NCBI RefSeq assembly: GCF_018205345.1
Contig: NZ_JADRHM010000003.1
Location: 1 to 64,000, forward strand
Origin: Fusobacterium sp. DD2
GTDB taxonomy: Bacteria; Fusobacteriota; Fusobacteriia; Fusobacteriales; Fusobacteriaceae
Direction: 5' to 3'
DNA length: 64,000 bases
Positions 1 to 64,000 of the stretch are shown in pieces. The position numbers were made by a program, and so were the translations under genes. The notes below the pieces were generated by a model, which was not told the origin of the DNA, did no database searches, and saw nothing but the letters and a program-made list of their open reading frames with translations. The first letter of the stretch is position 1. Every line of letters starts with the position of its first letter.

Positions 1-29
1 CTCTTAATGGATTTAATATGCCTTTTTTA

Positions 30-1013
30 TTATGCCTTTACCTTTTTTATCTCTTCTATCAAAAGAGGAATTACTTTCATTGCATCTCCAACGATTCCTA
101 CGTCTGCAATGTCAAATATAGCTGCATCCTCATCTTTGTTGATAGCCACAATATATCCTGATCCTATCATTCCTGATACATGTTGTGTAGCTCCAGAAAT
201 TCCACACGCAATATATAATTTTGGTGCTACAATTTTTCCTGACTGTCCAACTTGGTGAGAACGAGGTACCCATTCATCTTCTATTGCTGGTCTTGTAGCT
301 CCTACAACACCACCACATACATCAGCTAGCTCCTGAACTAATTGGAAGTTTTCTTTAGAACCCATTCCACGTCCACCAGAAACGATTACATCTGCTTCTT
401 CTAGATTAACAGTTTCTGCAACTTCCTTAATAATATCAATTATTTTACTGAAAACAGCTTCTTCTGGAACTGTGATTTTTTCTTCTATAACTTCTCCATT
501 TCTTCCTGCAACAATATTTTTGCTGAAAGAACCTGGACGAACTGTCATAATAACTGGAGTTGTATTTATTATAATATCATTTAATACAGTTCCTCCATAT
601 ACTGGGCAAGTTATTACTAATTTATCTCCGTCTCTTCTAACATTTAAAACATCTACCGCACTTGATGTTTCAAATTCTTTAGCAATTGCTGGAGTTAAAT
701 CTTTAGCGATTAAAGTAGCCCCTGCCATAAATAAACTTGGTTTGTATTTTTTTACAAGTTCTTTTAGGATTCCAGCATATTTTTCAAATAAGTAAGAATC
801 TTCCTCTACTATGATAACTTTGTCTGCACCTGCTTCAATAATAGTCTTTATCCCGTTATCGTCTTTTTTTCCTATTACAACTGCAAGAACCTCTTCATTT
901 GTCTCATCAGCTAATGTTCTGGCCTCAGCAAGAGATTCTAAAGCAACACTTACAGGCGCTCCATCTTTTGTTTCCACATAAACCATTATATTTTTTGTAT
1001 CTGTAAGCTTCAT
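30..1013 (-). CDS. etfA: Electron transfer flavoprotein, alpha subunit
   Basis: This is the FAD-carrying large subunit of the EtfAB heterodimer, which passes electrons between flavin dehydrogenases and their partners in the cytoplasm. The 327-residue length is normal. The C-terminal FAD domain is intact: VSGGRGMGS (211-219), SHQVGQSGK (252-260) followed by ACGISGATQH (269-278), and NKDEDAAIFDIADVGIVGD (292-310). It is the last gene of a five-gene leftward operon (permease, FAD-linked lactate dehydrogenase, acyl-CoA dehydrogenase, etfB, etfA), 17 bases after etfB. The neighbours suggest it links lactate oxidation to acyl-CoA reduction. Whether this EtfAB bifurcates electrons (NADH/ferredoxin) or is a simple carrier cannot be decided by eye. 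Confidence 0.96.
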   Translation of the reverse strand: MKLTDTKNIMVYVETKDGAPVSVALESLAEARTLADETNEEVLAVVIGKKDDNGIKTIIEAGADKVIIVEEDSYLFEKYAGILKELVKKYKPSLFMAGATLIAKDLTPAIAKEFETSSAVDVLNVRRDGDKLVITCPVYGGTVLNDIIINTTPVIMTVRPGSFSKNIVAGRNGEVIEEKITVPEEAVFSKIIDIIKEVAETVNLEEADVIVSGGRGMGSKENFQLVQELADVCGGVVGATRPAIEDEWVPRSHQVGQSGKIVAPKLYIACGISGATQHVSGMIGSGYIVAINKDEDAAIFDIADVGIVGDAMKVIPLLIEEIKKVKA

Positions 1014-1030
1014 TTTCTATAACCTCCTAA

Positions 1031-1807
1031 TTATAATACCTTGGCCTCAACCATCATGTTCATAGCTTGAGCAACTGCTTCTTCAACAGTTTCAGCTTTA
1101 ATTTTTACACCTGCTGAACGTTTTACAGGTTCGTATACTTTTATAACTTCAACTTCACTTGCAGCTTCTGAAACAGTATCTAGTTGGTCAATAGGTTTCT
1201 TTCTAGCTTGCATTTTAGTTTTAATAGTTGGGTATCTTGGTTCATAATTAGGTTTTTGAACTGTTACTACACATGGAAGTGTTGTTTCTATTACAGTGTA
1301 ACCTTCATCTTTTTCTTGTTTAATGTCTATTAGATTGTCTTTTATTTCAACATCTACAACATTTGTAACTACAGGAAGTTTTAATTCATCAGCAAGCATA
1401 AGTCCAACTTGGCTTGTTGCATAATCTGTAGCTTCTTTTCCACAGAATACCATGTCGAATTTAACTCCTAGTTTCCCTTCTATTTCTTCTTTTGCTTTTA
1501 CTAATGTTTTTGCAACTCCTACTGCATCAAGAGCTTCTGCATTGTCATCTTTAACGAAAAATGCCTTGTCTCCTCCAACTGCTAAACAGTTTTTAAGAGA
1601 ATTTTTTACACTTTCATCACCTATTGAGACAACTACAATTTCTCCTCCAACTTTTTCTTTTAGACGAGTAGCCATTTCTAAAGCATATGTATCAAAAGCA
1701 TTAACTACTTGAGTTACCTCTTCTAATGCTGGTTTTCCAGTTTCTGAATTAAGAGATATCTCTACAGAATCATCTGGAACTTGTTTTATACAAACTAATA
1801 TTTCCAT
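1031..1807 (-). CDS. etfB: Electron transfer flavoprotein, beta subunit
   Basis: This is the small subunit of EtfAB, which binds AMP or, in bifurcating forms, a second FAD and NAD(H). The N-terminus shows the family signature CIKQVPD (residues 6-12) and a central VVNAFDTYALEMA segment. I chose the ATG whose product begins MEILVCIKQ, because the AAGGAG lies 10 bases before it and only 1 base before an in-frame GTG nine bases further upstream. The ribosome site abuts the stop of the acyl-CoA dehydrogenase gene, so the two are probably translationally coupled. The protein pairs with the EtfA encoded next. Confidence 0.95.
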   Translation of the reverse strand: MEILVCIKQVPDDSVEISLNSETGKPALEEVTQVVNAFDTYALEMATRLKEKVGGEIVVVSIGDESVKNSLKNCLAVGGDKAFFVKDDNAEALDAVGVAKTLVKAKEEIEGKLGVKFDMVFCGKEATDYATSQVGLMLADELKLPVVTNVVDVEIKDNLIDIKQEKDEGYTVIETTLPCVVTVQKPNYEPRYPTIKTKMQARKKPIDQLDTVSEAASEVEVIKVYEPVKRSAGVKIKAETVEEAVAQAMNMMVEAKVL

Positions 1808-1825
1808 CTTTTGCACACTCCTTAA

Positions 1826-2962
1826 CTATCTTCCAATTGTATTATTTGCAATTACTATTCTTTGTACCTCATTTGTTCCTTCAAAGATTTGGAAAATTTT
1901 AGCGTCTCTTAGAAGTTTTTCAACTGGGTATTCACGGCTGTATCCATATCCTCCAAAGAATTGAATTGCTTCTGATGCAACTTGCATTGCAATATCAGAT
2001 GCATAGCATTTAGCTATTGCTGATTCTTTACTGTGTGGTAATCCCATATCCATTTTTGTTAAAGCATGAGCTACCATTTGTCTAGCTGTTTCTGTTTTTA
2101 TTTCCATATCTGCAATTTTGAATTGCATTGCTTGGTTTTTAATGATTGGTTTTCCAAATTGAATTCTTTCTTTACCATAAGCGATTGCTTCATTGATACC
2201 TCTTTGAGCTATACCAGTAGCAACACATCCCATCCATGTACGAGCTTGGTCAAGAGTTTTCATAGCTATTGAGAATCCTTTTCCTTCTGCTCCTATAAGG
2301 TTTTTAGCTGGGATACGAACATCTTCAAGAACTACGTCACAAGTATTTGATGTACGGATACCCATTTTATTTTCTTCATTTCCTGTGCTTAATCCTGGAG
2401 TTCCAGCTTCAATGAAGAACATTGAAATTCCTTTTACCCCTTTAGATTTGTCTGTCATTGCTGTTACACAGTAGAAAGAAGCGATTGCTCCATTTGTTAT
2501 AAAGCATTTTCTTCCGTTTAATACATATTCGTCTCCATCTTTAACTGCTACAGTTTTTCCTGCTCCAGCATCTGATCCAGCTCCTGGTTCAGTTAAACAG
2601 AAAGCTCCAAATCCTCCTTCAAGAATAAGGTCACATGCACGTTTCTTTTGTTCTTCTGTACCTGCGATTAATACTGGTTTCATTCCAAGTCCACTTGCTG
2701 AAATTGTTGTTGCAAATCCTGCATCTGCAATAGCCATTTCTTCTATTAAAGCTGCTACGTCAACTCTGCTTAGTCCAGGTCCTCCAAATTCTTCTGGTAC
2801 TTCTAGAGCTTGATATCCTTGTTCAATAGCCTTATCATATATTTCTTTTGGCCATTCTCCTGTTACGTCGTATTCTTTACATTGTTCTTTTACTTCTTTC
2901 TCACAGAAAGTTCTTACGTCTTGTAATAAGTCTTTTGCTTCTTCTGATATTAAATATGCCAT
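1826..2962 (-). CDS. Acyl-CoA dehydrogenase, short-chain/butyryl-CoA type
   Basis: This flavoprotein interconverts a short-chain acyl-CoA and its 2-enoyl-CoA, exchanging electrons with EtfAB. Its 378 residues match the butyryl-CoA dehydrogenase (Bcd) family. The substrate/FAD motif TEPGAGSDAG lies at 124-133. The C-terminal motif FEGTNEVQR places a glutamate at 361, the usual catalytic base of short-chain enzymes. It sits between a FAD-linked lactate dehydrogenase gene and etfBA. That order suggests lactate electrons reduce an enoyl-CoA (crotonyl- or acryloyl-CoA) through Etf, as described biochemically for Megasphaera elsdenii D-lactate dehydrogenase, Etf and butyryl-CoA dehydrogenase. The exact substrate is an inference. 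Confidence 0.93.
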   Translation of the reverse strand: MAYLISEEAKDLLQDVRTFCEKEVKEQCKEYDVTGEWPKEIYDKAIEQGYQALEVPEEFGGPGLSRVDVAALIEEMAIADAGFATTISASGLGMKPVLIAGTEEQKKRACDLILEGGFGAFCLTEPGAGSDAGAGKTVAVKDGDEYVLNGRKCFITNGAIASFYCVTAMTDKSKGVKGISMFFIEAGTPGLSTGNEENKMGIRTSNTCDVVLEDVRIPAKNLIGAEGKGFSIAMKTLDQARTWMGCVATGIAQRGINEAIAYGKERIQFGKPIIKNQAMQFKIADMEIKTETARQMVAHALTKMDMGLPHSKESAIAKCYASDIAMQVASEAIQFFGGYGYSREYPVEKLLRDAKIFQIFEGTNEVQRIVIANNTIGR

Positions 2963-3013
2963 TTTGATACCCCCTAATAATTTTTTATCTTTAACTAATT
3001 TAATTAGTTATTT

Positions 3014-4441
3014 CTATAGTTTATAACAAACTTTTCCTGGATTTAGTATCATTTTAGGGTCGAATACCTCTTTAATACCTCTCATGATACGCATGTTTGC
3101 TTCTCCAGCAAAATCTGCTAAATATTCCATTTTTCCATGTCCTATTCCATGTTCTCCTGAAATAAGTCCTCCACATTCAGCTGCTTTTTTATAGATAACT
3201 TTCATAAAGTCAGCAACCTGTTTTTTAAATTCAGTTTCATCCATATCATTTGCACAAGCATAGATATGTAAGTTACCGTCTCCAGCATGTCCGAAACTTT
3301 TTATTTTGAAATCATAGTTACTTTCTAAAGATTTTACAAATGTTAAATATGTTGCAATTTGATTTACTGGAACAACTACGTCACATTCATCAAGTAATTT
3401 TGTTTCAGCTTCTATTGCTTCTAAGAAGCTTCCTCTAGCTGCCCAGGCATCTTTTTTCTTAGCAGGTGTATCAGCTACAAGTACGTCAATTGCTCCTTGT
3501 TCAAATACAACTTCTGATGCTTCTTCAGTTATTGCTTCTAATTCTTCCATATCATTTCCATCAAATGTTACAAGTAGGTATGCTCCTATTTCTGTTCCTT
3601 CTAACTCTTGAGGGAATACGCTTTTACCTAAGTATCTTTCTGATGCAAGTACTATCTCTTTCTCCATAAATTCAAGAGCTTGAGGTTGTAAATGTGCCAT
3701 AAAGAATTTTGGTACAGTTGCTATACAATCTTCTAAGTTTTCATATGGAATGATTAAGCTTATTGTTTCTTTTGGTGCTGGTATAACTTTTAAAGTTAAC
3801 TCAGTTATAATTCCTAATGTTCCTTCTGAACCTACCATTAAGTTGATTAAACTATAACCAGTAGATGTTTTAGAAACAGTTGCTCCCATTTTTACAATTT
3901 CTCCTGTTGGAAGAACTACAGTCATTGCACGTACATAATCTCTTGTACATCCATATTTTACTGCTCTCATTCCACCAGCGTTTGTTGATACATTTCCACC
4001 AACAGTTGCAAATTTTTCTCCTGGATCTGGTGGATATAATAATCCTTGTCTTTGAGCATCTTCAGCAAGGTCATTTAATAGTACTCCTGCTTGAACTTTT
4101 ACAACAAAATTCTCTTTGTCATAACCTAATATTTTGTTCATTTTGCTCATATCTATCATTACACCGCCGTATATTGCAACAGCAGCACCTGTCAATCCTG
4201 TTCCTGCTCCTCTAGGGATAACTGGAATATTGTTTTCATAGCATATCTTAACTATTTTTGCTATATCTTCAGTTGTTGTAGCCTCTACAACTACATCTGG
4301 AGTTCCTTTACCATAGATTGGCATTTCATCATGAAAATAGTCTTCATTGATGTCTCCATTTACATGGACTTTTCCTGGAACGATTTGTTTAAATTGTTCC
4401 ACAAGTTCAGGTGTTATTTTATTGTACTTTAACTCCTGCAT
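3014..4441 (-). CDS. FAD-linked lactate/glycolate dehydrogenase (GlcD/LctD family)
   Basis: This FAD_binding_4 (PCMH-type) 2-hydroxyacid dehydrogenase probably oxidises D-lactate to pyruvate. Motifs seen are the FAD loop PRGAGTGLTG near residue 76, a HAGDGNLH active-site motif near 390, and HGIGHGKMEYL near 435; the length of 475 is usual. I chose the second ATG (product starting MQELKYNK) because AAGGAGG lies 8 bases before it but only 2 before the first ATG. It lies directly after the lactate permease gene and before acyl-CoA dehydrogenase and etfBA. LctD of the Acetobacterium lactate dehydrogenase/Etf complex is a relative with the same partners. D- versus L-specificity is inferred from the family. 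Confidence 0.92.
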   Translation of the reverse strand: MQELKYNKITPELVEQFKQIVPGKVHVNGDINEDYFHDEMPIYGKGTPDVVVEATTTEDIAKIVKICYENNIPVIPRGAGTGLTGAAVAIYGGVMIDMSKMNKILGYDKENFVVKVQAGVLLNDLAEDAQRQGLLYPPDPGEKFATVGGNVSTNAGGMRAVKYGCTRDYVRAMTVVLPTGEIVKMGATVSKTSTGYSLINLMVGSEGTLGIITELTLKVIPAPKETISLIIPYENLEDCIATVPKFFMAHLQPQALEFMEKEIVLASERYLGKSVFPQELEGTEIGAYLLVTFDGNDMEELEAITEEASEVVFEQGAIDVLVADTPAKKKDAWAARGSFLEAIEAETKLLDECDVVVPVNQIATYLTFVKSLESNYDFKIKSFGHAGDGNLHIYACANDMDETEFKKQVADFMKVIYKKAAECGGLISGEHGIGHGKMEYLADFAGEANMRIMRGIKEVFDPKMILNPGKVCYKL

Positions 4442-4509
4442 CTTCATTTCCTCCTTAAAGTTACTTTGCCTTATTTCTATCTAATAAAAAATGTTAGATA
4501 CACTTTTGT

Positions 4510-6042
4510 TTACGCAGCTCCAAGATATGTTACTACCCCGAAAACTACAATGAAAATTATGAAATATTTGATTACTCCTACAAGTATTTTACTTTCCTTA
4601 CCAACAATTCCTGCTGCTGCAGTTGCTACTGCAATACTTTGTGGAGATATTATTTTTCCTGCTACACTTCCTGTAGTATTTGCTGCAACCATCCAAGCTG
4701 AATTCATTCCAAGTACTTCTGCTGTACTTAATTGAAGTTTAGAGAATAGAACACTGCTTGAAGTAGAACTTCCTGTTACAAATGTTCCAATTGAACCAAT
4801 AAGTGGTGCAACTAGTGGATAATAGCTTCCTGTTATACCAACTATAAAATCTGCTATTGTTTGAGTCATTCCACTGTATCCCATTACTTTTGCTGTTGCT
4901 AATACTGCCATTATTGTTATTACTGTTTTAAACATCTGTTTTACTGTTTTTACAAATACTGATATAATCTCTCCGATTGGACATTTTTGAATTAGTCCTC
5001 CTACTACTGCTGCTTCAATTATCAAGACTCCAGGAGTAGCAAGCCATACAAATGTATAAGGTTTTGCTCCTACACCTGTGTAGATTTGAATACTTGATTT
5101 AATACTTGATAATGGATCATGTATAACTGGTATTATTGATGATGTCACTATTAAGAAAACCAGTACTAATATAAATGGACTCCATGCAACAAGACATTGA
5201 TGTGTTGTTATATCATCTGTCTTTTCAATTTCAAGTTCAAAATCCTTATTAGATGTTTTAAATATTTTTGTTGCAAGAACTATAAGTCCCATACAAACAA
5301 CAGAACCCATAATTGCTGGAAGCTCAGCTCCCATAAATTTAGCTATTGTATATTCAGGAATTAAGAAACCAAGTCCTGCAATAAGAGTCATAAGCCAAAC
5401 TCCTTTAAACATGCTAAGTCCTTTGTATCCCTCATATTTTCCAACCATGTAAACTACTAAGAATGGAACAAGCATTATCATTATTGCCTGTTGTGAAACT
5501 ATGTCAGCTGCCAAGATACTTGAATCAAGTCCTGCAACATTAGCTGCTGTTACAGTAGGTATCCCTATTGAACCAAATGCAACTGGTGTAGTATTAGCTA
5601 CCAGACAAACCATAGCTGCAAATACTGGATCAAATCCCAATCCAACTAAAATTCCTGCTGGAATAGCAACTGCAGTTCCAAACCCTGCCATTCCTTCCAT
5701 AAATCCACCAAATCCCCAAGCAATGATAAGTACCAAAATCCTCTTATCTGTTGATACTGATGCCAACATCTTTTTTATTACTTCCATATTTTTAGTGTAT
5801 ACCACTAAGTTGTAAGTAAAGACTGCTGCTATAATTACAAGGCAAATAGGCCAAATAGCCATTACAAATCCTTCTAACGCACCTGTTGCCACATCCATAA
5901 CATTTTGCTGCCATATAACCAATGCTTCCACTATGGTAATAACCATAGCTATTGTGCAGGCTTTATACCCAGACATTTTTAATCCGCTAAGTGCAATCAT
6001 TAAAAACACTATAGGTAAAATAGCCAATAAAAATATAACCAT
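4510..6042 (-). CDS. lctP: L-lactate permease (LctP family)
   Basis: This polytopic inner-membrane permease imports lactate, probably with protons. About 510 residues form many hydrophobic segments, and the family-typical glycine-rich stretch GFGGFMEGMAGFGTAVAIP is present in the first third. I chose the ATG whose product begins MVIFLLAI because the AAGGGG lies about 8 bases before it. An in-frame GTG nine bases upstream overlaps the ribosome site. It is the first gene of the lactate/Etf operon and follows a strong promoter carrying two copies of the TGGTACTACCA operator. Confidence 0.94.
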   Translation of the reverse strand: MVIFLLAILPIVFLMIALSGLKMSGYKACTIAMVITIVEALVIWQQNVMDVATGALEGFVMAIWPICLVIIAAVFTYNLVVYTKNMEVIKKMLASVSTDKRILVLIIAWGFGGFMEGMAGFGTAVAIPAGILVGLGFDPVFAAMVCLVANTTPVAFGSIGIPTVTAANVAGLDSSILAADIVSQQAIMIMLVPFLVVYMVGKYEGYKGLSMFKGVWLMTLIAGLGFLIPEYTIAKFMGAELPAIMGSVVCMGLIVLATKIFKTSNKDFELEIEKTDDITTHQCLVAWSPFILVLVFLIVTSSIIPVIHDPLSSIKSSIQIYTGVGAKPYTFVWLATPGVLIIEAAVVGGLIQKCPIGEIISVFVKTVKQMFKTVITIMAVLATAKVMGYSGMTQTIADFIVGITGSYYPLVAPLIGSIGTFVTGSSTSSSVLFSKLQLSTAEVLGMNSAWMVAANTTGSVAGKIISPQSIAVATAAAGIVGKESKILVGVIKYFIIFIVVFGVVTYLGAA

Positions 6043-6110
6043 TGATGTCACCCCTTATAAAAATTACAGTTTCTTGTTACTCTAATTTTCTAGACAAAGA
6101 CAGTCTTCAG

Positions 6111-6121
6111 TGGTACTACCA
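6111..6121. promoter_or_regulatory. Palindromic operator O1 of the lactate regulon
   Basis: The 11-mer TGGTACTACCA is a TGGT-N3-ACCA palindrome in the lctP leader. The pattern fits FadR/LldR-type GntR operators. It is identical to the copies at 6182 and, on the other strand, at 9025. Its centre is 71 bp from the promoter-proximal copy, so looping between two dimers is possible. Binding by the regulator encoded at 16.1-16.8 kb is inferred. Confidence 0.8.
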
Positions 6122-6181
6122 GTTATTTTGAATAAAAAAAATAAAGTCTTTTTTTATTTTTATAATTCCCCCACTTTTCAT

Positions 6182-6192
6182 TGGTACTACCA
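6182..6192. promoter_or_regulatory. Palindromic operator O2 overlapping the lctP transcription start
   Basis: This is a second exact TGGTACTACCA. It lies 13 bases downstream of the lctP -10 box, so a bound repressor would block initiation or clearance. It is probably the main operator of the lactate permease/Etf operon. Confidence 0.85.
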
Positions 6193-6205
6193 CTTTGTTG
6201 GCTTT

Positions 6206-6234
6206 ATTATACAACTAGTTTTTGTAAATGTCTA
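6206..6234 (-). promoter_or_regulatory. Sigma-70-type promoter of the lctP operon
   Basis: Read on the minus strand, TAGACA and a perfect TATAAT are separated by exactly 17 bases. The start site would fall near 6199, just before operator O2. The rest of this roughly 350-base gap between lctP and the ArsA-like genes holds the two operators, the ArsA terminator and AT-rich sequence with no gene. Confidence 0.85.
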
Positions 6235-6339
6235 CCTCTTTTTTGAAAAAAACAACTTTTTCCAAAAGAAATGACTTATTTCCAAACTTTATATATACCT
6301 ATTTTTTATAAAATTGAAACTAATTCTTGTAAAAAAATA

Positions 6340-6363
6340 TGCTGTTTTTTCCAAAAAACAGCA
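6340..6363 (-). terminator. Intrinsic terminator after the ArsA-like gene pair
   Basis: A perfect 11-bp inverted repeat, TGCTGTTTTTT / AAAAAACAGCA, with a 2-base centre is followed on the minus strand by a run of T. It lies about 35 bases beyond the stop of the second ArsA-like gene. Confidence 0.75.
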
Positions 6364-6398
6364 CATTTCTACAACACAATTTATTTACAAAAAAGTCA

Positions 6399-7565
6399 TT
6401 AATAATCCATTTTTATTTTTAGTTTACCATTATCATAAACATACTCTGTAATATCTCTTTTCTTCAATTTTTCTGGAAGATGAAATCTTCTTTCTTCATT
6501 GAGCCATCTTATTACAATGTCTTCTCTATCTTTTAAAACAGTGATTTCATCACTATTTTCTACAAATGGAAGATCCATTATCAAAGTTCTTGTTCCGTAA
6601 TTATCCTCAATAACAGCTCCCTCACTTTTACAAAATATATCTAAAGGATTGCTGTTTTTATAAAGGAGTGAAGCTATACTCTCTAAACTATTTTTCCCTA
6701 AAACCTCATCCTGCTGAAGTTCTAGTTTAAATATTTTTTCTTTTGCAAAACTTTTCTCTGCAAGTTCTATACTCTCCTTTTGATACTGGTTCCATCCACT
6801 AAAATATCCATCTAATGCTTTTTCAGGATAGATTTTATTTATATATACTGCATCTGGGTTAAACCCATATAATTTGAGCCATGTATAATTTCTTCTAGCC
6901 TCTTCGAGAACTATATGCTCAGGAGTAGTAACAATTCTGATACTTGTACTATCTGGATCTTTTAAAATCTCATATAGGTTTGTAAGCCTATCCACTAAAG
7001 CTCCAAATTCATCAAAAACAATCTCTTTCGGTTTAGGAACAGAGGTTTTTTTAGATATAAAATTTCCAAAAATAGAATTTATGTTTTTTACCATTGGAAT
7101 TACTGCATCTGCTATCATTTTTATCTTCTCTGCATATGTTAACATAGAAAGTGACTGTCCAGTTGGAGCACAGTCAACAACTAATACATCAAACTGACTG
7201 TTTTCACAAATTTCTAAAATCTTAAGTAGTGCAAAGACCTCATCAAGTCCTGGAAACATAAGAGTTTCATCAGCTTCAATTCCATAGTTAGCCTTATTTT
7301 TTATAATCTGTTTCAAATAGTCATGCAGATTTGCCCATACTTTTTTTCCCTCTTCAACTGTATCTATCTCCATAGCATAAAAGTTGTTAGAAATTTCCTG
7401 AGGTTTTGAGGATACCTTGCACCCTAGAGAATCCCCTAAACTATGGGCCTGGTCACTGCTTATAAGTAAAACTTTTTTCCCACTTTTTGCAATGTGAGTT
7501 GCTGTTGCTGCTGCAAGAGTAGTTTTTCCTACTCCACCTTTTCCAGTATAAAATAAAATTCTCAC
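6399..7565 (-). CDS. ArsA/Get3-family ATPase, second of a tandem pair
   Basis: This soluble P-loop ATPase belongs to the ArsA/Get3 family. Motifs are the Walker A GKGGVGKTT (8-16), switch I SSDQAHSLGD (about 36-45) and switch II DCAPTGQSLS (about 130). The last ~70 residues (from about LIMDLPFVE) look like the beta-rich Hsp20-like tail found on many bacterial ArsA proteins. The start is a GTG sharing one base with the stop of the preceding paralogue (TAGTG), so the two are translationally coupled. No arsenite pump, ArsD or ArsR is nearby, so an arsenic role is not supported. Client-protein or cofactor handling is possible but unproven. Confidence 0.88.
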   Translation of the reverse strand: MRILFYTGKGGVGKTTLAAATATHIAKSGKKVLLISSDQAHSLGDSLGCKVSSKPQEISNNFYAMEIDTVEEGKKVWANLHDYLKQIIKNKANYGIEADETLMFPGLDEVFALLKILEICENSQFDVLVVDCAPTGQSLSMLTYAEKIKMIADAVIPMVKNINSIFGNFISKKTSVPKPKEIVFDEFGALVDRLTNLYEILKDPDSTSIRIVTTPEHIVLEEARRNYTWLKLYGFNPDAVYINKIYPEKALDGYFSGWNQYQKESIELAEKSFAKEKIFKLELQQDEVLGKNSLESIASLLYKNSNPLDIFCKSEGAVIEDNYGTRTLIMDLPFVENSDEITVLKDREDIVIRWLNEERRFHLPEKLKKRDITEYVYDNGKLKIKMDY

Positions 7566-8755
7566 TACTCTTCCCCTCCCATATTTTTAGCTGTTTCAAA
7601 ATAAACTGATAGCCATTGATTTTCAAGCTCCAATTTATTTATTGAGCTCCCTCTTAAAACATTTGGTAAAGGGATACATCTGTTGAAATTATTTACTTTG
7701 ATGACTAAATCCATCTCGTGGATATTGACCTTTATATCCTCAAGTTTTGCCTGAGGCAAATACAAAGTAAAAATATAACCTTTTTCCCAGGTAGAGTATT
7801 TTTCCTCTGGAAAAGCTTTTTTAGGTGGTAACTCTTTTGCAATTGAAAAAACTCTCTCAGAAAGTTTTTCTGCAGCATCTATTCCCAATATCTCATTTGG
7901 ATACCATGGTATCTTAGCTATTGGTATATTTACAAAGACCTCTTCCAGCTCTTTTATATATTTTGACTGAATCTCTCTCCAGTTTTTTATAAATGGATTT
8001 GTTATTTTACCACTTAAAACTCTATTAATAAAAACTGTATCTACATTGTACTGATACAGGTTCATATACATAAAATTTCTTTTTGTCTCTTCAACAACCA
8101 TTTTTTCCGGTATGCAAACCAGTTTAATAGAGCATATATCCTTATCTCTTAGTAAGTATTGCAGCTCAATAAGTTTCTTATGTATTTTTTCTATGGTATC
8201 CATGCTTTTATAGCTTGGTAAAGTGACTCCATATTTCATCTTAGATATAGGTTTTAATACACGCACTATGGTCTTTCCTACTGGAAAGAATTTTTCCATA
8301 TACCATGCCAGCAGTTCTGGAATCTTTAAAAATGCAAGTGTTTCCCCAGTAGGTGCACAGTCAACTAAAATATAATCATACTCTCCACTGTCATAGAATT
8401 CTTTTATCTTTAACATACAGAAAAGATTCCCAAAACCAGGAATTGCAAAATTGTTATTGAGATTAGTAAGCTCCATACTACATCCACCTGCTAAATTCTC
8501 AATATTCTCTTTTATTTTTGGAAAATATTCATTTCTTAAAATATTTGGATCCAATTCTATCAGATCCAGATTCTCTTTTATATTTGTGATCTTATGTCCC
8601 ACCTTTGTTTGAAATATATCTCCTAAATTATGAGCCATATCTGTACTTACAAGAAGTGTCTTTTTTTCCTCTTTTGAAAAACCAATTCCATGAGCAGTAG
8701 CTATACTTGATTTTCCAACTCCACCTTTTCCTGTAAAAATAATTATTTTTGTCAT
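7565..8755 (-). CDS. ArsA/Get3-family ATPase, first of a tandem pair
   Basis: This is a 396-residue paralogue of the next gene. It has Walker A GKGGVGKSS (9-17), switch I DMAHNLGD (39-46) and switch II DCAPTGETL (132-140). The final ~75 residues (from about YIFTLYLPQAKLED) fit an Hsp20-like beta domain. Two different half-size proteins suggest a heterodimer, whereas classical ArsA is one fused protein with two ATPase halves. The genes lie between two lactate-regulated operons, but the sequence shows no operator copy close to their start. Function is unknown. A six-codon leader ORF with a strong ribosome site precedes this gene. Confidence 0.88.
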   Translation of the reverse strand: MTKIIIFTGKGGVGKSSIATAHGIGFSKEEKKTLLVSTDMAHNLGDIFQTKVGHKITNIKENLDLIELDPNILRNEYFPKIKENIENLAGGCSMELTNLNNNFAIPGFGNLFCMLKIKEFYDSGEYDYILVDCAPTGETLAFLKIPELLAWYMEKFFPVGKTIVRVLKPISKMKYGVTLPSYKSMDTIEKIHKKLIELQYLLRDKDICSIKLVCIPEKMVVEETKRNFMYMNLYQYNVDTVFINRVLSGKITNPFIKNWREIQSKYIKELEEVFVNIPIAKIPWYPNEILGIDAAEKLSERVFSIAKELPPKKAFPEEKYSTWEKGYIFTLYLPQAKLEDIKVNIHEMDLVIKVNNFNRCIPLPNVLRGSSINKLELENQWLSVYFETAKNMGGEE

Positions 8756-8763
8756 TTTCTTCG

Positions 8764-8784
8764 TTATAGATATTTTTTATCCAT
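8764..8784 (-). CDS. Possible six-codon leader ORF before the ArsA-like pair
   Basis: On the minus strand an AGAGAGGAGGG ribosome site is followed by ATG and the short frame MDKKYL-stop, ending 8 bases before the first ArsA-like start. That start itself has only a weak purine stretch (GAAGAAA). The leader could load ribosomes for coupled re-initiation. The SD-to-ATG distance of about 3 bases is short, so this may instead be a coincidental ATG. Confidence 0.35.
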   Translation of the reverse strand: MDKKYL

Positions 8785-8976
8785 AACCCTCCTCTCTTAT
8801 TTTAGTAATTAATTTTCAATTTTTTTATTTTTTTCATACTCTTCGGTTTACAAAATTAGTATTTATTTTAAAATACTCATAATATAAAATATATATAATG
8901 TGATTAAAATATCGAATTTTTATATTGATATAATACATAAAATAATAAAATAAATCAATTTTTTTATAATCATTCA

Positions 8977-9005
8977 TTGACAACTGTCCCCCATTGTTAT
9001 ATTAT
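8977..9005 (+). promoter_or_regulatory. Promoter of the lut-men-fix operon
   Basis: TTGACA and TATTAT are separated by 17 bases, giving a start near 9012, just upstream of the TGGTAGTACCA operator. The rest of this roughly 300-base divergent region is AT-rich and shows no gene apart from the short ArsA leader ORF. Confidence 0.82.
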
Positions 9006-9024
9006 AAACTTAAATAAAAAATAT

Positions 9025-9035
9025 TGGTAGTACCA
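9025..9035. promoter_or_regulatory. Palindromic operator O3 at the lut-men-fix promoter
   Basis: TGGTAGTACCA is the exact reverse complement of the two operators before lctP. It lies about 20 bases downstream of the -10 box and 26 bases before the lutC start. The identity of all three 11-mers ties the two operons into one regulon. Confidence 0.85.
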
Positions 9036-9061
9036 CTATGAAAAAAGAAAGGAGTTTAAAA

Positions 9062-9613
9062 ATGAGTATTGAGAAAGAAAAACTATATGGGGATTTTAAG
9101 AAAAACTTAGAAGCTGTAAATGGAAGCTGTATCATTACTTCTAAAGCAAATTTAGGAAAAGCTATCGCAGCAGTGTTTACAGAAGAACAAATTGATTCTA
9201 CTTGTATGTTGGAATCTCCTATGTTGAAAGATGCAAAAGTTGTTTCTGCCCTTGAAGATGCAGGAATTACTGTACATTTGGATCACATTCGTCTTCATGC
9301 TGAAACTGATAAAGGAGGAATAACTGAAGCAGACCATGGTATTGCAGAACTTGGTACCATTGTTCAAGAAAGTGATGATGTTGATGGTAGAATGATTGCC
9401 ACAATGTCTGAAACTTATATTGGAATTATAAAAGGTTCTAAAATAGTACCTACTTATGATGATATGTTTGATATATTAAGTGCAATGCCTGAAATACCTA
9501 ATTTCGTAGGATTTGTAACAGGACCTAGCCGTACTGCTGACATTGAGTGTGTTGGAACTGTTGGAGTACATGGACCTATAAAAGTTTATATCATCATTGT
9601 TGAAGATGAATAG
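9062..9613 (+). CDS. lutC: LutC-like LUD-domain protein
   Basis: This is the small LUD-domain subunit of the LutABC/LldEFG L-lactate dehydrogenase complex. The family C-terminal signature is clear: GPSRTADIE followed by GVHGP. I chose the ATG at residue M of MSIEKEK because AGGAG sits 7 bases before it. An in-frame ATG 24 bases upstream lacks a ribosome site and lies against the operator. Length from this start is 183, slightly short for LutC but typical of the minimal LUD form. It is the first gene of an operon continuing with the LutB-LutA fusion, quinone-synthesis genes and fixCX. The role in lactate oxidation is inferred from family and context. Confidence 0.88.
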   Translation: MSIEKEKLYGDFKKNLEAVNGSCIITSKANLGKAIAAVFTEEQIDSTCMLESPMLKDAKVVSALEDAGITVHLDHIRLHAETDKGGITEADHGIAELGTIVQESDDVDGRMIATMSETYIGIIKGSKIVPTYDDMFDILSAMPEIPNFVGFVTGPSRTADIECVGTVGVHGPIKVYIIIVEDE

Positions 9614-9652
9614 AAGAGAATATAATTAAAATCAATTTGAAAGGAGAACAAC

Positions 9653-11809
9653 ATGTCAAAGGAAGATTTAAAAAAAGAGATACGTTGCGCATTGGATAAC
9701 GCAACACTTGGAAAAACTCTTGGAAATTTTTGTAAATCATATCCAGATAGAAGAAAAAAATCATACGAAGGTATGGATTTTGAAAATACCCGTAAAAAAA
9801 TTGCAGAAGTTAAATCTTATGCAGCTGACCACATTGATGAAATGATTGAATCTTTCACTAAAAATTGTGAAGGAAGAGGAGGTCATGTTTTCCATGCTAA
9901 AAGTACCGATGAAGCAATGGAATGGATTAGAAACCTTGTAAAAGAAAAAGGTGTTAAATCTATTGTAAAATCTAAATCAATGGCATCTGAAGAGATCCAT
10001 ATGAACCAGATACTTGGTGGAGATGGAGTAAATGTACAGGAAACTGACCTTGGAGAATTTATTATTGCTCTTGAAGGAAATACTCCAGTACATATGGTTA
10101 TGCCTGCTCTTCACTTAAATAAAGAACAAGTTGCAGAACTATTTACTGATTATACTAAAACTAAAAATGAACCAATTATCTCTGAAGAGGTAAAAACTGC
10201 CCGTAGAGTTATGAGAGATAAATTCACTCATGCAGATATGGCTGTATCAGGTGCCAACGTTGCAGTTGCTGATACAGGTACTGTATTTACAATGACAAAT
10301 GAAGGAAATGGACGTATGGTAGGAACTCTTCCTCCAATCCATCTATATGTTTTTGGTATTGAGAAATTTGTTAAATCTTTCTCTGATGCAAGACATATTT
10401 TTAAAGTACTTCCTCGTAATGGTACAGCTCAAAGAATCACTTCTTACCTTTCTATGTACACAGGAGCTACTGAAGTTACAATAAATAAAGATACTGACGA
10501 AAAAGCTAAAAAAGAATTCTACTGTGTTATCCTGGATGATCCTGGACGTCGTGAAATTTTAGCAGAACCAGATTTCCGTCAAATCTTTGATTGTATCAGA
10601 TGTGGTGCTTGTCTTGACGTTTGCCCAGCATTTGCACTAGTTGGAGGACACGTTTACGGTTCTAAAGTATATACTGGAGGAATCGGAACTATGCTTACTC
10701 ACTTCCTAGTTTCTGAAGAACGTGCATCAGAAATTCAAAATATCTGTCTTCAATGTGGAAGATGTAACGAAGTTTGTGGAGGAAAATTAAAAATCTCTGA
10801 CATGATTATGAAACTTAGAGAAAAACAGATGAAAGAAAATCCAGATGCAGTTAAGAAATTTGCATTAGATGCTGTAACAGACAGAAAACTTTTCCACTCA
10901 ATGTTACGTATAGCATCAGTTGCTCAAGGAATATTTACTAAAGGACAACCTATGATAAGACATCTTCCTATGTTCCTATCTGGACTTACTAAAGGAAGAA
11001 GTTTCCCAGCTATTGCTCAAGTACCTTTAAGAGATATTTTCCACACTATACCTCAAGATGTAAAAAATCCTAAAGGAACAATAGCTCTATTTGCAGGATG
11101 TCTACTTGATTTCGTTTATGTTGACCTTGCAAAAGCTGTAATAGCTAACTTAAACTCTATTGGATATAAAGTTGAAATGCCTCTAGGACAAGCTTGTTGC
11201 GGATGTCCAGCTACAAGTATGGGAGACACTGAAAATGCTATTAAAGAAGCTGAAATAAATATTGAAGGAATGGAAGCTGAAAAATACGACTATGTTGTAA
11301 CTGCATGTCCTTCATGTACTCACCAACTACGTCTATATCCTACATTCTTTGAAGAGGGAACAGAAATGCACAAAAGAGCAAAAGAACTTGCTGACAAAAC
11401 TTTTGACTTCTCTAAACTTTTCTATGACCTTGGTGGTGTAGCAGATGTAGGAGATGGAAAACCTGTAAAAGTTACTTATCACGACTCATGTCACCTAAAG
11501 AGAACTTTAGGAGTAAGTAAGGAACAAAGAGAACTTTTAAAACATACAAAAGGTGTTGAATTCGTTGAAATGAACGATTGCGACAACTGTTGTGGATTTG
11601 GTGGAGCATACAGTGTTCTTTATCCTGAAATTTCAGCAGAAATTTTAGAAAATAAAATTAAGAATATTAAAGACTCTGGTGCGGAAGTTGTAGCTTTAGA
11701 CTGTCCAGGATGTCTAATGCAAATCAAAGGTGGATTAGATGCAAGAGACAGTAAAATCAAAGTTAAACATACAGCACAAATTATTGCAGAGAAAAGGGGA
11801 TTAATTTAG
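9653..11809 (+). CDS. Fused LutB-LutA iron-sulfur L-lactate dehydrogenase subunit
   Basis: This 718-residue protein joins two normally separate Lut subunits. The N-terminal ~290 residues are a LUD domain. Two 4Fe-4S motifs follow: C314, C317, C320, C324 (CIRCGACLDVCP) and C365, C368, C371, C375. The C-terminal third is a LutA-like pair of cysteine-rich CCG domains: FAGC near 483, CCGCP near 514, CPSC near 552, HDSCH near 610, CDNCCGFGG near 643 and CPGC near 684. It should oxidise L-lactate to pyruvate and hand electrons to a membrane or quinone acceptor. The genes that follow make and use a quinone, which supports that route. Confidence 0.9.
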   Translation: MSKEDLKKEIRCALDNATLGKTLGNFCKSYPDRRKKSYEGMDFENTRKKIAEVKSYAADHIDEMIESFTKNCEGRGGHVFHAKSTDEAMEWIRNLVKEKGVKSIVKSKSMASEEIHMNQILGGDGVNVQETDLGEFIIALEGNTPVHMVMPALHLNKEQVAELFTDYTKTKNEPIISEEVKTARRVMRDKFTHADMAVSGANVAVADTGTVFTMTNEGNGRMVGTLPPIHLYVFGIEKFVKSFSDARHIFKVLPRNGTAQRITSYLSMYTGATEVTINKDTDEKAKKEFYCVILDDPGRREILAEPDFRQIFDCIRCGACLDVCPAFALVGGHVYGSKVYTGGIGTMLTHFLVSEERASEIQNICLQCGRCNEVCGGKLKISDMIMKLREKQMKENPDAVKKFALDAVTDRKLFHSMLRIASVAQGIFTKGQPMIRHLPMFLSGLTKGRSFPAIAQVPLRDIFHTIPQDVKNPKGTIALFAGCLLDFVYVDLAKAVIANLNSIGYKVEMPLGQACCGCPATSMGDTENAIKEAEINIEGMEAEKYDYVVTACPSCTHQLRLYPTFFEEGTEMHKRAKELADKTFDFSKLFYDLGGVADVGDGKPVKVTYHDSCHLKRTLGVSKEQRELLKHTKGVEFVEMNDCDNCCGFGGAYSVLYPEISAEILENKIKNIKDSGAEVVALDCPGCLMQIKGGLDARDSKIKVKHTAQIIAEKRGLI

Positions 11810-11812
11810 TTT

Positions 11813-12784
11813 ATGGAATCAATATGTAACAAATGGATAAAACAAGTCAAACACTATATGCAGGTTATTGGTGCTCACTCAATGCAAGGAACTGAGGTAG
11901 GAAATATCTTAGATGAATCTCTCAATCTTTCAGGAAAAATGATTAGAGCTAAGCTATTACTACTTTGTGCTTTATTAGGACCAAACTGGGAAGAAAAAAG
12001 AGAAACTCTATGCAAACTGGCAGCTATGGTTGAACTTACACATCTTGCATCTCTAATTCATGATGATATTGTAGATGATTCACCATACAGAAGAGGACAG
12101 GAATCTATACAAAAAAAATATGGAAGAAATGCCGCTGTTTATGCTGGAGATTTTATTATGGCCAGAATTTATTACTATGAAGCAGTGGAGCATTTAAATG
12201 ACTCAGCAGCTCTTTTATCCAAAGCAGTTGAAGCAATGTGTGCAGGGGAGATTGGACAGGGAATATGCCGTTATATGGAAGATATCACTCCTGAAAGATA
12301 CTTCAAAAATATCGAGGGAAAAACTGCAGCACTATTTGAAACTGCCTGTTACATAGGTGCAAAAGAAGCTGGTTGTACAGATGAGCTTATTGAAAGATTG
12401 GCTCTTTTCGGAAAAAATATAGGTTTTATGTTTCAAATAAAAGATGATATCTTGGATTTTACCTCAACCTTTCACTCAACAGGTAAAGAGATACATCAAG
12501 ACTTTCAAAATGGAATATATACTTTTCCAGTGATTATGACAATGAAAAATCCACAAGGAAAAGATATATTATTGCCAATTATGAAGGCTAATAAAACTAG
12601 AGACCTATCTCAAGAAGAGATTTCAAAAGCTGTAAATTGTGTAATGGACTTTGGTGGAATCAAAGAAAGTTATAAAAAAATACAGGAACTTTCTGAAATC
12701 AATAAAAATTTAATAAAAGATTTGGATAACAACAGTGAGATAACTGCTCTATTTTCTCTACTTATGAAAGCATTGGAGGAATAA
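11813..12784 (+). CDS. Polyprenyl diphosphate synthase (quinone side-chain type)
   Basis: This trans-isoprenyl diphosphate synthase makes the long prenyl chain of a quinone. Both aspartate motifs are intact: LIHDDIVDDSPYRRG (first, DDxxD) and KDDILDFTS (second, DDxxD). The 323-residue length matches heptaprenyl/octaprenyl synthases. It starts 3 bases after the LutB-LutA stop. Position directly before the MenA-like gene indicates its product feeds quinone assembly rather than general isoprenoid synthesis. Chain length cannot be read with certainty. Confidence 0.9.
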   Translation: MESICNKWIKQVKHYMQVIGAHSMQGTEVGNILDESLNLSGKMIRAKLLLLCALLGPNWEEKRETLCKLAAMVELTHLASLIHDDIVDDSPYRRGQESIQKKYGRNAAVYAGDFIMARIYYYEAVEHLNDSAALLSKAVEAMCAGEIGQGICRYMEDITPERYFKNIEGKTAALFETACYIGAKEAGCTDELIERLALFGKNIGFMFQIKDDILDFTSTFHSTGKEIHQDFQNGIYTFPVIMTMKNPQGKDILLPIMKANKTRDLSQEEISKAVNCVMDFGGIKESYKKIQELSEINKNLIKDLDNNSEITALFSLLMKALEE

Positions 12785-12786
12785 AA

Positions 12787-13710
12787 ATGAGCTCTTATAC
12801 AAAACTTACGCCAAAATTGGCTCTTCAACTGGCAGCCCCACATACCTGGGTTGCATCAGCTATCCCTGCGATTTTTGGAATAATTTTCTGCAAATTGTAT
12901 GGATACAATCTTACCTCTATACAGAGCCTATTTTTACTGATAGCCTGTATCCTGATGCAATCATCAGTTAATACTTTCAACGATTATGTTGATTTTATAA
13001 AGGGAACTGACAGTGTAGAAGACAATGTAGAAGTAAGTGATGCAGTTCTTATTTATAATCCAGTAAATCCAAAACATGTACTTATTCTTGGAATAATATA
13101 TCTTATACTTGGTTGTGGCTTAGGAAGTATAGCATGTATTGGAAAAGGAGCTCTTCCTTTAATGATTGGGATAATTGGTGCCATAATAGTAATCTTGTAT
13201 TCTGGTGGACCAGTTGCTATATCATACCTTCCAATAGGAGAGTTTGTATCTGGATTTGTAATGGGAATACTTATTCCTTTGGGAATAGGTGCAGCAGCTG
13301 ATGGAAAATTTCATAGTGAATTTTTTCTCTATGCTCTGCCTCTTTTTTTAGGAATAGGGCTCATAATGATGACAAATAATGGATGTGATATTGAAAAAGA
13401 TAGAGAAGCAGGTCGCTTTACCTTAGCTGTAGCTCTTGGAAGAGAATCTATTAAAAAATTATATTACATATCAATTATTACGTGGTTATCTCTTATAGTT
13501 GTCCTGTCATTTATACAATTTAAAATTTTCGGTGCAATTATAATTGTTTTTCTTCTTTTGGGATTTAAACCATTTTTATTCCTTTTAAACTCCAGGTTAC
13601 TCCCACAAGATAGAATTAAACAGATGAAAATGATTGTTTTAGCCAATATAGTTGGAAATGGAAGCTATATACTGGTAATACTTATAAATTTATGCTTAGG
13701 TGATTTTTAA
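12787..13710 (+). CDS. menA: UbiA-family prenyltransferase, MenA-like
   Basis: This polytopic membrane enzyme attaches the prenyl chain to an aromatic acceptor, most likely 1,4-dihydroxy-2-naphthoate (DHNA), giving demethylmenaquinone. The first Mg-diphosphate motif is NTFNDYVDFIKG (NDxxD) and the second is NGCDIEKDREAGR. About eight hydrophobic segments span the 307 residues. It is flanked by a polyprenyl diphosphate synthase gene and a MenG/UbiE gene, which makes MenA the best reading. A different UbiA substrate is possible because no other men genes are in the window. Confidence 0.85.
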   Translation: MSSYTKLTPKLALQLAAPHTWVASAIPAIFGIIFCKLYGYNLTSIQSLFLLIACILMQSSVNTFNDYVDFIKGTDSVEDNVEVSDAVLIYNPVNPKHVLILGIIYLILGCGLGSIACIGKGALPLMIGIIGAIIVILYSGGPVAISYLPIGEFVSGFVMGILIPLGIGAAADGKFHSEFFLYALPLFLGIGLIMMTNNGCDIEKDREAGRFTLAVALGRESIKKLYYISIITWLSLIVVLSFIQFKIFGAIIIVFLLLGFKPFLFLLNSRLLPQDRIKQMKMIVLANIVGNGSYILVILINLCLGDF

Positions 13711-13711
13711 T

Positions 13712-14410
13712 ATGAATAAAAAGTTAAAATCAAAATATGTATATGAAGTTTTTCAAAATATTTCCACTAAATATGACAGTGCTAACAATCGCATCAGTTT
13801 GGGGTTACAGAAACAATGGAAAAATTTTCTTGTAAAACAGATTTCAGATACAATTCCTGCAGAAGGTTCACTTATGGATATCTGCTGTGGTACTGGTGAT
13901 ATTACTATCTGGTGCGCCCAAAAAAGAAAAGATATCAAAGTTACTGGTATGGATTTTTCTCCTGCAATGCTTAAAGTAGCTAAGGAGAAAAGTGGTCAAA
14001 TGGATAATATCTGCTGGATAGAAGGAGATGCACTCTCACTACCATTTCCAGACAATAGTTTTTCAGCAGCATGTATCTCATTTGGTCTTAGAAATACTTC
14101 AGATTATGAAAAAGTAATTGCAGAAATGAAAAGAGTTATAAAAGAAAATGGCACTATCTACTGCCTTGATTCTTTTGTACCAGATAATAAACTTATTCAA
14201 CCTTTTTATAAAATTTATTTTAAATACTTTATGCCACTCCTGGGGGGTGGAAAGACAAATTACAAAGAATATCTTTGGTTATATAAATCAACACATGATT
14301 TCCTTCGAAAAGATGAACTGATTTCTCTTTATGAAAAAGTCGGTTTGAAAGATATCAAATTCAAAAGCAAAATGTTTGGAGCATGTGTACTAGTTCAAGG
14401 AAAAAAGTAG
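13712..14410 (+). CDS. menG: MenG/UbiE-type quinone C-methyltransferase
   Basis: This SAM-dependent methyltransferase of the UbiE/COQ5 family methylates demethylmenaquinone to menaquinone. Motif I reads DICCGTGD, followed by GMDFSPAML, then GDALSLPFPDNSF and the family motif FGLRNTSDY. I prefer the ATG giving MNKKLKSKY, 1 base after the menA stop, over an upstream in-frame GTG inside menA; AGGTGA lies a suitable distance before it. Around 232 residues is normal. It is the last biosynthetic gene before fixC. Confidence 0.88.
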   Translation: MNKKLKSKYVYEVFQNISTKYDSANNRISLGLQKQWKNFLVKQISDTIPAEGSLMDICCGTGDITIWCAQKRKDIKVTGMDFSPAMLKVAKEKSGQMDNICWIEGDALSLPFPDNSFSAACISFGLRNTSDYEKVIAEMKRVIKENGTIYCLDSFVPDNKLIQPFYKIYFKYFMPLLGGGKTNYKEYLWLYKSTHDFLRKDELISLYEKVGLKDIKFKSKMFGACVLVQGKK

Positions 14411-14431
14411 AAAATTATAGGAGGAAAAGAA

Positions 14432-15724
14432 ATGAGCGACGAAAAATTTGATGCCATAATCGTAGGTGGCGGTTTAGCAGGTTGTTCAGCAGCTATTGTT
14501 CTTGCTAATGCAGGACTTGCAGTTCTCTTAGTTGAAAGAGGAGATTTCTGTGGAGCAAAAAATATGACTGGTGGACGACTATATGGTCATAGTCTTGAAA
14601 AAATTATTCCTGATTTTGCAAAAGAAGCTCCAATTGAAAGAAGAATTACTAAAGAAAAAGTTTCTCTAATGAGTAAAGATGGTTCTCTTGATATTGGATT
14701 TGGTTCAAAAAAATTAAGTTCTACAAAAGAAAATGCTTCTTATACAGTTTTAAGAGCCCAATTTGACCAATGGTTAGCTCAAAAAGCTGAAGAAGCTGGA
14801 GCTGAAATAATTCCAGGAATCCTTGTTGACGAACTTATCGTTGAAGATGGAAAAGTAGTTGGAATATATGCAACTGGAGAAGAACTTTACGCTGATGTAG
14901 TAGTTCTTGCAGATGGTGTAAACTCTCTACTTGCTCAAAGTTTAGGAATGAAAAAAGAATTAGAACCTCATCAAGTTGCAGTTGGTGCAAAAGAGGTTAT
15001 CAGATTAGGTGAAGATGTAATAAATCAACGTTTTGGAATAAGAAATGATGAAGGTGTATCTTGGCTTTCTTGTGGAGATCCTACAATAGGAGGATTTGGT
15101 GGAGGACTTCTATATACTAATAAAGACAGTGTATCTATTGGTATAGTTGCTACTCTAAGTGATATTGACCACAGTGGTCTTTCTATCAATCAACTTCTTG
15201 ATAGATTTAAAGAACATCCATCAATAGCTCCATATATTGAAGGTGGAACTCCAATTGAATACTCTGGACACTTAGTTCCTGAAGAAGGAATCCACATGGT
15301 TCCTGAATTATATAGAGATGGAGTACTTGTAACTGGAGACGCTGCAGGTTTCTGTATCAACCTTGGATTTACAGTAAGAGGAATGGATTTTGCCATTGAA
15401 TCTGGACGTTTAGCTGCAGAAACAATTATTAAAGCTCATGAAATTGGAGACTTTAGTGCAGAAACTCTATCTGCTTATGAAAAAGCTCTTCGTCATAGCT
15501 TCGTATTTGAAGATATGGAACAATATAAAGGATTCCCTACTCTATTAGGACAAAGAGAGATATTTGAAGATTTACCAGAAATGGCTAATGATATTGCAGC
15601 AAAAGCATTTACAGTAGATGGAAACCCACAAAACTTACTAATGTATATAATTCAATCTATTGCACAACATACAACTGCTGCCAAACTTTCTAATTTTGTG
15701 ACTAAAGTATTGGAGGCGTTTTAA
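14432..15724 (+). CDS. fixC: FixC-type electron-transfer flavoprotein:quinone oxidoreductase
   Basis: This FAD-dependent, membrane-associated oxidoreductase of the EtfQO/FixC family moves electrons between EtfAB and a quinone. The N-terminal dinucleotide motif is VGGGLAGCSAA, followed by the typical GAKNMTGGRLYG; a second FAD motif GDAAGFCINLGFTVRGMD lies near 310-330. Length 430 matches FixC. With the FixX ferredoxin encoded next it forms the two-subunit equivalent of EtfQO. The matching EtfAB could be the one in the operator-linked divergent operon. Direction of electron flow (into or out of quinone) is not shown by sequence. Confidence 0.92.
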   Translation: MSDEKFDAIIVGGGLAGCSAAIVLANAGLAVLLVERGDFCGAKNMTGGRLYGHSLEKIIPDFAKEAPIERRITKEKVSLMSKDGSLDIGFGSKKLSSTKENASYTVLRAQFDQWLAQKAEEAGAEIIPGILVDELIVEDGKVVGIYATGEELYADVVVLADGVNSLLAQSLGMKKELEPHQVAVGAKEVIRLGEDVINQRFGIRNDEGVSWLSCGDPTIGGFGGGLLYTNKDSVSIGIVATLSDIDHSGLSINQLLDRFKEHPSIAPYIEGGTPIEYSGHLVPEEGIHMVPELYRDGVLVTGDAAGFCINLGFTVRGMDFAIESGRLAAETIIKAHEIGDFSAETLSAYEKALRHSFVFEDMEQYKGFPTLLGQREIFEDLPEMANDIAAKAFTVDGNPQNLLMYIIQSIAQHTTAAKLSNFVTKVLEAF

Positions 15725-15726
15725 CT

Positions 15727-16011
15727 ATGAAAAAAATGACAATAGAAGATAAACTAGGATTAAATATATTTCACGTTGACGAAGAAAATTCTCATATTGA
15801 AATAGATAAAGATTACGCAGATGAAAAAGAGATTAAAAAACTTCTTATGGCATGTCCTGCTGAGTGTTACAAATACACTGATGGAAAATTAAGTTTCAGC
15901 CATTTAGGATGCTTAGAATGTGGAACTTGCAGAGTTTTATCTCTTGGAAAAGTTGTTAAAAAATGGAAATATCCTATTGGAGAAGTTGGAGTAACTTACA
16001 GACAAGGATAA
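15727..16011 (+). CDS. fixX: FixX ferredoxin-like protein
   Basis: This small 4Fe-4S protein is the partner of FixC. The four expected cluster cysteines are visible: one within CPAECYK and three in GCLECGTC. The family ending W-x-YP-x-G-x-x-GVTYRQG is present, and 94 residues is normal. It begins 2 bases after the fixC stop, ends the lut-men-fix operon, and is followed by a strong terminator. Confidence 0.93.
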   Translation: MKKMTIEDKLGLNIFHVDEENSHIEIDKDYADEKEIKKLLMACPAECYKYTDGKLSFSHLGCLECGTCRVLSLGKVVKKWKYPIGEVGVTYRQG

Positions 16012-16050
16012 TTATTATCGCCCATATTTCACTCTATGAATATATATAAA

Positions 16051-16089
16051 AAAAAGAGTATCGTTTTTCTTCTTTACGATACTCTTTTT
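16051..16089. terminator. Bidirectional intrinsic terminator between fixX and the GntR gene
   Basis: The repeat AAAAAGAGTATCGT / ACGATACTCTTTTT forms a 14-bp perfect stem with an 11-base loop, ending in T on either strand. It serves fixX on the plus strand and the converging regulator gene on the minus strand. Confidence 0.9.
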
Positions 16090-16097
16090 CCATTTTA

Positions 16098-16772
16098 TTA
16101 TGAATCCTGATATTTAATAATATAATTAAAGTGAAGATGAAGTCCTTTAAGACTTTTCTCAGTATCTCCCTCTATTAGTCCCTCTATAATCTGTCTGTGG
16201 ACATTTTGCAGATGCTTTTCACTTTTCATTCCAACAATAATTCTTCCTCTTAATTTTGGAATATACATACTGATAATTTTAGTTAAAGCACTATAGTTGC
16301 ATATCATATAATCATTTCCTGTTGCTTCAATAAGAAGATAGTGAATAGCCTTGTCATGCAACGCTCCTTCATCTTCATCAGTACAATCTTCCAGTGCTTC
16401 AAGATGATACAAAAGACCTTCCTTTATTTCTTCAGGAAGTTTACCAGAAATAATATTCACAGCCTGCCATTCCAATGCATATCTGAACTCAGTAATCTGT
16501 TTATCATTCATTCCACGCATTATATACATAAAACTCATAATCTCAGTTATTGTATCTTCAAATTTTGCAGAAACATAGTTTCCTGACCCATGCTGACTTG
16601 ATATTATCCCCACATTATCCAGAACTTTTAAACCCTCTCTTACTGAATTACGGCTTATTCCCAATATTTTAGCCAAATCCCTTTCTGACGGAATCTTATC
16701 TCCAATCTCCAATTCCTTGTTATAAATCTTATCCCAGATAAATTCACTTACTTTCGTATGTGATTTTTGCAT
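16098..16772 (-). CDS. FadR-type GntR transcription regulator, LldR-like
   Basis: This is a 224-residue DNA-binding regulator. The N-terminal winged helix shows the GntR pattern IPSERDLAKILGISRNSVRE; the C-terminal FCD all-helical domain binds a small acid in relatives such as LldR. I chose the ATG 3 bases after an in-frame TTG because AGAGGTG is well placed for it. It converges on the end of the lut-men-fix operon. TGGT-N3-ACCA palindromes, the operator form of this family, occur at both lactate promoters, so it is the likely lactate-responsive regulator. No copy is seen before its own gene. Confidence 0.88.
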   Translation of the reverse strand: MQKSHTKVSEFIWDKIYNKELEIGDKIPSERDLAKILGISRNSVREGLKVLDNVGIISSQHGSGNYVSAKFEDTITEIMSFMYIMRGMNDKQITEFRYALEWQAVNIISGKLPEEIKEGLLYHLEALEDCTDEDEGALHDKAIHYLLIEATGNDYMICNYSALTKIISMYIPKLRGRIIVGMKSEKHLQNVHRQIIEGLIEGDTEKSLKGLHLHFNYIIKYQDS

Positions 16773-16810
16773 CAATTGTCACCTCTTAGTTTCTAGAAAA
16801 ATTCAGCTTT

Positions 16811-17362
16811 TTAAAACTGAACTTTTGGAGCAACTTTTGCTGATTCCTCAACTTTAAACAGTGGCTCCTCTTTAAAATTAAACATTCCAGCAATAATATT
16901 TCCTGGAATCATTTTTATTGCCTGGTTGTATGCTGTTACAGTATCATTATAAAATTGTCTTGCATAACCTATCTTGTCTTCAACATCTTTTAATTGTCTT
17001 TGTAAATCCATAAAATTCTCATTAGCTTTTAATTCAGGATAGCTTTCAGATACCATCATAAGTCTACTTAATACTGAACTTAACTCTCCACTTGCTTTTA
17101 TTTTTTCATCAACTGTTCCAGCAGTAGTATAACGAGTTCTGGCAGATATCACTTTTTCAAGAGTATCTTTCTCATGAGTTGCGTATCCTTTTACAGTTTC
17201 AACAAGATTTGGAATTAGATCAAATCTTTTTTGAAGTTGAACATCTATCTGACTCCATGAATTTTTTACTCTTTCATGAAGTTTAACAAATTTATTTTGA
17301 TAACCTATCACAGTTAATATAAGTATTGCTATTATAGCAATAATAATTATTAAAAATACCAT
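16811..17362 (-). CDS. lemA: LemA family protein
   Basis: This 183-residue LemA protein has one N-terminal membrane anchor (about residues 2-22) followed by a helical domain with the family hallmark VKNSWSQIDVQLQKRFDLIP. The C-terminal half holds the conserved QRQLKDVEDKIGYARQFYND-type helix. Function in bacteria is not settled. It is encoded 21 bases after a DUF2207 membrane protein gene, a pairing seen in many genomes, which suggests a joint envelope complex. The GntR gene follows 38 bases downstream on the same strand. Confidence 0.92.
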   Translation of the reverse strand: MVFLIIIIAIIAILILTVIGYQNKFVKLHERVKNSWSQIDVQLQKRFDLIPNLVETVKGYATHEKDTLEKVISARTRYTTAGTVDEKIKASGELSSVLSRLMMVSESYPELKANENFMDLQRQLKDVEDKIGYARQFYNDTVTAYNQAIKMIPGNIIAGMFNFKEEPLFKVEESAKVAPKVQF

Positions 17363-17383
17363 AATCTATTCCTCCCTGATGTT

Positions 17384-19198
17384 TTAAAAAGCTCCGCCGC
17401 CACCACGGCCACCGCCACCTCCTGAAGATCCACCGCTAAATCCTCCACCACTTCCCATAGGAGATGAAGCATTTGATTTAGCTATGCTTTCAAGAGAACG
17501 ACGAACTGCTCTTTCTGTACTTCCCTGAACATTCTTAAACATATTACTATATAGATACATTCCCATTAGAGAACTTCCAGCAACATTCATTACTCCTGTA
17601 TCTGTTCCAACTGATTTTTCTGACATAACCTTTTTGTATCCTTTAGCTACTTTTTCAGCTACACCTAATGCTACAGCATATACAAAATAGTGTTCCCACA
17701 GCTGAATTGAAGCTAATTTTGCTTCTTCTAAGTTACTATAGTCAACTAAAAACTTTTTAAAAGCTTGCCATCTTGCATAGGCTTTTTCTTTTTCCAAACT
17801 AAATCTTTTACGAGACAGTGTGTAAGGAAGAAGAAGAAATCCTAACACTACTAAAACCACAAAGATAGGAGTGTCAAAATATGCTGAAAGAGGCATTCCT
17901 CCAACGAAATATCCCATACCTGTTAACATTCCAAGTGATGTTGATAATTTATCTCTCTTATCATTTCTAAGATTTTTAGAAAGCATTGCACTATAAACCA
18001 TAGTTTGCCATCTTTCATAGTTGTCATTAAAGGCTATAGCTTTACTCTTAGTATTTATATTTTTATCAATATCTTCAATTACAACCTGATTTCCATCTCC
18101 AAGTTCTTTAATATACCACTCTATTAAAAAGCTCTCATAATCTTTTAAGAATTCACGTTTTTCACCAGCATATTGAAGTATTGTCTTTCCATTTTCTTCT
18201 ACCAGTTTTAACTCTTTTCTTCTTACTAAATCTAAAAGGCTTGCAAAAAGCTCCTTAGATTCAGGATATAGTTTTCTTGATACTAATGTTCCTGCAATAG
18301 CTGGGCTATAACTATCAGGAAGCTCTCTAAAATATTCACCATATTCATTTACAACTTTATGTCTTTTACTATTTTTAATATAGATATAGACTATTAAAAA
18401 TAACCACCATATAACACCGATTGCAAAAACAACTCTTCCAAAGAAAAGTTTTGCTGCTGCAGCTTTTCTCTGATTATTAGCTTCCTCTGCAAGCTTTTTT
18501 TCCATTGCAAGGATTCTATTTAAAGCCCTCTCATTTTTTACCATAAATGGATTATAATCACTTATAAGTTTTTTAGGAAATAAAATATTTGCTTCTAAAA
18601 ATTCTCCAGGTCTATAGTTATCAAGTGTATAGACAATCTCCTGTCCATTTTCAATATCTATATTTCCTGTTAAAGGACCATGACCAAAAGCATATATATC
18701 CTTTTTTGATACAGCTTTTGGTAGAACTACCGTAAGTTTAATATGCTCAATTCCTACGTCCCAGTCCTTACCAACCATTTTCCTATTTAGTTGAGCAATA
18801 TCTCTATAAACTGTGACTCCCTTACTTAAAGTATATTTAAAAATAAATTCTTTTGCTTCATTTCTTGCTGGAGCATAGAGTTTTATCTTATAAAGTCCAC
18901 CTTTTTCGCCTATTGAATATGTTCCTCTATCTGGATAATTGCTCTCAACTGCACGTTCAAATCTGTTTTTACCCTCTTCATAAAAAACTTGTAAATTTTC
19001 TAATTTCCCATAGCCTAAAGCATCTATATTATAAAATATTCCATTTATATCTGAAATATTATATAAAACCCTTTCCTCTACATTGATACTTCCGTCATTT
19101 TGAATATCAGCAGTAATATCCAGGTTCTCTATCCTGTATGCTGGACGTCCCAGTACTACACTGCATAAAAGAATAAATATCAAGGCTATCTTTTTCAT
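17384..19198 (-). CDS. DUF2207 predicted membrane protein
   Basis: This 604-residue protein has a signal peptide, a periplasmic N-terminal region of about 200 residues (DUF2207), one transmembrane helix near residue 260, a cytoplasmic stretch, and two more hydrophobic segments near 440-460. It ends in a glycine/serine-rich tail (GGGFSGGSSGGGGGRGGGG) typical of the family. I chose the ATG giving MKKIALIFIL; an in-frame GTG lies nine bases upstream inside the ribosome-site region. It is followed by LemA, with which it probably acts. Biochemical function is unknown. Confidence 0.88.
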   Translation of the reverse strand: MKKIALIFILLCSVVLGRPAYRIENLDITADIQNDGSINVEERVLYNISDINGIFYNIDALGYGKLENLQVFYEEGKNRFERAVESNYPDRGTYSIGEKGGLYKIKLYAPARNEAKEFIFKYTLSKGVTVYRDIAQLNRKMVGKDWDVGIEHIKLTVVLPKAVSKKDIYAFGHGPLTGNIDIENGQEIVYTLDNYRPGEFLEANILFPKKLISDYNPFMVKNERALNRILAMEKKLAEEANNQRKAAAAKLFFGRVVFAIGVIWWLFLIVYIYIKNSKRHKVVNEYGEYFRELPDSYSPAIAGTLVSRKLYPESKELFASLLDLVRRKELKLVEENGKTILQYAGEKREFLKDYESFLIEWYIKELGDGNQVVIEDIDKNINTKSKAIAFNDNYERWQTMVYSAMLSKNLRNDKRDKLSTSLGMLTGMGYFVGGMPLSAYFDTPIFVVLVVLGFLLLPYTLSRKRFSLEKEKAYARWQAFKKFLVDYSNLEEAKLASIQLWEHYFVYAVALGVAEKVAKGYKKVMSEKSVGTDTGVMNVAGSSLMGMYLYSNMFKNVQGSTERAVRRSLESIAKSNASSPMGSGGGFSGGSSGGGGGRGGGGAF

Positions 19199-19216
19199 TA
19201 CTTTCACCTACTCATT

Positions 19217-20713
19217 TTAGACATTGAGATTATATATCTTTGAATATTTTTCCTTCAAATAATCGATGTAATATTGTGGATTTAATTCCTCTCCAGTAAT
19301 CTTTTTTACAATCTCTTCTGTTTCCTTAAATCTACCATATTTATGTATCTTATTTCCAAGCCATTCTTTTATTGCTGACAAATCTCCACTTTCTAAAACT
19401 TTGTCTACATCAATATCTTTTTTCATAGCATAATATATCTGAGCTGAATATGCACTTCCTAATGCATAAGATGGGAAATATCCTACAAGTCCACCTTCCC
19501 AATGAACATCCTGCAATACTCCGTCTCTATCACTTTCAGGAGCTACTCCAACATACTCAAGCATCTTCTTTTTCCATATTTCAGGTAGATTTTCAGTACT
19601 TATCTTTCCTTCTACAATTTCCTTTTCAATCTCATATCTTACCATTATATGAAGAGAATATGTAAGCTCATCTGCTTCAGTTCTTATTAGAGATGGTTCA
19701 ACAATATTTATCTCCTTATAGAACTCATCTAAAGATATCTCATTTAAAACTGGAATATATTTTTTAGCATCATTATAAATGCCTTTCCAAAAAGATTTGC
19801 TTCTTCCAATTATATTCTCATAAAATCTTGACTGAGATTCATGAATTCCCATAGAACCACCAGTTCCAAGTGTTGTATTTACAAGTTCATCTCCTATCTG
19901 CTGTTCATAGATACCATGTCCTGTCTCATGTATAGTACTAAAAATAGCAGAAAAAGGATTATCCTTAATATATTTTGTTGTAAGTCTCACATCATTTTTA
20001 TTTATATTTAATGTAAATGGATGCTCACTCTCTCTTACAACACCTCTATCAAAATCAAATCCAAGATACTCTCCAATTTTTCTATTAAATGCTTTTTGCT
20101 TTTCTATATCTGTATCTACTAAGAGCTTTCTTGGCTCATTTCCCTTTTCAATAATTTTCTTTAAAAGAGGCACAATCTCTTTTTTTAAAGAGTTAAAAAA
20201 TCTGTCTAACTTTTCAGTTGTCATTCCTTTTTCGTAATCACCTAATATTACATCATATAGGCATTTTTCATCTTTACGATTATAGTTAGCAAATTTGACT
20301 ATAAAGTCAAAAATTTTCTGCAAATAACCCTTATAGATATCGTAATTGTCAGTTATTTTTGCCTCTTCCCATATAGCCTGGGTTTTAACAGCTAACTCTG
20401 AAAATTCCTGATACTCCTGTGGAGGTATATTCTTCATCTTCTCAATTTCTTTTCCTATAAGCTCTATCTCTTTTCTTTCAATATCGCTCAGTTCCTCTTT
20501 TTTTGATTTAAGATTTTCAACTATCTCTAAAAATTCCTTTGAAGTTGAAAGATTATACTCTTTCATACTTAAATATCCTACTATTTCTGAAAGATAATCT
20601 TTTCCTTTTTTAGGTGTACAAGTTTCCAGGTCCCACTGAAGTATCTCTAATGCTCCCTCTATTTTCTTCTTTTCTTCAATAGTATCTCTAAACTTTTTTA
20701 ATATGTCATTCAC
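19217..20713 (-). CDS. Carboxypeptidase Taq-type metallopeptidase (M32)
   Basis: This cytoplasmic zinc carboxypeptidase of family M32 removes residues from peptide C-termini. The zinc motif HETGHGIYEQ (HExxH) lies near residue 260, and the downstream GIHESQSRFYENIIGR segment supplies the third ligand region. Its 498 residues match the family. The start is a GTG preceded by GGGAGG, 1 base after the stop of the nuclease gene, so the pair is likely co-translated. It probably supports peptide catabolism. Confidence 0.93.
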   Translation of the reverse strand: MNDILKKFRDTIEEKKKIEGALEILQWDLETCTPKKGKDYLSEIVGYLSMKEYNLSTSKEFLEIVENLKSKKEELSDIERKEIELIGKEIEKMKNIPPQEYQEFSELAVKTQAIWEEAKITDNYDIYKGYLQKIFDFIVKFANYNRKDEKCLYDVILGDYEKGMTTEKLDRFFNSLKKEIVPLLKKIIEKGNEPRKLLVDTDIEKQKAFNRKIGEYLGFDFDRGVVRESEHPFTLNINKNDVRLTTKYIKDNPFSAIFSTIHETGHGIYEQQIGDELVNTTLGTGGSMGIHESQSRFYENIIGRSKSFWKGIYNDAKKYIPVLNEISLDEFYKEINIVEPSLIRTEADELTYSLHIMVRYEIEKEIVEGKISTENLPEIWKKKMLEYVGVAPESDRDGVLQDVHWEGGLVGYFPSYALGSAYSAQIYYAMKKDIDVDKVLESGDLSAIKEWLGNKIHKYGRFKETEEIVKKITGEELNPQYYIDYLKEKYSKIYNLNV

Positions 20714-20714
20714 A

Positions 20715-21185
20715 CTAATCCTCCCTCTTATGTTTCAATCTGTAATCTCTTGGATTTTCTAAATTTTCATATTTCCAAAGTCCTTTTTTCTCTTTTCTGG
20801 CATTTTCATATGCCTTCTTATACTCTCTATTACTCTTAGCATAGTACTCATAAAACCATGCATTTCCAGATTCAAGCATCTGAAGATTTACATCTTTATT
20901 TTTGTAGATGATTTTCCCTATTTTTCTTCCGTATTTATCCTCATCCATAACTTTAACATCAATATTTTTCCCAAGGATAATATTTTCAAGAAAAACTTTG
21001 CTCTCTTTTCCATGTTCCTGATGAAGTTCTGGAGCATCAATTCCATACATCCTTATTCTGTAGGTTTTTTTCCCAGATTTTAGATAAAAACTATCACCAT
21101 CAGATACTTTTACAACTTTTCCACTTAAAGCAAAAGAAAAAATTGTATTTAAGAATATTAATAAAGAAATTAAAAATTTTTTCAT
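20715..21185 (-). CDS. Secreted thermonuclease-family nuclease (SNase fold)
   Basis: This is a 156-residue staphylococcal-nuclease-like protein with an N-terminal signal peptide (MKKFLISLLIFLNTIFSFA). Catalytic-type residues are visible in RMYGIDAPE, KVMDEDKYGRKIGKI and the C-terminal KKGLWKYENLENP. I chose the ATG directly before KKFLIS because GAGAGGG lies just upstream and it exposes a clean signal peptide; nine extra upstream codons would spoil it. The protein probably degrades nucleic acid outside the cytoplasm. Confidence 0.9.
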   Translation of the reverse strand: MKKFLISLLIFLNTIFSFALSGKVVKVSDGDSFYLKSGKKTYRIRMYGIDAPELHQEHGKESKVFLENIILGKNIDVKVMDEDKYGRKIGKIIYKNKDVNLQMLESGNAWFYEYYAKSNREYKKAYENARKEKKGLWKYENLENPRDYRLKHKRED

Positions 21186-21275
21186 CTTATCCCTCTCTAA
21201 AAAGTAATACATTTGTTATATTATACCACATCTTGAATTATTACTCTCCTAAAAAATGAATTAATTTCAAAAAAA

Positions 21276-21300
21276 GTGCTAAGCCCATTGAACTTAGCAC
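21276..21300 (-). terminator. Intrinsic terminator after the small membrane protein gene
   Basis: GTGCTAAG / CTTAGCAC makes an 8-bp stem with a 9-base loop, followed on the minus strand by seven T. It lies about 35 bases beyond the stop of the 101-residue membrane protein gene. Confidence 0.85.
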
Positions 21301-21335
21301 GTTTTCCACACAGAAAGCTTCATTATAGTGCTGCA

Positions 21336-21641
21336 CTATATAAAAGACACTAAAAATACGCCACCTATTAAAATCTGTGATGCATATAGTCCAAAAACAA
21401 CTCTTTTTCCTATATAATTTCTTTTAGATATTTCCTCATTTAAATAACAATTTGTGCAATTACTTTTTCCATCAACTGTACAAATTCTATTTTTCCCATA
21501 TGTACAAATACCCTTTGACCCAGATTTTAAATAATAAAGTTTTCCTTTAATTTTTACTATTCCATTCATTTTATTTACATAACTTCTTAAAACAATGAAA
21601 AGTATAATATAACCTAAAATAAGGTATAACAACTTAGACAC
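21336..21641 (-). CDS. Small cysteine-containing membrane protein, unknown function
   Basis: I do not recognise this 101-residue protein. It has a hydrophobic segment at about 3-20 and another at about 80-100, with a polar middle carrying four cysteines in the pattern CTYG, CTVDG, CTNCY. The cysteines could bind metal or form disulfides, depending on topology. It follows uppP with a 45-base gap and precedes a strong terminator, so it probably ends the PHP-hldD-uppP transcription unit. Confidence 0.7.
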   Translation of the reverse strand: MSKLLYLILGYIILFIVLRSYVNKMNGIVKIKGKLYYLKSGSKGICTYGKNRICTVDGKSNCTNCYLNEEISKRNYIGKRVVFGLYASQILIGGVFLVSFI

Positions 21642-21686
21642 CTCTATATCTGAAAATTTGTAAATCTCTCCTCAGTATTTTTATTA

Positions 21687-22496
21687 TCAGATAAATATTG
21701 CTAGAAGTACTATTATTCCCAAAATAATTCTATAGACTCCAAAGAATACAAAGTCTCGTTTCTTTATATAAGCCATAAACCATTTTATAACTATGTAAGC
21801 AACTACAAATGCTATAACTGTTCCAATCCCTATAAGCTGCCATTCAGAACTTGTAAAATGCATACCATTTTTTATAAGTTTTAAAAACGTAGCTCCAAAC
21901 ATTGTTGGTATTGCAAGAAAGAAAGAGTATTCAGTTGCAACTTCTCTTGAAAGACCTAAAAGCAATGCTCCTATTATTGTTGCTCCAGACCTTGATGTTC
22001 CAGGAATCATAGCAAGACATTGGAAAAAACCTATAATAAAAGCCAATTTATAACTAAGTTTTCCCATTGTATTGATTTTTCCCTCTGATTTATTATATTT
22101 TTCTATAACAATCAGCAAAATTCCATAAAATATCAATGTAGTTGCTACTACAAATACATTTCCCATAAAATACTCTGAGATATAATCATCTAGTAGCAGC
22201 CCTATTACCACTGCTGGTAATACTCCTACTATTACTTTTACCCACAATCTCATTCTCAAGATAAAATCTTTTTTAGTTTTTACAAAAGGGGTAAGTTTAT
22301 CCCAAAAATATATCACCACTGCAAGTATTGCTCCAAGCTGCACAATTATCAGGAAACTGTCCATAAACTGTTTTGATAATCCTACATCGCCTAAAAACTT
22401 TTCTACAAGAATCATATGTCCTGTACTACTTACAGGAAGGAACTCTGTCATTCCTTCAACTACTGCTAAAATTATTACTAATAATATCGGACTCAT
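21687..22496 (-). CDS. uppP: Undecaprenyl-diphosphatase UppP/BacA
   Basis: This integral membrane phosphatase recycles undecaprenyl diphosphate to the monophosphate carrier for peptidoglycan and LPS synthesis. Both active-site motifs are present: EGMTEFLPVSSTGHM (14-28) and PGTSRSGATI (about 165-174). Its 269 residues and about eight hydrophobic segments fit the family. It lies 12 bases after hldD, in an envelope-synthesis cluster. Confidence 0.96.
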   Translation of the reverse strand: MSPILLVIILAVVEGMTEFLPVSSTGHMILVEKFLGDVGLSKQFMDSFLIIVQLGAILAVVIYFWDKLTPFVKTKKDFILRMRLWVKVIVGVLPAVVIGLLLDDYISEYFMGNVFVVATTLIFYGILLIVIEKYNKSEGKINTMGKLSYKLAFIIGFFQCLAMIPGTSRSGATIIGALLLGLSREVATEYSFFLAIPTMFGATFLKLIKNGMHFTSSEWQLIGIGTVIAFVVAYIVIKWFMAYIKKRDFVFFGVYRIILGIIVLLAIFI

Positions 22497-22508
22497 TAAA
22501 AAACCTCT

Positions 22509-23507
22509 CTATAAATACTTATCTTCTTTTGCAAGATAGTTTTCTACATAATCCTTTACTCCATCTTCTAGTTTAGTAAATTCTTTTGTATATCCTGCTC
22601 TTTTCAATTTTGCCATAGAAGCTTGAGTAAAATATTGATATCTTCCTCTCAAATCTTCTGGCATAGGAATAAATTCTACAACTTCTTCCTGTTTAAGTTC
22701 TGGATTTCCAGAAGCAGCTCTCATTGTTGCCATTGATAAATCTAAGAAACTTCTAGCTTCTCCTGTACCAATGTTGTATACTCCTGATTCAACTTTATTA
22801 TTAAGCATATAGTAGATAACATCTACAACATCTTTTAAATAAACAAAGTCTCTTAATTGCTCTCCATCTTTAAATCCCTCTTTATAAGATTTAAATAGTT
22901 TTACTCCACCATTTTCTTTATATTGATTAAATGTATGGAAAACCATTGATGCCATTCTTCCTTTATGGTACTCCTGAGGTCCATATACATTGAAAAACTT
23001 AAGTCCACACCATTGTTTTGGAGCTATTCTTTGTTTGAAAGCCCAGTCATCAAATATCTTTTTAGAATATCCATATTTGTTTAATGGTTGTAATTTTTTT
23101 AGTTCTTCTGGAGTAACATCGTCATTGTAACCAAGTTCTCCTCCACCATAAGTTGCTGCAGAAGATGCATATACAAATGTTATCTGTCTTTGAGAACAAA
23201 ATTCCCACAATTTTTTAGTATAACCATAGTTATTAGACATTAAGAAATCTGCATCACGTTCAGTAGTTGCAGAGCATGCCCCCATATGTACAACTCCTGT
23301 TATTTTTTCAGCATTTGCAGAAACTGATAACCAGTCAAAAAGGTCATCTCTATCTACCCAGTCAGCATAATCTCTTTTTCTTAAATTAAGCCATTTGTCC
23401 TCAGTTCTCATTTTATCTACAACAATAATGTCATTGATTCCCATCTCATTTAATTTCCATACTACTGCACTTCCTATCATTCCAGCAGCACCTGTTACAA
23501 TAATCAT
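22509..23507 (-). CDS. hldD: ADP-glyceromanno-heptose 6-epimerase
   Basis: This SDR-type NAD(P)-dependent epimerase converts ADP-D-glycero-D-manno-heptose to the L-glycero form used in the LPS inner core. The nucleotide motif GAAGMIGS lies at 6-13, the catalytic Y-x3-K is in KYGYSKKIFDDW, and FNVYGPQEYHKGRMAS is typical of HldD/RfaD. At 332 residues it is full length. Its start overlaps the PHP gene's stop by 4 bases (ATGA). It is direct evidence for a heptose-containing outer membrane. Confidence 0.95.
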   Translation of the reverse strand: MIIVTGAAGMIGSAVVWKLNEMGINDIIVVDKMRTEDKWLNLRKRDYADWVDRDDLFDWLSVSANAEKITGVVHMGACSATTERDADFLMSNNYGYTKKLWEFCSQRQITFVYASSAATYGGGELGYNDDVTPEELKKLQPLNKYGYSKKIFDDWAFKQRIAPKQWCGLKFFNVYGPQEYHKGRMASMVFHTFNQYKENGGVKLFKSYKEGFKDGEQLRDFVYLKDVVDVIYYMLNNKVESGVYNIGTGEARSFLDLSMATMRAASGNPELKQEEVVEFIPMPEDLRGRYQYFTQASMAKLKRAGYTKEFTKLEDGVKDYVENYLAKEDKYL

Positions 23508-24352
23508 AGATTATCCTCCTTCATCTCTTTTCTTTTATTTTTTATCACTTCTAACTGTGAATAATCAAGTCCTCCATCTCCAATAGCAACACCCATTCTG
23601 TTAATACCATGAAAATCTGAACCACCTGTTATCCCAAGTCCATGTTTCTTTGCAAGTCTTTTTAAAGACTTTATCTGAGTTTTAGAAAAAGAGCTATATT
23701 GAGCTTCTAAAGCATCTAAACCAAGTGGTTTTAATCTCTCAATAAGTTTTTCTAAAACCTGCATATCAGAACTTATAAGCAGTGGATGTGCAAGAGATAC
23801 AAAACCTCCATTTTTTTTAATAATTTTTACTGCCCTCTCTGGTGGAAAATTCTCCTTTGTTTCATAGACAGAACCATGTTTTCCCAAATATTTTACAAAG
23901 GCTTCATCTTTACTTTGAACTATTCCTTTTCTTAAAAGATAGTTTGCAAAATGAAGTCTACTTACAATATTTCCAGGAGCCATCTTCTTAAGTTCATCAA
24001 CATCTATTATTATACCAATTTTTTTGAAATTTTCTATAATTTTTAAATTTCTTGTTTCTCTGGCTTTTTTTAATTCTTCTATCTCATCCATAAACTCTTT
24101 GTCCTCTAAGTTGAGATAGTATCCTAAAACATGTACCTCTAAATTTGCATCGTTACAGGAAATCTCTATTCCTGGAATATACTCAAGCCCTATATCTCCT
24201 GCAGCCTTTTCTCCTGCTTTTACTCCTGCAACTGTATCGTGATCAGTTATAGAAACAGCTCTAACATTATTAGCTATAGCTCTTTTAATAACCTCTTCTG
24301 GAGTATATGTTCCATCTGATTCAACAGTATGTATGTGCATATCTACCTGCAT
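23504..24352 (-). CDS. PHP-domain phosphoesterase (TrpH/RNase AM-like)
   Basis: This is a 282-residue metal-dependent phosphoesterase of the PHP superfamily. Metal-binding motifs are DMHIHTVESDGTYTPEE (4-20), SITDHDTVAG (about 35-44), IPGIEISC, SLAHPLL and GGSDFHG near the C-terminus. The YciV/TrpH relatives hydrolyse 3'-phosphorylated nucleotides or short RNA 5' ends; which applies here is not evident. It begins the cluster with hldD and uppP, although the terminator of the preceding unit lies only about 30 bases upstream. Confidence 0.88.
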   Translation of the reverse strand: MQVDMHIHTVESDGTYTPEEVIKRAIANNVRAVSITDHDTVAGVKAGEKAAGDIGLEYIPGIEISCNDANLEVHVLGYYLNLEDKEFMDEIEELKKARETRNLKIIENFKKIGIIIDVDELKKMAPGNIVSRLHFANYLLRKGIVQSKDEAFVKYLGKHGSVYETKENFPPERAVKIIKKNGGFVSLAHPLLISSDMQVLEKLIERLKPLGLDALEAQYSSFSKTQIKSLKRLAKKHGLGITGGSDFHGINRMGVAIGDGGLDYSQLEVIKNKRKEMKEDNL

Positions 24353-24381
24353 AAATCTTTCCTCCCATCAGAAAAGAAAAA

Positions 24382-24404
24382 CCCTCATAAACTAACTATG
24401 AGGG
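24382..24404 (-). terminator. Intrinsic terminator after the secA-lipoprotein unit
   Basis: CCCTCATA / TATGAGGG forms an 8-bp stem with a 7-base loop, followed on the minus strand by TTTTTCTTTT. It closes the secA-lipoprotein unit. Confidence 0.85.
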
Positions 24405-24453
24405 CTCTCTGTTCAAAGTCATATGTTTACTTTCAAATAATGTCTATCTGATA

Positions 24454-25194
24454 TTAGTTATCCCATTTATCCAATGTTGAGAAATACTCTGGATATGCTA
24501 GATATAATGCCTTTGCATTGACATTATTTCTCTCTAATGAAGATACTTTTTCTTTGTTGTCAATATTTGTAAGTTGGATAGTTCTATCAGATAATTCTTT
24601 ATTATACCAAGCTCTCTCGTTATAGAACTCATCTCTTTTTATAAATTTGTTTAATAATTTTCTAAGTCTCTTAGTATCTTTTTGTGAAAGATCACTTTGT
24701 TTTGAAAAAGCTACTATCTCTTCCCATTCTTCTGGTGTAGCTACTTCATTTTTTATATGACTTGCAGGTGTTTCCATTTTTAAGAATGATTCTCTTACCA
24801 TAGCGTCAACTAATGCCTTAGGATTTTTTATATTGTTGTCAGCTAGGTAGAATTTTCTTGGCATTCTCTTATTATAAGTAGTTACCAAGTCTAAGAATTT
24901 TTCATAGTCTTCTTGAGATATCTCTTCAGGTTTCATTTTTTCAAGAGATAATAAGAAATTAAAATCTTTCTCACTCATTTTTCCTGTTTTTCTTAAATAA
25001 ATAATCGGATTTTCATTTCCATACCAATCTGGAATTAAAGCTTCCCCCTGGATTACTCTCACAATTGTCTGGTCCCAAGCCTTTGCTGATTCTTTATCTA
25101 TTGAATACTTCTTTTCTAATGAAGCTCCACTTTCAAAAGAACTACAAGAGGCCATTACACAAACAGCAAATAATGTTAAAATTGTCTTTTTCAT
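24454..25194 (-). CDS. Putative lipoprotein of unknown function
   Basis: This 246-residue protein has a lipoprotein signal: MKKTILTLFAVCVMASCSS, with the lipobox cysteine at 17. The mature part is charged, largely helical by appearance, and I recognise no domain. I chose the ATG giving MKKTIL because AAGGAGG lies 8 bases before it; 18 extra upstream codons would overlap secA. The ribosome site coincides with the secA stop codon, so expression may be coupled to SecA translation. A role in the envelope is all that can be inferred. Confidence 0.82.
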   Translation of the reverse strand: MKKTILTLFAVCVMASCSSFESGASLEKKYSIDKESAKAWDQTIVRVIQGEALIPDWYGNENPIIYLRKTGKMSEKDFNFLLSLEKMKPEEISQEDYEKFLDLVTTYNKRMPRKFYLADNNIKNPKALVDAMVRESFLKMETPASHIKNEVATPEEWEEIVAFSKQSDLSQKDTKRLRKLLNKFIKRDEFYNERAWYNKELSDRTIQLTNIDNKEKVSSLERNNVNAKALYLAYPEYFSTLDKWDN

Positions 25195-25204
25195 GCAATC
25201 CTCC

Positions 25205-27883
25205 TTATAATCTTCCGCAACAGTTTTTATATTTCTTACCACTTCCACAAGAACATGGTGAATCTGGTGTTAACTCCTCTGCTGGAACATTTTCTACTCC
25301 ACTTTCATCTTCTGAAGTATACTCTGTTATCTCCTCTTGATCATTTTTCATCTCCATTGCCTTTTCCTCTTCTTCATCTTTTATAATTACTTTGAAAAGG
25401 AATGAAGTTGTTTGTTCTTTTATAGTTTCAATCATTTGTTCATATAGATCTCCAGAAATAAGTTTATACTCTACAACTGGATCTCTTTGTCCATAAGCTC
25501 TTAAATAGATACCTTCTTTTAATCCATCTAAAGCTTTTAAGTGTTCTCTCCATCTTGCATCTGTAACTTCGAAAAGAATATATTTTTCAAGTCTTCTCAT
25601 TAAGTCTCTACCAATTTTTTCTTCTTTTTCGTTGTATTGAGCTAAGATTTCATCATATAGTTTTTGACTATACTCTTCAACACTCATAGATTTATATTCA
25701 TTCATATCTTCAATTTCATAACGATAGTTTTCTTTTAAATATTCAGCAAGTCCTGTAATATCCCAGTCCTCTTTATATTCAGCAGTAAATCTTTTTGCCA
25801 CTTGAGCAAATATTGTTTCATGAAGCATATTGATGATATTGTCTTTTAAGTCATCCTTTTCCATAGCTTCGTTTCTACTTGCATAAATAGCTGTTCTTTG
25901 CTTATTCATAACGTCGTCAAATTCAAGAAGGTTCTTTCTGATTCCAAAGTTTCTTGATTCAATCTTAGTTTGAGCATTTGCAATAGCCTTGTTAATCATT
26001 GAGTGAGTAATAGGCTCTCCTTCTGGAAGTCCTAATTTTTCCATAACATGTTTAACTCTATCTGAACCAAATAGTCTCATTAAATCATCTTCAAGTGATA
26101 GATAGAATTCTGATTCTCCAGGGTCTCCCTGTCTTCCTGCTCTACCTCTTAATTGGTTGTCTATTCTTCTAGATTCGTGTCTTTCTGTACCTAGAATAAA
26201 TAATCCACCAAGAGCTTTAACTTTTTCTCCCTCTTGTGCACACTGCTCATTATATTTTGCTAATATTTCAGGATATTTTTCATTATCCTTTGTTTTTGCT
26301 TCAGCAAGAGCTAAGAATTCTGGATTTCCTCCAAGCATAATGTCTGTACCTCTACCTGCCATGTTTGTAGCAATAGTTACAGCTCCAAGTCTTCCTGCCT
26401 GAGCAACAATCTCAGCTTCCTTTGCGTGGTATTTAGCATTCAATACATTGTGAGGTATTTTTTTATCTTTAAGTATTTGAGATAACTCCTCAGAACTTTT
26501 TATAGATATAGTACCTACAAGTACTGGTTGACCTTTCTTATGCAGCTCCTGTATTCTTTCAACAATTGCATTTATTTTTTCTCTACGTGTCTTATAAACT
26601 AAGTCAGCATGGTCTTTTCTTATTACTGGCTTATTTGTAGGAATAACAATTATTTGCAGTCCATAAGTATGAACAAACTCAGCAGCCTCTGTTTCAGCTG
26701 TACCAGTCATTCCTGAAAGTTTATTATACATTCTGAAATAGTTTTGTAATGTAATAGACGCAAGAGTTTGGTTTTCTCCAGCAATACGAACTCCCTCTTT
26801 AGCTTCAATAGCCTGGTGAAGTCCATCTGAGTATCTTCTTCCTTCCATTGCTCTTCCTGTAAACTCATCTATTATTATTACCTGTCCCTCTCTTACAAGA
26901 TAATCTCTATCTCTTTTGAAAAGTTCTTTAGCTTTTAAAGCCTGGTTTAAATAGTGTGTAAGTTCTACATTTTCAGGTGAATATAGGTTTTCAAGTTTTA
27001 ATAACTTTTCAACTTTAGCTATACCTTTCTCTGTAAGAACTATATTTTTAGATTTTTCATCAACTTCATAATCTCCTAATTGATCCATAGGAAGCTCTTT
27101 TTTAAGTTTGATATCTTTGATTTTTTCACTTTCAAAACTTCTATCAAGCATTGATACAACCTGATAGAAAATTTGATACCATTTTGTTGAATCTTCAGCT
27201 GCCCCTGAAATAATTAGAGGTGTTCTAGCTTCGTCAATTAAAATAGAGTCAACTTCATCAACTATACAGTAGTTAAGTTCTCTTTGAACTTTTTCATCTA
27301 CTGATCCAACCATGTTGTCTCTTAAATAGTCAAATCCAAACTCAGAGTTTGTACCATAAGTAATATCACTGTTATACGCTTTCTTTCTTTCATCTGTTGT
27401 AATTCCATTTAAAATTACTCCTGATGTAAGTCCTAAGAAGCTATATAATCTTCCCATAAAATCTCTATCTCTTTTTGCAAGATAATCATTTACTGTTATT
27501 ACATGAACTCCATGACCAGCTAATGCATTTAAGTATACTGGACAAGTTGCAACAAGAGTTTTACCTTCTCCTGTTTTCATCTCTGTTATTTTACCTTCGT
27601 GAAGTACTACTCCTCCAATAAGTTGAACATCATAGTGTCTCATACCAAGAGTTCTCTTTGATGCCTCTCTTACTGTTGCAAATGCTTCTACTAAGATATC
27701 ATCTAATGTTTCCCCTTTTGCCAGTCTCTCTTTAAAGATAACTGTCTTTTCTTTTAACTGCTCGTCAGTTAATTTTTCATAATCTGGTTCTAAAGCATTG
27801 ATAGCATCCACAATCTTTTTTATTCTTCTTACTTCTCTATCATTTTTAGTCCCAAAAATTTTCTTAAAAATATCTCCTATCAT
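25205..27883 (-). CDS. secA: Preprotein translocase ATPase SecA
   Basis: This cytoplasmic/membrane ATPase drives secretory proteins through SecYEG. At 892 residues it is full length: the DEAD motor with [11 protein letters not shown] (about 102-112) and [14 protein letters not shown] (about 208-221), the preprotein-binding region, helicase domain 2 with [13 protein letters not shown] and [10 protein letters not shown], and a C-terminal zinc SEC-C motif with C877, C879, C888 and C889. It is first in a two-gene unit with a lipoprotein. Confidence 0.98.
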
Positions 27884-27978
27884 TTATGTTCCTCTCTTTA
27901 AATTTTTTTGTCTATACCTCGTCACGATATATGCTACCACAAAAATATTCCATAGTCAATGCAATGGATTTTTTGAAG

Positions 27979-29994
27979 TTATTTTTTATTGCACATATCA
28001 ATAAACTCATCTTCTGTTATAATTTTTACTGTTCCTAAATCCTGTGCTTTTTTAAGTTTACTTCCAGCTTTTTCTCCCACTATTAAATAGTCAAGATTTC
28101 TACTTACAGCTGATAGATTTTTACCTCCAAGTTTCTCAATTGCTTCTTTTATTTCATCTCTTTTGAAGTTTTTAAGAGTTCCTGTAAATAGGAAAGTCTT
28201 TCCTATAAAAATCTGCTCTTCTGTATTTTCCTCAGCTGTTTCCTCTTCAGCAAATTGAAGTCCATGTTCTCTAAGAGAATTTATAAGGGAAATCTTTTCC
28301 TCATCTCTTACAAAGTCATAGATAGCCTGAGCCATCTTGTCTCCTATTCCCTCTATTCCCATAAGTTCCTCAACTGACATAGCCATAAGTCTGTCTATAT
28401 TTTTAGTCTCTTTAGCTAAAAGTTTAGCTGAAGTCTTTCCAACATATGGTATTCCAAGAGCACATAGTACCTTTGAATACTCTCTTTTTTTACTGTCTTC
28501 AATGGCAATAAGAAGTTTATCTACACTTCTTTTTCCCATTTTCTCAAGCTTTTCAAGCTCTTCTCTATGCTCTTTTAAAGAATATATATCTACAATATTT
28601 TTCACAAATCCAAGTTTTAGCATATTTTCAACTATCTTACTTCCAAAACCTGCTATATTCATTGCATCTCTTGATACAAAATATATAAGTTCTCCCTCTA
28701 TCTTACCTGGACATTGAGGATTTGGACATTTAATATCTACCTGTCCCTCCTGTCTTACTACCTTGGTATTACATATAGGACAGTGAGTAGGTTCAATAAT
28801 CTCAGTTTCACTTCCATCTCTTAACTCTTTTACAGATGTTATAACCTGTGGAATTATTTCAGCTGCTTTTTCTATAAATACTGTATCCCCTATTTTAATA
28901 CTCTTTCTTTCTATCTCCTGAAAATTATGAAGGCTTGCTCTTTTTACCCTGCTTCCTGACAGTTCTACCTCATCAAGTTCTGCAACAGGAGTTATCTTTC
29001 CTGTTCTTCCTACCTGCCATGTTACTCCAGTTATTTTAGTAGTTACCTGTTTAGCAGGAAATTTAAAGGCAATAGCCCATCTTGGGCTCTTAGTAGTTGT
29101 TCCAAGTTCATCCCATAATTCAATATTATCTACCTTTATAACCATACCATCTGTTTCATAGTCAAGTTCTTCTCTCTTTTCTCCCCAGTAGTCAATTCTC
29201 TTCATCAACTCTGAAGCTGTTTTGCATACTTCACATATTCCAGTTGTTTTGATTCCTAAAGAACTTAGGTATGCCAGACTTTCACTGTGAGATTTAAATC
29301 CCATCTTTCCAGCATCTATAAGGAAATAAAAATACGCATCCAGTCCTCTCTCTTTTATAATAGAAGAATCAAGCTGTCTTAACGTACCACTTGCTGCATT
29401 TCTAGGGTTAGCAAAGACATCCTCTCCATTTTCCAGTCTTTTTTCATTCAGTGCTTCAAATCTGCTAATTGGAAGAACTACCTCTCCTCTTATCTCCATA
29501 TCTACTTCCTCTTTAAGAGTTTTAGGAAGTGACTCTATCTGAATAATATTTTCTGTAACATCTTCTCCTATCTGTCCATCTCCTCTTGTTACAGCCTTTA
29601 CAAGTTTTCCCTTTTCATATTGAACACTTATAGAAAGTCCATCTAATTTTAATTCAAGAGCATACTCTACCTTTGTATCCTGAGGCAAAAGTTTTTTTAC
29701 TCTAGTTGTAAAATCTTTTATCTCTCCTTCATTATACGTATTTGAAAGACTTAACATCGGTCTTTTGTGTGTAACCTTTTGAAACTTGGTAGATTTCAAA
29801 TCAGTTGCTCCAACAACCTGAGTAGGAGATTGTGAATCTGCATACTGAGGATATTCCTCTTCAAGTTTTTTAAGTTGTGCCAGCATCTTATCAAACTCTA
29901 CGTCTGAAATAAGGCTGCTATTATTTGTATAGTAATAATCACTATACATCTTAATTTTTTCTCTCATTTCCTCAATTTTTTTCTTTACGTCCAT
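27979..29994 (-). CDS. ligA: NAD-dependent DNA ligase
   Basis: This enzyme seals nicks in duplex DNA using NAD+. The adenylation motif KLDGLSISVQY (KxDG, about residue 115), the four-cysteine zinc finger CPICNTKVV...CPNPQCPG (about 405-430), helix-hairpin-helix repeats and a C-terminal BRCT domain (about 590-671) are all present. Its 671 residues are standard. It lies 96 bases upstream of secA on the same strand. Upstream on the minus strand a TATAAT box lies in the gap before ppaC, but a matching -35 is weak. Confidence 0.98.
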   Translation of the reverse strand: MDVKKKIEEMREKIKMYSDYYYTNNSSLISDVEFDKMLAQLKKLEEEYPQYADSQSPTQVVGATDLKSTKFQKVTHKRPMLSLSNTYNEGEIKDFTTRVKKLLPQDTKVEYALELKLDGLSISVQYEKGKLVKAVTRGDGQIGEDVTENIIQIESLPKTLKEEVDMEIRGEVVLPISRFEALNEKRLENGEDVFANPRNAASGTLRQLDSSIIKERGLDAYFYFLIDAGKMGFKSHSESLAYLSSLGIKTTGICEVCKTASELMKRIDYWGEKREELDYETDGMVIKVDNIELWDELGTTTKSPRWAIAFKFPAKQVTTKITGVTWQVGRTGKITPVAELDEVELSGSRVKRASLHNFQEIERKSIKIGDTVFIEKAAEIIPQVITSVKELRDGSETEIIEPTHCPICNTKVVRQEGQVDIKCPNPQCPGKIEGELIYFVSRDAMNIAGFGSKIVENMLKLGFVKNIVDIYSLKEHREELEKLEKMGKRSVDKLLIAIEDSKKREYSKVLCALGIPYVGKTSAKLLAKETKNIDRLMAMSVEELMGIEGIGDKMAQAIYDFVRDEEKISLINSLREHGLQFAEEETAEENTEEQIFIGKTFLFTGTLKNFKRDEIKEAIEKLGGKNLSAVSRNLDYLIVGEKAGSKLKKAQDLGTVKIITEDEFIDMCNKK

Positions 29995-30215
29995 TTTAAT
30001 ACTCCTATCACTATAATTAAAATTTTTCCTTTATTTACTCATAATCAATTTCTTCAAATTCAATATATTTTATAAATTGCATCTCTAGATTATTATATCA
30101 TTTTTTCCCAACCTTGTGTCACTTAATTGAAAAATCATTTCCCCTTTATACTTCAGCTTCTGTTTTTACTCTCTTTTCCTTTATAAAACCTTTATATATT
30201 CTTGCCTTTCAAATA

Positions 30216-30244
30216 TTTACAAAATTCAAAAAAAGTGATATGAT
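30216..30244 (+). promoter_or_regulatory. Promoter of ppaC
   Basis: TTTACA and TATGAT are separated by 17 bases, with a start expected near 30251, about 30 bases before the ppaC start and its AAGGAGG. The remainder of the ligA-ppaC gap (about 280 bases) is AT-rich and shows no gene. Confidence 0.72.
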
Positions 30245-30280
30245 AGGGAAGTAAACATATATATTTTTTAAGGAGGCCTT

Positions 30281-31222
30281 ATGGAAAAAATTCTTATAAC
30301 TGGACACAAGATTCCAGATACTGACTCTATATGTTCAGCTATTTCATATACTGAATTAAAACATGCACAAGGTGTTGAAAATGCTGTAGCTTGTAGACTT
30401 GGAAAAATCAGCAGAGAAACTCAATATGCTTTAGACCATTTTGGTGCTGAAGCTCCAATATTATTAGATAACGTAAATCCAGATGAAAATGGAAATAAAA
30501 AGAAAGTTATTTTAGTAGACCACAATGAGAGATTCCAAACTCCAGATGGTATTGAAAATGCTAAAATACTTGAAGTTATTGACCACCACAAATTTCATCT
30601 AATTACTGATGAACCTTTAAAAATAATTGCAGATACAGTTGGATGTACTTCTACACTTGTTTTCAGACTATATAAACAAGCTGGAATTACTCCTTCAAAA
30701 AGAGCAGCTGGACTTATGATGAGTGCTATTATATCTGATACACTTTTATTCAAATCTCCAACTTGCACACCTGAAGATATCGCAGCTGTTAAAGAGTTAT
30801 CAAAACTTGCTGGAGAAGAAGATTATGAAGATTATGGTATGAAACTTCTTATAGAAGGAACTACTTTATCTGACAAAACTCCAGATGAAATCATCACTAT
30901 GGATATGAAAGAATTTGATATGAATGGTAAAACTGTAGCAGTAGCACAAGTTAATACTGTTGATACTAAAGGAACTCTATCTATGCAAGAAACTCTAGAA
31001 AAAGCTATGAATGCCAGAATAGATGAAAAAGGATATGATTTATTTGTTCTAATCATTACTGATATCATCAAAGCTGGTTCTTATGTATTAGTTGCAGGTA
31101 AAACACCTGAATTAGTTGAAAAAGGATTTAAAGTAACTCTAGATAATAATACAGCTTGGCTTGAAGGTGTTGTTTCTAGAAAGAAACAAGTTGTACCTTT
31201 CATGTTAGAAGCTAGCAAATAA
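30281..31222 (+). CDS. ppaC: Manganese-dependent inorganic pyrophosphatase
   Basis: This family II (DHH) pyrophosphatase hydrolyses pyrophosphate to drive biosynthesis. Motifs present are GHKIPDTDSICSA (8-20), LVDHNERFQ, the DHH motif IDHHKFHL (about 103-110) and the C-terminal SRKKQVVP that binds phosphate. Its 313 residues are normal. It stands alone with its own promoter and terminator. Confidence 0.97.
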   Translation: MEKILITGHKIPDTDSICSAISYTELKHAQGVENAVACRLGKISRETQYALDHFGAEAPILLDNVNPDENGNKKKVILVDHNERFQTPDGIENAKILEVIDHHKFHLITDEPLKIIADTVGCTSTLVFRLYKQAGITPSKRAAGLMMSAIISDTLLFKSPTCTPEDIAAVKELSKLAGEEDYEDYGMKLLIEGTTLSDKTPDEIITMDMKEFDMNGKTVAVAQVNTVDTKGTLSMQETLEKAMNARIDEKGYDLFVLIITDIIKAGSYVLVAGKTPELVEKGFKVTLDNNTAWLEGVVSRKKQVVPFMLEASK

Positions 31223-31231
31223 TAAAATTAA

Positions 31232-31256
31232 GGCGATGTTAACCATCGCCTTTTTT
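31232..31256 (+). terminator. Intrinsic terminator of ppaC
   Basis: GGCGATG / CATCGCC with a 5-base loop is followed by TTTTTT, 10 bases beyond the ppaC stop. Confidence 0.88.
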
Positions 31257-31266
31257 GTCAAAAAAC

Positions 31267-31294
31267 AATTGGGCAGATGATTATCTGCCCAATT
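31267..31294. terminator. Second hairpin terminator, mainly serving the minus-strand gene
   Basis: A perfect 12-bp stem AATTGGGCAGAT / ATCTGCCCAATT with a 4-base loop lies between the converging ppaC and the 199-residue gene. T-rich sequence follows on the minus strand (TTGTTTTTTGAC). Confidence 0.8.
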
Positions 31295-31310
31295 TTAGCT
31301 ATTTTTAATG

Positions 31311-31910
31311 TTATCCATTATACGCCAATGCTTTCAATGCCTTTCCAACTATTGGTATATAATTTTCATTAATCTGTCCTGTATAAAGTGACATTACATA
31401 TTTTAATCCATATTTATTAAATCTGACTATAAAATCTTTAGGTCTACCTTTACCTTCTAATGTATTGTAGTATTTTTTCCAAGCTTTAGCACAATCCTCT
31501 AAGTTTTTTGGTGGAACTCCTGCCAGTTTATATTTGTAATATAAACAGCAATAAATTATTGAAAGTCTATTATCTACTTTCAAATCTTTAAATTTAATAT
31601 TTTCGTATCCTAAAGCCTTTAATTTTTCTTTATCCTCTTCAGTAAGTCTTGAATCTACAAAACTATAACCCGCTTTACTTATCTGTGATAAACACAGATT
31701 ACCATTCCCTTTATATGTCCCATATAAAGTCTCTGCACTTACTGTTCCATTGATTAAAAGGTCCCATTTATCAATATTTTCATAATCAAAGATAACGTTA
31801 TTTATCTCGTGTATTTCTTTTGCAAGCTCTTCTGGATCAACATTATAGCCAACTGCACTGGAAATTGTTGATAGAATTATAAACAACACCAATACTATTT
31901 TTTTCATCAT
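31311..31910 (-). CDS. Secreted protein of unknown function, possibly lysozyme-like
   Basis: I do not recognise this 199-residue protein. It has a signal peptide (about 1-21). The mature part carries a pattern loosely like lytic transglycosylases: a glutamate in SAETLYG (E60), then NGNLCLSQISKAGYSF (compare G-L-x-Q-I in the SLT fold), a later NRLSIIYCCLYYKYKL helix and aromatic residues near KAWKKYYN. This resemblance is by eye only. Two methionine codons open the frame after GAGGAGGG; either could start. It is transcribed alone toward a strong terminator. Confidence 0.65.
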   Translation of the reverse strand: MMKKIVLVLFIILSTISSAVGYNVDPEELAKEIHEINNVIFDYENIDKWDLLINGTVSAETLYGTYKGNGNLCLSQISKAGYSFVDSRLTEEDKEKLKALGYENIKFKDLKVDNRLSIIYCCLYYKYKLAGVPPKNLEDCAKAWKKYYNTLEGKGRPKDFIVRFNKYGLKYVMSLYTGQINENYIPIVGKALKALAYNG

Positions 31911-32168
31911 TTTCCCTCCTCAGAAACTAATATCGAGTAGGAGCTCCATGTGTGTTAGTACTTGTCGTTATGGTCTTATTTTTTAGTCGGTATTTTTCTC
32001 AAATTAGTTTATTTTTTAATCACTGTTTTTCAATTATTTTACTTCAATACATTTAAATACAATTTTAACTTAAGTGGATAAAAAAAATCATATTATTATA
32101 CCACATTTTCCTGTTACAATACAAAAGATATTTTATGTATTTTTGTTTACAATCATTTAGAAATAAAA
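31911..32168. other. AT-rich intergenic region, no gene seen
   Basis: This stretch, with the folA terminator beside it, makes a gap of just over 300 bases between the secreted-protein gene and folA. It should contain the minus-strand promoter and a leader of the secreted-protein gene. Several TTGaaa/TAaaaT-like pairs occur but none stands out. I see no ORF, tRNA or clear riboswitch. Confidence 0.5.
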
Positions 32169-32201
32169 AAGCCCATTTTCAGACACTTTGAAAATGAGCT
32201 T
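32169..32201 (-). terminator. Intrinsic terminator after folA
   Basis: On the minus strand AAGCTCATTTTC / GAAAATGGGCTT forms a 12-bp stem with one G-U pair and is followed by TTTTTTATTT. It lies about 20 bases beyond the folA stop and closes the thyA-SPFH-folA unit. Confidence 0.82.
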
Positions 32202-32223
32202 TCAATTTTAATATTGTATTTTT

Positions 32224-32697
32224 CTATTTTTTCTCATAAACATAAGAGATAAAATCATTATATTCTATACTGGATACTACCCTATATCCATAATCTTCTA
32301 CTACTGGTAAATATAAAGGAGAAGTTGCTTCTTTTACCTCTATATTATCTTTTAATCTTGAAATATATAATCTATCCATTGGATATGTTTTTAGGTAATG
32401 TTCATACACAGTTGCTCCACCACATATAAAAATATCCTTTCCAGTCCCTTCATATTTTTTTACTATATCATCAAAATTATCTTTAGAAGAGATTACAACT
32501 ACATCTCTTGTTTTTTCCATAAGTTTAATTGGAACATATTTTGCAGTGTTTTTTCCAAATACAACAACATTTCCAACTGTCTTTTCCTTAAAAAATTGTA
32601 ACTCCTCTTTTGAATGCCATAAAAGTCCATTGCCTTCAGGATTTCTATCTCCCATAAGGTTATCTTTTGCAACACACACTATCATATTAACTGCCAT
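32224..32697 (-). CDS. folA: Dihydrofolate reductase
   Basis: This enzyme reduces dihydrofolate to tetrahydrofolate with NADPH, regenerating the cofactor consumed by thymidylate synthase. The 157-residue protein shows the N-terminal MIVCVAKDNLMG, the substrate helix LLWHSKEELQFFKEKT, VVFGKNTAKYVP and the NADPH-site motif IFICGGATVYEHYL. The acidic catalytic position falls on a Glu in SKEEL rather than Asp, an accepted variation. It ends a three-gene cluster starting with thyA. Confidence 0.92.
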   Translation of the reverse strand: MAVNMIVCVAKDNLMGDRNPEGNGLLWHSKEELQFFKEKTVGNVVVFGKNTAKYVPIKLMEKTRDVVVISSKDNFDDIVKKYEGTGKDIFICGGATVYEHYLKTYPMDRLYISRLKDNIEVKEATSPLYLPVVEDYGYRVVSSIEYNDFISYVYEKK

Positions 32698-32710
32698 TTA
32701 TTCCTCGTTT

Positions 32711-33550
32711 CTATCTGTCTACGTCTATAAAACTATTTGCATTTCCCTGAACTTTTGGCAAATGCCCATCCCATTTTTCTATTGTCATTTTCTTTATAAG
32801 CTGAGGTGTTAATGAGTTTGATTCAATAAGATTTGCCTGAGCCTGAAGCTCCTTAACTTTAAGCTGATATTCAGCAAGTTTAACTCTGTTTTCAGCTTCA
32901 ACTATAAGTTTTTGCTGTTCAGCTTTTGCCTTTTCTACTGCCTGTTCTGCTACTTTTTTAGCTTCTATGGCTTTTTCATACTCATCTGAAAAATCATGAT
33001 TTACAATTGAAATATTAGAAACCTGAAGTCCATATAAATTAAAATCATCTTTCAAATCATCAAATATAACTTTTGATATTTCAGCTCTTTTACTTACAAA
33101 TTCCTCAATTGTATACTTAGCAATTGTAGCTTGTACTATCTCTCTTGTTCTAGGTCTTATAAATCTATCCTCATGTGCTCCTTTAAAAGCTCTATATAAT
33201 TTTTCAGGATCAATTATGCTTGCTTGAACTGTTATTTCAATATTGATAGATTGCATATCTTTGGTACTTACAACCATAGAATTGTCAGTTGCTCCAGCTT
33301 TTTCATCAAATTTTTTATTCAATCCCTGACGGGTAAAATCATAAATTTTTTCCCTTACTTCCATTATTGTTTTAGTTTCAACTATAGGAAGCTTAAAATG
33401 AAGTCCTTCTCCTTCAATTCTGCTTACTTTACCAAAAGTACTAACTATAGCTACTTCACCAGTATTAACTGTATAATAACTCATAAGTCCCAAGGCAATT
33501 ACTACTAATATACAGATTCCTATCAGTCCACTTAAAATCTTTTTTCCCAT
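32711..33550 (-). CDS. SPFH/prohibitin-domain membrane protein (HflC-like)
   Basis: This is a 279-residue membrane-anchored SPFH protein. One N-terminal transmembrane helix (about 5-27) precedes the SPFH domain, which begins TVNTGEVAIVSTFGKVSRI, and a long coiled-coil region rich in Ala/Glu/Lys (about 195-255) suited to ring-shaped oligomers. It resembles HflC/prohibitin, but no hflK partner is adjacent. Oddly, it sits between thyA and folA, 13 bases before folA. Its client is unknown. Confidence 0.88.
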   Translation of the reverse strand: MGKKILSGLIGICILVVIALGLMSYYTVNTGEVAIVSTFGKVSRIEGEGLHFKLPIVETKTIMEVREKIYDFTRQGLNKKFDEKAGATDNSMVVSTKDMQSINIEITVQASIIDPEKLYRAFKGAHEDRFIRPRTREIVQATIAKYTIEEFVSKRAEISKVIFDDLKDDFNLYGLQVSNISIVNHDFSDEYEKAIEAKKVAEQAVEKAKAEQQKLIVEAENRVKLAEYQLKVKELQAQANLIESNSLTPQLIKKMTIEKWDGHLPKVQGNANSFIDVDR

Positions 33551-33569
33551 ACATTACCACCTCATATAG

Positions 33570-34394
33570 CTAAATTGCTATTTCATAAGATATTTTATCT
33601 CCATACTTATAATCTGTTATCTCTACATCATCAGGTTTAAAATCAAAAATCGAAGTAAAGTTATTTATTTTTAATTTTGCTCCAGGATACTCCTCTCTTT
33701 GAACCTGCTCTAAAAGTTTATCCATATGTCTATCATAAATATGCATGTTATGAATATTCCAGATAATGTCAGCAGGTTTTAATCCGCATTCCATAGCAAC
33801 TAACTTGTGTAATACAGCATATTGGAATACATTGGCTACAAGTCCTAAAGCAACGTCACATGAACGCTGTCTTACTTCAAGATAAAGTCTATCTCCTACG
33901 ACACTCCATTGAGTCAGATGCACACAAGGAGTTAGTGCCATTTGATCTAACTCTTCTGGAACCCAGATTTCTGTCATTATTCTTCTGCTATTTGGATTAT
34001 TCTTAAGTTCATTGATTATATAATGAAGTTGTGATTCATGGCCAAATGTCTTTTTAGCTATCTGATAACCATAAGCTTTTCCTATTGTTCCATCTTCAAG
34101 CTTCCATTCATTCCAGAATTTACATTTTAGTTTCTCTAATTCATTTACGTCATTAGACTGCATAATCCATATCCAATATAATTCCCTTATAGGAGCTTTA
34201 TTTGGTGCAAATCTCGTAGTTATAAGCTGTGCCTCATCATCTGAGTTATCAAGTCTAAACTGATATCCTATATAGCTTTTATAATGAGCTGGAGTCCCAT
34301 CTGCATAAACTGTTCTTACCTTTCCTTCGCTCCAAATTCCCTTTTCATTTATCGTTTCAACTATTTTTCTGTACTCTTTATCAAATTTTGACAT
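33570..34394 (-). CDS. thyA: Thymidylate synthase
   Basis: This enzyme makes dTMP from dUMP using methylene-tetrahydrofolate. The active-site cysteine is C157 in LTPCVHLTQW, and the dUMP-binding motif RQRSCDVALGLVANVFQYA follows, with the late HIYDRHMDKLLEQ motif. Its 274 residues are standard. It is first in the thyA-SPFH-folA cluster and has its own promoter. Confidence 0.97.
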   Translation of the reverse strand: MSKFDKEYRKIVETINEKGIWSEGKVRTVYADGTPAHYKSYIGYQFRLDNSDDEAQLITTRFAPNKAPIRELYWIWIMQSNDVNELEKLKCKFWNEWKLEDGTIGKAYGYQIAKKTFGHESQLHYIINELKNNPNSRRIMTEIWVPEELDQMALTPCVHLTQWSVVGDRLYLEVRQRSCDVALGLVANVFQYAVLHKLVAMECGLKPADIIWNIHNMHIYDRHMDKLLEQVQREEYPGAKLKINNFTSIFDFKPDDVEITDYKYGDKISYEIAI

Positions 34395-34431
34395 ACCATC
34401 CTCCTATAATTATCCATATTTTTCCTTTTAT

Positions 34432-34459
34432 ATTCTATCATAACTATCATATCTGTCAA
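34432..34459 (-). promoter_or_regulatory. Promoter of the thyA cluster
   Basis: On the minus strand TTGACA and TAGAAT are 16 bases apart, about 40 bases before the thyA start with its TAGGAGG. Confidence 0.75.
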
Positions 34460-34481
34460 TTAAAACCAAAATATAAAAAAA

Positions 34482-34507
34482 CTACTGAGCTGTCTCCAAC
34501 TCAGTAG
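34482..34507 (-). terminator. Intrinsic terminator of the diaminopropionate operon
   Basis: CTACTGAG / CTCAGTAG with a 10-base loop is followed on the minus strand by seven T. It closes the four-gene sigma-54 operon just before the thyA promoter. Confidence 0.88.
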
Positions 34508-34522
34508 CTTGAACTAGATTAA

Positions 34523-36115
34523 TTATTTTTTTATACGAATAACTCTTCCTGCAAGTTTTTCATTTTTCTTGAAGTCATCAATAACAACTTCTCCATTTAC
34601 TATAACATGACTAATTCCTTCAGGGAATTGAATTGGATCTGTAAATGTTCCTTTATCAATAGTAGTATTTTCATCAAATATTACTAAGTCAGCAAAGTAT
34701 CCTTCTTTTAATAGACCTCTATTATCAATTTTGAAAGTTTTAGCAGGTTTATTTGTCATTTTATAGATTGCTTCTTCTAAACTCATTGCTTTCATTTCTC
34801 TGACAAATTTACCTATTACTCTTGGGAATGCTCCATAAACTCTTGGATGTGGTTTACCACCTAATAATCCATCTGTACAAATATTACTTTCTTCTCTAGT
34901 CATAAATGTAACAACATGCTCATCTTTTCCATAGTAATCGTACATTCCAACAGCATTTTCTTCCTCTTTTAATAGATCAAATACTGCATCAAATTTATCT
35001 TTTCCTCTCATTTCAGCTATTTCAAGAAGATTTTTACCGATACAATCTTCATTTGCTTTTGTTTTAACTGATGTTACATAGATACCATCAAATCCAGCAA
35101 AATCAATGAAGTTATCCCAACCAGGTATTCCATTTATAATATCATGTTTCATTCTAGCTCTATCTTCAGGATTTCCCAATCTTTCAACAAGCTTATCTGT
35201 TCCACCTGCATGAGCCCATGAAGGAATAATAACTCCAAGCATTGTACTTCCAGCTACATAAGGATATTGGTCATAAGAAATTCTTATTCCTTCTTCTTTA
35301 CACTTATCTAAAAGAGCTATTATATCCTTTATTAAATGCCAGTTATTTTTTCCACAAATTTTAAAGTGTGAAAAATGTATTTTTACTCCACTTTGTTTTG
35401 CAATATTAATTACTTCATTCATTGATTCAATCATAGTATCTGCTTCACTTCTTTGGTGAATTACTAATGGTCTATCAAATTCAGCAGCAACTTTACATAT
35501 TTCAACTAATTCTTTAGTCTCAGAATAAGCACACGGAATATAAATAAGTCCAGTAGAAATTCCAGCAGCTCCTGCTTCTAATTCTCTTCTAGTAATATCT
35601 CTCATTTTTGCTAGTTCTTCATCTGTAGCAACTCTAGCTTCTAATCCCATTGCTTCCATTCTTATATTTCCATGTGGTACTAAATATAGTTCATTTGGTC
35701 CAGATCCTGTTTTTTCTATTAGATTTAAATAGTTTTCAGTATTTTCCCAATCCCATGAAAGTTCATCGCTATCACCATCTAAACCTGCAAGATTCTTTCT
35801 CCAAGAACTTACATATTCTTTTGGTAATGGTGCCATTGATATTCCATCTTGTCCTAATATTTCTGTTGTAATACCTTGACGAAGTTTAGGTTCAATGAAA
35901 GGTTCAACCAATACTTTTAAATCTGAGTGGCTATGAGTATCTATAAATCCAGGACTTACTACTTTTCCTGTAGCATCAATTACTCTATCAACTTTTTCAT
36001 TTATTTCATCTTTTGAAATCTTTACTATTTTATCATTTTCTAATAAAATATTTCCAACATATCTTTTTTCTCTGCTTCCATCAATAATTTGCCCATTTTT
36101 TATTAAAATTTTCAT
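34523..36115 (-). CDS. N-acyl-D-amino-acid deacylase (amidohydrolase superfamily)
   Basis: This 530-residue zinc amidohydrolase resembles D-aminoacylases. The metal motif PGFIDTHSHSDL gives H61 and H63; further likely ligands lie in VIHQRSEAD and IHFSHFKICG, and the family segment AAGISTGLIYIPC is present. It would remove an acyl group from an N-acyl-D-amino acid, or cleave a similar amide. It is the last gene of an operon with diaminopropionate ammonia-lyase, a YgeY-type hydrolase and a sodium/solute symporter. The true substrate may be an acylated diaminopropionate or related compound; that is inference. Confidence 0.9.
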   Translation of the reverse strand: MKILIKNGQIIDGSREKRYVGNILLENDKIVKISKDEINEKVDRVIDATGKVVSPGFIDTHSHSDLKVLVEPFIEPKLRQGITTEILGQDGISMAPLPKEYVSSWRKNLAGLDGDSDELSWDWENTENYLNLIEKTGSGPNELYLVPHGNIRMEAMGLEARVATDEELAKMRDITRRELEAGAAGISTGLIYIPCAYSETKELVEICKVAAEFDRPLVIHQRSEADTMIESMNEVINIAKQSGVKIHFSHFKICGKNNWHLIKDIIALLDKCKEEGIRISYDQYPYVAGSTMLGVIIPSWAHAGGTDKLVERLGNPEDRARMKHDIINGIPGWDNFIDFAGFDGIYVTSVKTKANEDCIGKNLLEIAEMRGKDKFDAVFDLLKEEENAVGMYDYYGKDEHVVTFMTREESNICTDGLLGGKPHPRVYGAFPRVIGKFVREMKAMSLEEAIYKMTNKPAKTFKIDNRGLLKEGYFADLVIFDENTTIDKGTFTDPIQFPEGISHVIVNGEVVIDDFKKNEKLAGRVIRIKK

Positions 36116-36146
36116 CTAAATTCCTCCAAATATTTTGTCTTAAATC

Positions 36147-37619
36147 CTACATCTCATCAAATTTAATTTCTGGTGCTGGTTCTACTCCCATTTTTCTTTC
36201 AATGGCTGACATTGCGAAAATAACTATGAACGCTACAATTCCACCAGGCACCATTGCATTTAATCCCCAAGGTGTATTAAATCCATAAATCCATATTGCT
36301 GCAACTATTGTTCCTACAAGGATAGATACAAATCCTGCTCTTTTTGTTACATTTTTATAGAATAATCCACAAATAAATGCTGCAAATGGTCCTGCACTTC
36401 TTAGTGCAAAAGCTCCCATCATTACACTGATAACATTGCTTGCTTCTAATGCGATAAATAATCCTATTCCACCAACTAAGAACATTGCTACCTTTGAAAT
36501 GAAGATTTCTTTTTTATCATCTTTCACTCCATTATTCATGTAAGGAACAAAAATATCATTTGTAAACATAGTTGCTGTTGCTATCATATTTCCAGCAGCA
36601 CTACTCATTGTTGCCGCAACTATTGCTGCTAGTACAACACCTGCAATCAATGGATGTGCAAAAGTTAAAGTTGCTTGTGCTAAAGCATTTTTTTGTGATC
36701 CACCTAAAATATAACCATCTATACATACATATGCTAATAGACCAATTATTGCTGGCACTATTGCATATAGAGCTGAAACTACTCCTGCTAATATAGAACC
36801 AAGTTTTGCAGCCTTACCATCCTTGGCTGAACAATAAGTTTGAACTATTTCTTGTCCAGTTGGGAAAGTCATAAAGTACATTGCAACATATCCTAAAATA
36901 GTTGTAGCTCCAATTTTAGTCATACTTAAGAAATCCATGTTGACACCTGATTCATTTGTCATCGCTCTTGCTTTTTCAAATAATGCGTCAAATCCACCAA
37001 CCTTATCACTATTTACCATAATAAACATTGCCACAGTCATTCCAACAGTTATGAACAATACGTGCATAAGGTTTGCTGCTGTAACAGACTTAAATCCACC
37101 AATCATTGTATAAATAATTACAACCACTGTACTTACTATTGCTGCTGTTTTAAAGTTCAATCCAGTTACAACGTTTATTATTGAAGCTGTTGCTATAATT
37201 TGTGCCCCAGTTGCCATAAATAATGCAGTTATCGAAGTTAAAGCTGTAAAAATATGTGATGCTTTTCCATATCTCTTACTTATAATTTCAGGAACTGTAT
37301 TAGCTTGAGCTCTTCTAAAATATGGCGCTATAAATGATACTAAAACAAATCCTATTCCTCCTGCTATAACATACCAAGATGCTGACAATCCATATTGATA
37401 TACATTTGTAGCAATTCCAGTTGTACTTGCTCCTCCAGTATTTGCAGCAAATAATGTTCCTGCTAATACTACTGGTCCTAAAGATTTACTAGCCATTAAA
37501 AAGTCATCATTACTTTCTTTTTCCTTCGCTTTTTTTCTTGAAGCAAAAAGTCCAATTCCTACAGTTGCCAACATATATAGTAATATTATTACCAATGCTG
37601 TAATCTGTTCATTACGCAT
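36147..37619 (-). CDS. Sodium:solute symporter (SSF family)
   Basis: This is a 490-residue inner-membrane protein with about 13 hydrophobic segments. It has the SSF pattern: an N-terminal RKKAKEKESNDDFLMASKSL loop, then a GGAST segment and the conserved MTFPTGQEIVQTY region. It probably imports the substrate of the surrounding catabolic enzymes with Na+. Specificity cannot be read from the sequence, but the operon suggests a diaminopropionate- or D-amino-acid-derived compound. Confidence 0.92.
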   Translation of the reverse strand: MRNEQITALVIILLYMLATVGIGLFASRKKAKEKESNDDFLMASKSLGPVVLAGTLFAANTGGASTTGIATNVYQYGLSASWYVIAGGIGFVLVSFIAPYFRRAQANTVPEIISKRYGKASHIFTALTSITALFMATGAQIIATASIINVVTGLNFKTAAIVSTVVVIIYTMIGGFKSVTAANLMHVLFITVGMTVAMFIMVNSDKVGGFDALFEKARAMTNESGVNMDFLSMTKIGATTILGYVAMYFMTFPTGQEIVQTYCSAKDGKAAKLGSILAGVVSALYAIVPAIIGLLAYVCIDGYILGGSQKNALAQATLTFAHPLIAGVVLAAIVAATMSSAAGNMIATATMFTNDIFVPYMNNGVKDDKKEIFISKVAMFLVGGIGLFIALEASNVISVMMGAFALRSAGPFAAFICGLFYKNVTKRAGFVSILVGTIVAAIWIYGFNTPWGLNAMVPGGIVAFIVIFAMSAIERKMGVEPAPEIKFDEM

Positions 37620-37648
37620 AAAAAACCCCTCCTAAATTATAGTCTAAA

Positions 37649-38833
37649 CTATTTCGCTAAATATTCCTTTAAAATTGCGTAGTAACCTTCAGATACTTTA
37701 TATAATTGATCTAATTCTATGTATTCATCAATAGTATGAGCTAAGTTTTCTTTTGATGGTCCATATCCTATTGTTTTTATTCCAGCTTCACCTGCATAAT
37801 GAGATCCATTAGTACAGAAGTTATAGTTTGTAATTTCTGGATTTTGTCCAATTCCTTTTAAAGCTTTTACAGCTTTTTGGATATACTCTTCATTTTTATC
37901 ATATAGCCATCCTGGGAAGAATCTTTCTCCTTCTATAGTATCTCCAGTCCAACATTTTTCTTTTCCTTTTGCATATGAAACTTTAGCTTTTAATTCTTTA
38001 TCATTTTTCATCATTTCATCTAATAAATCTTGGATAGGTTTTAAAACACTTTCTTTTGTTTCATTTACAAGAAGTCTTCTATCATAAGTAGCTTTACAAT
38101 AATCTGGTACAACTGATGCTCCTGGATATGGAGATGATTTTATATCAGTAAGTTCTAGAATTCCGTATCCTAAAACATCATGATGAGTCATTGGAAGTTG
38201 TTTTATTTTTTCAATAATTCCCATTATTTTGTACACAGCATTTATTCCTTTTTCAGGGTTAGCAGAGTGAGATGGTTTTCCAAAAGTTTCTACAACTATT
38301 TCTCCTCTTCCTCTTTGACCAATCTTTAGATTTAATTGAGAAGCTTCTCCTATAATTACAAAATCAGGTTTTACATATTTGCTTATTTCTCTTGCAGCAA
38401 CTCCTTCAAAACACTCTTCATGTACTACTCCTGCAATGTATATTTCCCCAGCAAATTCTTTTTTAAGGTCTTGTGCTAAATATGCTCCTGCAAGCAACAT
38501 AGCGCATAAAGCACCTTTCATGTCACTAGTTCCTCTTCCATAAAGTTTTCCGTCTATTACTTCTCCTTCAAAAGGTTTCTTCTCCCATTTTTCTTCATCA
38601 ACAGGAACTGTATCCATATGTCCATCCATTAACACTTTTGGTCCTGGATAATTTCCTTTAATTTTTCCAATTACGCTTCCATATTTATCAATATGAACTT
38701 CATCATATCCAACTTCTAAACAGATTTTTTTGATATACTCAGCTATTTCTTTTTCTTCTCCTGAGTAGCTTCTTCTTCTAATCATATTTTGTAAAACTTC
38801 AACTAATTGATTTTTTCTTTCTTGTGAAAACAT
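37649..38833 (-). CDS. ygeY: YgeY-family M20 metallohydrolase
   Basis: This is a 394-residue M20 peptidase/deacylase. Metal-binding residues are visible: H72 and D74 in DGHMDTVPV, D104 in GRGTSDMKGA and E139/E140 in VVHEECFEG. YgeY proteins are named from the E. coli cluster in which ygeY follows ygeX (diaminopropionate ammonia-lyase); the same order occurs here. It probably frees an amino acid from an amide or peptide for the lyase. The substrate is not known. Confidence 0.88.
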   Translation of the reverse strand: MFSQERKNQLVEVLQNMIRRRSYSGEEKEIAEYIKKICLEVGYDEVHIDKYGSVIGKIKGNYPGPKVLMDGHMDTVPVDEEKWEKKPFEGEVIDGKLYGRGTSDMKGALCAMLLAGAYLAQDLKKEFAGEIYIAGVVHEECFEGVAAREISKYVKPDFVIIGEASQLNLKIGQRGRGEIVVETFGKPSHSANPEKGINAVYKIMGIIEKIKQLPMTHHDVLGYGILELTDIKSSPYPGASVVPDYCKATYDRRLLVNETKESVLKPIQDLLDEMMKNDKELKAKVSYAKGKEKCWTGDTIEGERFFPGWLYDKNEEYIQKAVKALKGIGQNPEITNYNFCTNGSHYAGEAGIKTIGYGPSKENLAHTIDEYIELDQLYKVSEGYYAILKEYLAK

Positions 38834-38860
38834 TTTATTCCTCCTAATTTTTTTTATTTT

Positions 38861-40081
38861 TTATTTATTACAGTAAGCTCCGTTCCATACAACATTTTCA
38901 TATCCAACTATGTCAGTATCCCCTTCTGTACTGATACATAATATTTTAGAATTTTCATCAATCTTTAACTTCTCAAGAAGTTCTTTACATTCATCTGGTT
39001 TATCTATTAAAATAGTAAATAGTCCAAGTCCAACTGCTCCAGATTCTCCAGATATAACTCTTTTATCATCTTTCAATGGACTAGATAAAACTCTCATTCC
39101 TCTTGCTGAAATTGAATCATCACATGATACTGAGAAATCAGCATTATCTCTTAAAATTTTCCAACTTATAGTATTTGGTTCTCCGCAAGCAAGACCAGCC
39201 ATTATTGTTGTAAGGTCTCCTCCAACACTATGTGGATTTCCATCATTTGCAAGCATTGATTTATAAATACAGTTTGCTCCATGAGGCTCACAAATAATTG
39301 TTATTGGTCTATCTTCTCCATATAATTGTGCTAAGTACCCTTGAATAGCTCCAGCAAAAGATCCAACTCCTGCTTGTAAGAATACATGTGTAGGTTTTTC
39401 GTCAGTAGCTTTTAATTGATCCACTACTTCATTTATTATTGTTGAATAACCTTGCATTATCCATAAAGGAATATCTTCATAACCATCCCATGCTGTATCT
39501 TGTACCATAACCCATCCACACTCTTCTGCTTTCTTATTAGCTAATCTAACAGCATCGTCATAGTTCATATCAGTTATTGTTACATCTGCACCTTCATTTT
39601 TTATTGCATCAAATCTCATTTGTGCAGATCCTTTAGGCATATACACTACAGATTTTTGATTCAATCTGTTAGCCATCCATGCAACTCCTCTTCCATGGTT
39701 ACCATCTGTTGCAGTTACAAAAGTAACATCTCCTAATTCTTTTTTTACTGCATCTGATACTAATACGTTATAAGGCAGTTCACTTATATCTTTATGTAAT
39801 TTATTGCTTAAGTATTTCCCAATAGCATAAGATCCACCTAATACTTTGAATGCATTTAATCCGAATCTCTTTGATTCATCTTTAACCCATATCTTTTTTA
39901 CTCCATAGTGATTTGCTAAGTTATTTAATTCAACTAAAGGAGTTGGTTTATAATTTGGTAAACTTTTATGAAATGTATAAACCTCTTTCATAGTTTTCTC
40001 GTCAAAACCTTCCAATTTAGATTTTTTATAATTTTTGTCTCTACTTCTAGTATTTTGAACCCAATCAATAAGTTTTTTCAT
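38861..40081 (-). CDS. dpaL: 2,3-Diaminopropionate ammonia-lyase
   Basis: This PLP enzyme of fold type II converts 2,3-diaminopropionate to pyruvate and two ammonia. The PLP lysine is K79 in GLNAFKVLGGSYA, and the conserved acid D126 lies in TATDGNHGRGVAW; both match YgeX/DpaL, in which K77 and D120 do these jobs. Its 406 residues are standard. It is the first gene of the operon, transcribed from a sigma-54 promoter and so dependent on the divergent activator. Confidence 0.95.
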   Translation of the reverse strand: MKKLIDWVQNTRSRDKNYKKSKLEGFDEKTMKEVYTFHKSLPNYKPTPLVELNNLANHYGVKKIWVKDESKRFGLNAFKVLGGSYAIGKYLSNKLHKDISELPYNVLVSDAVKKELGDVTFVTATDGNHGRGVAWMANRLNQKSVVYMPKGSAQMRFDAIKNEGADVTITDMNYDDAVRLANKKAEECGWVMVQDTAWDGYEDIPLWIMQGYSTIINEVVDQLKATDEKPTHVFLQAGVGSFAGAIQGYLAQLYGEDRPITIICEPHGANCIYKSMLANDGNPHSVGGDLTTIMAGLACGEPNTISWKILRDNADFSVSCDDSISARGMRVLSSPLKDDKRVISGESGAVGLGLFTILIDKPDECKELLEKLKIDENSKILCISTEGDTDIVGYENVVWNGAYCNK

Positions 40082-40123
40082 TCCTATCTTTTCCTCCTAT
40101 TTTTATCTTTTGCTACTTTATAT

Positions 40124-40139
40124 AGCAATTTTGATGCCA
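40124..40139 (-). promoter_or_regulatory. Sigma-54 (-24/-12) promoter of the dpaL operon
   Basis: On the minus strand the 16-mer TGGCATCAAAATTGCT matches the sigma-54 consensus TGGCACG-N4-TTGCW with correct spacing. It lies about 43 bases before the dpaL start and its AGGAGG, opposite a sigma-54 activator gene. Confidence 0.93.
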
Positions 40140-40233
40140 AATTTAAAATTCTATTTTAACCATGAAATATATACAAAAATAGTTTATTAAAAGAAGAATA
40201 TATCTTGGGTCTTATATTTTTATCAGTCTTTTA

Positions 40234-40269
40234 TTTATCAAAATGATAAATAAGTATCATTTTGATAAA
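40234..40269. promoter_or_regulatory. Double upstream activator site of the dpaL operon
   Basis: Two 15-base arms, TTTATCAAAATGATA and its exact reverse complement, are separated by 6 bases. Each arm also contains a palindrome, TATCA-N3-TGATA. This looks like two adjacent dimer sites about 100-150 bases upstream of the sigma-54 start, the usual place for an enhancer-binding activator. The rest of the divergent gap is AT-rich with no gene. Confidence 0.88.
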
Positions 40270-40334
40270 ATAATATGTAACACAAATTATATCACAATTT
40301 AAAGTGTTAATTCTGAAATAATTTAACTTTTTTA

Positions 40335-40347
40335 TATCATTATGATA
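40335..40347. promoter_or_regulatory. Third activator site, in front of the regulator gene
   Basis: TATCATTATGATA is a third TATCA-N3-TGATA palindrome, 41 bases before the chosen start of the activator gene. It suggests autoregulation. Confidence 0.75.
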
Positions 40348-40388
40348 AAATAATGGATGAAATTAGAAAAATAATTAAAGGAGAAGAG

Positions 40389-42107
40389 ATGGATATACTT
40401 TTTAAATTAAAAAAAGATATAATGTTATACGCAGAAACAATTGCCAATATACTTAACGTTGATGTAGAAGTTATGGATCAGAATCTCATTAGAATTGCAG
40501 GTACTGGTAGACTAGCTGATAAAGTTGGATTAAATATGTCAAAGGAATCACACGTATATAAACATGTTTTAAAAACAGGAAAGACTATAATTATTGCTAA
40601 TCCTAGAAAAGAGCCTCTTTGTAAAAATTGTCCTTCAATAGGAGAATGTAAAGAATACTTAGAGCTTTCCACTCCAATCATATTCGATTCTAGCCCAATA
40701 GGAGTTATAGGTTTGATTTGTTTTAACGACGAACAAAAAGAAGAATTTATACAAAAAAAAGAATCCTATATAAAGTTCATAGAACAGATGGCTTCATTTG
40801 TAAGCTCACACCTTTACCAGGAAACAGAAAAAATTAGAATTGAGAATAACAACAAAGTCTTATTAAATATTGTTGATCGAATTCCAAATCCAATTATCAT
40901 TACTAATGAATACAATCAAATAGAATTAATTAATGAAATGGGTAGTGCACTTTTCCAATCTCCAGAAGTTCATTCAGATGTTAAAGTAACAAATCTTGAA
41001 CAATTCATAGATAAGAAAAAATTCATTCTTACTTGTAACAACGTAAAAAATGAAGTAGTTGGAGACATTCTTGACTTTCCTACACATATGGGAAGATTTA
41101 GAACTCTTTATATATTTGAAGAAGCTGTAAAATTCAGATCTTATCTTAGACAATTTAACACTGATGAAGAACACAGTTTTATTTTTTCCTCTGCTGAAAT
41201 GCAAGAAGTATACGTTAAAGCTTTAAAAGTAGCAAAAACAACAACATCAGTTTTAATTACAGGTGAAAGCGGAACTGGAAAAGAAGTTATTGCCAAAATA
41301 ATTCATTGTAATAGTGAAAGAAAAAATAAACCATTTATTCCTATTAACTGTGGTGCAATTCCTGAAAATTTAATAGAAAGTGAGCTTTTTGGGTATGTTA
41401 AAGGAGCTTTCACCGGAGCAAATCCTAAAGGTAAGGTGGGATATTTTGAGCAAGCTAATGGTGGCACAATTTTCTTAGATGAAATTGGAGATATGCCTTT
41501 ACCTTTACAAGTTAAACTTCTAAGAGTACTTCAGGAAAAAACAATTTCACCAGTTGGATCTGATACAAGTAAAACAATTGATGTCAGAGTAATTGCAGCT
41601 ACAAATCAAAATTTATTAGAAATGGTAAAAGAAAATACTTTTAGAGGGGATTTATTTTACAGATTAAATGTTTTCCCTATTAATATTCCTCCATTAAGAG
41701 TAAGACCTGTAGATATAAAAGCTATTTCTGAATTTTTTGTAACTAAATATTGCCGTAAATTTGGAACATCTCAAAAAAAATTATCTCCACAAGTAATGAA
41801 TAGTTTTATTTCATATCCATGGCCAGGAAATATAAGAGAATTAAAAAATATTATTGAATATCTTGTAAATGTTGTAGATGTCAATGAAAATGTAATAACT
41901 ACTGTACATCTACCACCTCATTTTACAACTACTGGAAATAGTGAACTTTTTAAAACAATGGCCCAAATTGAAAAAGAAACTATTGAAAAAATGTTAAGTA
42001 AGTTTGGATACACCTCTGCTGCGAAACAAAAAATAGCTAAAATTTTAGATATAGGTATTGCAACTCTTTATAGAAAGATAAAACAATACCAATTAGAAAA
42101 AGAATAG
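40389..42107 (+). CDS. Sigma-54-dependent activator of the dpaL operon
   Basis: This is a roughly 572-residue enhancer-binding protein. The N-terminal half is a sensor region with a GAF-like part (CKNCPSIGECKEYLE cysteines) and a PAS-like part (IVDRIPNPIIITNEYNQ). The AAA+ domain has Walker A GESGTGKE (about 291), the sigma-54 contact loop GAFTGA (about 340), GGTIFLDEIGDMP and the arginine-finger region. A Fis-type helix-turn-helix (TLYRKIKQY) ends it. I chose the inner ATG, which has AAGGAG 5 bases before it; an ATG 36 bases upstream has no ribosome site and abuts the operator. It resembles YgeV/PrdR-type regulators. Confidence 0.92.
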   Translation: MDILFKLKKDIMLYAETIANILNVDVEVMDQNLIRIAGTGRLADKVGLNMSKESHVYKHVLKTGKTIIIANPRKEPLCKNCPSIGECKEYLELSTPIIFDSSPIGVIGLICFNDEQKEEFIQKKESYIKFIEQMASFVSSHLYQETEKIRIENNNKVLLNIVDRIPNPIIITNEYNQIELINEMGSALFQSPEVHSDVKVTNLEQFIDKKKFILTCNNVKNEVVGDILDFPTHMGRFRTLYIFEEAVKFRSYLRQFNTDEEHSFIFSSAEMQEVYVKALKVAKTTTSVLITGESGTGKEVIAKIIHCNSERKNKPFIPINCGAIPENLIESELFGYVKGAFTGANPKGKVGYFEQANGGTIFLDEIGDMPLPLQVKLLRVLQEKTISPVGSDTSKTIDVRVIAATNQNLLEMVKENTFRGDLFYRLNVFPINIPPLRVRPVDIKAISEFFVTKYCRKFGTSQKKLSPQVMNSFISYPWPGNIRELKNIIEYLVNVVDVNENVITTVHLPPHFTTTGNSELFKTMAQIEKETIEKMLSKFGYTSAAKQKIAKILDIGIATLYRKIKQYQLEKE

Positions 42108-42121
42108 ATTGGAAAACAAAA

Positions 42122-42150
42122 AAGCCTGGAAATAAATTCCAGACTTTTTT
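42122..42150. terminator. Intrinsic terminator between converging genes
   Basis: AAGCCTGGA / TCCAGACTT with a 7-base loop has one mismatch on the plus strand and one G-U pair on the minus. T runs follow on both strands. It serves the activator gene and the converging DUF134 gene. Confidence 0.8.
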
Positions 42151-42185
42151 GAATTTGTATAGTTGTATGTTTGCAAATATCAAAA

Positions 42186-42881
42186 TTAGTGTTTGCAGTG
42201 GTGATCTTCACCTTCATGATGATGGTGATGTTGACATGCTGTACCTTGAGATTTTAAGTTTCCAGCAAGGTATGTTTCTAATACAGTGCTGATTTTACCA
42301 TTGATTCCAAGTATTACTTCTCCACCATTTGCTTTTATCATATCAAAAGCTCTGCTTCCCATTGTTCCAATAATAACTACATCCACTTTATTTTCAGCAA
42401 TAAATCTAGGGAATACTCCTGGTGCATGTTCTGGAGCAGCTAACATCTCTTTATTTACAATGTTTCCATCTTCTATTGTAAAAATAACAAAGTTAGCACA
42501 GTGTCCAAAGTGATCTCCTACATTTACACCATCATTAGTTCCAAACCCTACTCTTAAATTTTTATTCATATTATCATCTCCTATAGTTTTTATCTCATCA
42601 GAATAATCATTTTTCAATTTTATCGCTTTTTTATGAAGTAGAGCATCTAAAATCTTTCGTCTGCCTTCATTTAAAAGTCTTTGAATAGTACCACGGGAGA
42701 TTTCCATAATCTCACCAGCTTCTATCTGACTTTTATTTTCGTAATCACAAAGTCTTACAGCTTCCAGTTCATCTACTTCTATTTCAACTATCTCTAAATC
42801 TGCCAAAGGAATACCAGTAGGTTTGAAAATTATCTCATTTTGCAAAATCCTACAACAACGTGTCTTTTTACATCTAGGCAC
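42186..42881 (-). CDS. DUF134 DNA-binding / NifX-NafY-like fusion with His-rich tail
   Basis: This is a 231-residue two-domain protein. Residues 1 to about 100 are DUF134, a sigma-like helix-turn-helix (DYENKSQIEAGEIMEISRGTIQ region) with an N-terminal cysteine cluster CKKTRCC. Residues about 107-215 are a dinitrogenase iron-molybdenum cofactor (NifX/NafY) domain with GDHFGHCANF and VVIIGTMGSRAF. The tail HHHHHEGEDHHCKH can bind metal. The start is a GTG after GAGGTGAT. It could be a metal- or iron-sulfur-sensing regulator; no nitrogenase genes are present. Confidence 0.87.
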   Translation of the reverse strand: MPRCKKTRCCRILQNEIIFKPTGIPLADLEIVEIEVDELEAVRLCDYENKSQIEAGEIMEISRGTIQRLLNEGRRKILDALLHKKAIKLKNDYSDEIKTIGDDNMNKNLRVGFGTNDGVNVGDHFGHCANFVIFTIEDGNIVNKEMLAAPEHAPGVFPRFIAENKVDVVIIGTMGSRAFDMIKANGGEVILGINGKISTVLETYLAGNLKSQGTACQHHHHHEGEDHHCKH

Positions 42882-43033
42882 TTTATCACCTCAGTAAATT
42901 TTATTGTGTGCATATGCACAATTAAAATATACTCCTTTCTTATTAAAATGTCAATATATTATTTTTTACAATATCTTCTCTTTTATATTTCACATTTTTG
43001 GTGTATTATATAGTACACAAGAGGTGAGATTTT

Positions 43034-43813
43034 ATGAAATTTGTAGTATCAGACTTAGATGGAACACTTTTACAGCCAGATCACTTACCAAGTGAATACG
43101 CAAAAAAGGCTATAACTAAACTTATTGATAGAGGAATAAATTTTGTAATTGCAACTGGAAGAGGAAAACTGGGAGTTCAAGAGATTTTAAAAAAATTGGA
43201 TACTGATATTTTCCTTATATGTAATAATGGAGCAAATATTTATAATAAAGAGGGAAAACTTATATATGAAGATTTGATTCCTTCTAAAATTGCTGCTGAT
43301 ATTTTACAGACAATAAAAGATAACAACCATTTTTATAGTGGATTTAGAGAAAATTATTATTATCGTGATAAAGATGATAATAGGGATCATTCAACAAGAA
43401 CTCTTTTTACAGAGGTTATTCTTGATACTCCTAAAGATTGTCCTGAACTTAATAAAATAATAGTAGTAGATGAGGATACAGATATTATTTTAAAAATAAA
43501 TAAAGTTCTAAGAGAAAAATTTGCTTCTCAAGTTGAGATTACCCTTTCTCAACCTACATGTATAGATATCTCTCCTAAAGGTTGCAGCAAAGGAGCTGCT
43601 CTAAGACATTTAGCAGAGATTTTTAATCTTAACCTTGACGAATTTATGGCTTTTGGAGATGGAGAAAATGATCTTGATATGTTAAGAACAGCTGGTCATC
43701 CAGTAATAATGGCCAATTCACAGGAGATTATAAAAAAAGAATTTCATAATATGACACTTTCAAACATAGACGATGGTGTTGCTAAATATATTGAAAAATA
43801 TTTTAATCTATAA
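43034..43813 (+). CDS. Cof-type HAD-IIB phosphatase
   Basis: This is a 259-residue cytoplasmic HAD phosphatase of the Cof subfamily. Motif I is DLDGTLLQPD (7-16), motif II is ATGRG, and the C-terminal motif GDGENDLDML supplies the Mg ligands; a cap domain lies between. Substrates of such enzymes are usually sugar phosphates or pyridoxal phosphate, and none can be assigned here. It stands alone between terminators. Confidence 0.92.
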   Translation: MKFVVSDLDGTLLQPDHLPSEYAKKAITKLIDRGINFVIATGRGKLGVQEILKKLDTDIFLICNNGANIYNKEGKLIYEDLIPSKIAADILQTIKDNNHFYSGFRENYYYRDKDDNRDHSTRTLFTEVILDTPKDCPELNKIIVVDEDTDIILKINKVLREKFASQVEITLSQPTCIDISPKGCSKGAALRHLAEIFNLNLDEFMAFGDGENDLDMLRTAGHPVIMANSQEIIKKEFHNMTLSNIDDGVAKYIEKYFNL

Positions 43814-43825
43814 AACTTATATAAA

Positions 43826-43866
43826 ATGGGCTATTGCATTTATAAATCTGCAATAGCCCATCTTTT
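43826..43866. terminator. Bidirectional intrinsic terminator
   Basis: A perfect 13-bp stem ATGGGCTATTGCA / TGCAATAGCCCAT with a 10-base loop is followed by CTTTTT on the plus strand. It separates the converging HAD gene and the flavodoxin-ferredoxin gene. Confidence 0.88.
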
Positions 43867-43875
43867 TAACATATT

Positions 43876-44694
43876 CTATAGAAATAACTCAGGTTCATTT
43901 CTCTTTTCAGAGTATTCAGCTTCTAATTCTGATTTATGATACAGATATCCTTTATCATCATAATACTTAGCTTCCTGTGGACATCTTTTAACACATGCAC
44001 AGCATTTAATACATATTCCTGTTACCTGACTTGGATCTTCAAGAGAAATTGATCCCATAGGACAAATTCTTGCACATAATCCACATTTTACACATTTATC
44101 ATTTGTCAGAGGTTTTACCTTTCTTATATCTATCTTTTCTCCTTTTCTGTCCCTTGGCTGATAATACCATCTATATGGCTTTGGAGTCCCTTTAACCTCA
44201 ACTAAAGAGATATTATTTGCAATAATTTTATCATAAATTTTGTCTGCAAATTCATGAACAACTTCTATATCTTTAGCATCAGGTCTTCCTGCTCCTAATA
44301 TTTTTGAAAAAGAGTGCTCTCCTACAAAAGCTCCTGCTGCCACTGGCATAAATCCATCATCAGCTAAAATATCTCTAAGTTCTATCAATGCGTCATCATA
44401 ATTTCTATTACCATAAAGTGAAACAGGAACTGCCAATGCTCCATTTCCTTCAATTGATTTTAGATATTCAAGCATAAGATTTGGAACTCTTCCAGCAATA
44501 GTTGGCATACCAAAAACAACTAAATCTCCCTTTTCAAATTTTAGTATATCTTTTCTTTTTTCAGGCACTGTAAAATCATAAATCTTTTCTTCAATATTAA
44601 ATTTTTTCCCAAGAGATTTTGCCAACTCTTCTACAACTTTTTTTGTTGTTCCTGTTGCACTAAAATATACTCCCCACACTCTCTTTATTTCCAT
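43876..44694 (-). CDS. EFR1-type flavodoxin-ferredoxin fusion protein
   Basis: This is a 272-residue redox protein. The N-terminal flavodoxin domain binds FMN through SATGTTKK (12-19) and has GMPTIAGRVPN. The C-terminal part is a 2x[4Fe-4S] ferredoxin: CVKCGLCARICP and CIKCCACVKRCP. Such fusions shuttle low-potential electrons within one chain. Its physiological partners are unknown; in anaerobes it could handle electrons from ferredoxin-producing steps. It stands alone upstream of a short gap to the MATE gene. Confidence 0.92.
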   Translation of the reverse strand: MEIKRVWGVYFSATGTTKKVVEELAKSLGKKFNIEEKIYDFTVPEKRKDILKFEKGDLVVFGMPTIAGRVPNLMLEYLKSIEGNGALAVPVSLYGNRNYDDALIELRDILADDGFMPVAAGAFVGEHSFSKILGAGRPDAKDIEVVHEFADKIYDKIIANNISLVEVKGTPKPYRWYYQPRDRKGEKIDIRKVKPLTNDKCVKCGLCARICPMGSISLEDPSQVTGICIKCCACVKRCPQEAKYYDDKGYLYHKSELEAEYSEKRNEPELFL

Positions 44695-44786
44695 AATCCA
44701 TCCCCTCTTTTAATTATTATTATTTACCCTCGCTTCACTATATATTATATAGTAATATTTTTATCCTGGTATTTCAACATAAATCT

Positions 44787-46148
44787 CTATACAGTTACAT
44801 CTTTCATCCATCTTAGAGATCTGTATCTTAACATTGCAAAACATAGTTTTATAACTTCACAAAACTCTGCTATTGCTATTACGTAATATATAGGAAGAGC
44901 AAAATAAGCCCCCACAAATGCCATTGGTACACCATATAACCACAGTGGCAGAATATCTAAATAAAATGCCACCTTAGTATCTCCACCTGCTCTAAAAATC
45001 CCAATCAAAATAGCCCAGTTTACCATTTTAAAGAAGATTAATCCTCCATATACCTGGACAGTTTTTTCTGCCATATAAGTGATATCTTCAGGCAGATGAT
45101 ATAGAGAAACAATAGGATTTACAAATATTTCAACCATTACAAAGCAAAATGCTGCCATTATAAAGGCCACATATAAAACCTGTTTTGCATAAAAAATAAC
45201 TTTTTCTTTATTTCCTTCACCAATAGTATGACCTATTATAACTGCTGCTGAATTGGCAATCCCCATAAAAAGTATTGCTGAAAAGGTTGATACAACATCT
45301 GCAATTTGAGCACAGGCAGCCTGATCTGTTCCAAGTTTGGCATAAGCTATAGTAAGAGCAATAGTACCTAATATCCACATTGACTCTGTACACATAACAG
45401 GTGTTGATACTCTTATTATCTCTTTTATCAGTTCTTTTGATACATTAATATATGAAGATAGTTTTCCTTTTAAATTAAAGTCTTTTATGTATACAATTGT
45501 CAAAATAATTACCATTTCAATAATTCTTGCAATAATAGTAGCAATTGCAGCACCTTTTTCTTCCAGTCTAGGTAATCCAAAGTTTCCATAGATAAGACAG
45601 TAGTTAAAAAATGTATTTGCAACTACTCCAATTGCTGCTGCAAACATAGGATATTTAGTATATCCCATAGAACGCAGAGTATAGGCTATTCCTGATGAAA
45701 TAGCATAAAAAATATAACAGTATACAACAATCTCTATATATGATACACCTATTTCAATTACCCTGGTATCTTTAGAGAAAATCTTTATTATTTCATTAGA
45801 AAAATAATGACCAATAAAAGCAAATACTATTCCTATAAAGACAGCACACCTCATCATAAGGCCGAATATCTTTTTAATAGCATCATAATTCTTTTTACCA
45901 TAATATTGAGCAACAAAGACTCCCATTCCACTGCACACGCCAAAAATAACAAGGTCCAATATTCTGTATAGACTTCCTGCAAATCCAACAGCTGCTAAAT
46001 ACTCTGTTCCTAATCTTCCAATCATCAAATTATCTATAAAATTTAACGAAGAAGAAACTAATTGCTGTATAGTTAACGGAATTCCAATTGCCAAAAAACT
46101 TTTATAAAAATTTCTAAGATCACTGTTATCTCTCAACTTGGCAAACAT
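44787..46148 (-). CDS. MATE-family multidrug/toxin efflux transporter
   Basis: This is a roughly 453-residue membrane transporter with 12 predicted hydrophobic segments, of the MATE/NorM type. The first repeat begins LAIGIPLTIQQLVSSSLNF, and the second holds RVSTPVMCTESMW with a similar pattern. I chose the ATG giving MFAKLRDN because AAGGAGG lies 8 bases before it. A longer frame would run 24 codons upstream into the groES promoter gap without a ribosome site. It probably exports cationic compounds using Na+ or H+. Confidence 0.9.
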   Translation of the reverse strand: MFAKLRDNSDLRNFYKSFLAIGIPLTIQQLVSSSLNFIDNLMIGRLGTEYLAAVGFAGSLYRILDLVIFGVCSGMGVFVAQYYGKKNYDAIKKIFGLMMRCAVFIGIVFAFIGHYFSNEIIKIFSKDTRVIEIGVSYIEIVVYCYIFYAISSGIAYTLRSMGYTKYPMFAAAIGVVANTFFNYCLIYGNFGLPRLEEKGAAIATIIARIIEMVIILTIVYIKDFNLKGKLSSYINVSKELIKEIIRVSTPVMCTESMWILGTIALTIAYAKLGTDQAACAQIADVVSTFSAILFMGIANSAAVIIGHTIGEGNKEKVIFYAKQVLYVAFIMAAFCFVMVEIFVNPIVSLYHLPEDITYMAEKTVQVYGGLIFFKMVNWAILIGIFRAGGDTKVAFYLDILPLWLYGVPMAFVGAYFALPIYYVIAIAEFCEVIKLCFAMLRYRSLRWMKDVTV

Positions 46149-46227
46149 CTTTCCATCCTCCTTATTTTTTATATAAGGACATTTTAACAATACTTCTAAA
46201 AAAATACAATGAATTTTCAAAAAACTA

Positions 46228-46256
46228 TTGACAGTTAATTGTAAATGATTTAATAT
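46228..46256 (+). promoter_or_regulatory. Promoter of groESL
   Basis: TTGACA is followed after 17 bases by TAATAT, with an alternative TATATT 3 bases later. The start site would lie just before the CIRCE element. Confidence 0.75.
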
Positions 46257-46270
46257 ATTAATAGATTGAG

Positions 46271-46296
46271 TAGCACTCAGTTATATAGAGTGCTAA
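46271..46296. promoter_or_regulatory. CIRCE operator (HrcA site) of groESL
   Basis: TAGCACTC-N9-GAGTGCTAA matches the CIRCE consensus TTAGCACTC-N9-GAGTGCTAA except for the first base. It lies between promoter and groES, indicating repression by HrcA in the absence of heat stress. Confidence 0.95.
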
Positions 46297-46321
46297 TAAA
46301 AATTATGGAGGCATAGATATC

Positions 46322-46591
46322 ATGAATATTAGACCTATTGGTAAAAGAGTTTTAGTTAAATTGATAAAAGAAGAAGAAAAAACAGCAAGTGGTATTATTC
46401 TTCCAGGAGCTGGGGACAAAGAAAAACCTAATATGGGTGAAGTAATGGCTGTTGGAACTGGAGAAGACATGCCTAAGATAGAAGTTGGAGAAAAAGTAAT
46501 TTATGCTAAATACTCAGGAACTGAGATAAAAGATGGAGAAGAAAAATATCTTATTTTAAATATAGAAGATGTATTAGCTATTATTGACTAA
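46322..46591 (+). CDS. groES: Co-chaperonin GroES
   Basis: This 89-residue lid protein forms a heptamer that caps GroEL. It starts MNIRPIGKRVLVK and has the mobile-loop region EEKTASGIILPG (about 17-28). It follows the CIRCE operator and is 16 bases before groEL. Confidence 0.97.
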   Translation: MNIRPIGKRVLVKLIKEEEKTASGIILPGAGDKEKPNMGEVMAVGTGEDMPKIEVGEKVIYAKYSGTEIKDGEEKYLILNIEDVLAIID

Positions 46592-46607
46592 TTTTGGAGG
46601 GATATAA

Positions 46608-48224
<1,617 letters not shown>

Positions 48225-48253
48225 AAATAGATCATTTTTCTTAATCAATATAG

Positions 48254-48286
48254 CCTGTCATCTAAATTTAGATGACAGGTTTTTTT
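48254..48286 (+). terminator. Intrinsic terminator of groESL
   Basis: CCTGTCATCTAAA / TTTAGATGACAGG is a continuous 26-base palindrome followed by seven T. Confidence 0.92.
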
Positions 48287-48490
48287 GTCTATAATTTATT
48301 GCTTTTTGAGATAATTTTACAAAAATAAAGGTTGATATCTGTACTATTTTCGACGCAAAACTAAGTTCTATCATCTATATTAGTATTTAGAACTCTCTAT
48401 TTTAGAAAAATACCTTTTTTTCTTGTAAAAAACGTGATATCATTTAAATAGACATTAAAAAATTAAAATATAAAAAAAAGGAGAATACCT

Positions 48491-49054
48491 ATGCATAATA
48501 TTAAAGAGATATTAGAAAGAAATCCAATAATTCCAGCAGTTAAAAATGATGTTAACTTAATTGAAGCTATTCACAGTAATAGTGAAATCGTATTTGTAAT
48601 TATGGCAGATATCCTTAATATCAAAGATATTGTTACAAAGTTAAAAGAGGCAAATAAAATAGTTTACGTTCATATAGATATGGTGGATGGACTTTCTAGT
48701 TCTAATAATGGAGTTGAATTTTTAATGAAAGAGATCAACCCTGATGGAATCATAACAACTAAACATAATTTAGTAACTTTTGCTATAAAAAATAATATCA
48801 GTGTCATTCAAAGATTTTTTGTATTAGATTCTTTTTCTCTTTCAAATACTATCTCTCATATAAGAGAAAATACTCCAAATGCAGTTGAAATATTACCAGG
48901 ATTAATGCCTAAAATAATTTCAAGAATAGACCGTTCAGTGAAGATTCCTGTTATTACTGGAGGACTTATTGATGAGAAGGAAGATATCATAAATGCTTTA
49001 GGTGCAGGTGCAATGGGTATATCTACTACAGATAAAGATTTATGGAACATCTAA
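48491..49054 (+). CDS. glpP: Glycerol-3-phosphate-responsive antiterminator GlpP
   Basis: This is a 187-residue RNA-binding regulator with the GlpP TIM-barrel fold. Typical segments are NPIIPAVKN (10-18), VHIDMVDGLS, the EILPGLMPKII region and PVITGGLI. In Bacillus, GlpP with glycerol-3-phosphate prevents termination in glp leaders. Here it precedes glpFK, and two glp leaders downstream contain terminators, which agrees. The 266-base gap before it holds the groESL terminator and a 7-bp inverted repeat AGTTCTA/TAGAACT (48364-48394) of unknown role. Confidence 0.93.
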   Translation: MHNIKEILERNPIIPAVKNDVNLIEAIHSNSEIVFVIMADILNIKDIVTKLKEANKIVYVHIDMVDGLSSSNNGVEFLMKEINPDGIITTKHNLVTFAIKNNISVIQRFFVLDSFSLSNTISHIRENTPNAVEILPGLMPKIISRIDRSVKIPVITGGLIDEKEDIINALGAGAMGISTTDKDLWNI

Positions 49055-49099
49055 CCTATCTAGTTTAAAACAGTATAGTTTAAAACAGTAAAAAATGTA

Positions 49100-49128
49100 T
49101 TGACAAAAATCACTTTTAGGATTATACT
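49100..49128 (+). promoter_or_regulatory. Promoter of glpFK
   Basis: TTGACA and TATACT are separated by 17 bases. The start would be near 49135, leaving a leader of about 120 bases before glpF. Confidence 0.87.
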
Positions 49129-49150
49129 TAATGTAATGTTATAGAGCTAT

Positions 49151-49218
49151 GTGATTTGTGAGGCGGAAGAAACCTTACTACTCTGAGGGTAGTAAAGTTT
49201 TTTTAAGCCTCTTTTTTT
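49151..49218 (+). promoter_or_regulatory. GlpP-type antitermination leader of glpFK
   Basis: The leader holds GTGATTTGTGAG followed by a hairpin, TTACTACTC / GGGTAGTAA with a 3-base loop, and seven T. An outer stem GAGGC (49160) / GCCTC (49207) is followed by a second run of seven T. This is an intrinsic terminator ahead of glpF. Control by GlpP is inferred from the adjacent glpP and the matching glpA leader. Confidence 0.82.
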
Positions 49219-49255
49219 CATATAGCCCAAAAAAATATTTAAGGGGGAATTACGT

Positions 49256-50005
49256 ATGGAACCAAGTTCAATGTATTTGGCCGAATTTATCGGTACTGCC
49301 TTACTCTTACTTATGGGAAACGGAGTTAACATGACTCTATCTCTAGACAAGAGTTTCGGAAAAGGAGGAGGTTGGATGGTAACTTGCTTCGGTTGGGGTA
49401 TGTCAGTTACTATGTCAGCTTATCTTACAGGATGGGTAAGTGGTGCACACTTAAATCCAGCTTTATCAATAGCATTGGCACTTAGTGGAAGAATGGATTG
49501 GGCACTTGTACCAGGGTACATAGTTGCACAAGTTTTAGGAGGAATTTTAGGAGCTACTTTAGCTTACTTAGTTTACAAGGATCTTATGGATGCAGAACCT
49601 GACGCTGGAGTAAAATTAGGTGTTTTCTCAACTGGACCTGCAATAGACCACAAACCTTGGAACGTAGTAACAGAGATAGTTGGTACTGCTATACTTGTAG
49701 TTGGAATCTTAGCAATAGGATATGGTAAAAACATGGTGCAACCTGGAATTACACCATTCCTAGTAGGACTTCTAATCTGTGTTATAGGTATGTCAACTGG
49801 AGGAGCAACTGGATTTGCTATCAACCCTGCAAGAGACTTAGGACCTAGAATCGCTCATGCTATACTTCCTATAAAAGGTAAAGGTGGATCAAACTGGGGA
49901 TATGCATGGGTACCTATAGTTGGACCAATTATTGGTGCTGTACTTGGTGTATTATTATTTGACTTCTTCGCTAATTACTGCGTTGAATGTGTATTAGGAC
50001 TTTAA
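49256..50005 (+). CDS. glpF: Glycerol uptake facilitator (aquaglyceroporin)
   Basis: This is a 249-residue channel protein of the MIP family. Both NPA half-helix motifs are present: AHLNPALSIAL and AINPARDLGPR; the D in NPARD favours glycerol over water. Six hydrophobic segments are visible. It begins after AAGGGGG and is followed 27 bases later by glpK. Confidence 0.96.
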   Translation: MEPSSMYLAEFIGTALLLLMGNGVNMTLSLDKSFGKGGGWMVTCFGWGMSVTMSAYLTGWVSGAHLNPALSIALALSGRMDWALVPGYIVAQVLGGILGATLAYLVYKDLMDAEPDAGVKLGVFSTGPAIDHKPWNVVTEIVGTAILVVGILAIGYGKNMVQPGITPFLVGLLICVIGMSTGGATGFAINPARDLGPRIAHAILPIKGKGGSNWGYAWVPIVGPIIGAVLGVLLFDFFANYCVECVLGL

Positions 50006-50008
50006 TAA

Positions 50009-51535
<1,527 letters not shown>

Positions 51536-51543
51536 AATATTTC

Positions 51544-51572
51544 TTGACAAACACTTCGAAATGTAAGATAAT
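51544..51572 (+). promoter_or_regulatory. Promoter of the glpA-glpB-DUF1667 genes
   Basis: TTGACA and GATAAT are separated by 17 bases, directly after the glpK stop. The start would be near 51579, giving a leader of about 100 bases. Confidence 0.8.
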
Positions 51573-51596
51573 AGTCTTGAAATAGAATATTGACTG

Positions 51597-51656
51597 GTGA
51601 AAAGTGAGAGTCGACAATAGGCAGGTTTTCTTCTGCCTATTTGTTGACTCTTTTTT
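51597..51656 (+). promoter_or_regulatory. GlpP-type antitermination leader of glpA
   Basis: GTGAAAAGTGAG leads into a long stem, GAGTCGACAATAGGCAG (51608) with CTGCCTATTTGTTGACTC (51633), with one bulge, and then six T. The GTGA-N3-GTGAG element also precedes the terminator of the glpFK leader, so it is a candidate GlpP recognition site. Confidence 0.82.
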
Positions 51657-51679
51657 ATAAACAAAAATAGGAGGAAGGT

Positions 51680-53125
51680 ATGTTTGACGTTATTATTATT
51701 GGAGCAGGTATAATGGGAGCTGCTACCGCTTACGAACTAGCTAAATATAACTTAAAAGTTATGGTATTAGAAAAGGAACACGATGTTTCTAATGGTACAA
51801 GTAAAGCAAACTCAGGAATCGTTCACGCTGGATATGATGCTACTGAGGGAACTTTAATGGCAAAATACAATGCATTAGGTAATGAGATGTATGAGGATCT
51901 ATGTAAAGAGATAGATGCTCCATTCAAAAGAACTGGTTCTTTTGTTTTAGCATTTTCTGAGGAGGATAGAGAACATCTAAATTTACTATACAACAGAGGA
52001 ATAACTAATGGTATCCCAGGAATGCAACTTCTAGAAAGAGAAGATGTATTAAAGATGGAACCTAATATCAACCCAGAAGTGAAAGCTGCTCTGTATGCTC
52101 CTACTGCTGGAGTAACAAGCCCTTGGGAAGTTACAATAAAATTACTTGAAAATGCTGTATTAAATGGTGCAGAACTTAAAACTGATGCAAAAGTTGAAAA
52201 AATAGAAAGAATTGCTGAAGGATTCAAAGTTATCCTTTCTAATAAAGAAGAACTTACTGCTAAAGTTGTTGTAAATGCTGCCGGTGTTTATGCTGATGAT
52301 ATTAACAACATGGTAAGCTCTAAAAAAATAAAAATAACTCCTAGAGCTGGAGAATACTTCTTACTTGATAAAGTTCAAGGAAATCTAGTTAACAAAGTAA
52401 TCTTCCAATGCCCTACAAAAGTTGGTAAAGGAGTTCTAGTATCTCCAACAGTACACGGAAACTTAATAGTTGGACCAACAGCTACTACTCAAGATGACAA
52501 AGACTATGTTGGAAATACATTAGAAGCTTTTGACTTTATAAAAGCAACAGCTGTAAAAAGTGTTAAAAACATTAATTTCAGAGATAATATCAAAAACTTC
52601 TCTGGACTTAGAGCAGAAGCAGATATTCCTGATTTCATAATAGGAGAAGTTGAAGATGTTCCATTCTTCTTTAACATTGCAGGAACTAAATCTCCAGGAC
52701 TTACATCAGCTCCAGCAATTGGACTGGATGTAGCAAATATGATAGTTGAAAAACTTGGAAATCCAGCTAAAAAAGCTGAACACAAGAAAAATAAACCTCA
52801 TATCTACTTTATGGAATTATCACCTGAAGAAAAAGCTGAAGTAATTAAAAAAGACCCTAGATATGGAAGAATAATCTGTAGATGTGAAAGCATTACTGAG
52901 GGAGAAATAGTTGATGTTATCCATAGAATGGTTGGAGCTAAAACAGTAGATGGAATCAAGAAAAGATGTAGACCAGGTATGGGTAGATGTCAAGGTGGAT
53001 TCTGTGGTCCTAGAGTACAAGAGATACTTGCAAGAGAATTACATGAAAATCTAGATGATATTGTTTTAGATAAAGTAGGTTCTTATATACTTACTGGAGA
53101 AACTAAGAAGCAGGAGGAACTATAA
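51680..53125 (+). CDS. glpA: FAD-dependent glycerol-3-phosphate dehydrogenase (GlpA type, BFD tail)
   Basis: This protein oxidises glycerol-3-phosphate to dihydroxyacetone phosphate. The N-terminal FAD motif is IIGAGIMGAATAYEL (6-20), then a DAO-type fold with GIVHAGYDA. The C-terminal ~80 residues form a BFD-like [2Fe-2S] domain with CRCES, CRPGMGRCQGGFCG cysteines. Length 481 fits GlpA-like forms. It is followed 1 base after its stop by a second flavoprotein gene and then DUF1667, a three-gene set seen in other anaerobes. The electron acceptor is not evident because no GlpC is present. Confidence 0.93.
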   Translation: MFDVIIIGAGIMGAATAYELAKYNLKVMVLEKEHDVSNGTSKANSGIVHAGYDATEGTLMAKYNALGNEMYEDLCKEIDAPFKRTGSFVLAFSEEDREHLNLLYNRGITNGIPGMQLLEREDVLKMEPNINPEVKAALYAPTAGVTSPWEVTIKLLENAVLNGAELKTDAKVEKIERIAEGFKVILSNKEELTAKVVVNAAGVYADDINNMVSSKKIKITPRAGEYFLLDKVQGNLVNKVIFQCPTKVGKGVLVSPTVHGNLIVGPTATTQDDKDYVGNTLEAFDFIKATAVKSVKNINFRDNIKNFSGLRAEADIPDFIIGEVEDVPFFFNIAGTKSPGLTSAPAIGLDVANMIVEKLGNPAKKAEHKKNKPHIYFMELSPEEKAEVIKKDPRYGRIICRCESITEGEIVDVIHRMVGAKTVDGIKKRCRPGMGRCQGGFCGPRVQEILARELHENLDDIVLDKVGSYILTGETKKQEEL

Positions 53126-53126
53126 T

Positions 53127-54392
53127 ATGAAATTTGATTTAGTTGTAATAGGTGGAGGACCAGGAGGTCTTGCTGCTGCAATAGAAGCAAAGAAAAATGG
53201 TGTAGACAGTATTTTAGTAATAGAAAGAGATAAAGAACTTGGTGGAATTTTACAACAATGTATCCACAATGGATTCGGATTACACGAATTCAAAGAAGAA
53301 TTAACAGGTCCTGAGTATGCTGAAAGATTTATAAAAGAATTAGCAAAAATGAATATAGAGTATAAACTTGATACAATGGTACTTGATATCACTCCTGAAA
53401 AAATGGTTCATGCTATAAATACAAAAGATGGATATATGGCTATTGAAGCTAAAGCTGTTATCCTTGCAATGGGATGTAGAGAAAGAACTAGAGGAGCTAT
53501 ATCTATTCCAGGTGAAAGACCTGCAGGAATCTTTACAGCTGGTACAGCTCAAAGATTTATAAACATGGAAGGATACATGGTTGGTAAAAAAGTAGTTATC
53601 CTTGGATCTGGAGATATCGGATTAATTATGGCAAGAAGAATGACTCTTGAAGGAGCAGAAGTTAAAGCAGTTGTTGAACTTATGCCATTCTCAGGAGGAC
53701 TTGCAAGAAACATTGCTCAATGTCTAAATGACTATAATATTCCTTTATATCTAAGCCACACAGTAATTGATATTCAGGGAAAAGAAAGACTTAACAAAGT
53801 TGTAATAGCAAAAGTTGATGAAAATAGAAGACCTATTCCAGGTACTGAAATAGAATATGATTGTGATACATTACTTCTTTCTGTTGGATTAATCCCAGAA
53901 AATGATATTTCTAGAAACACTGGAATTGCAATTGACAGAAGAACATCTGGACCAATTGTTAATGAAATGATGGAAACAAGTATCCCAGGAATATTTGCTT
54001 GTGGAAACGTTGTACACGTTCATGACCTTGTTGACTTCGTTAGTGCTGAAGCTAGAAAAGCTGGTAAAGCTGCTGCTAAGTATATTAAAGATGAAGCTGT
54101 TGATGGAGAATATGTAGAACTTAAAACTGGATTTGGAATTACATATACAGTCCCTCAAAAATACAGATTGGAAAATATAGAAAACGCTCTTGAAATTTCA
54201 ATGAGAGTAAACAATATCTACAAAAATATGAGACTTCAAGTTAAAGATGGAGACAGAGTATTAGTTAACATGAAAAAACAACACCTTGCTCCAGGAGAAA
54301 TGGAAAAAGTTATGGTTCCTAAAAAACTATTAGAAGGTGTTCAAGGTAAAGAACTGGTAGTTACTCTTGTAGAAGAGAAAGGAGATAAGTAA
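53127..54392 (+). CDS. NAD(P)/FAD-dependent oxidoreductase, partner of GlpA
   Basis: This 421-residue pyridine-nucleotide-disulfide-type flavoprotein has the FAD motif VIGGGPGGLAAAIEA (6-20), a cysteine-containing LQQCIHNGFG stretch, a second nucleotide motif VILGSGDIGLIMARRM (about 155-170) and the late CGNVVHVHDLVD FAD motif. It lies between glpA and DUF1667 and probably relays electrons from the GlpA flavin/iron-sulfur centre to NAD(P)H or another carrier. It is not a close match to E. coli GlpB by eye. Confidence 0.9.
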   Translation: MKFDLVVIGGGPGGLAAAIEAKKNGVDSILVIERDKELGGILQQCIHNGFGLHEFKEELTGPEYAERFIKELAKMNIEYKLDTMVLDITPEKMVHAINTKDGYMAIEAKAVILAMGCRERTRGAISIPGERPAGIFTAGTAQRFINMEGYMVGKKVVILGSGDIGLIMARRMTLEGAEVKAVVELMPFSGGLARNIAQCLNDYNIPLYLSHTVIDIQGKERLNKVVIAKVDENRRPIPGTEIEYDCDTLLLSVGLIPENDISRNTGIAIDRRTSGPIVNEMMETSIPGIFACGNVVHVHDLVDFVSAEARKAGKAAAKYIKDEAVDGEYVELKTGFGITYTVPQKYRLENIENALEISMRVNNIYKNMRLQVKDGDRVLVNMKKQHLAPGEMEKVMVPKKLLEGVQGKELVVTLVEEKGDK

Positions 54393-54393
54393 T

Positions 54394-54738
54394 ATGATAA
54401 AAGAAATGGTATGTATTGTATGTCCTATGGGATGTCATCTTGAAATAGACACTAAAACTTTAGAGGTAACTGGAAACACTTGCCCTAGAGGTGAAGCTTA
54501 TGCAAAAGAAGAACTTACAGCTCCAAAAAGAGTTATCACTTCTACAGTAAAAATTGAAGGTGGAATTCACAAAAGACTACCTGTTAAAACAAGTACAAGT
54601 ATTCCTAAAGAATTAAATTTTAAATGTATGGAACTTCTAAATAATATCGTAGTAAAATCTCCTGTTAAACACGGTCAAGTGCTTATTAAAGACGTACTTG
54701 GAACAGGTGCAGATATAATAGCTTGCAGAGATATGTAG
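54394..54738 (+). CDS. DUF1667 cysteine protein, GlpA-module partner
   Basis: This is a 114-residue DUF1667 protein. The N-terminus has four cysteines, MVCIVCPMGCHLEID and GNTCPRG, suited to an iron-sulfur cluster or metal. Proteins of this family regularly follow the two flavoproteins upstream. The molecular role is unsettled; it may be an electron-transfer subunit. It ends the second glp operon, with no strong terminator seen before the next promoter. Confidence 0.9.
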   Translation: MIKEMVCIVCPMGCHLEIDTKTLEVTGNTCPRGEAYAKEELTAPKRVITSTVKIEGGIHKRLPVKTSTSIPKELNFKCMELLNNIVVKSPVKHGQVLIKDVLGTGADIIACRDM

Positions 54739-54761
54739 GCCCTTAGAATCTATCTTTAGTA

Positions 54762-54790
54762 TTGACAAAATCAGTTTTTAAGGGTATTAA
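54762..54790 (+). promoter_or_regulatory. Promoter of the CARF-domain gene
   Basis: TTGACA and TATTAA are 17 bases apart, about 40 bases before the TTG start. The core TTGACAAAA-TCA-TTTT resembles the glpFK promoter. Confidence 0.68.
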
Positions 54791-54832
54791 CTAGGTATAG
54801 AGATTTTTTTATTAAAGATAGGAGGGATACAT

Positions 54833-55921
54833 TTGGATAATCTGATTATTACAGTGGGTACTAGTTTAATAGAGAACTATATCGCCCATAATGAAAATAA
54901 AGATATCACCAAAGAAAACATTTTAAAATTTTATGAAGAAGAAAGAATAGAGGACTTCAGAGACAAGAGATACGCTTCTGAGATTATCTCAGTAGAAAAT
55001 CTTAGAGAGAAGGGTATCTTCTCTGGAGAACACCTTTATATGATTAACCATGATACAGTAAATGGTAAACTTGCGGGAGAAGTTCTTGAAGAGTTTTTCC
55101 TAAAAAAAGGAATTGTAAAAGAGGTTACAAGAAAATCAATAAGCAAAGTTGATAAAAGACACCCAGTTGAATTTAGAACTGAAGGACTTAAAAATCTTGT
55201 TGAAGAAATCAGTAACATTGTTGATAAAGTAATTAACAAATATAATATTGCTGTTTGCACTGTTGGTGGATATACAGCTGAAATATTTATGGTAAGTCTT
55301 ATGGCTCAAATTCTTGGTATCAAATCATATTTCATGTTTAGAGAATTTGAAGACGTTACTGAAATACCACCACTACCTATTAAAATAGACTACAACTACT
55401 ATCTTGAAAATAAAGAATTTTTCAACAAAATTGCATCTAGCAAACCAGTTGAAAAAGCTAAAGTTGAAGAATACTTACAGCAGGAAGTAGAACTTAGCTA
55501 TTTTATAGAAGACAGAATTATAGATGGAAAAGAATATGTTGAGTTATCTGCTATTGGATATTATTATCTAAAAACTGTCAAAAACTCACATCATCTTCCT
55601 AGAAGAACAACAAATGTAAATATCAACGATAAAGAGATTCCTTCTTCTACAATTACTGCAAGACCACCTGAACTTGAAGATATGATAAAGATGTTAAAAG
55701 CATCTCCATATGTTAATAAGTTAAAAGTGGTATTCTATAACCCAAATAGAAAATTAAAAGTTTCTAAATTCTTTATTCTTGACAGTGATGATTTCGAAAG
55801 CACTCTTGCTTTAGAAATGAAAACTTCTGTTGGAGGATTTAGAATAGATATATATACAGTAGCTTCTACTAAGCGTGAATATGAAGCTCTAATGATTTAT
55901 TTTAACGAAAACTTCCTTTAA
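54833..55921 (+). CDS. Stand-alone CARF-domain protein (Cas_APE2256 type)
   Basis: This 362-residue protein has an N-terminal half that looks like a CARF (CRISPR-associated Rossmann) domain. The first nucleotide loop is LIITVGTSLIEN (4-15); the second is CTVGGYTAE (142-150), matching the T-x-G-G motif; and YFMFREFEDVTEIPPLPI (166-183) is the hallmark ending of APE2256-like CARF domains. The C-terminal ~170 residues are an unrecognised domain with a basic KLKVVFYNPNRKLK segment. The start is TTG after AGGAGGG. CARF domains bind cyclic oligoadenylates in type III CRISPR defence, either as effectors or ring nucleases. No cas genes or repeats are in the window. Confidence 0.8.
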   Translation: MDNLIITVGTSLIENYIAHNENKDITKENILKFYEEERIEDFRDKRYASEIISVENLREKGIFSGEHLYMINHDTVNGKLAGEVLEEFFLKKGIVKEVTRKSISKVDKRHPVEFRTEGLKNLVEEISNIVDKVINKYNIAVCTVGGYTAEIFMVSLMAQILGIKSYFMFREFEDVTEIPPLPIKIDYNYYLENKEFFNKIASSKPVEKAKVEEYLQQEVELSYFIEDRIIDGKEYVELSAIGYYYLKTVKNSHHLPRRTTNVNINDKEIPSSTITARPPELEDMIKMLKASPYVNKLKVVFYNPNRKLKVSKFFILDSDDFESTLALEMKTSVGGFRIDIYTVASTKREYEALMIYFNENFL

Positions 55922-55937
55922 TTAATTAACACTCACT

Positions 55938-55966
55938 AAAAAAGTACGGCAAAAGCCGTACTTTTT
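55938..55966. terminator. Bidirectional intrinsic terminator
   Basis: AAAAAGTACGGC / GCCGTACTTTTT with an AAAA loop ends in T on either strand. It separates the converging CARF gene and manA. Confidence 0.92.
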
Positions 55967-55967
55967 A

Positions 55968-56936
55968 TTATATATATGATTTTAATATCTCTATATTTCC
56001 ATCTAATGTTACTTCCAGATTAGCTGGTATAAACAGAGTCTCTCCTTTTCCTATTCTATAGATTTTTTCCTCAGTTCTAACTGACCCCTCTCCATCTATT
56101 ACTGAATAGATTTTAAAGTTCTTGTACTTTTCATCTCTATACTTACCTTTTAGTTTAATCTTTTCAACTGTAAAATATGGAGATTTAACAAGAAGCTCTT
56201 TACTTCCTCTGGAAACTTCTATTTTCTCCCTGTCCTCTTCTCTACTCATTTCAGGCTTTTTATCAAACTCTATAACATCATATGCCTTATCCAGGTGCAA
56301 AGGTCTTAATTTACCATCTACAACTCTGTCAAAGTCATATATTCTATATGTAGTATCTGAGTTTTGCTGTATTTCACATAGTAATATACTTCCACTTAAA
56401 CTTGCATGCACAAGACCAGGTGTAATATTTATAAAATCACCTTTTTTTACAGATACGCAGTTAAATAGATCTGTAAAATCACGTTTTCTACTTTTTTCAA
56501 TAAAGTTTTCTCTATCTATTCCATCTTTTATTCCTAAAATAAGTCTGGCATCACTACTTGCATCTAAAATATACCAACACTCACTTTTTCCAAACTCTCC
56601 CTCTTTTTCAAGAGCATATTTATCATCTGGATGAACCTGTACAGAAAGTCTGTCATTGATATCTAAAAATTTTATAAGCAGAGGAAATTTATCTCCATAT
56701 TTATCATATATCTCCTCACCTAAAATTTCACCTTTATATTCTTTTACAATCTCTTCTAAAGTTTTTCCTTTGAACTCTCCATTTTTTATTATAGAAAGTC
56801 CATTCTTATGGCAACTAACTTCCCATGATTCCCCTATTTTTTCATTTTCAGGGAGGGAAATTCCAAGTATAGTTTCAAACTCACGTCCTCCCCATACTTT
56901 TTTTACCAGATGTTTTTCAAATTTAATTGGATACAT
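55968..56936 (-). CDS. manA: Mannose-6-phosphate isomerase, class I
   Basis: This zinc enzyme interconverts mannose-6-phosphate and fructose-6-phosphate. The 322-residue cupin protein has KVWGGREFE (13-21), the metal motif QVHPDDKYA (about 98-106), the later zinc histidine in TPGLVHASLSG, and QNSDTTYRIYDFDR. It follows a ROK kinase gene by 8 bases. Together they convert fructose and mannose phosphates for glycolysis. Confidence 0.95.
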   Translation of the reverse strand: MYPIKFEKHLVKKVWGGREFETILGISLPENEKIGESWEVSCHKNGLSIIKNGEFKGKTLEEIVKEYKGEILGEEIYDKYGDKFPLLIKFLDINDRLSVQVHPDDKYALEKEGEFGKSECWYILDASSDARLILGIKDGIDRENFIEKSRKRDFTDLFNCVSVKKGDFINITPGLVHASLSGSILLCEIQQNSDTTYRIYDFDRVVDGKLRPLHLDKAYDVIEFDKKPEMSREEDREKIEVSRGSKELLVKSPYFTVEKIKLKGKYRDEKYKNFKIYSVIDGEGSVRTEEKIYRIGKGETLFIPANLEVTLDGNIEILKSYI

Positions 56937-56944
56937 TTTCCCTC

Positions 56945-57820
56945 CTATTTTTGTAAAACCTGTTTAGCTAGTGCTAATCCTCCTGATATTCCAGCATTAT
57001 CCCCTAATTTTGGATAGATAATATATTCATCAATATTTTCAGTTATTTCAGATACATTGATATATCCATTTAGCATCTCTTTAACCTGTTTTCTTATTTT
57101 TTCAAAGAGTTGAGACTGCTTCATTACTCCTCCACCTAATATTATTTTTTCAGGTGAAAGCATAACTATTGTTTCAACTACTGCTATTGAAAGATAGTAA
57201 GCCTCAATATCCCATGCTTTATGATCAGCAGGCAATTCATGACCTTTTTTACCCCATCTTTTTTCAATTGCAGGACCACAAGCAAGACCTTCAAGACAAT
57301 TTTTATGAAATGGACATATCCCTTCAAAATCATCTTCTGGATGTTTTGGAACTATCATATGCCCTACCTCAGGATGTAAAAGTCCATGTATCATTTTTCC
57401 TTCAGCTATTATTCCAGCTCCAACTCCAGTTCCAACTGTCATATAAAAACATGAATCAAGACCTTTAGCTCCTCCCCATGTGTACTCTCCAAGTGCAGCT
57501 ATGTTTACATCTGTATCAAAACCTATTGGAATATTAAAATGTTCTTTAAGCTTATTTACAATATTATAATTTTGCCACAATACTTTTGGTGTAGTTGTTA
57601 TAGCTCCATAATCTTTATTTTTTGGATTTAAACTTAAAGGACCAAAGCATCCAACACCCATTGCTTCAATCTCTTTACCTTTAAAAAACTCAATAACTTT
57701 TTCCATTGTTTCTTCAGGAGATGTAGTAGGAAATACTCCTCTTTCAAATACTTCTCCATTTTCATTTCCTATAGCACAGACAAACTTTGTTCCTCCTGCT
57801 TCAATTGACCCTAACCTCAT
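56945..57820 (-). CDS. ROK-family fructokinase
   Basis: This 291-residue sugar kinase has an N-terminal ATP motif GSIEAGGTKFVCAIG (4-18), sugar-binding FDTDVNIAALGE and TVGTGVGAG. The zinc-binding motif begins with H in GHMIVP and continues CPFHKNCLEGLACGPA, typical of fructokinases of the YdhR/GmuE group. It is co-transcribed with manA, supporting a fructose/mannose role. Upstream lies an imperfect TTATCA-N5-TGATAA repeat near 57877 that could be an operator. Confidence 0.92.
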   Translation of the reverse strand: MRLGSIEAGGTKFVCAIGNENGEVFERGVFPTTSPEETMEKVIEFFKGKEIEAMGVGCFGPLSLNPKNKDYGAITTTPKVLWQNYNIVNKLKEHFNIPIGFDTDVNIAALGEYTWGGAKGLDSCFYMTVGTGVGAGIIAEGKMIHGLLHPEVGHMIVPKHPEDDFEGICPFHKNCLEGLACGPAIEKRWGKKGHELPADHKAWDIEAYYLSIAVVETIVMLSPEKIILGGGVMKQSQLFEKIRKQVKEMLNGYINVSEITENIDEYIIYPKLGDNAGISGGLALAKQVLQK

Positions 57821-57904
57821 ATGATTGTTTCCTCCTTATTAAATAATCCTTTGTTTAATAATACCTTTTTCTAGTTTATCACAAAATGATAATATTTGTA
57901 ATAT

Positions 57905-57930
57905 AAAAAGGGGGTCGGCTCCCCCTTTTT
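57905..57930. terminator. Terminator of the nucleoside operon
   Basis: AAAAAGGGGG / CCCCCTTTTT with a 6-base loop forms a 10-bp stem ending in T on either strand. It lies 16 bases beyond the deoC stop. Confidence 0.9.
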
Positions 57931-57946
57931 CTTCTATAATAAGCTA

Positions 57947-58612
57947 TTAATATCCTTTTGCTTCTTCACCTTTAATAATTTTTACAATTCTGCTTGTTCC
58001 AAGTCTATTAGCTCCAAGCTCCATAAACTTTTCAGCATCTTCAAGTGAAGAGATTCCTCCAGCTGCTTTTATTTTAACATTTTTTCCAACATGTTTTTTC
58101 ATTAGAGCTACATCTTCAAATGTTGCTCCTCCTGTTGAAAATCCAGTTGATGTTTTAATATATTCAGCTCCAGCTTCAGTTACTATTTCACACATTTTAA
58201 TTTTTTCTTCTTCAGTTAAAAGTGCAGTTTCAATAATAACTTTTAATATATGTCCATTACATGCTTTATGTATTGCTTTTATCTCATCTAATATAGCATC
58301 ATATCTTTTATCTTTTAGATCTCCAACATTGATAACCATATCTATCTCTTGAGCACCATTTTTTATAGCATCTTCAGTTTCAAATACTTTTACAGCTGTT
58401 GTATTATATCCATTTGGGAACCCAATAACTGTACAGATAGGAAGTTTATCTCCTACATAATCCTTAGCTCTCTTTACAAATGAAGCTGGAATACATGCAG
58501 AAGCTGTTCCATATTTTATTCCATCATCAAGTATTTGTTTTATCTCATTCCAAGTAGAAGCTTGTCCTAAAAGTGTGTGGTCTACTATTTTTAATATCTC
58601 TTTCTTATCCAT
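57947..58612 (-). CDS. deoC: Deoxyribose-phosphate aldolase
   Basis: This class I aldolase splits 2-deoxyribose-5-phosphate into glyceraldehyde-3-phosphate and acetaldehyde. The 221-residue protein starts [16 protein letters not shown] and has [13 protein letters not shown] and the Schiff-base region [15 protein letters not shown] (Lys near 154). I chose the ATG 8 bases after AAAGGG; an in-frame TTG two codons earlier is too close to the ribosome site. It is the last gene of the nucleoside operon. Confidence 0.96.
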
Positions 58613-58626
58613 ATACAAATCCCTTT

Positions 58627-59817
58627 CTATTTCAATTTTTCAAGTATAGAATGTCCAATTGTATTCTCAGGCATCTTTACATCAAAGTTATCTGCAATAG
58701 TATTTCCTATTATTGCAAAAGTATCAAAAGTTCCAAGATCTCCATCACCTTTCATAGATGGTGAATAAGCTAAGAATGGTACCTGTTCTCTTGTATGGTC
58801 TGTTCCTGTGTAAGTTGGGTCATTACCATGGTCAGCTGTTATAATTAAAAGATCATCCTCTTTTAATTTTGGAAGTAAAACTCCTAAATTCTTATCAAAT
58901 TTTTCTATCTCTTGACCATATCCTTGTGGATTTCTTCTATGTCCCCAAAGAGCATCAAAGTCAACTAAGTTTACAAAACAAAGTCCTGTAAAGTCTTCAT
59001 TTGATATCTCAATAGTCTGTTCCATTCCATGAACTGAACTTTTTGATTTATAAGCTTTAGTAATTCCTTCTTCAACAAATATATCTGCTATTTTACCTAC
59101 AGAGATAACATCTAAACCTGCATCTTTTAATGCATTTAATGCTGTTCTTCCATAAGGTTTTAAAGCATAGTCATGTCTATTAGAAGTTCTTACAAACTCT
59201 CCCTTTTTCTCTCCTATATAAGGTCTTGCAATGATACGACCTACTTTCCATTCATCTTTCATAGTAAGTTCTCTTGCAATTTCACAATATTTATATAGAT
59301 TGTCAAGTCCCATATATTTCTCATGTCCACATATTTGTAGAACTGAGTCAGCACTTGTATAAACTATCATATCCCCTGTTGCTATTTCATGTTCTCCATA
59401 TTCATCAAGTATTGCTGTTCCACTTGCAGATTTGTTTCCAACTATCTTTCTTCCACATCTTTTCTCAAGTTCAGAAATTAATTCTTTTGGAAATCCTGTG
59501 TCAGTAAAAGTTTGGAAAGGTTTTTGAATATGAAGTCCCATCATTTCCCAGTGTCCTGTCATAGTATCTTTTCCAACACTTGCTTCATTTAAAGCTGCAT
59601 AATAACCTATTGGTTTTTCAACTTTTTCCACATGTTTTATTGGATGAAGATTTGCTATTCCCATTTTTTGTAAATTAGGAATATCTAAAGATGGAACTGA
59701 TTGAGCAATATGTCCTAAAGTATCAACTCCAATATCTCCATATTTAGCAGAATCTTTCATAGCTCCTATTCCTAATGAATCCATTACTATGACAAATATT
59801 CTTTTATATTTTTTCAT
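58627..59817 (-). CDS. deoB: Phosphopentomutase
   Basis: This enzyme converts (deoxy)ribose-1-phosphate to the 5-phosphate. The 396-residue alkaline-phosphatase-fold protein has the metal/phosphate motif [17 protein letters not shown] (12-28), [13 protein letters not shown] and [17 protein letters not shown] near the C-terminus. It links the phosphorylases encoded upstream in the operon to DeoC. Confidence 0.97.
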
Positions 59818-59831
59818 TTTATTCTCCTCAA

Positions 59832-60542
59832 TTAATCAACAAAAGTTTCTAAAGCTATCTCTATCATTTTAGTAAAAGCTGTTTGTCTTTCTTCAGCAGT
59901 TGTTTGTTTTTGTGAAGTAAATGAATCTGAGATTGTAAGTAAGCAAGCTGCATTTTTACCTAATACTTTTGCATTATGGAATAGTGCGAAACTTTCCATC
60001 TCTACACAAGCACATCCATATTTTTCACTTATTTCTTTATATCCGTCAACATTTGATTCTGTATAGAATACATCACTTGAGTGTAATTTTTCTAAGTGTA
60101 AAGGAATATTTAATTTTCCAGCTGCTTTTTTAATTTTTTCATTTAATGCTTCACTTGGATATTCAGTATCTTCATTATATCCATTTTGAGTACGTGCAAA
60201 TGTTGATTGGCTCCAAGCACTGTTTGCAAGTACAACGTCATATAGATCAAGTGAGTCAATATAAGCTCCAGCTGATCCAACTCTTATTATATTTTCAACT
60301 CCGTAGAATTTGAATAATTCATATGAGTAAATTCCTATTGATGCCATTCCCATTCCTGAACCCATAACAGTTATCTCTTTTCCTTTGTATGTTCCAGTAA
60401 ATGCAAACATATTTCTAACTGTATTAACTTGTCTTACATCTTTAAGAAAAGTCTCAGCTATAAATTTAGCTCTTAGTGGGTCTCCTGGCATTAAAACGTT
60501 TTTAGCTATATCTCCTAATTTCGCGTTATTATGTGGTGTCAT
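59832..60542 (-). CDS. deoD: Purine nucleoside phosphorylase, DeoD type
   Basis: This enzyme splits purine (deoxy)nucleosides with phosphate into base and pentose-1-phosphate. The 236-residue protein has [13 protein letters not shown] (18-30), the [16 protein letters not shown] loop, VGSAGAY and the substrate motif VEMESFALF. It is the hexameric DeoD type and part of the nucleoside operon. Confidence 0.96.
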
Positions 60543-60554
60543 TATAATTTCCTC

Positions 60555-60968
60555 CTATTTTAAATCATCATCAGTAAATGAATATGGTAAAAGTTCTTCA
60601 ATAGTTGTTACCATAGCTTTATTGTGTTTATTAGCAATAACTACAGGTGTATCTCTATTTAAAAGCTCTACCATTACCTGTCTACAAGCTCCACAAGGTG
60701 TTCCTAGAGTATTTCCTCCAGTTACAAGAGCCATAGACTCAATATCTTTTTGTCTATATCCAAGAGAGTATACATGAAATAGTGTACTTCTCTCAGCACA
60801 GTTTGTAAGTCCATATGATGCATTTTCTATATTAGCACCTATATGATACTTTCCATCTTTAGTTTTTACACATGCTCCAACATGATATTTTGAATATGGT
60901 GCATATGCATTTTCCATTGCTTCAAATGCTTTATCTAGTATATCTTTATACTCTTTAAAAATATCCAT
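60555..60968 (-). CDS. cdd: Cytidine deaminase
   Basis: This enzyme deaminates (deoxy)cytidine to (deoxy)uridine. The 137-residue protein shows the zinc motifs CAERSTLF (CAE) and PCGACRQVM (PCxxC), and the preceding GANIENASYGLTN. It feeds uridine to the phosphorylase encoded in the same operon. Confidence 0.97.
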   Translation of the reverse strand: MDIFKEYKDILDKAFEAMENAYAPYSKYHVGACVKTKDGKYHIGANIENASYGLTNCAERSTLFHVYSLGYRQKDIESMALVTGGNTLGTPCGACRQVMVELLNRDTPVVIANKHNKAMVTTIEELLPYSFTDDDLK

Positions 60969-61012
60969 TTTTAATCCCCCAATTACATAATATCATATAA
61001 GATGATTTATAA

Positions 61013-62215
61013 CTAGAATGATGTTATAAATGCAACTATCATAGCACTTAGTACACTTACTGCAAATCCACCTATCATTGCTTTAAATGCAAGTCTAGCA
61101 AGTACTCTTCTTTTATCTGGACATAGAACTGAAATTCCTGATATGCAGATTCCCATACTTGAGAAGTTAGCAAATCCAGCTAGTGCTATACTGATAATAA
61201 GTCCAGTTCTGTAATCTAATGCTTGAATTAGCTGTCCTAATTTTTGGAAAGCTATAAATTCGTTTAATACAAGTTTGTATCCTAAAAGTTCTCCAGCAAG
61301 GAAGATGTTGTTTCCATCCAGTCCCATAAAGAATCCAAGTGGTGAGAATACATAAGAGAATATTTTTTCAAGACTTAATCCAAATATTCCAAGAATTCCA
61401 TTTACTAAAGCTATTAATGAGATGAAAGCTATTAGAGATGCAGCTATTGCTATAGCTGTATTCATTCCACTTACTGCACCTTCACTGATTGCAGAAATTA
61501 TATTTTCGTGGTGACCTTTTCTATCCATGCTTACATTTTCAACTATCTTTGCTTTTTCTGTCTCTGGAAGAAGTATCTTAGAGATAGCTATACTTCCTAA
61601 TGGTACAAGTGAAGAAGCAATTAAAAGATATTCCATAGGGATACCTAATGCTACATATCCTCCGATAATTGTAGCTGACATACTTCCCATTCCTGATACA
61701 AGAACTACCATAATCTCACTTTGAGTCATGTTTCCTAAATATTTACTTACAAGGATAGGGCTTTCAGTTTGTCCTAAAAACATATTTGCTACTGCAACGA
61801 AGCTTTCCACCTGACTTGTTCCTAAGAACTTTCCAACAACTTTTCCAATCACTTTAACAATAAATCCTAAGATTCCTAAATAAAATAGTGCTGCAACAAA
61901 TGCTGATAAAAATACTATATTACCTAAAACTACTACCATAAATATAAAGCCAGTAGCTTGTCCTGGGTCAGCAAGACTTCCAAATACAAAAGAAAGTCCA
62001 TTTATTCCATAATTTAATATCTCTGTAACTACATCTGATATCTTTGATACAACTATTCTTCCATATGGGAATTTTACAAGAAGTATCGCTATAATAAACT
62101 GTGCTATCATTGCCTTTATTACAATATTTATCTTTACATCCTTCTTCTTTGATGAAATAAGATACATAAGACCTAATAATAAAACTATCCCCACTAGAGT
62201 TATAATACCTTTCAT
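61013..62215 (-). CDS. nupC: Concentrative nucleoside transporter (NupC/CNT family)
   Basis: This 400-residue inner-membrane protein has about ten hydrophobic segments. It has CNT motifs FLGQTESPILVSKYL, VLVSGMGSMSATIIGGYVA and GFANFSSMGICISG. It imports nucleosides with H+ or Na+. It lies between udp and cdd, so the operon covers uptake and breakdown. Confidence 0.95.
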   Translation of the reverse strand: MKGIITLVGIVLLLGLMYLISSKKKDVKINIVIKAMIAQFIIAILLVKFPYGRIVVSKISDVVTEILNYGINGLSFVFGSLADPGQATGFIFMVVVLGNIVFLSAFVAALFYLGILGFIVKVIGKVVGKFLGTSQVESFVAVANMFLGQTESPILVSKYLGNMTQSEIMVVLVSGMGSMSATIIGGYVALGIPMEYLLIASSLVPLGSIAISKILLPETEKAKIVENVSMDRKGHHENIISAISEGAVSGMNTAIAIAASLIAFISLIALVNGILGIFGLSLEKIFSYVFSPLGFFMGLDGNNIFLAGELLGYKLVLNEFIAFQKLGQLIQALDYRTGLIISIALAGFANFSSMGICISGISVLCPDKRRVLARLAFKAMIGGFAVSVLSAMIVAFITSF

Positions 62216-62242
62216 TGTTCCTCCATCTTTTTATTAATCTAA

Positions 62243-63025
62243 TTATAAAATACCTTTTGCTTTATCTTCTTTAATAAGGTTACGTATAGCTTGAATAGTT
62301 GTTATTATTGCTGCTTCAGTATCATGAACTACTGGATTTTCAAGTCCAAGTTTTTCTCTTTCCTGATTAGCTACAACTAAGAATGATGATCCTACACGTA
62401 CATTTAAATAACTTCCAACTATAAATAATGCAGCTGATTCCATTTCAGATGCTTTACATCCTAAACGTATCCATGCATTCCATTTGTTCATTAATTCATA
62501 ACTTACTGGTTTTGTTTCTGGTTCATGTTGTCCATAGAAAGAGTCTTTACATTCAACTACTCCAACATGATATTTTTTACCAAGTTCTTTTGCTGCACCT
62601 ACTAATGCATTTGCTATGTCTAAATCTGCAACTGCTGGATATTCTATTGGTGCATATTCCTTACTTGTTCCTTCCATACGGATAGCTCCAGTAGCGATTA
62701 CAAGATCTCCCCCCATAATCTCTTTTTGCATTCCTCCACATGTTCCAACACGTAAGAAAGTGTCTGCTCCAGCTTTTACAAGCTCTTCTAATGCTATTGC
62801 TGCTGATGGTCCTCCGATTCCTGTAGAAGTTACACTTACTTTAACTCCATCAAGGTATCCTGTATAAGTTACATACTCTCTGTGATCTGCTACAAGTTTT
62901 GCATCATCAAAATATTTTGCAATTTTTGCACAACGTTTTGGATCTCCTGGAAGTATTACATACTTACCAACATCTCCTTTTCTTAAGTTAATATGATATT
63001 GTAAACCTTCTTCAGCGTATTTCAT
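62243..63025 (-). CDS. udp: Uridine phosphorylase
   Basis: This enzyme splits uridine with phosphate to uracil and ribose-1-phosphate. The 260-residue member of the PNP/UDP family shows [17 protein letters not shown] (about 23-39), [25 protein letters not shown] and SEMESAALF. It is the first gene of the operon udp-nupC-cdd-deoD-deoB-deoC and has a strong promoter. Confidence 0.94.
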
Positions 63026-63085
63026 ATTTTTACCTCCTGAGTTTTTAAAACAACTTGTCTAAAATGTTGTATAAATTCTGATTAA

Positions 63086-63114
63086 AATATACCATAACTA
63101 TATCAAAGTGTCAA
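63086..63114 (-). promoter_or_regulatory. Promoter of the nucleoside operon
   Basis: On the minus strand TTGACA and TATATT are separated by 17 bases. The leader contains the inverted repeat ACAAC-N11-GTTGT (63050-63070), which lies just after the expected start and may be an operator for a nucleoside-responsive repressor. Confidence 0.85.
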
Positions 63115-63370
63115 TGATTTAATAATATATTTATTAAAATATATATGTATAAAAAGATGTCTAATTGTATTAAAAAATCATTTTATGCCCACTAAAGCAA
63201 CTTAGTCTCGTATTTATATCTACTATATTTTTCCTATTATTCCTTTTTTATATAATACTAGGTGATTAAAATAAACACATCTAATCCTTTATTTATTTAT
63301 AAAAAGATGTTACAATAAAATAGACAACAAACTATATATAATATAGTAATAAAAACAGGGAGGAATTTAC
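63115..63370. other. AT-rich divergent intergenic region, no gene seen
   Basis: With the udp promoter this makes a gap of about 345 bases. I see no ORF or RNA gene. A weak plus-strand promoter, TTACAA (63310) and TATATA (63333) with 17 bases between, precedes the MipA/OmpV gene, whose ribosome site is GGGAGGA. Confidence 0.5.
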
Positions 63371-64000
63371 ATGAAAAAATTATCATTATTATTTGGAATG
63401 CTTATGCTACTTCCACAACTTTCACTTGCTAATGATATAGGTATTGGTTATGGAGTGACATCCCCAATATATCACAGTAACAAAAATAACTATGTTCTCC
63501 CTCTTGTAAATTTCAAATATGATGACTTTTTTATTAAAGGGGACAATGCCTATGGTATTGAGTTAGGATACAATTTACTTGAAAGAGATAACTACGTACT
63601 TTCTCTATATGGTGTTCCTTTTGGCGGATATAATGTAAAAAGTAAAGATATGAAATCTGGATACAAGAGTATAGACGATAGACATACTAAAGTAATGGGA
63701 GGAGTAGAATTTACTTACTACCCAGGTTTTTATGATGTAGTAACATCTGTTTCAGCTGAGTATGGTGAAAAAGGAGGAAACTTTAACTTAAGAGTAAGCA
63801 AGCCTTACTTTATCACTCCTAATTTTACTGTAATCCCAACTGTAACATATACTTACTATGATTCAGACTTTATTGACTATTATTTTGGTGTAGAACCACA
63901 CGAACTTAATAGACAACACATAAAAGAAACTTATGATGGTAAAGGAGCCTATAGATATGGTATAGGTCTTTTAGGTAACTATAAACTAACTAATAGCCTT
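63371..64000 (+). CDS. MipA/OmpV-family outer-membrane protein (runs off window)
   Basis: The open frame of 210 codons continues past the window end. It begins MKKLSLLFGMLMLLPQLSLA, a signal peptide ending near residue 20. The mature part alternates short polar and aromatic strands as in a beta-barrel, with family-like segments YGIELGYNLLERDNYVLSLYG and DDRHTKVMGGVEFTYYPG. MipA/OmpV proteins are outer-membrane barrels, some acting as scaffolds for murein enzymes. The start follows GGGAGGAATTTAC. It is 5'-complete and 3'-partial. Confidence 0.85.
   Translation, partial: MKKLSLLFGMLMLLPQLSLANDIGIGYGVTSPIYHSNKNNYVLPLVNFKYDDFFIKGDNAYGIELGYNLLERDNYVLSLYGVPFGGYNVKSKDMKSGYKSIDDRHTKVMGGVEFTYYPGFYDVVTSVSAEYGEKGGNFNLRVSKPYFITPNFTVIPTVTYTYYDSDFIDYYFGVEPHELNRQHIKETYDGKGAYRYGIGLLGNYKLTNSL

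What the first reader, a model, noticed from the sequence alone, without database searches (positions are those of the whole stretch)
30..16011. Two divergent operons that may form a lactate-quinone-Etf-acyl-CoA electron chain in a fermentative anaerobe
One operon encodes lactate permease, FAD-linked lactate dehydrogenase, acyl-CoA dehydrogenase and EtfBA. The other encodes a Lut iron-sulfur lactate dehydrogenase, three enzymes for a prenylated quinone and FixCX (Etf:quinone oxidoreductase). Together they could carry electrons from L-lactate through menaquinone, FixCX and EtfAB to an enoyl-CoA, with a parallel D-lactate/Etf branch. Alternatively EtfAB plus FixCX could act as a FixABCX bifurcating complex. 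The gene content is seen; the wiring is inferred.
Basis: partly seen in the sequence, partly recalled or inferred. Interest (0 to 1): 0.85.

Follow-up and report, generated by a model that had tools for sequence, protein, structure and literature searches.

The report
Borrowed-quinone L-lactate oxidation gene cassette
Next to its ordinary D-lactate-to-butyrate gene cluster, this Fusobacterium has acquired a nine-gene block, shared with gut and mouth Firmicutes, that should let it burn L-lactate with a quinone whose ring it cannot make and must take from its neighbours.

Summary
The gene content is confirmed, but one piece was missed and one assumption fails. Operon A (LctP, D-lactate dehydrogenase, acyl-CoA dehydrogenase, EtfBA) is the lct operon characterised biochemically in F. 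nucleatum in 2025. Its EtfB has Tyr132 where bifurcating ETFs have Gly, so the FixABCX-bifurcation alternative is unlikely. I found it in 15 Firmicutes genomes and three Fusobacteria, where it always sits at the lct locus. A same-genus genome has lctP directly beside the GntR regulator; here the cassette lies between them. The palindrome TGGTASTACCA sits just downstream of promoter-like sites for both operons (3 in the window; 0.01 expected). None of the 17 genomes tested encodes MenB, MenD or a credible futalosine enzyme, so the ring is probably scavenged (e.g. DHNA). Best reading: L-lactate to LdhGH to quinol to FixCX to canonical EtfAB to crotonyl-CoA; shared control is sequence-supported, the wiring inferred. 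Against it, 11 of 17 genomes lack a canonical ETF. FixCX may instead serve LdhGH directly. New variant of a known kind.

The parts
30..1013 (-). EtfA (FAD-binding alpha subunit), lct operon
   Evidence: PF00766/PF01012
1031..1816 (-). EtfB, canonical type (Tyr132 at the A. fermentans Gly123 position)
   Evidence: PF01012; residue mapped by alignment
1826..2962 (-). Acyl-CoA dehydrogenase AcdA, BcdFN-like (Phe360, Val247, Glu361)
   Evidence: compared with PMC12630350
3014..4447 (-). GlcD-type FAD D-lactate dehydrogenase
   Evidence: PF02913/PF01565; 69-88% identity to nine other Fusobacteriota copies
4510..6051 (-). Lactate permease LctP
   Evidence: TIGR00795 431.8 bits, cut-off 341
6206..6234 (-). 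Promoter-like site of the lct operon, TAGACA-17-TATAAT
   Evidence: 11 of 12 matches
6182..6192 (.). Operator-like palindrome TGGTACTACCA, lct promoter-proximal copy
6111..6121 (.). Operator-like palindrome TGGTACTACCA, second lct copy
6340..6362 (-). Hairpin GCTGTTTTTTCCAAAAAACAGC plus T-run, likely terminator of the ArsA pair, separating it from lctP
   Evidence: sequence; inside inverted repeat I1
6399..7565 (-). ArsA2: Get3/ArsA-type ATPase with C-terminal HSP20-like domain
   Evidence: TIGR00345 213.8 bits, cut-off 135; PF17886; P-loop conserved, no CxxC
7565..8755 (-). ArsA1: Get3/ArsA-type ATPase with C-terminal HSP20-like domain
   Evidence: TIGR00345 239.4 bits; PF17886
8977..9005 (+). 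Promoter-like site of operon B, TTGACA-17-TATTAT
   Evidence: 11 of 12 matches
9025..9035 (.). Operator-like palindrome TGGTAGTACCA in front of operon B
9038..9613 (+). LUD protein (LutC/LdhG-like small subunit); start probably 9062
   Evidence: PF02589; ribosome site
9653..11809 (+). LdhH, L-lactate dehydrogenase (quinone) large subunit: LUD, 4Fe-4S dicluster and CCG domains
   Evidence: NF045670 1021.6 bits, cut-off 800
11813..12784 (+). Long-chain polyprenyl diphosphate synthase (HepT-like)
   Evidence: PF00348; TIGR02748 below cut-off
12787..13710 (+). UbiA prenyltransferase, MenA-like
   Evidence: PF01040; MenA models match below cut-off
13700..14410 (+). UbiE/MenG methyltransferase
   Evidence: TIGR01934 237.8 bits, cut-off 158
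14432..15724 (+). FixC (YdiS/FixC subfamily), FAD quinone oxidoreductase
   Evidence: NF007450 509 bits, cut-off 466; T. maritima FixC 7koe_C 5e-87
15727..16011 (+). FixX ferredoxin-like protein, CPxxC and CLECGTC motifs intact
   Evidence: NF011993; cysteines 43, 47, 62, 65, 68
16051..16089 (.). Perfect 14-nt inverted repeat between convergent fixX and gntR, likely bidirectional terminator
16098..16775 (-). GntR/FCD regulator, candidate lctR
   Evidence: PF00392/PF07729; homologue beside lctP in G023 (57%) and in front of lct in G037 (46%)

Best explanation
A horizontally acquired L-lactate cassette sits on top of a native D-lactate operon, probably under one GntR-type repressor. Step 1: LctP imports lactate. 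Step 2: D-lactate is oxidised by the GlcD-type enzyme, which reduces EtfAB, which reduces AcdA, which converts crotonyl-CoA to butyryl-CoA (shown biochemically in F. nucleatum, here by homology). Step 3 (inferred): L-lactate is oxidised by the LUD/LdhH iron-sulfur enzyme, which reduces a membrane naphthoquinone. Step 4 (genes seen, chemistry inferred): that quinone is finished by the cassette's polyprenyl synthase, UbiA and UbiE from a ring precursor such as DHNA taken from neighbouring bacteria, because the genome lacks ring synthesis. Step 5 (inferred): FixCX takes electrons from the quinol and passes them to the same canonical EtfAB and AcdA, so both lactate isomers drain into butyryl-CoA without NADH or ferredoxin. 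The ArsA/Get3-like pair probably forms an ATPase heterodimer that helps target or mature a membrane-bound or hydrophobic component; this step is a guess.
For: Canonical ETF: Tyr132 at the position that is invariant Gly in bifurcating ETFs, while two of the other three EtfB copies in this genome (C36, C110) have Gly (criterion from PMC12630350). AcdA carries Phe360 and a nonpolar residue at 247, as in BcdFN, which butyryl-CoA cannot reduce; this favours flow towards butyryl-CoA. Shared operator: TGGTASTACCA occurs 3 times in 64 kb, 0.01 expected, 14-20 nt downstream of 11/12 promoter-like sites of both operons; the same palindrome pair precedes lct in G023, G037 and G038. The cassette occupies the gap between lctP and gntR that is intact in same-genus G023. 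All three Fusobacteria with the cassette have it beside a canonical lct operon, in two arrangements (L050, L178), and Lachnospiraceae L007 in a third. In complete genome G037 the E. coli probes found no CydA, FrdA, FrdB, NrfA or NrfD match, leaving FixCX-ETF as the only quinol outlet found. FixC is closest to E. coli YdiS (51%) and FixC (48%), whose operons include ETF genes, YdiS also near acyl-CoA dehydrogenase YdiO. No MenB, MenD or credible MqnA/D in 17 genomes.
Against: Only 6 of 17 cassette genomes have a canonical EtfAB; eight have Gly-type ETF only, and three incomplete MAGs have none found. Some cassette genomes have other possible quinol acceptors: fumarate reductase in G100, G107 and G112, NrfA in G110, exported FMN/FAD reductases in G102, G109, G110 and in this genome. 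No ETF gene is inside the cassette itself. F. vincentii SB055 and the G037 cassette lack the exact operator in front of operon B. Quinone presence, direction of flow and FixCX-EtfAB contact are untested. UbiA passes no MenA cut-off.
Confidence: 0.48

Rival explanations
1. FixCX works on the input side: LUD-LdhH passes electrons through FixX and FixC straight to the quinone, so the four proteins form a lactate:quinone oxidoreductase. The quinol then feeds whatever acceptor the host has (fumarate reductase, nitrite reductase, exported flavin reductases), and the lct operon is an independent D-lactate route sharing the regulator.
For: FixCX is found with LdhH in every locus whose contig reaches both genes, regardless of ETF type. 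Cassette FixC is one clade, 100/99 support, separate from FixABCX proteins. Genomes without canonical ETF often have other quinol acceptors.
Against: Every characterised relative of FixC/ETF-QO uses an ETF partner (established knowledge). G037 shows no other quinol acceptor among those probed. All four isolate genomes with the cassette (G098, G101, G109, G110) do have an ETF.
Confidence: 0.25
2. FixCX runs the other way: reduced EtfAB (from D-lactate) and LdhGH (from L-lactate) both feed the quinone pool, and the sink in this organism is a pair of exported FMN/FAD reductases.
For: Two FMN_bind plus FAD_binding_2 proteins in this genome, C1:26866 and C85:7389. F. nucleatum ETF potentials of -70 and about -122 mV (PMC12630350) lie near menaquinone (about -74 mV, from general knowledge), so both directions are possible.
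Against: G037 has the same gene set and no FrdA-like match. No membrane link from quinol to the exported reductases was identified.
Confidence: 0.12
3. FixABCX-type electron bifurcation: EtfAB plus FixCX splits NADH electrons between ferredoxin and quinone.
For: FixC and FixX are present, and Gly-type EtfBA pairs exist elsewhere in the genome.
Against: The neighbouring EtfB has Tyr132, which should exclude the bifurcating flavin (PMC12630350). The genome's Gly-type EtfBA pairs sit beside their own acyl-CoA dehydrogenase genes.
Confidence: 0.05

Closest known systems
F. nucleatum lct operon, LdhFN-ETFFN-BcdFN (PMC12630350)
   Same: Gene order GlcD-Acd-EtfB-EtfA, canonical ETF residue, AcdA Phe360 signature
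   Different: Has LctP in front; LrgAB not visible because the contig ends at EtfA; the cassette is inserted between lctP and the GntR gene
Quinone-dependent L-lactate dehydrogenase LdhGH (NF045670)
   Same: LdhH matches over the curated cut-off, with a LUD small subunit beside it
   Different: In one operon with FixCX, partial quinone synthesis and an ArsA pair; above cut-off in 1 of 391 sampled relatives in the class of G101
E. coli FixABCX and YdiQRST
   Same: FixC 48-51% identical; electron exchange between quinone and ETF/acyl-CoA dehydrogenase
   Different: No FixAB in the cassette; the nearby ETF is canonical and belongs to a lactate operon
Partial menaquinone pathways fed by DHNA in gut bacteria (PMC5738691)
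   Same: MenA-like and UbiE-like genes without ring synthesis, implying dependence on neighbours
   Different: Here the genes are packed with the lactate dehydrogenase and FixCX and move as one block
Get3/ArsA ATPases, including Get3d (PMC10248533)
   Same: ArsA/Get3 fold family, HSP20/alpha-crystallin-like C-terminal domain
   Different: Always a pair, no CxxC, closer to archaeal Get3 (3ug6, 3zq6) than to Get3d (3igf, 8elf)

Membership tests
F. nucleatum-type lct operon | GlcD, Acd, EtfB, EtfA in order | tested here: met
F. nucleatum-type lct operon | Canonical ETF (bulky residue at Gly123 position) | tested here: met
   Tyr132
F. nucleatum-type lct operon | Bcd with Phe360 and nonpolar 247 | tested here: met
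   Phe360, Val247 (F. nucleatum has Ile)
F. nucleatum-type lct operon | LrgAB downstream | not testable with these tools
   Contig C3 starts at the window start; LrgAB is present in G037 and F. vincentii SB055
Bifurcating FixABCX | Gly at the beta-FAD position of EtfB | tested here: not met
   Tyr132
Bifurcating FixABCX | FixAB encoded with FixCX | tested here: not met
   None in the cassette in any of the loci
ETF:quinone oxidoreductase FixCX | FixC/YdiS family and 4Fe-4S FixX | tested here: met
   NF007450 509 over 466 bits; FixX cysteines intact
ETF:quinone oxidoreductase FixCX | Quinone-binding domain | tested here: inconclusive
   PF21162 27.1 bits against a cut-off of 27.7
ETF:quinone oxidoreductase FixCX | Electron exchange with an ETF | not testable with these tools
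   needs biochemistry
Quinone L-lactate dehydrogenase LdhGH | LdhH model over cut-off and LUD partner | tested here: met
   1021.6 over 800 bits; PF02589
Complete menaquinone pathway | Ring synthesis (MenB, MenD, or MqnA/D) | tested here: not met
   No MenB over cut-off, no MenD, no PF02621 in this genome
Menaquinone tail steps | MenA equivalog | tested here: inconclusive
   Best MenA model 138 of 277 bits
Get3/TRC40/ArsA ATPase | Subfamily model and P-loop | tested here: met
   TIGR00345 239 and 214 over 135 bits; GKGGVGK[ST] in every copy compared
Get3/TRC40/ArsA ATPase | CxxC zinc motif of eukaryotic Get3 | tested here: not met

The most novel reading that the evidence does not exclude
A transferable, community-dependent respiratory cassette: fermenting anaerobes without any quinone ring synthesis acquire one block that finishes a scavenged naphthoquinone, uses it as a private wire between an L-lactate dehydrogenase and FixCX/ETF, and carries its own ArsA/Get3-like ATPase pair for a new role in handling quinone or a membrane redox protein.
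Probability: 0.33. Interest if true: 0.82.

Novelty: new variant of a known kind. Interest (0 to 1): 0.66.

Why it matters
It would give fermenting mouth and gut anaerobes a route from L-lactate to butyrate that does not need a lactate racemase and depends on neighbours for the quinone ring, making DHNA cross-feeding a control point for lactate use. It also hands a well-defined context to an unstudied ArsA/Get3 pair.

Tried and rejected
FixABCX bifurcation with this EtfAB: rejected on Tyr132. ArsA pair as arsenic resistance: rejected, because the pair travels with the lactate/quinone block and no ars gene is beside it. ETF absence in three cassette genomes as proof against ETF coupling: not used, because a marker search showed those MAGs miss near-universal genes (read from a truncated list). 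The MenB hits (24-170 bits) were rejected as other crotonases (cut-off 343). The G099 hit to PF02621 (34 bits) was set aside as probably a substrate-binding protein, untested. Broad sampling of the class of G101 found the cassette in only that genome of about 390, so no large co-occurrence statistic was possible. Four paper searches on FixCX/lactate/quinone found no description of the cassette; subscription journals are not covered. One literature query failed on syntax.
Full report
Observation. The two operons are present as described. Operon A, - strand: EtfA, EtfB, acyl-CoA dehydrogenase, GlcD-type lactate dehydrogenase, LctP. Operon B, + strand: LUD protein, LdhH, polyprenyl synthase, UbiA, UbiE, FixC, FixX. 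Operon B is tightly packed: from LdhH to FixX the gaps are 3, 2, -11, 21 and 2 nt. Two ArsA/Get3-type ATPase genes (ArsA1 7565-8755, ArsA2 6399-7565), each with a C-terminal HSP20-like domain, lie between the operons and were not mentioned in the finding.

A conserved nine-gene cassette. A scan of one genome per prokaryote species with the window's FixC gave 17 loci. Fifteen, all Firmicutes (Eubacterium yurii, two Frisingicoccus, other Lachnospiraceae, Oscillospiraceae, an unclassified Clostridia MAG, Sarcina sp. DSM 11001, Anaerococcus degeneri), show LUD, LdhH, (HepT), UbiA, UbiE, FixC, FixX as far as the contig allows; in all but L012, and L017 whose contig begins inside fixC, the ArsA pair or its first gene lies beside it. 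HepT is missing from L013 and L014. The remaining two loci, L018 and L019, are distant FixC proteins outside the cassette. Among 98 Fusobacteriota genomes only this one and G037 have FixC, and the same two are the only ones with ArsA-HSP20 proteins; the other HSP20 hits are small proteins of 140-182 residues. A third Fusobacterium, F. vincentii SB055 (a 2.1 Mb record deposited as a plasmid), has the full set. Cassette FixC proteins form one clade, support 100/99, next to E. coli FixC/YdiS; the Fusobacteria and E. yurii form a 99/99 group. This indicates horizontal spread, probably from Firmicutes with exchange in the mouth (inference).

Insertion at the lct locus. In the same-genus genome G023, EtfA, EtfB, Acd, GlcD, LctP is followed directly by a GntR gene; in the window the cassette lies exactly between LctP and the homologous GntR gene (57% identical). 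F. vincentii has the same layout as the window: lct (-), ArsA pair (-), operon B (+). In G037 the lct operon follows FixX and a GntR gene on the same strand. In Lachnospiraceae L007 an unrelated canonical lct set (AcdA 43%) lies directly in front. The two units have thus come together in three arrangements. GlcD of lct type (69% identity or more) occurs in ten of 98 Fusobacteriota genomes, eight of them without the cassette.

Common control. The palindrome TGGTASTACCA occurs three times in the window and 0.01 times on average in shuffles: 6111 and 6182 in front of lctP, 9025 in front of operon B. Promoter-like sites with 11 of 12 matches lie at 6234-6206 (-) and 8977-9005 (+), and the nearest palindrome is 14 and 20 nt downstream of the respective -10. 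Paired copies also precede lct in G023, G037 and G038. This looks like a GntR-family operator of the native lct operon that has been gained in front of operon B in this species. F. vincentii lacks exact copies, so the link is not universal.

Operon A is known. PMC12630350 (2025) showed that F. nucleatum Ldh, ETF and Bcd couple D-lactate oxidation to crotonyl-CoA reduction with a canonical ETF, and gave the diagnostic residue: Gly123 in bifurcating ETFs, Phe130 in F. nucleatum. The window EtfB has Tyr132 there; G037 and F. vincentii have Phe, E. yurii and L007 Tyr, Frisingicoccus Cys (the F. vincentii residue also). AcdA has Phe360 and Val247, like BcdFN (Phe360, Ile247), which butyryl-CoA cannot reduce; the genome's C36 Bcd has Tyr and Gln.

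The quinone. MenB (no match over cut-off), MenD (no match) and MqnA/D (one 34-bit match, in MAG G099) were sought in 17 cassette genomes. This genome is 99.95% complete, so absence is credible. The cassette's three enzymes can only finish a quinone; the ring must come from outside, as reported for other gut bacteria with DHNA as the likely carrier (PMC5738691). UbiA and HepT pass no equivalog cut-off, so chain length and head group are open.

What FixCX does. Family knowledge favours an ETF partner. For it here: repeated adjacency to canonical lct, and G037, a single-contig genome where probes for CydA, FrdA, FrdB, NrfA and NrfD found nothing (the single G037 match was to the MenF part, a chorismate-binding relative). 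Against: only six of 17 genomes have canonical ETF, eight have Gly-type only, three have none found. Those three MAGs lack several of the strong markers in the listed hits, so their ETF absence is inconclusive. Fumarate reductase genes in G100, G107 and G112, NrfA in G110 and exported FMN/FAD reductases in G000, G102, G109 and G110 offer other quinol sinks. I therefore give 0.48 to quinol to FixCX to EtfAB to AcdA, 0.25 to FixCX as the quinone arm of LdhGH, and 0.12 to reverse flow.

ArsA pair. Both copies keep the P-loop in every locus compared, lack CxxC, and are closest to archaeal Get3 in the PDB.

Noticed in passing
L178; NZ_CP084075.1: The record 'Fusobacterium vincentii strain SB055 plasmid pSB055A' is 2,108,235 bases and holds ribosomal protein operons: a chromosome deposited as a plasmid and carried into PLSDB.
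   Followed up: partly
L051:6163-7863 (G000:C30): A divergent EtfBA pair with Asn at the bifurcation position beside an acyl-CoA dehydrogenase, a CoA-transferase-like gene and an enoyl-CoA hydratase; the same odd pair sits next to the lct operon in G018 (L176:9796-11486).
   Followed up: no
L141:2342-4063; L142:2353-4182 (G000:C1, C85): Two exported-looking FMN_bind plus FAD_binding_2 reductases, fumarate/urocanate reductase-like; possible anaerobic terminal reductases.
   Followed up: partly
L058, L065, L075, L079, L082, L086: Six cassette genomes hold an orphan EtfBA pair (motif IDGxTGQIG or a variant) with no acyl-CoA dehydrogenase beside it; a possible dedicated FixAB partner for FixCX, not universal.
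   Followed up: partly
L179:6001-7571 (OW969790.1): A conjugative Klebsiella pneumoniae plasmid carries FixC and FixX next to a YgcS transporter, with no ETF gene annotated in the 13-kb stretch.
   Followed up: no
window 49256-54392: Glycerol operon (facilitator, kinase, two FAD proteins resembling GlpO/GlpA-type oxidoreductases); its electron acceptor was not examined and might also be the quinone.
   Followed up: no
window 42186-42881: DUF134-type regulator fused to a NifX/dinitrogenase-iron-molybdenum cofactor-like domain with a His-rich tail (read from sequence, no database check).
   Followed up: no
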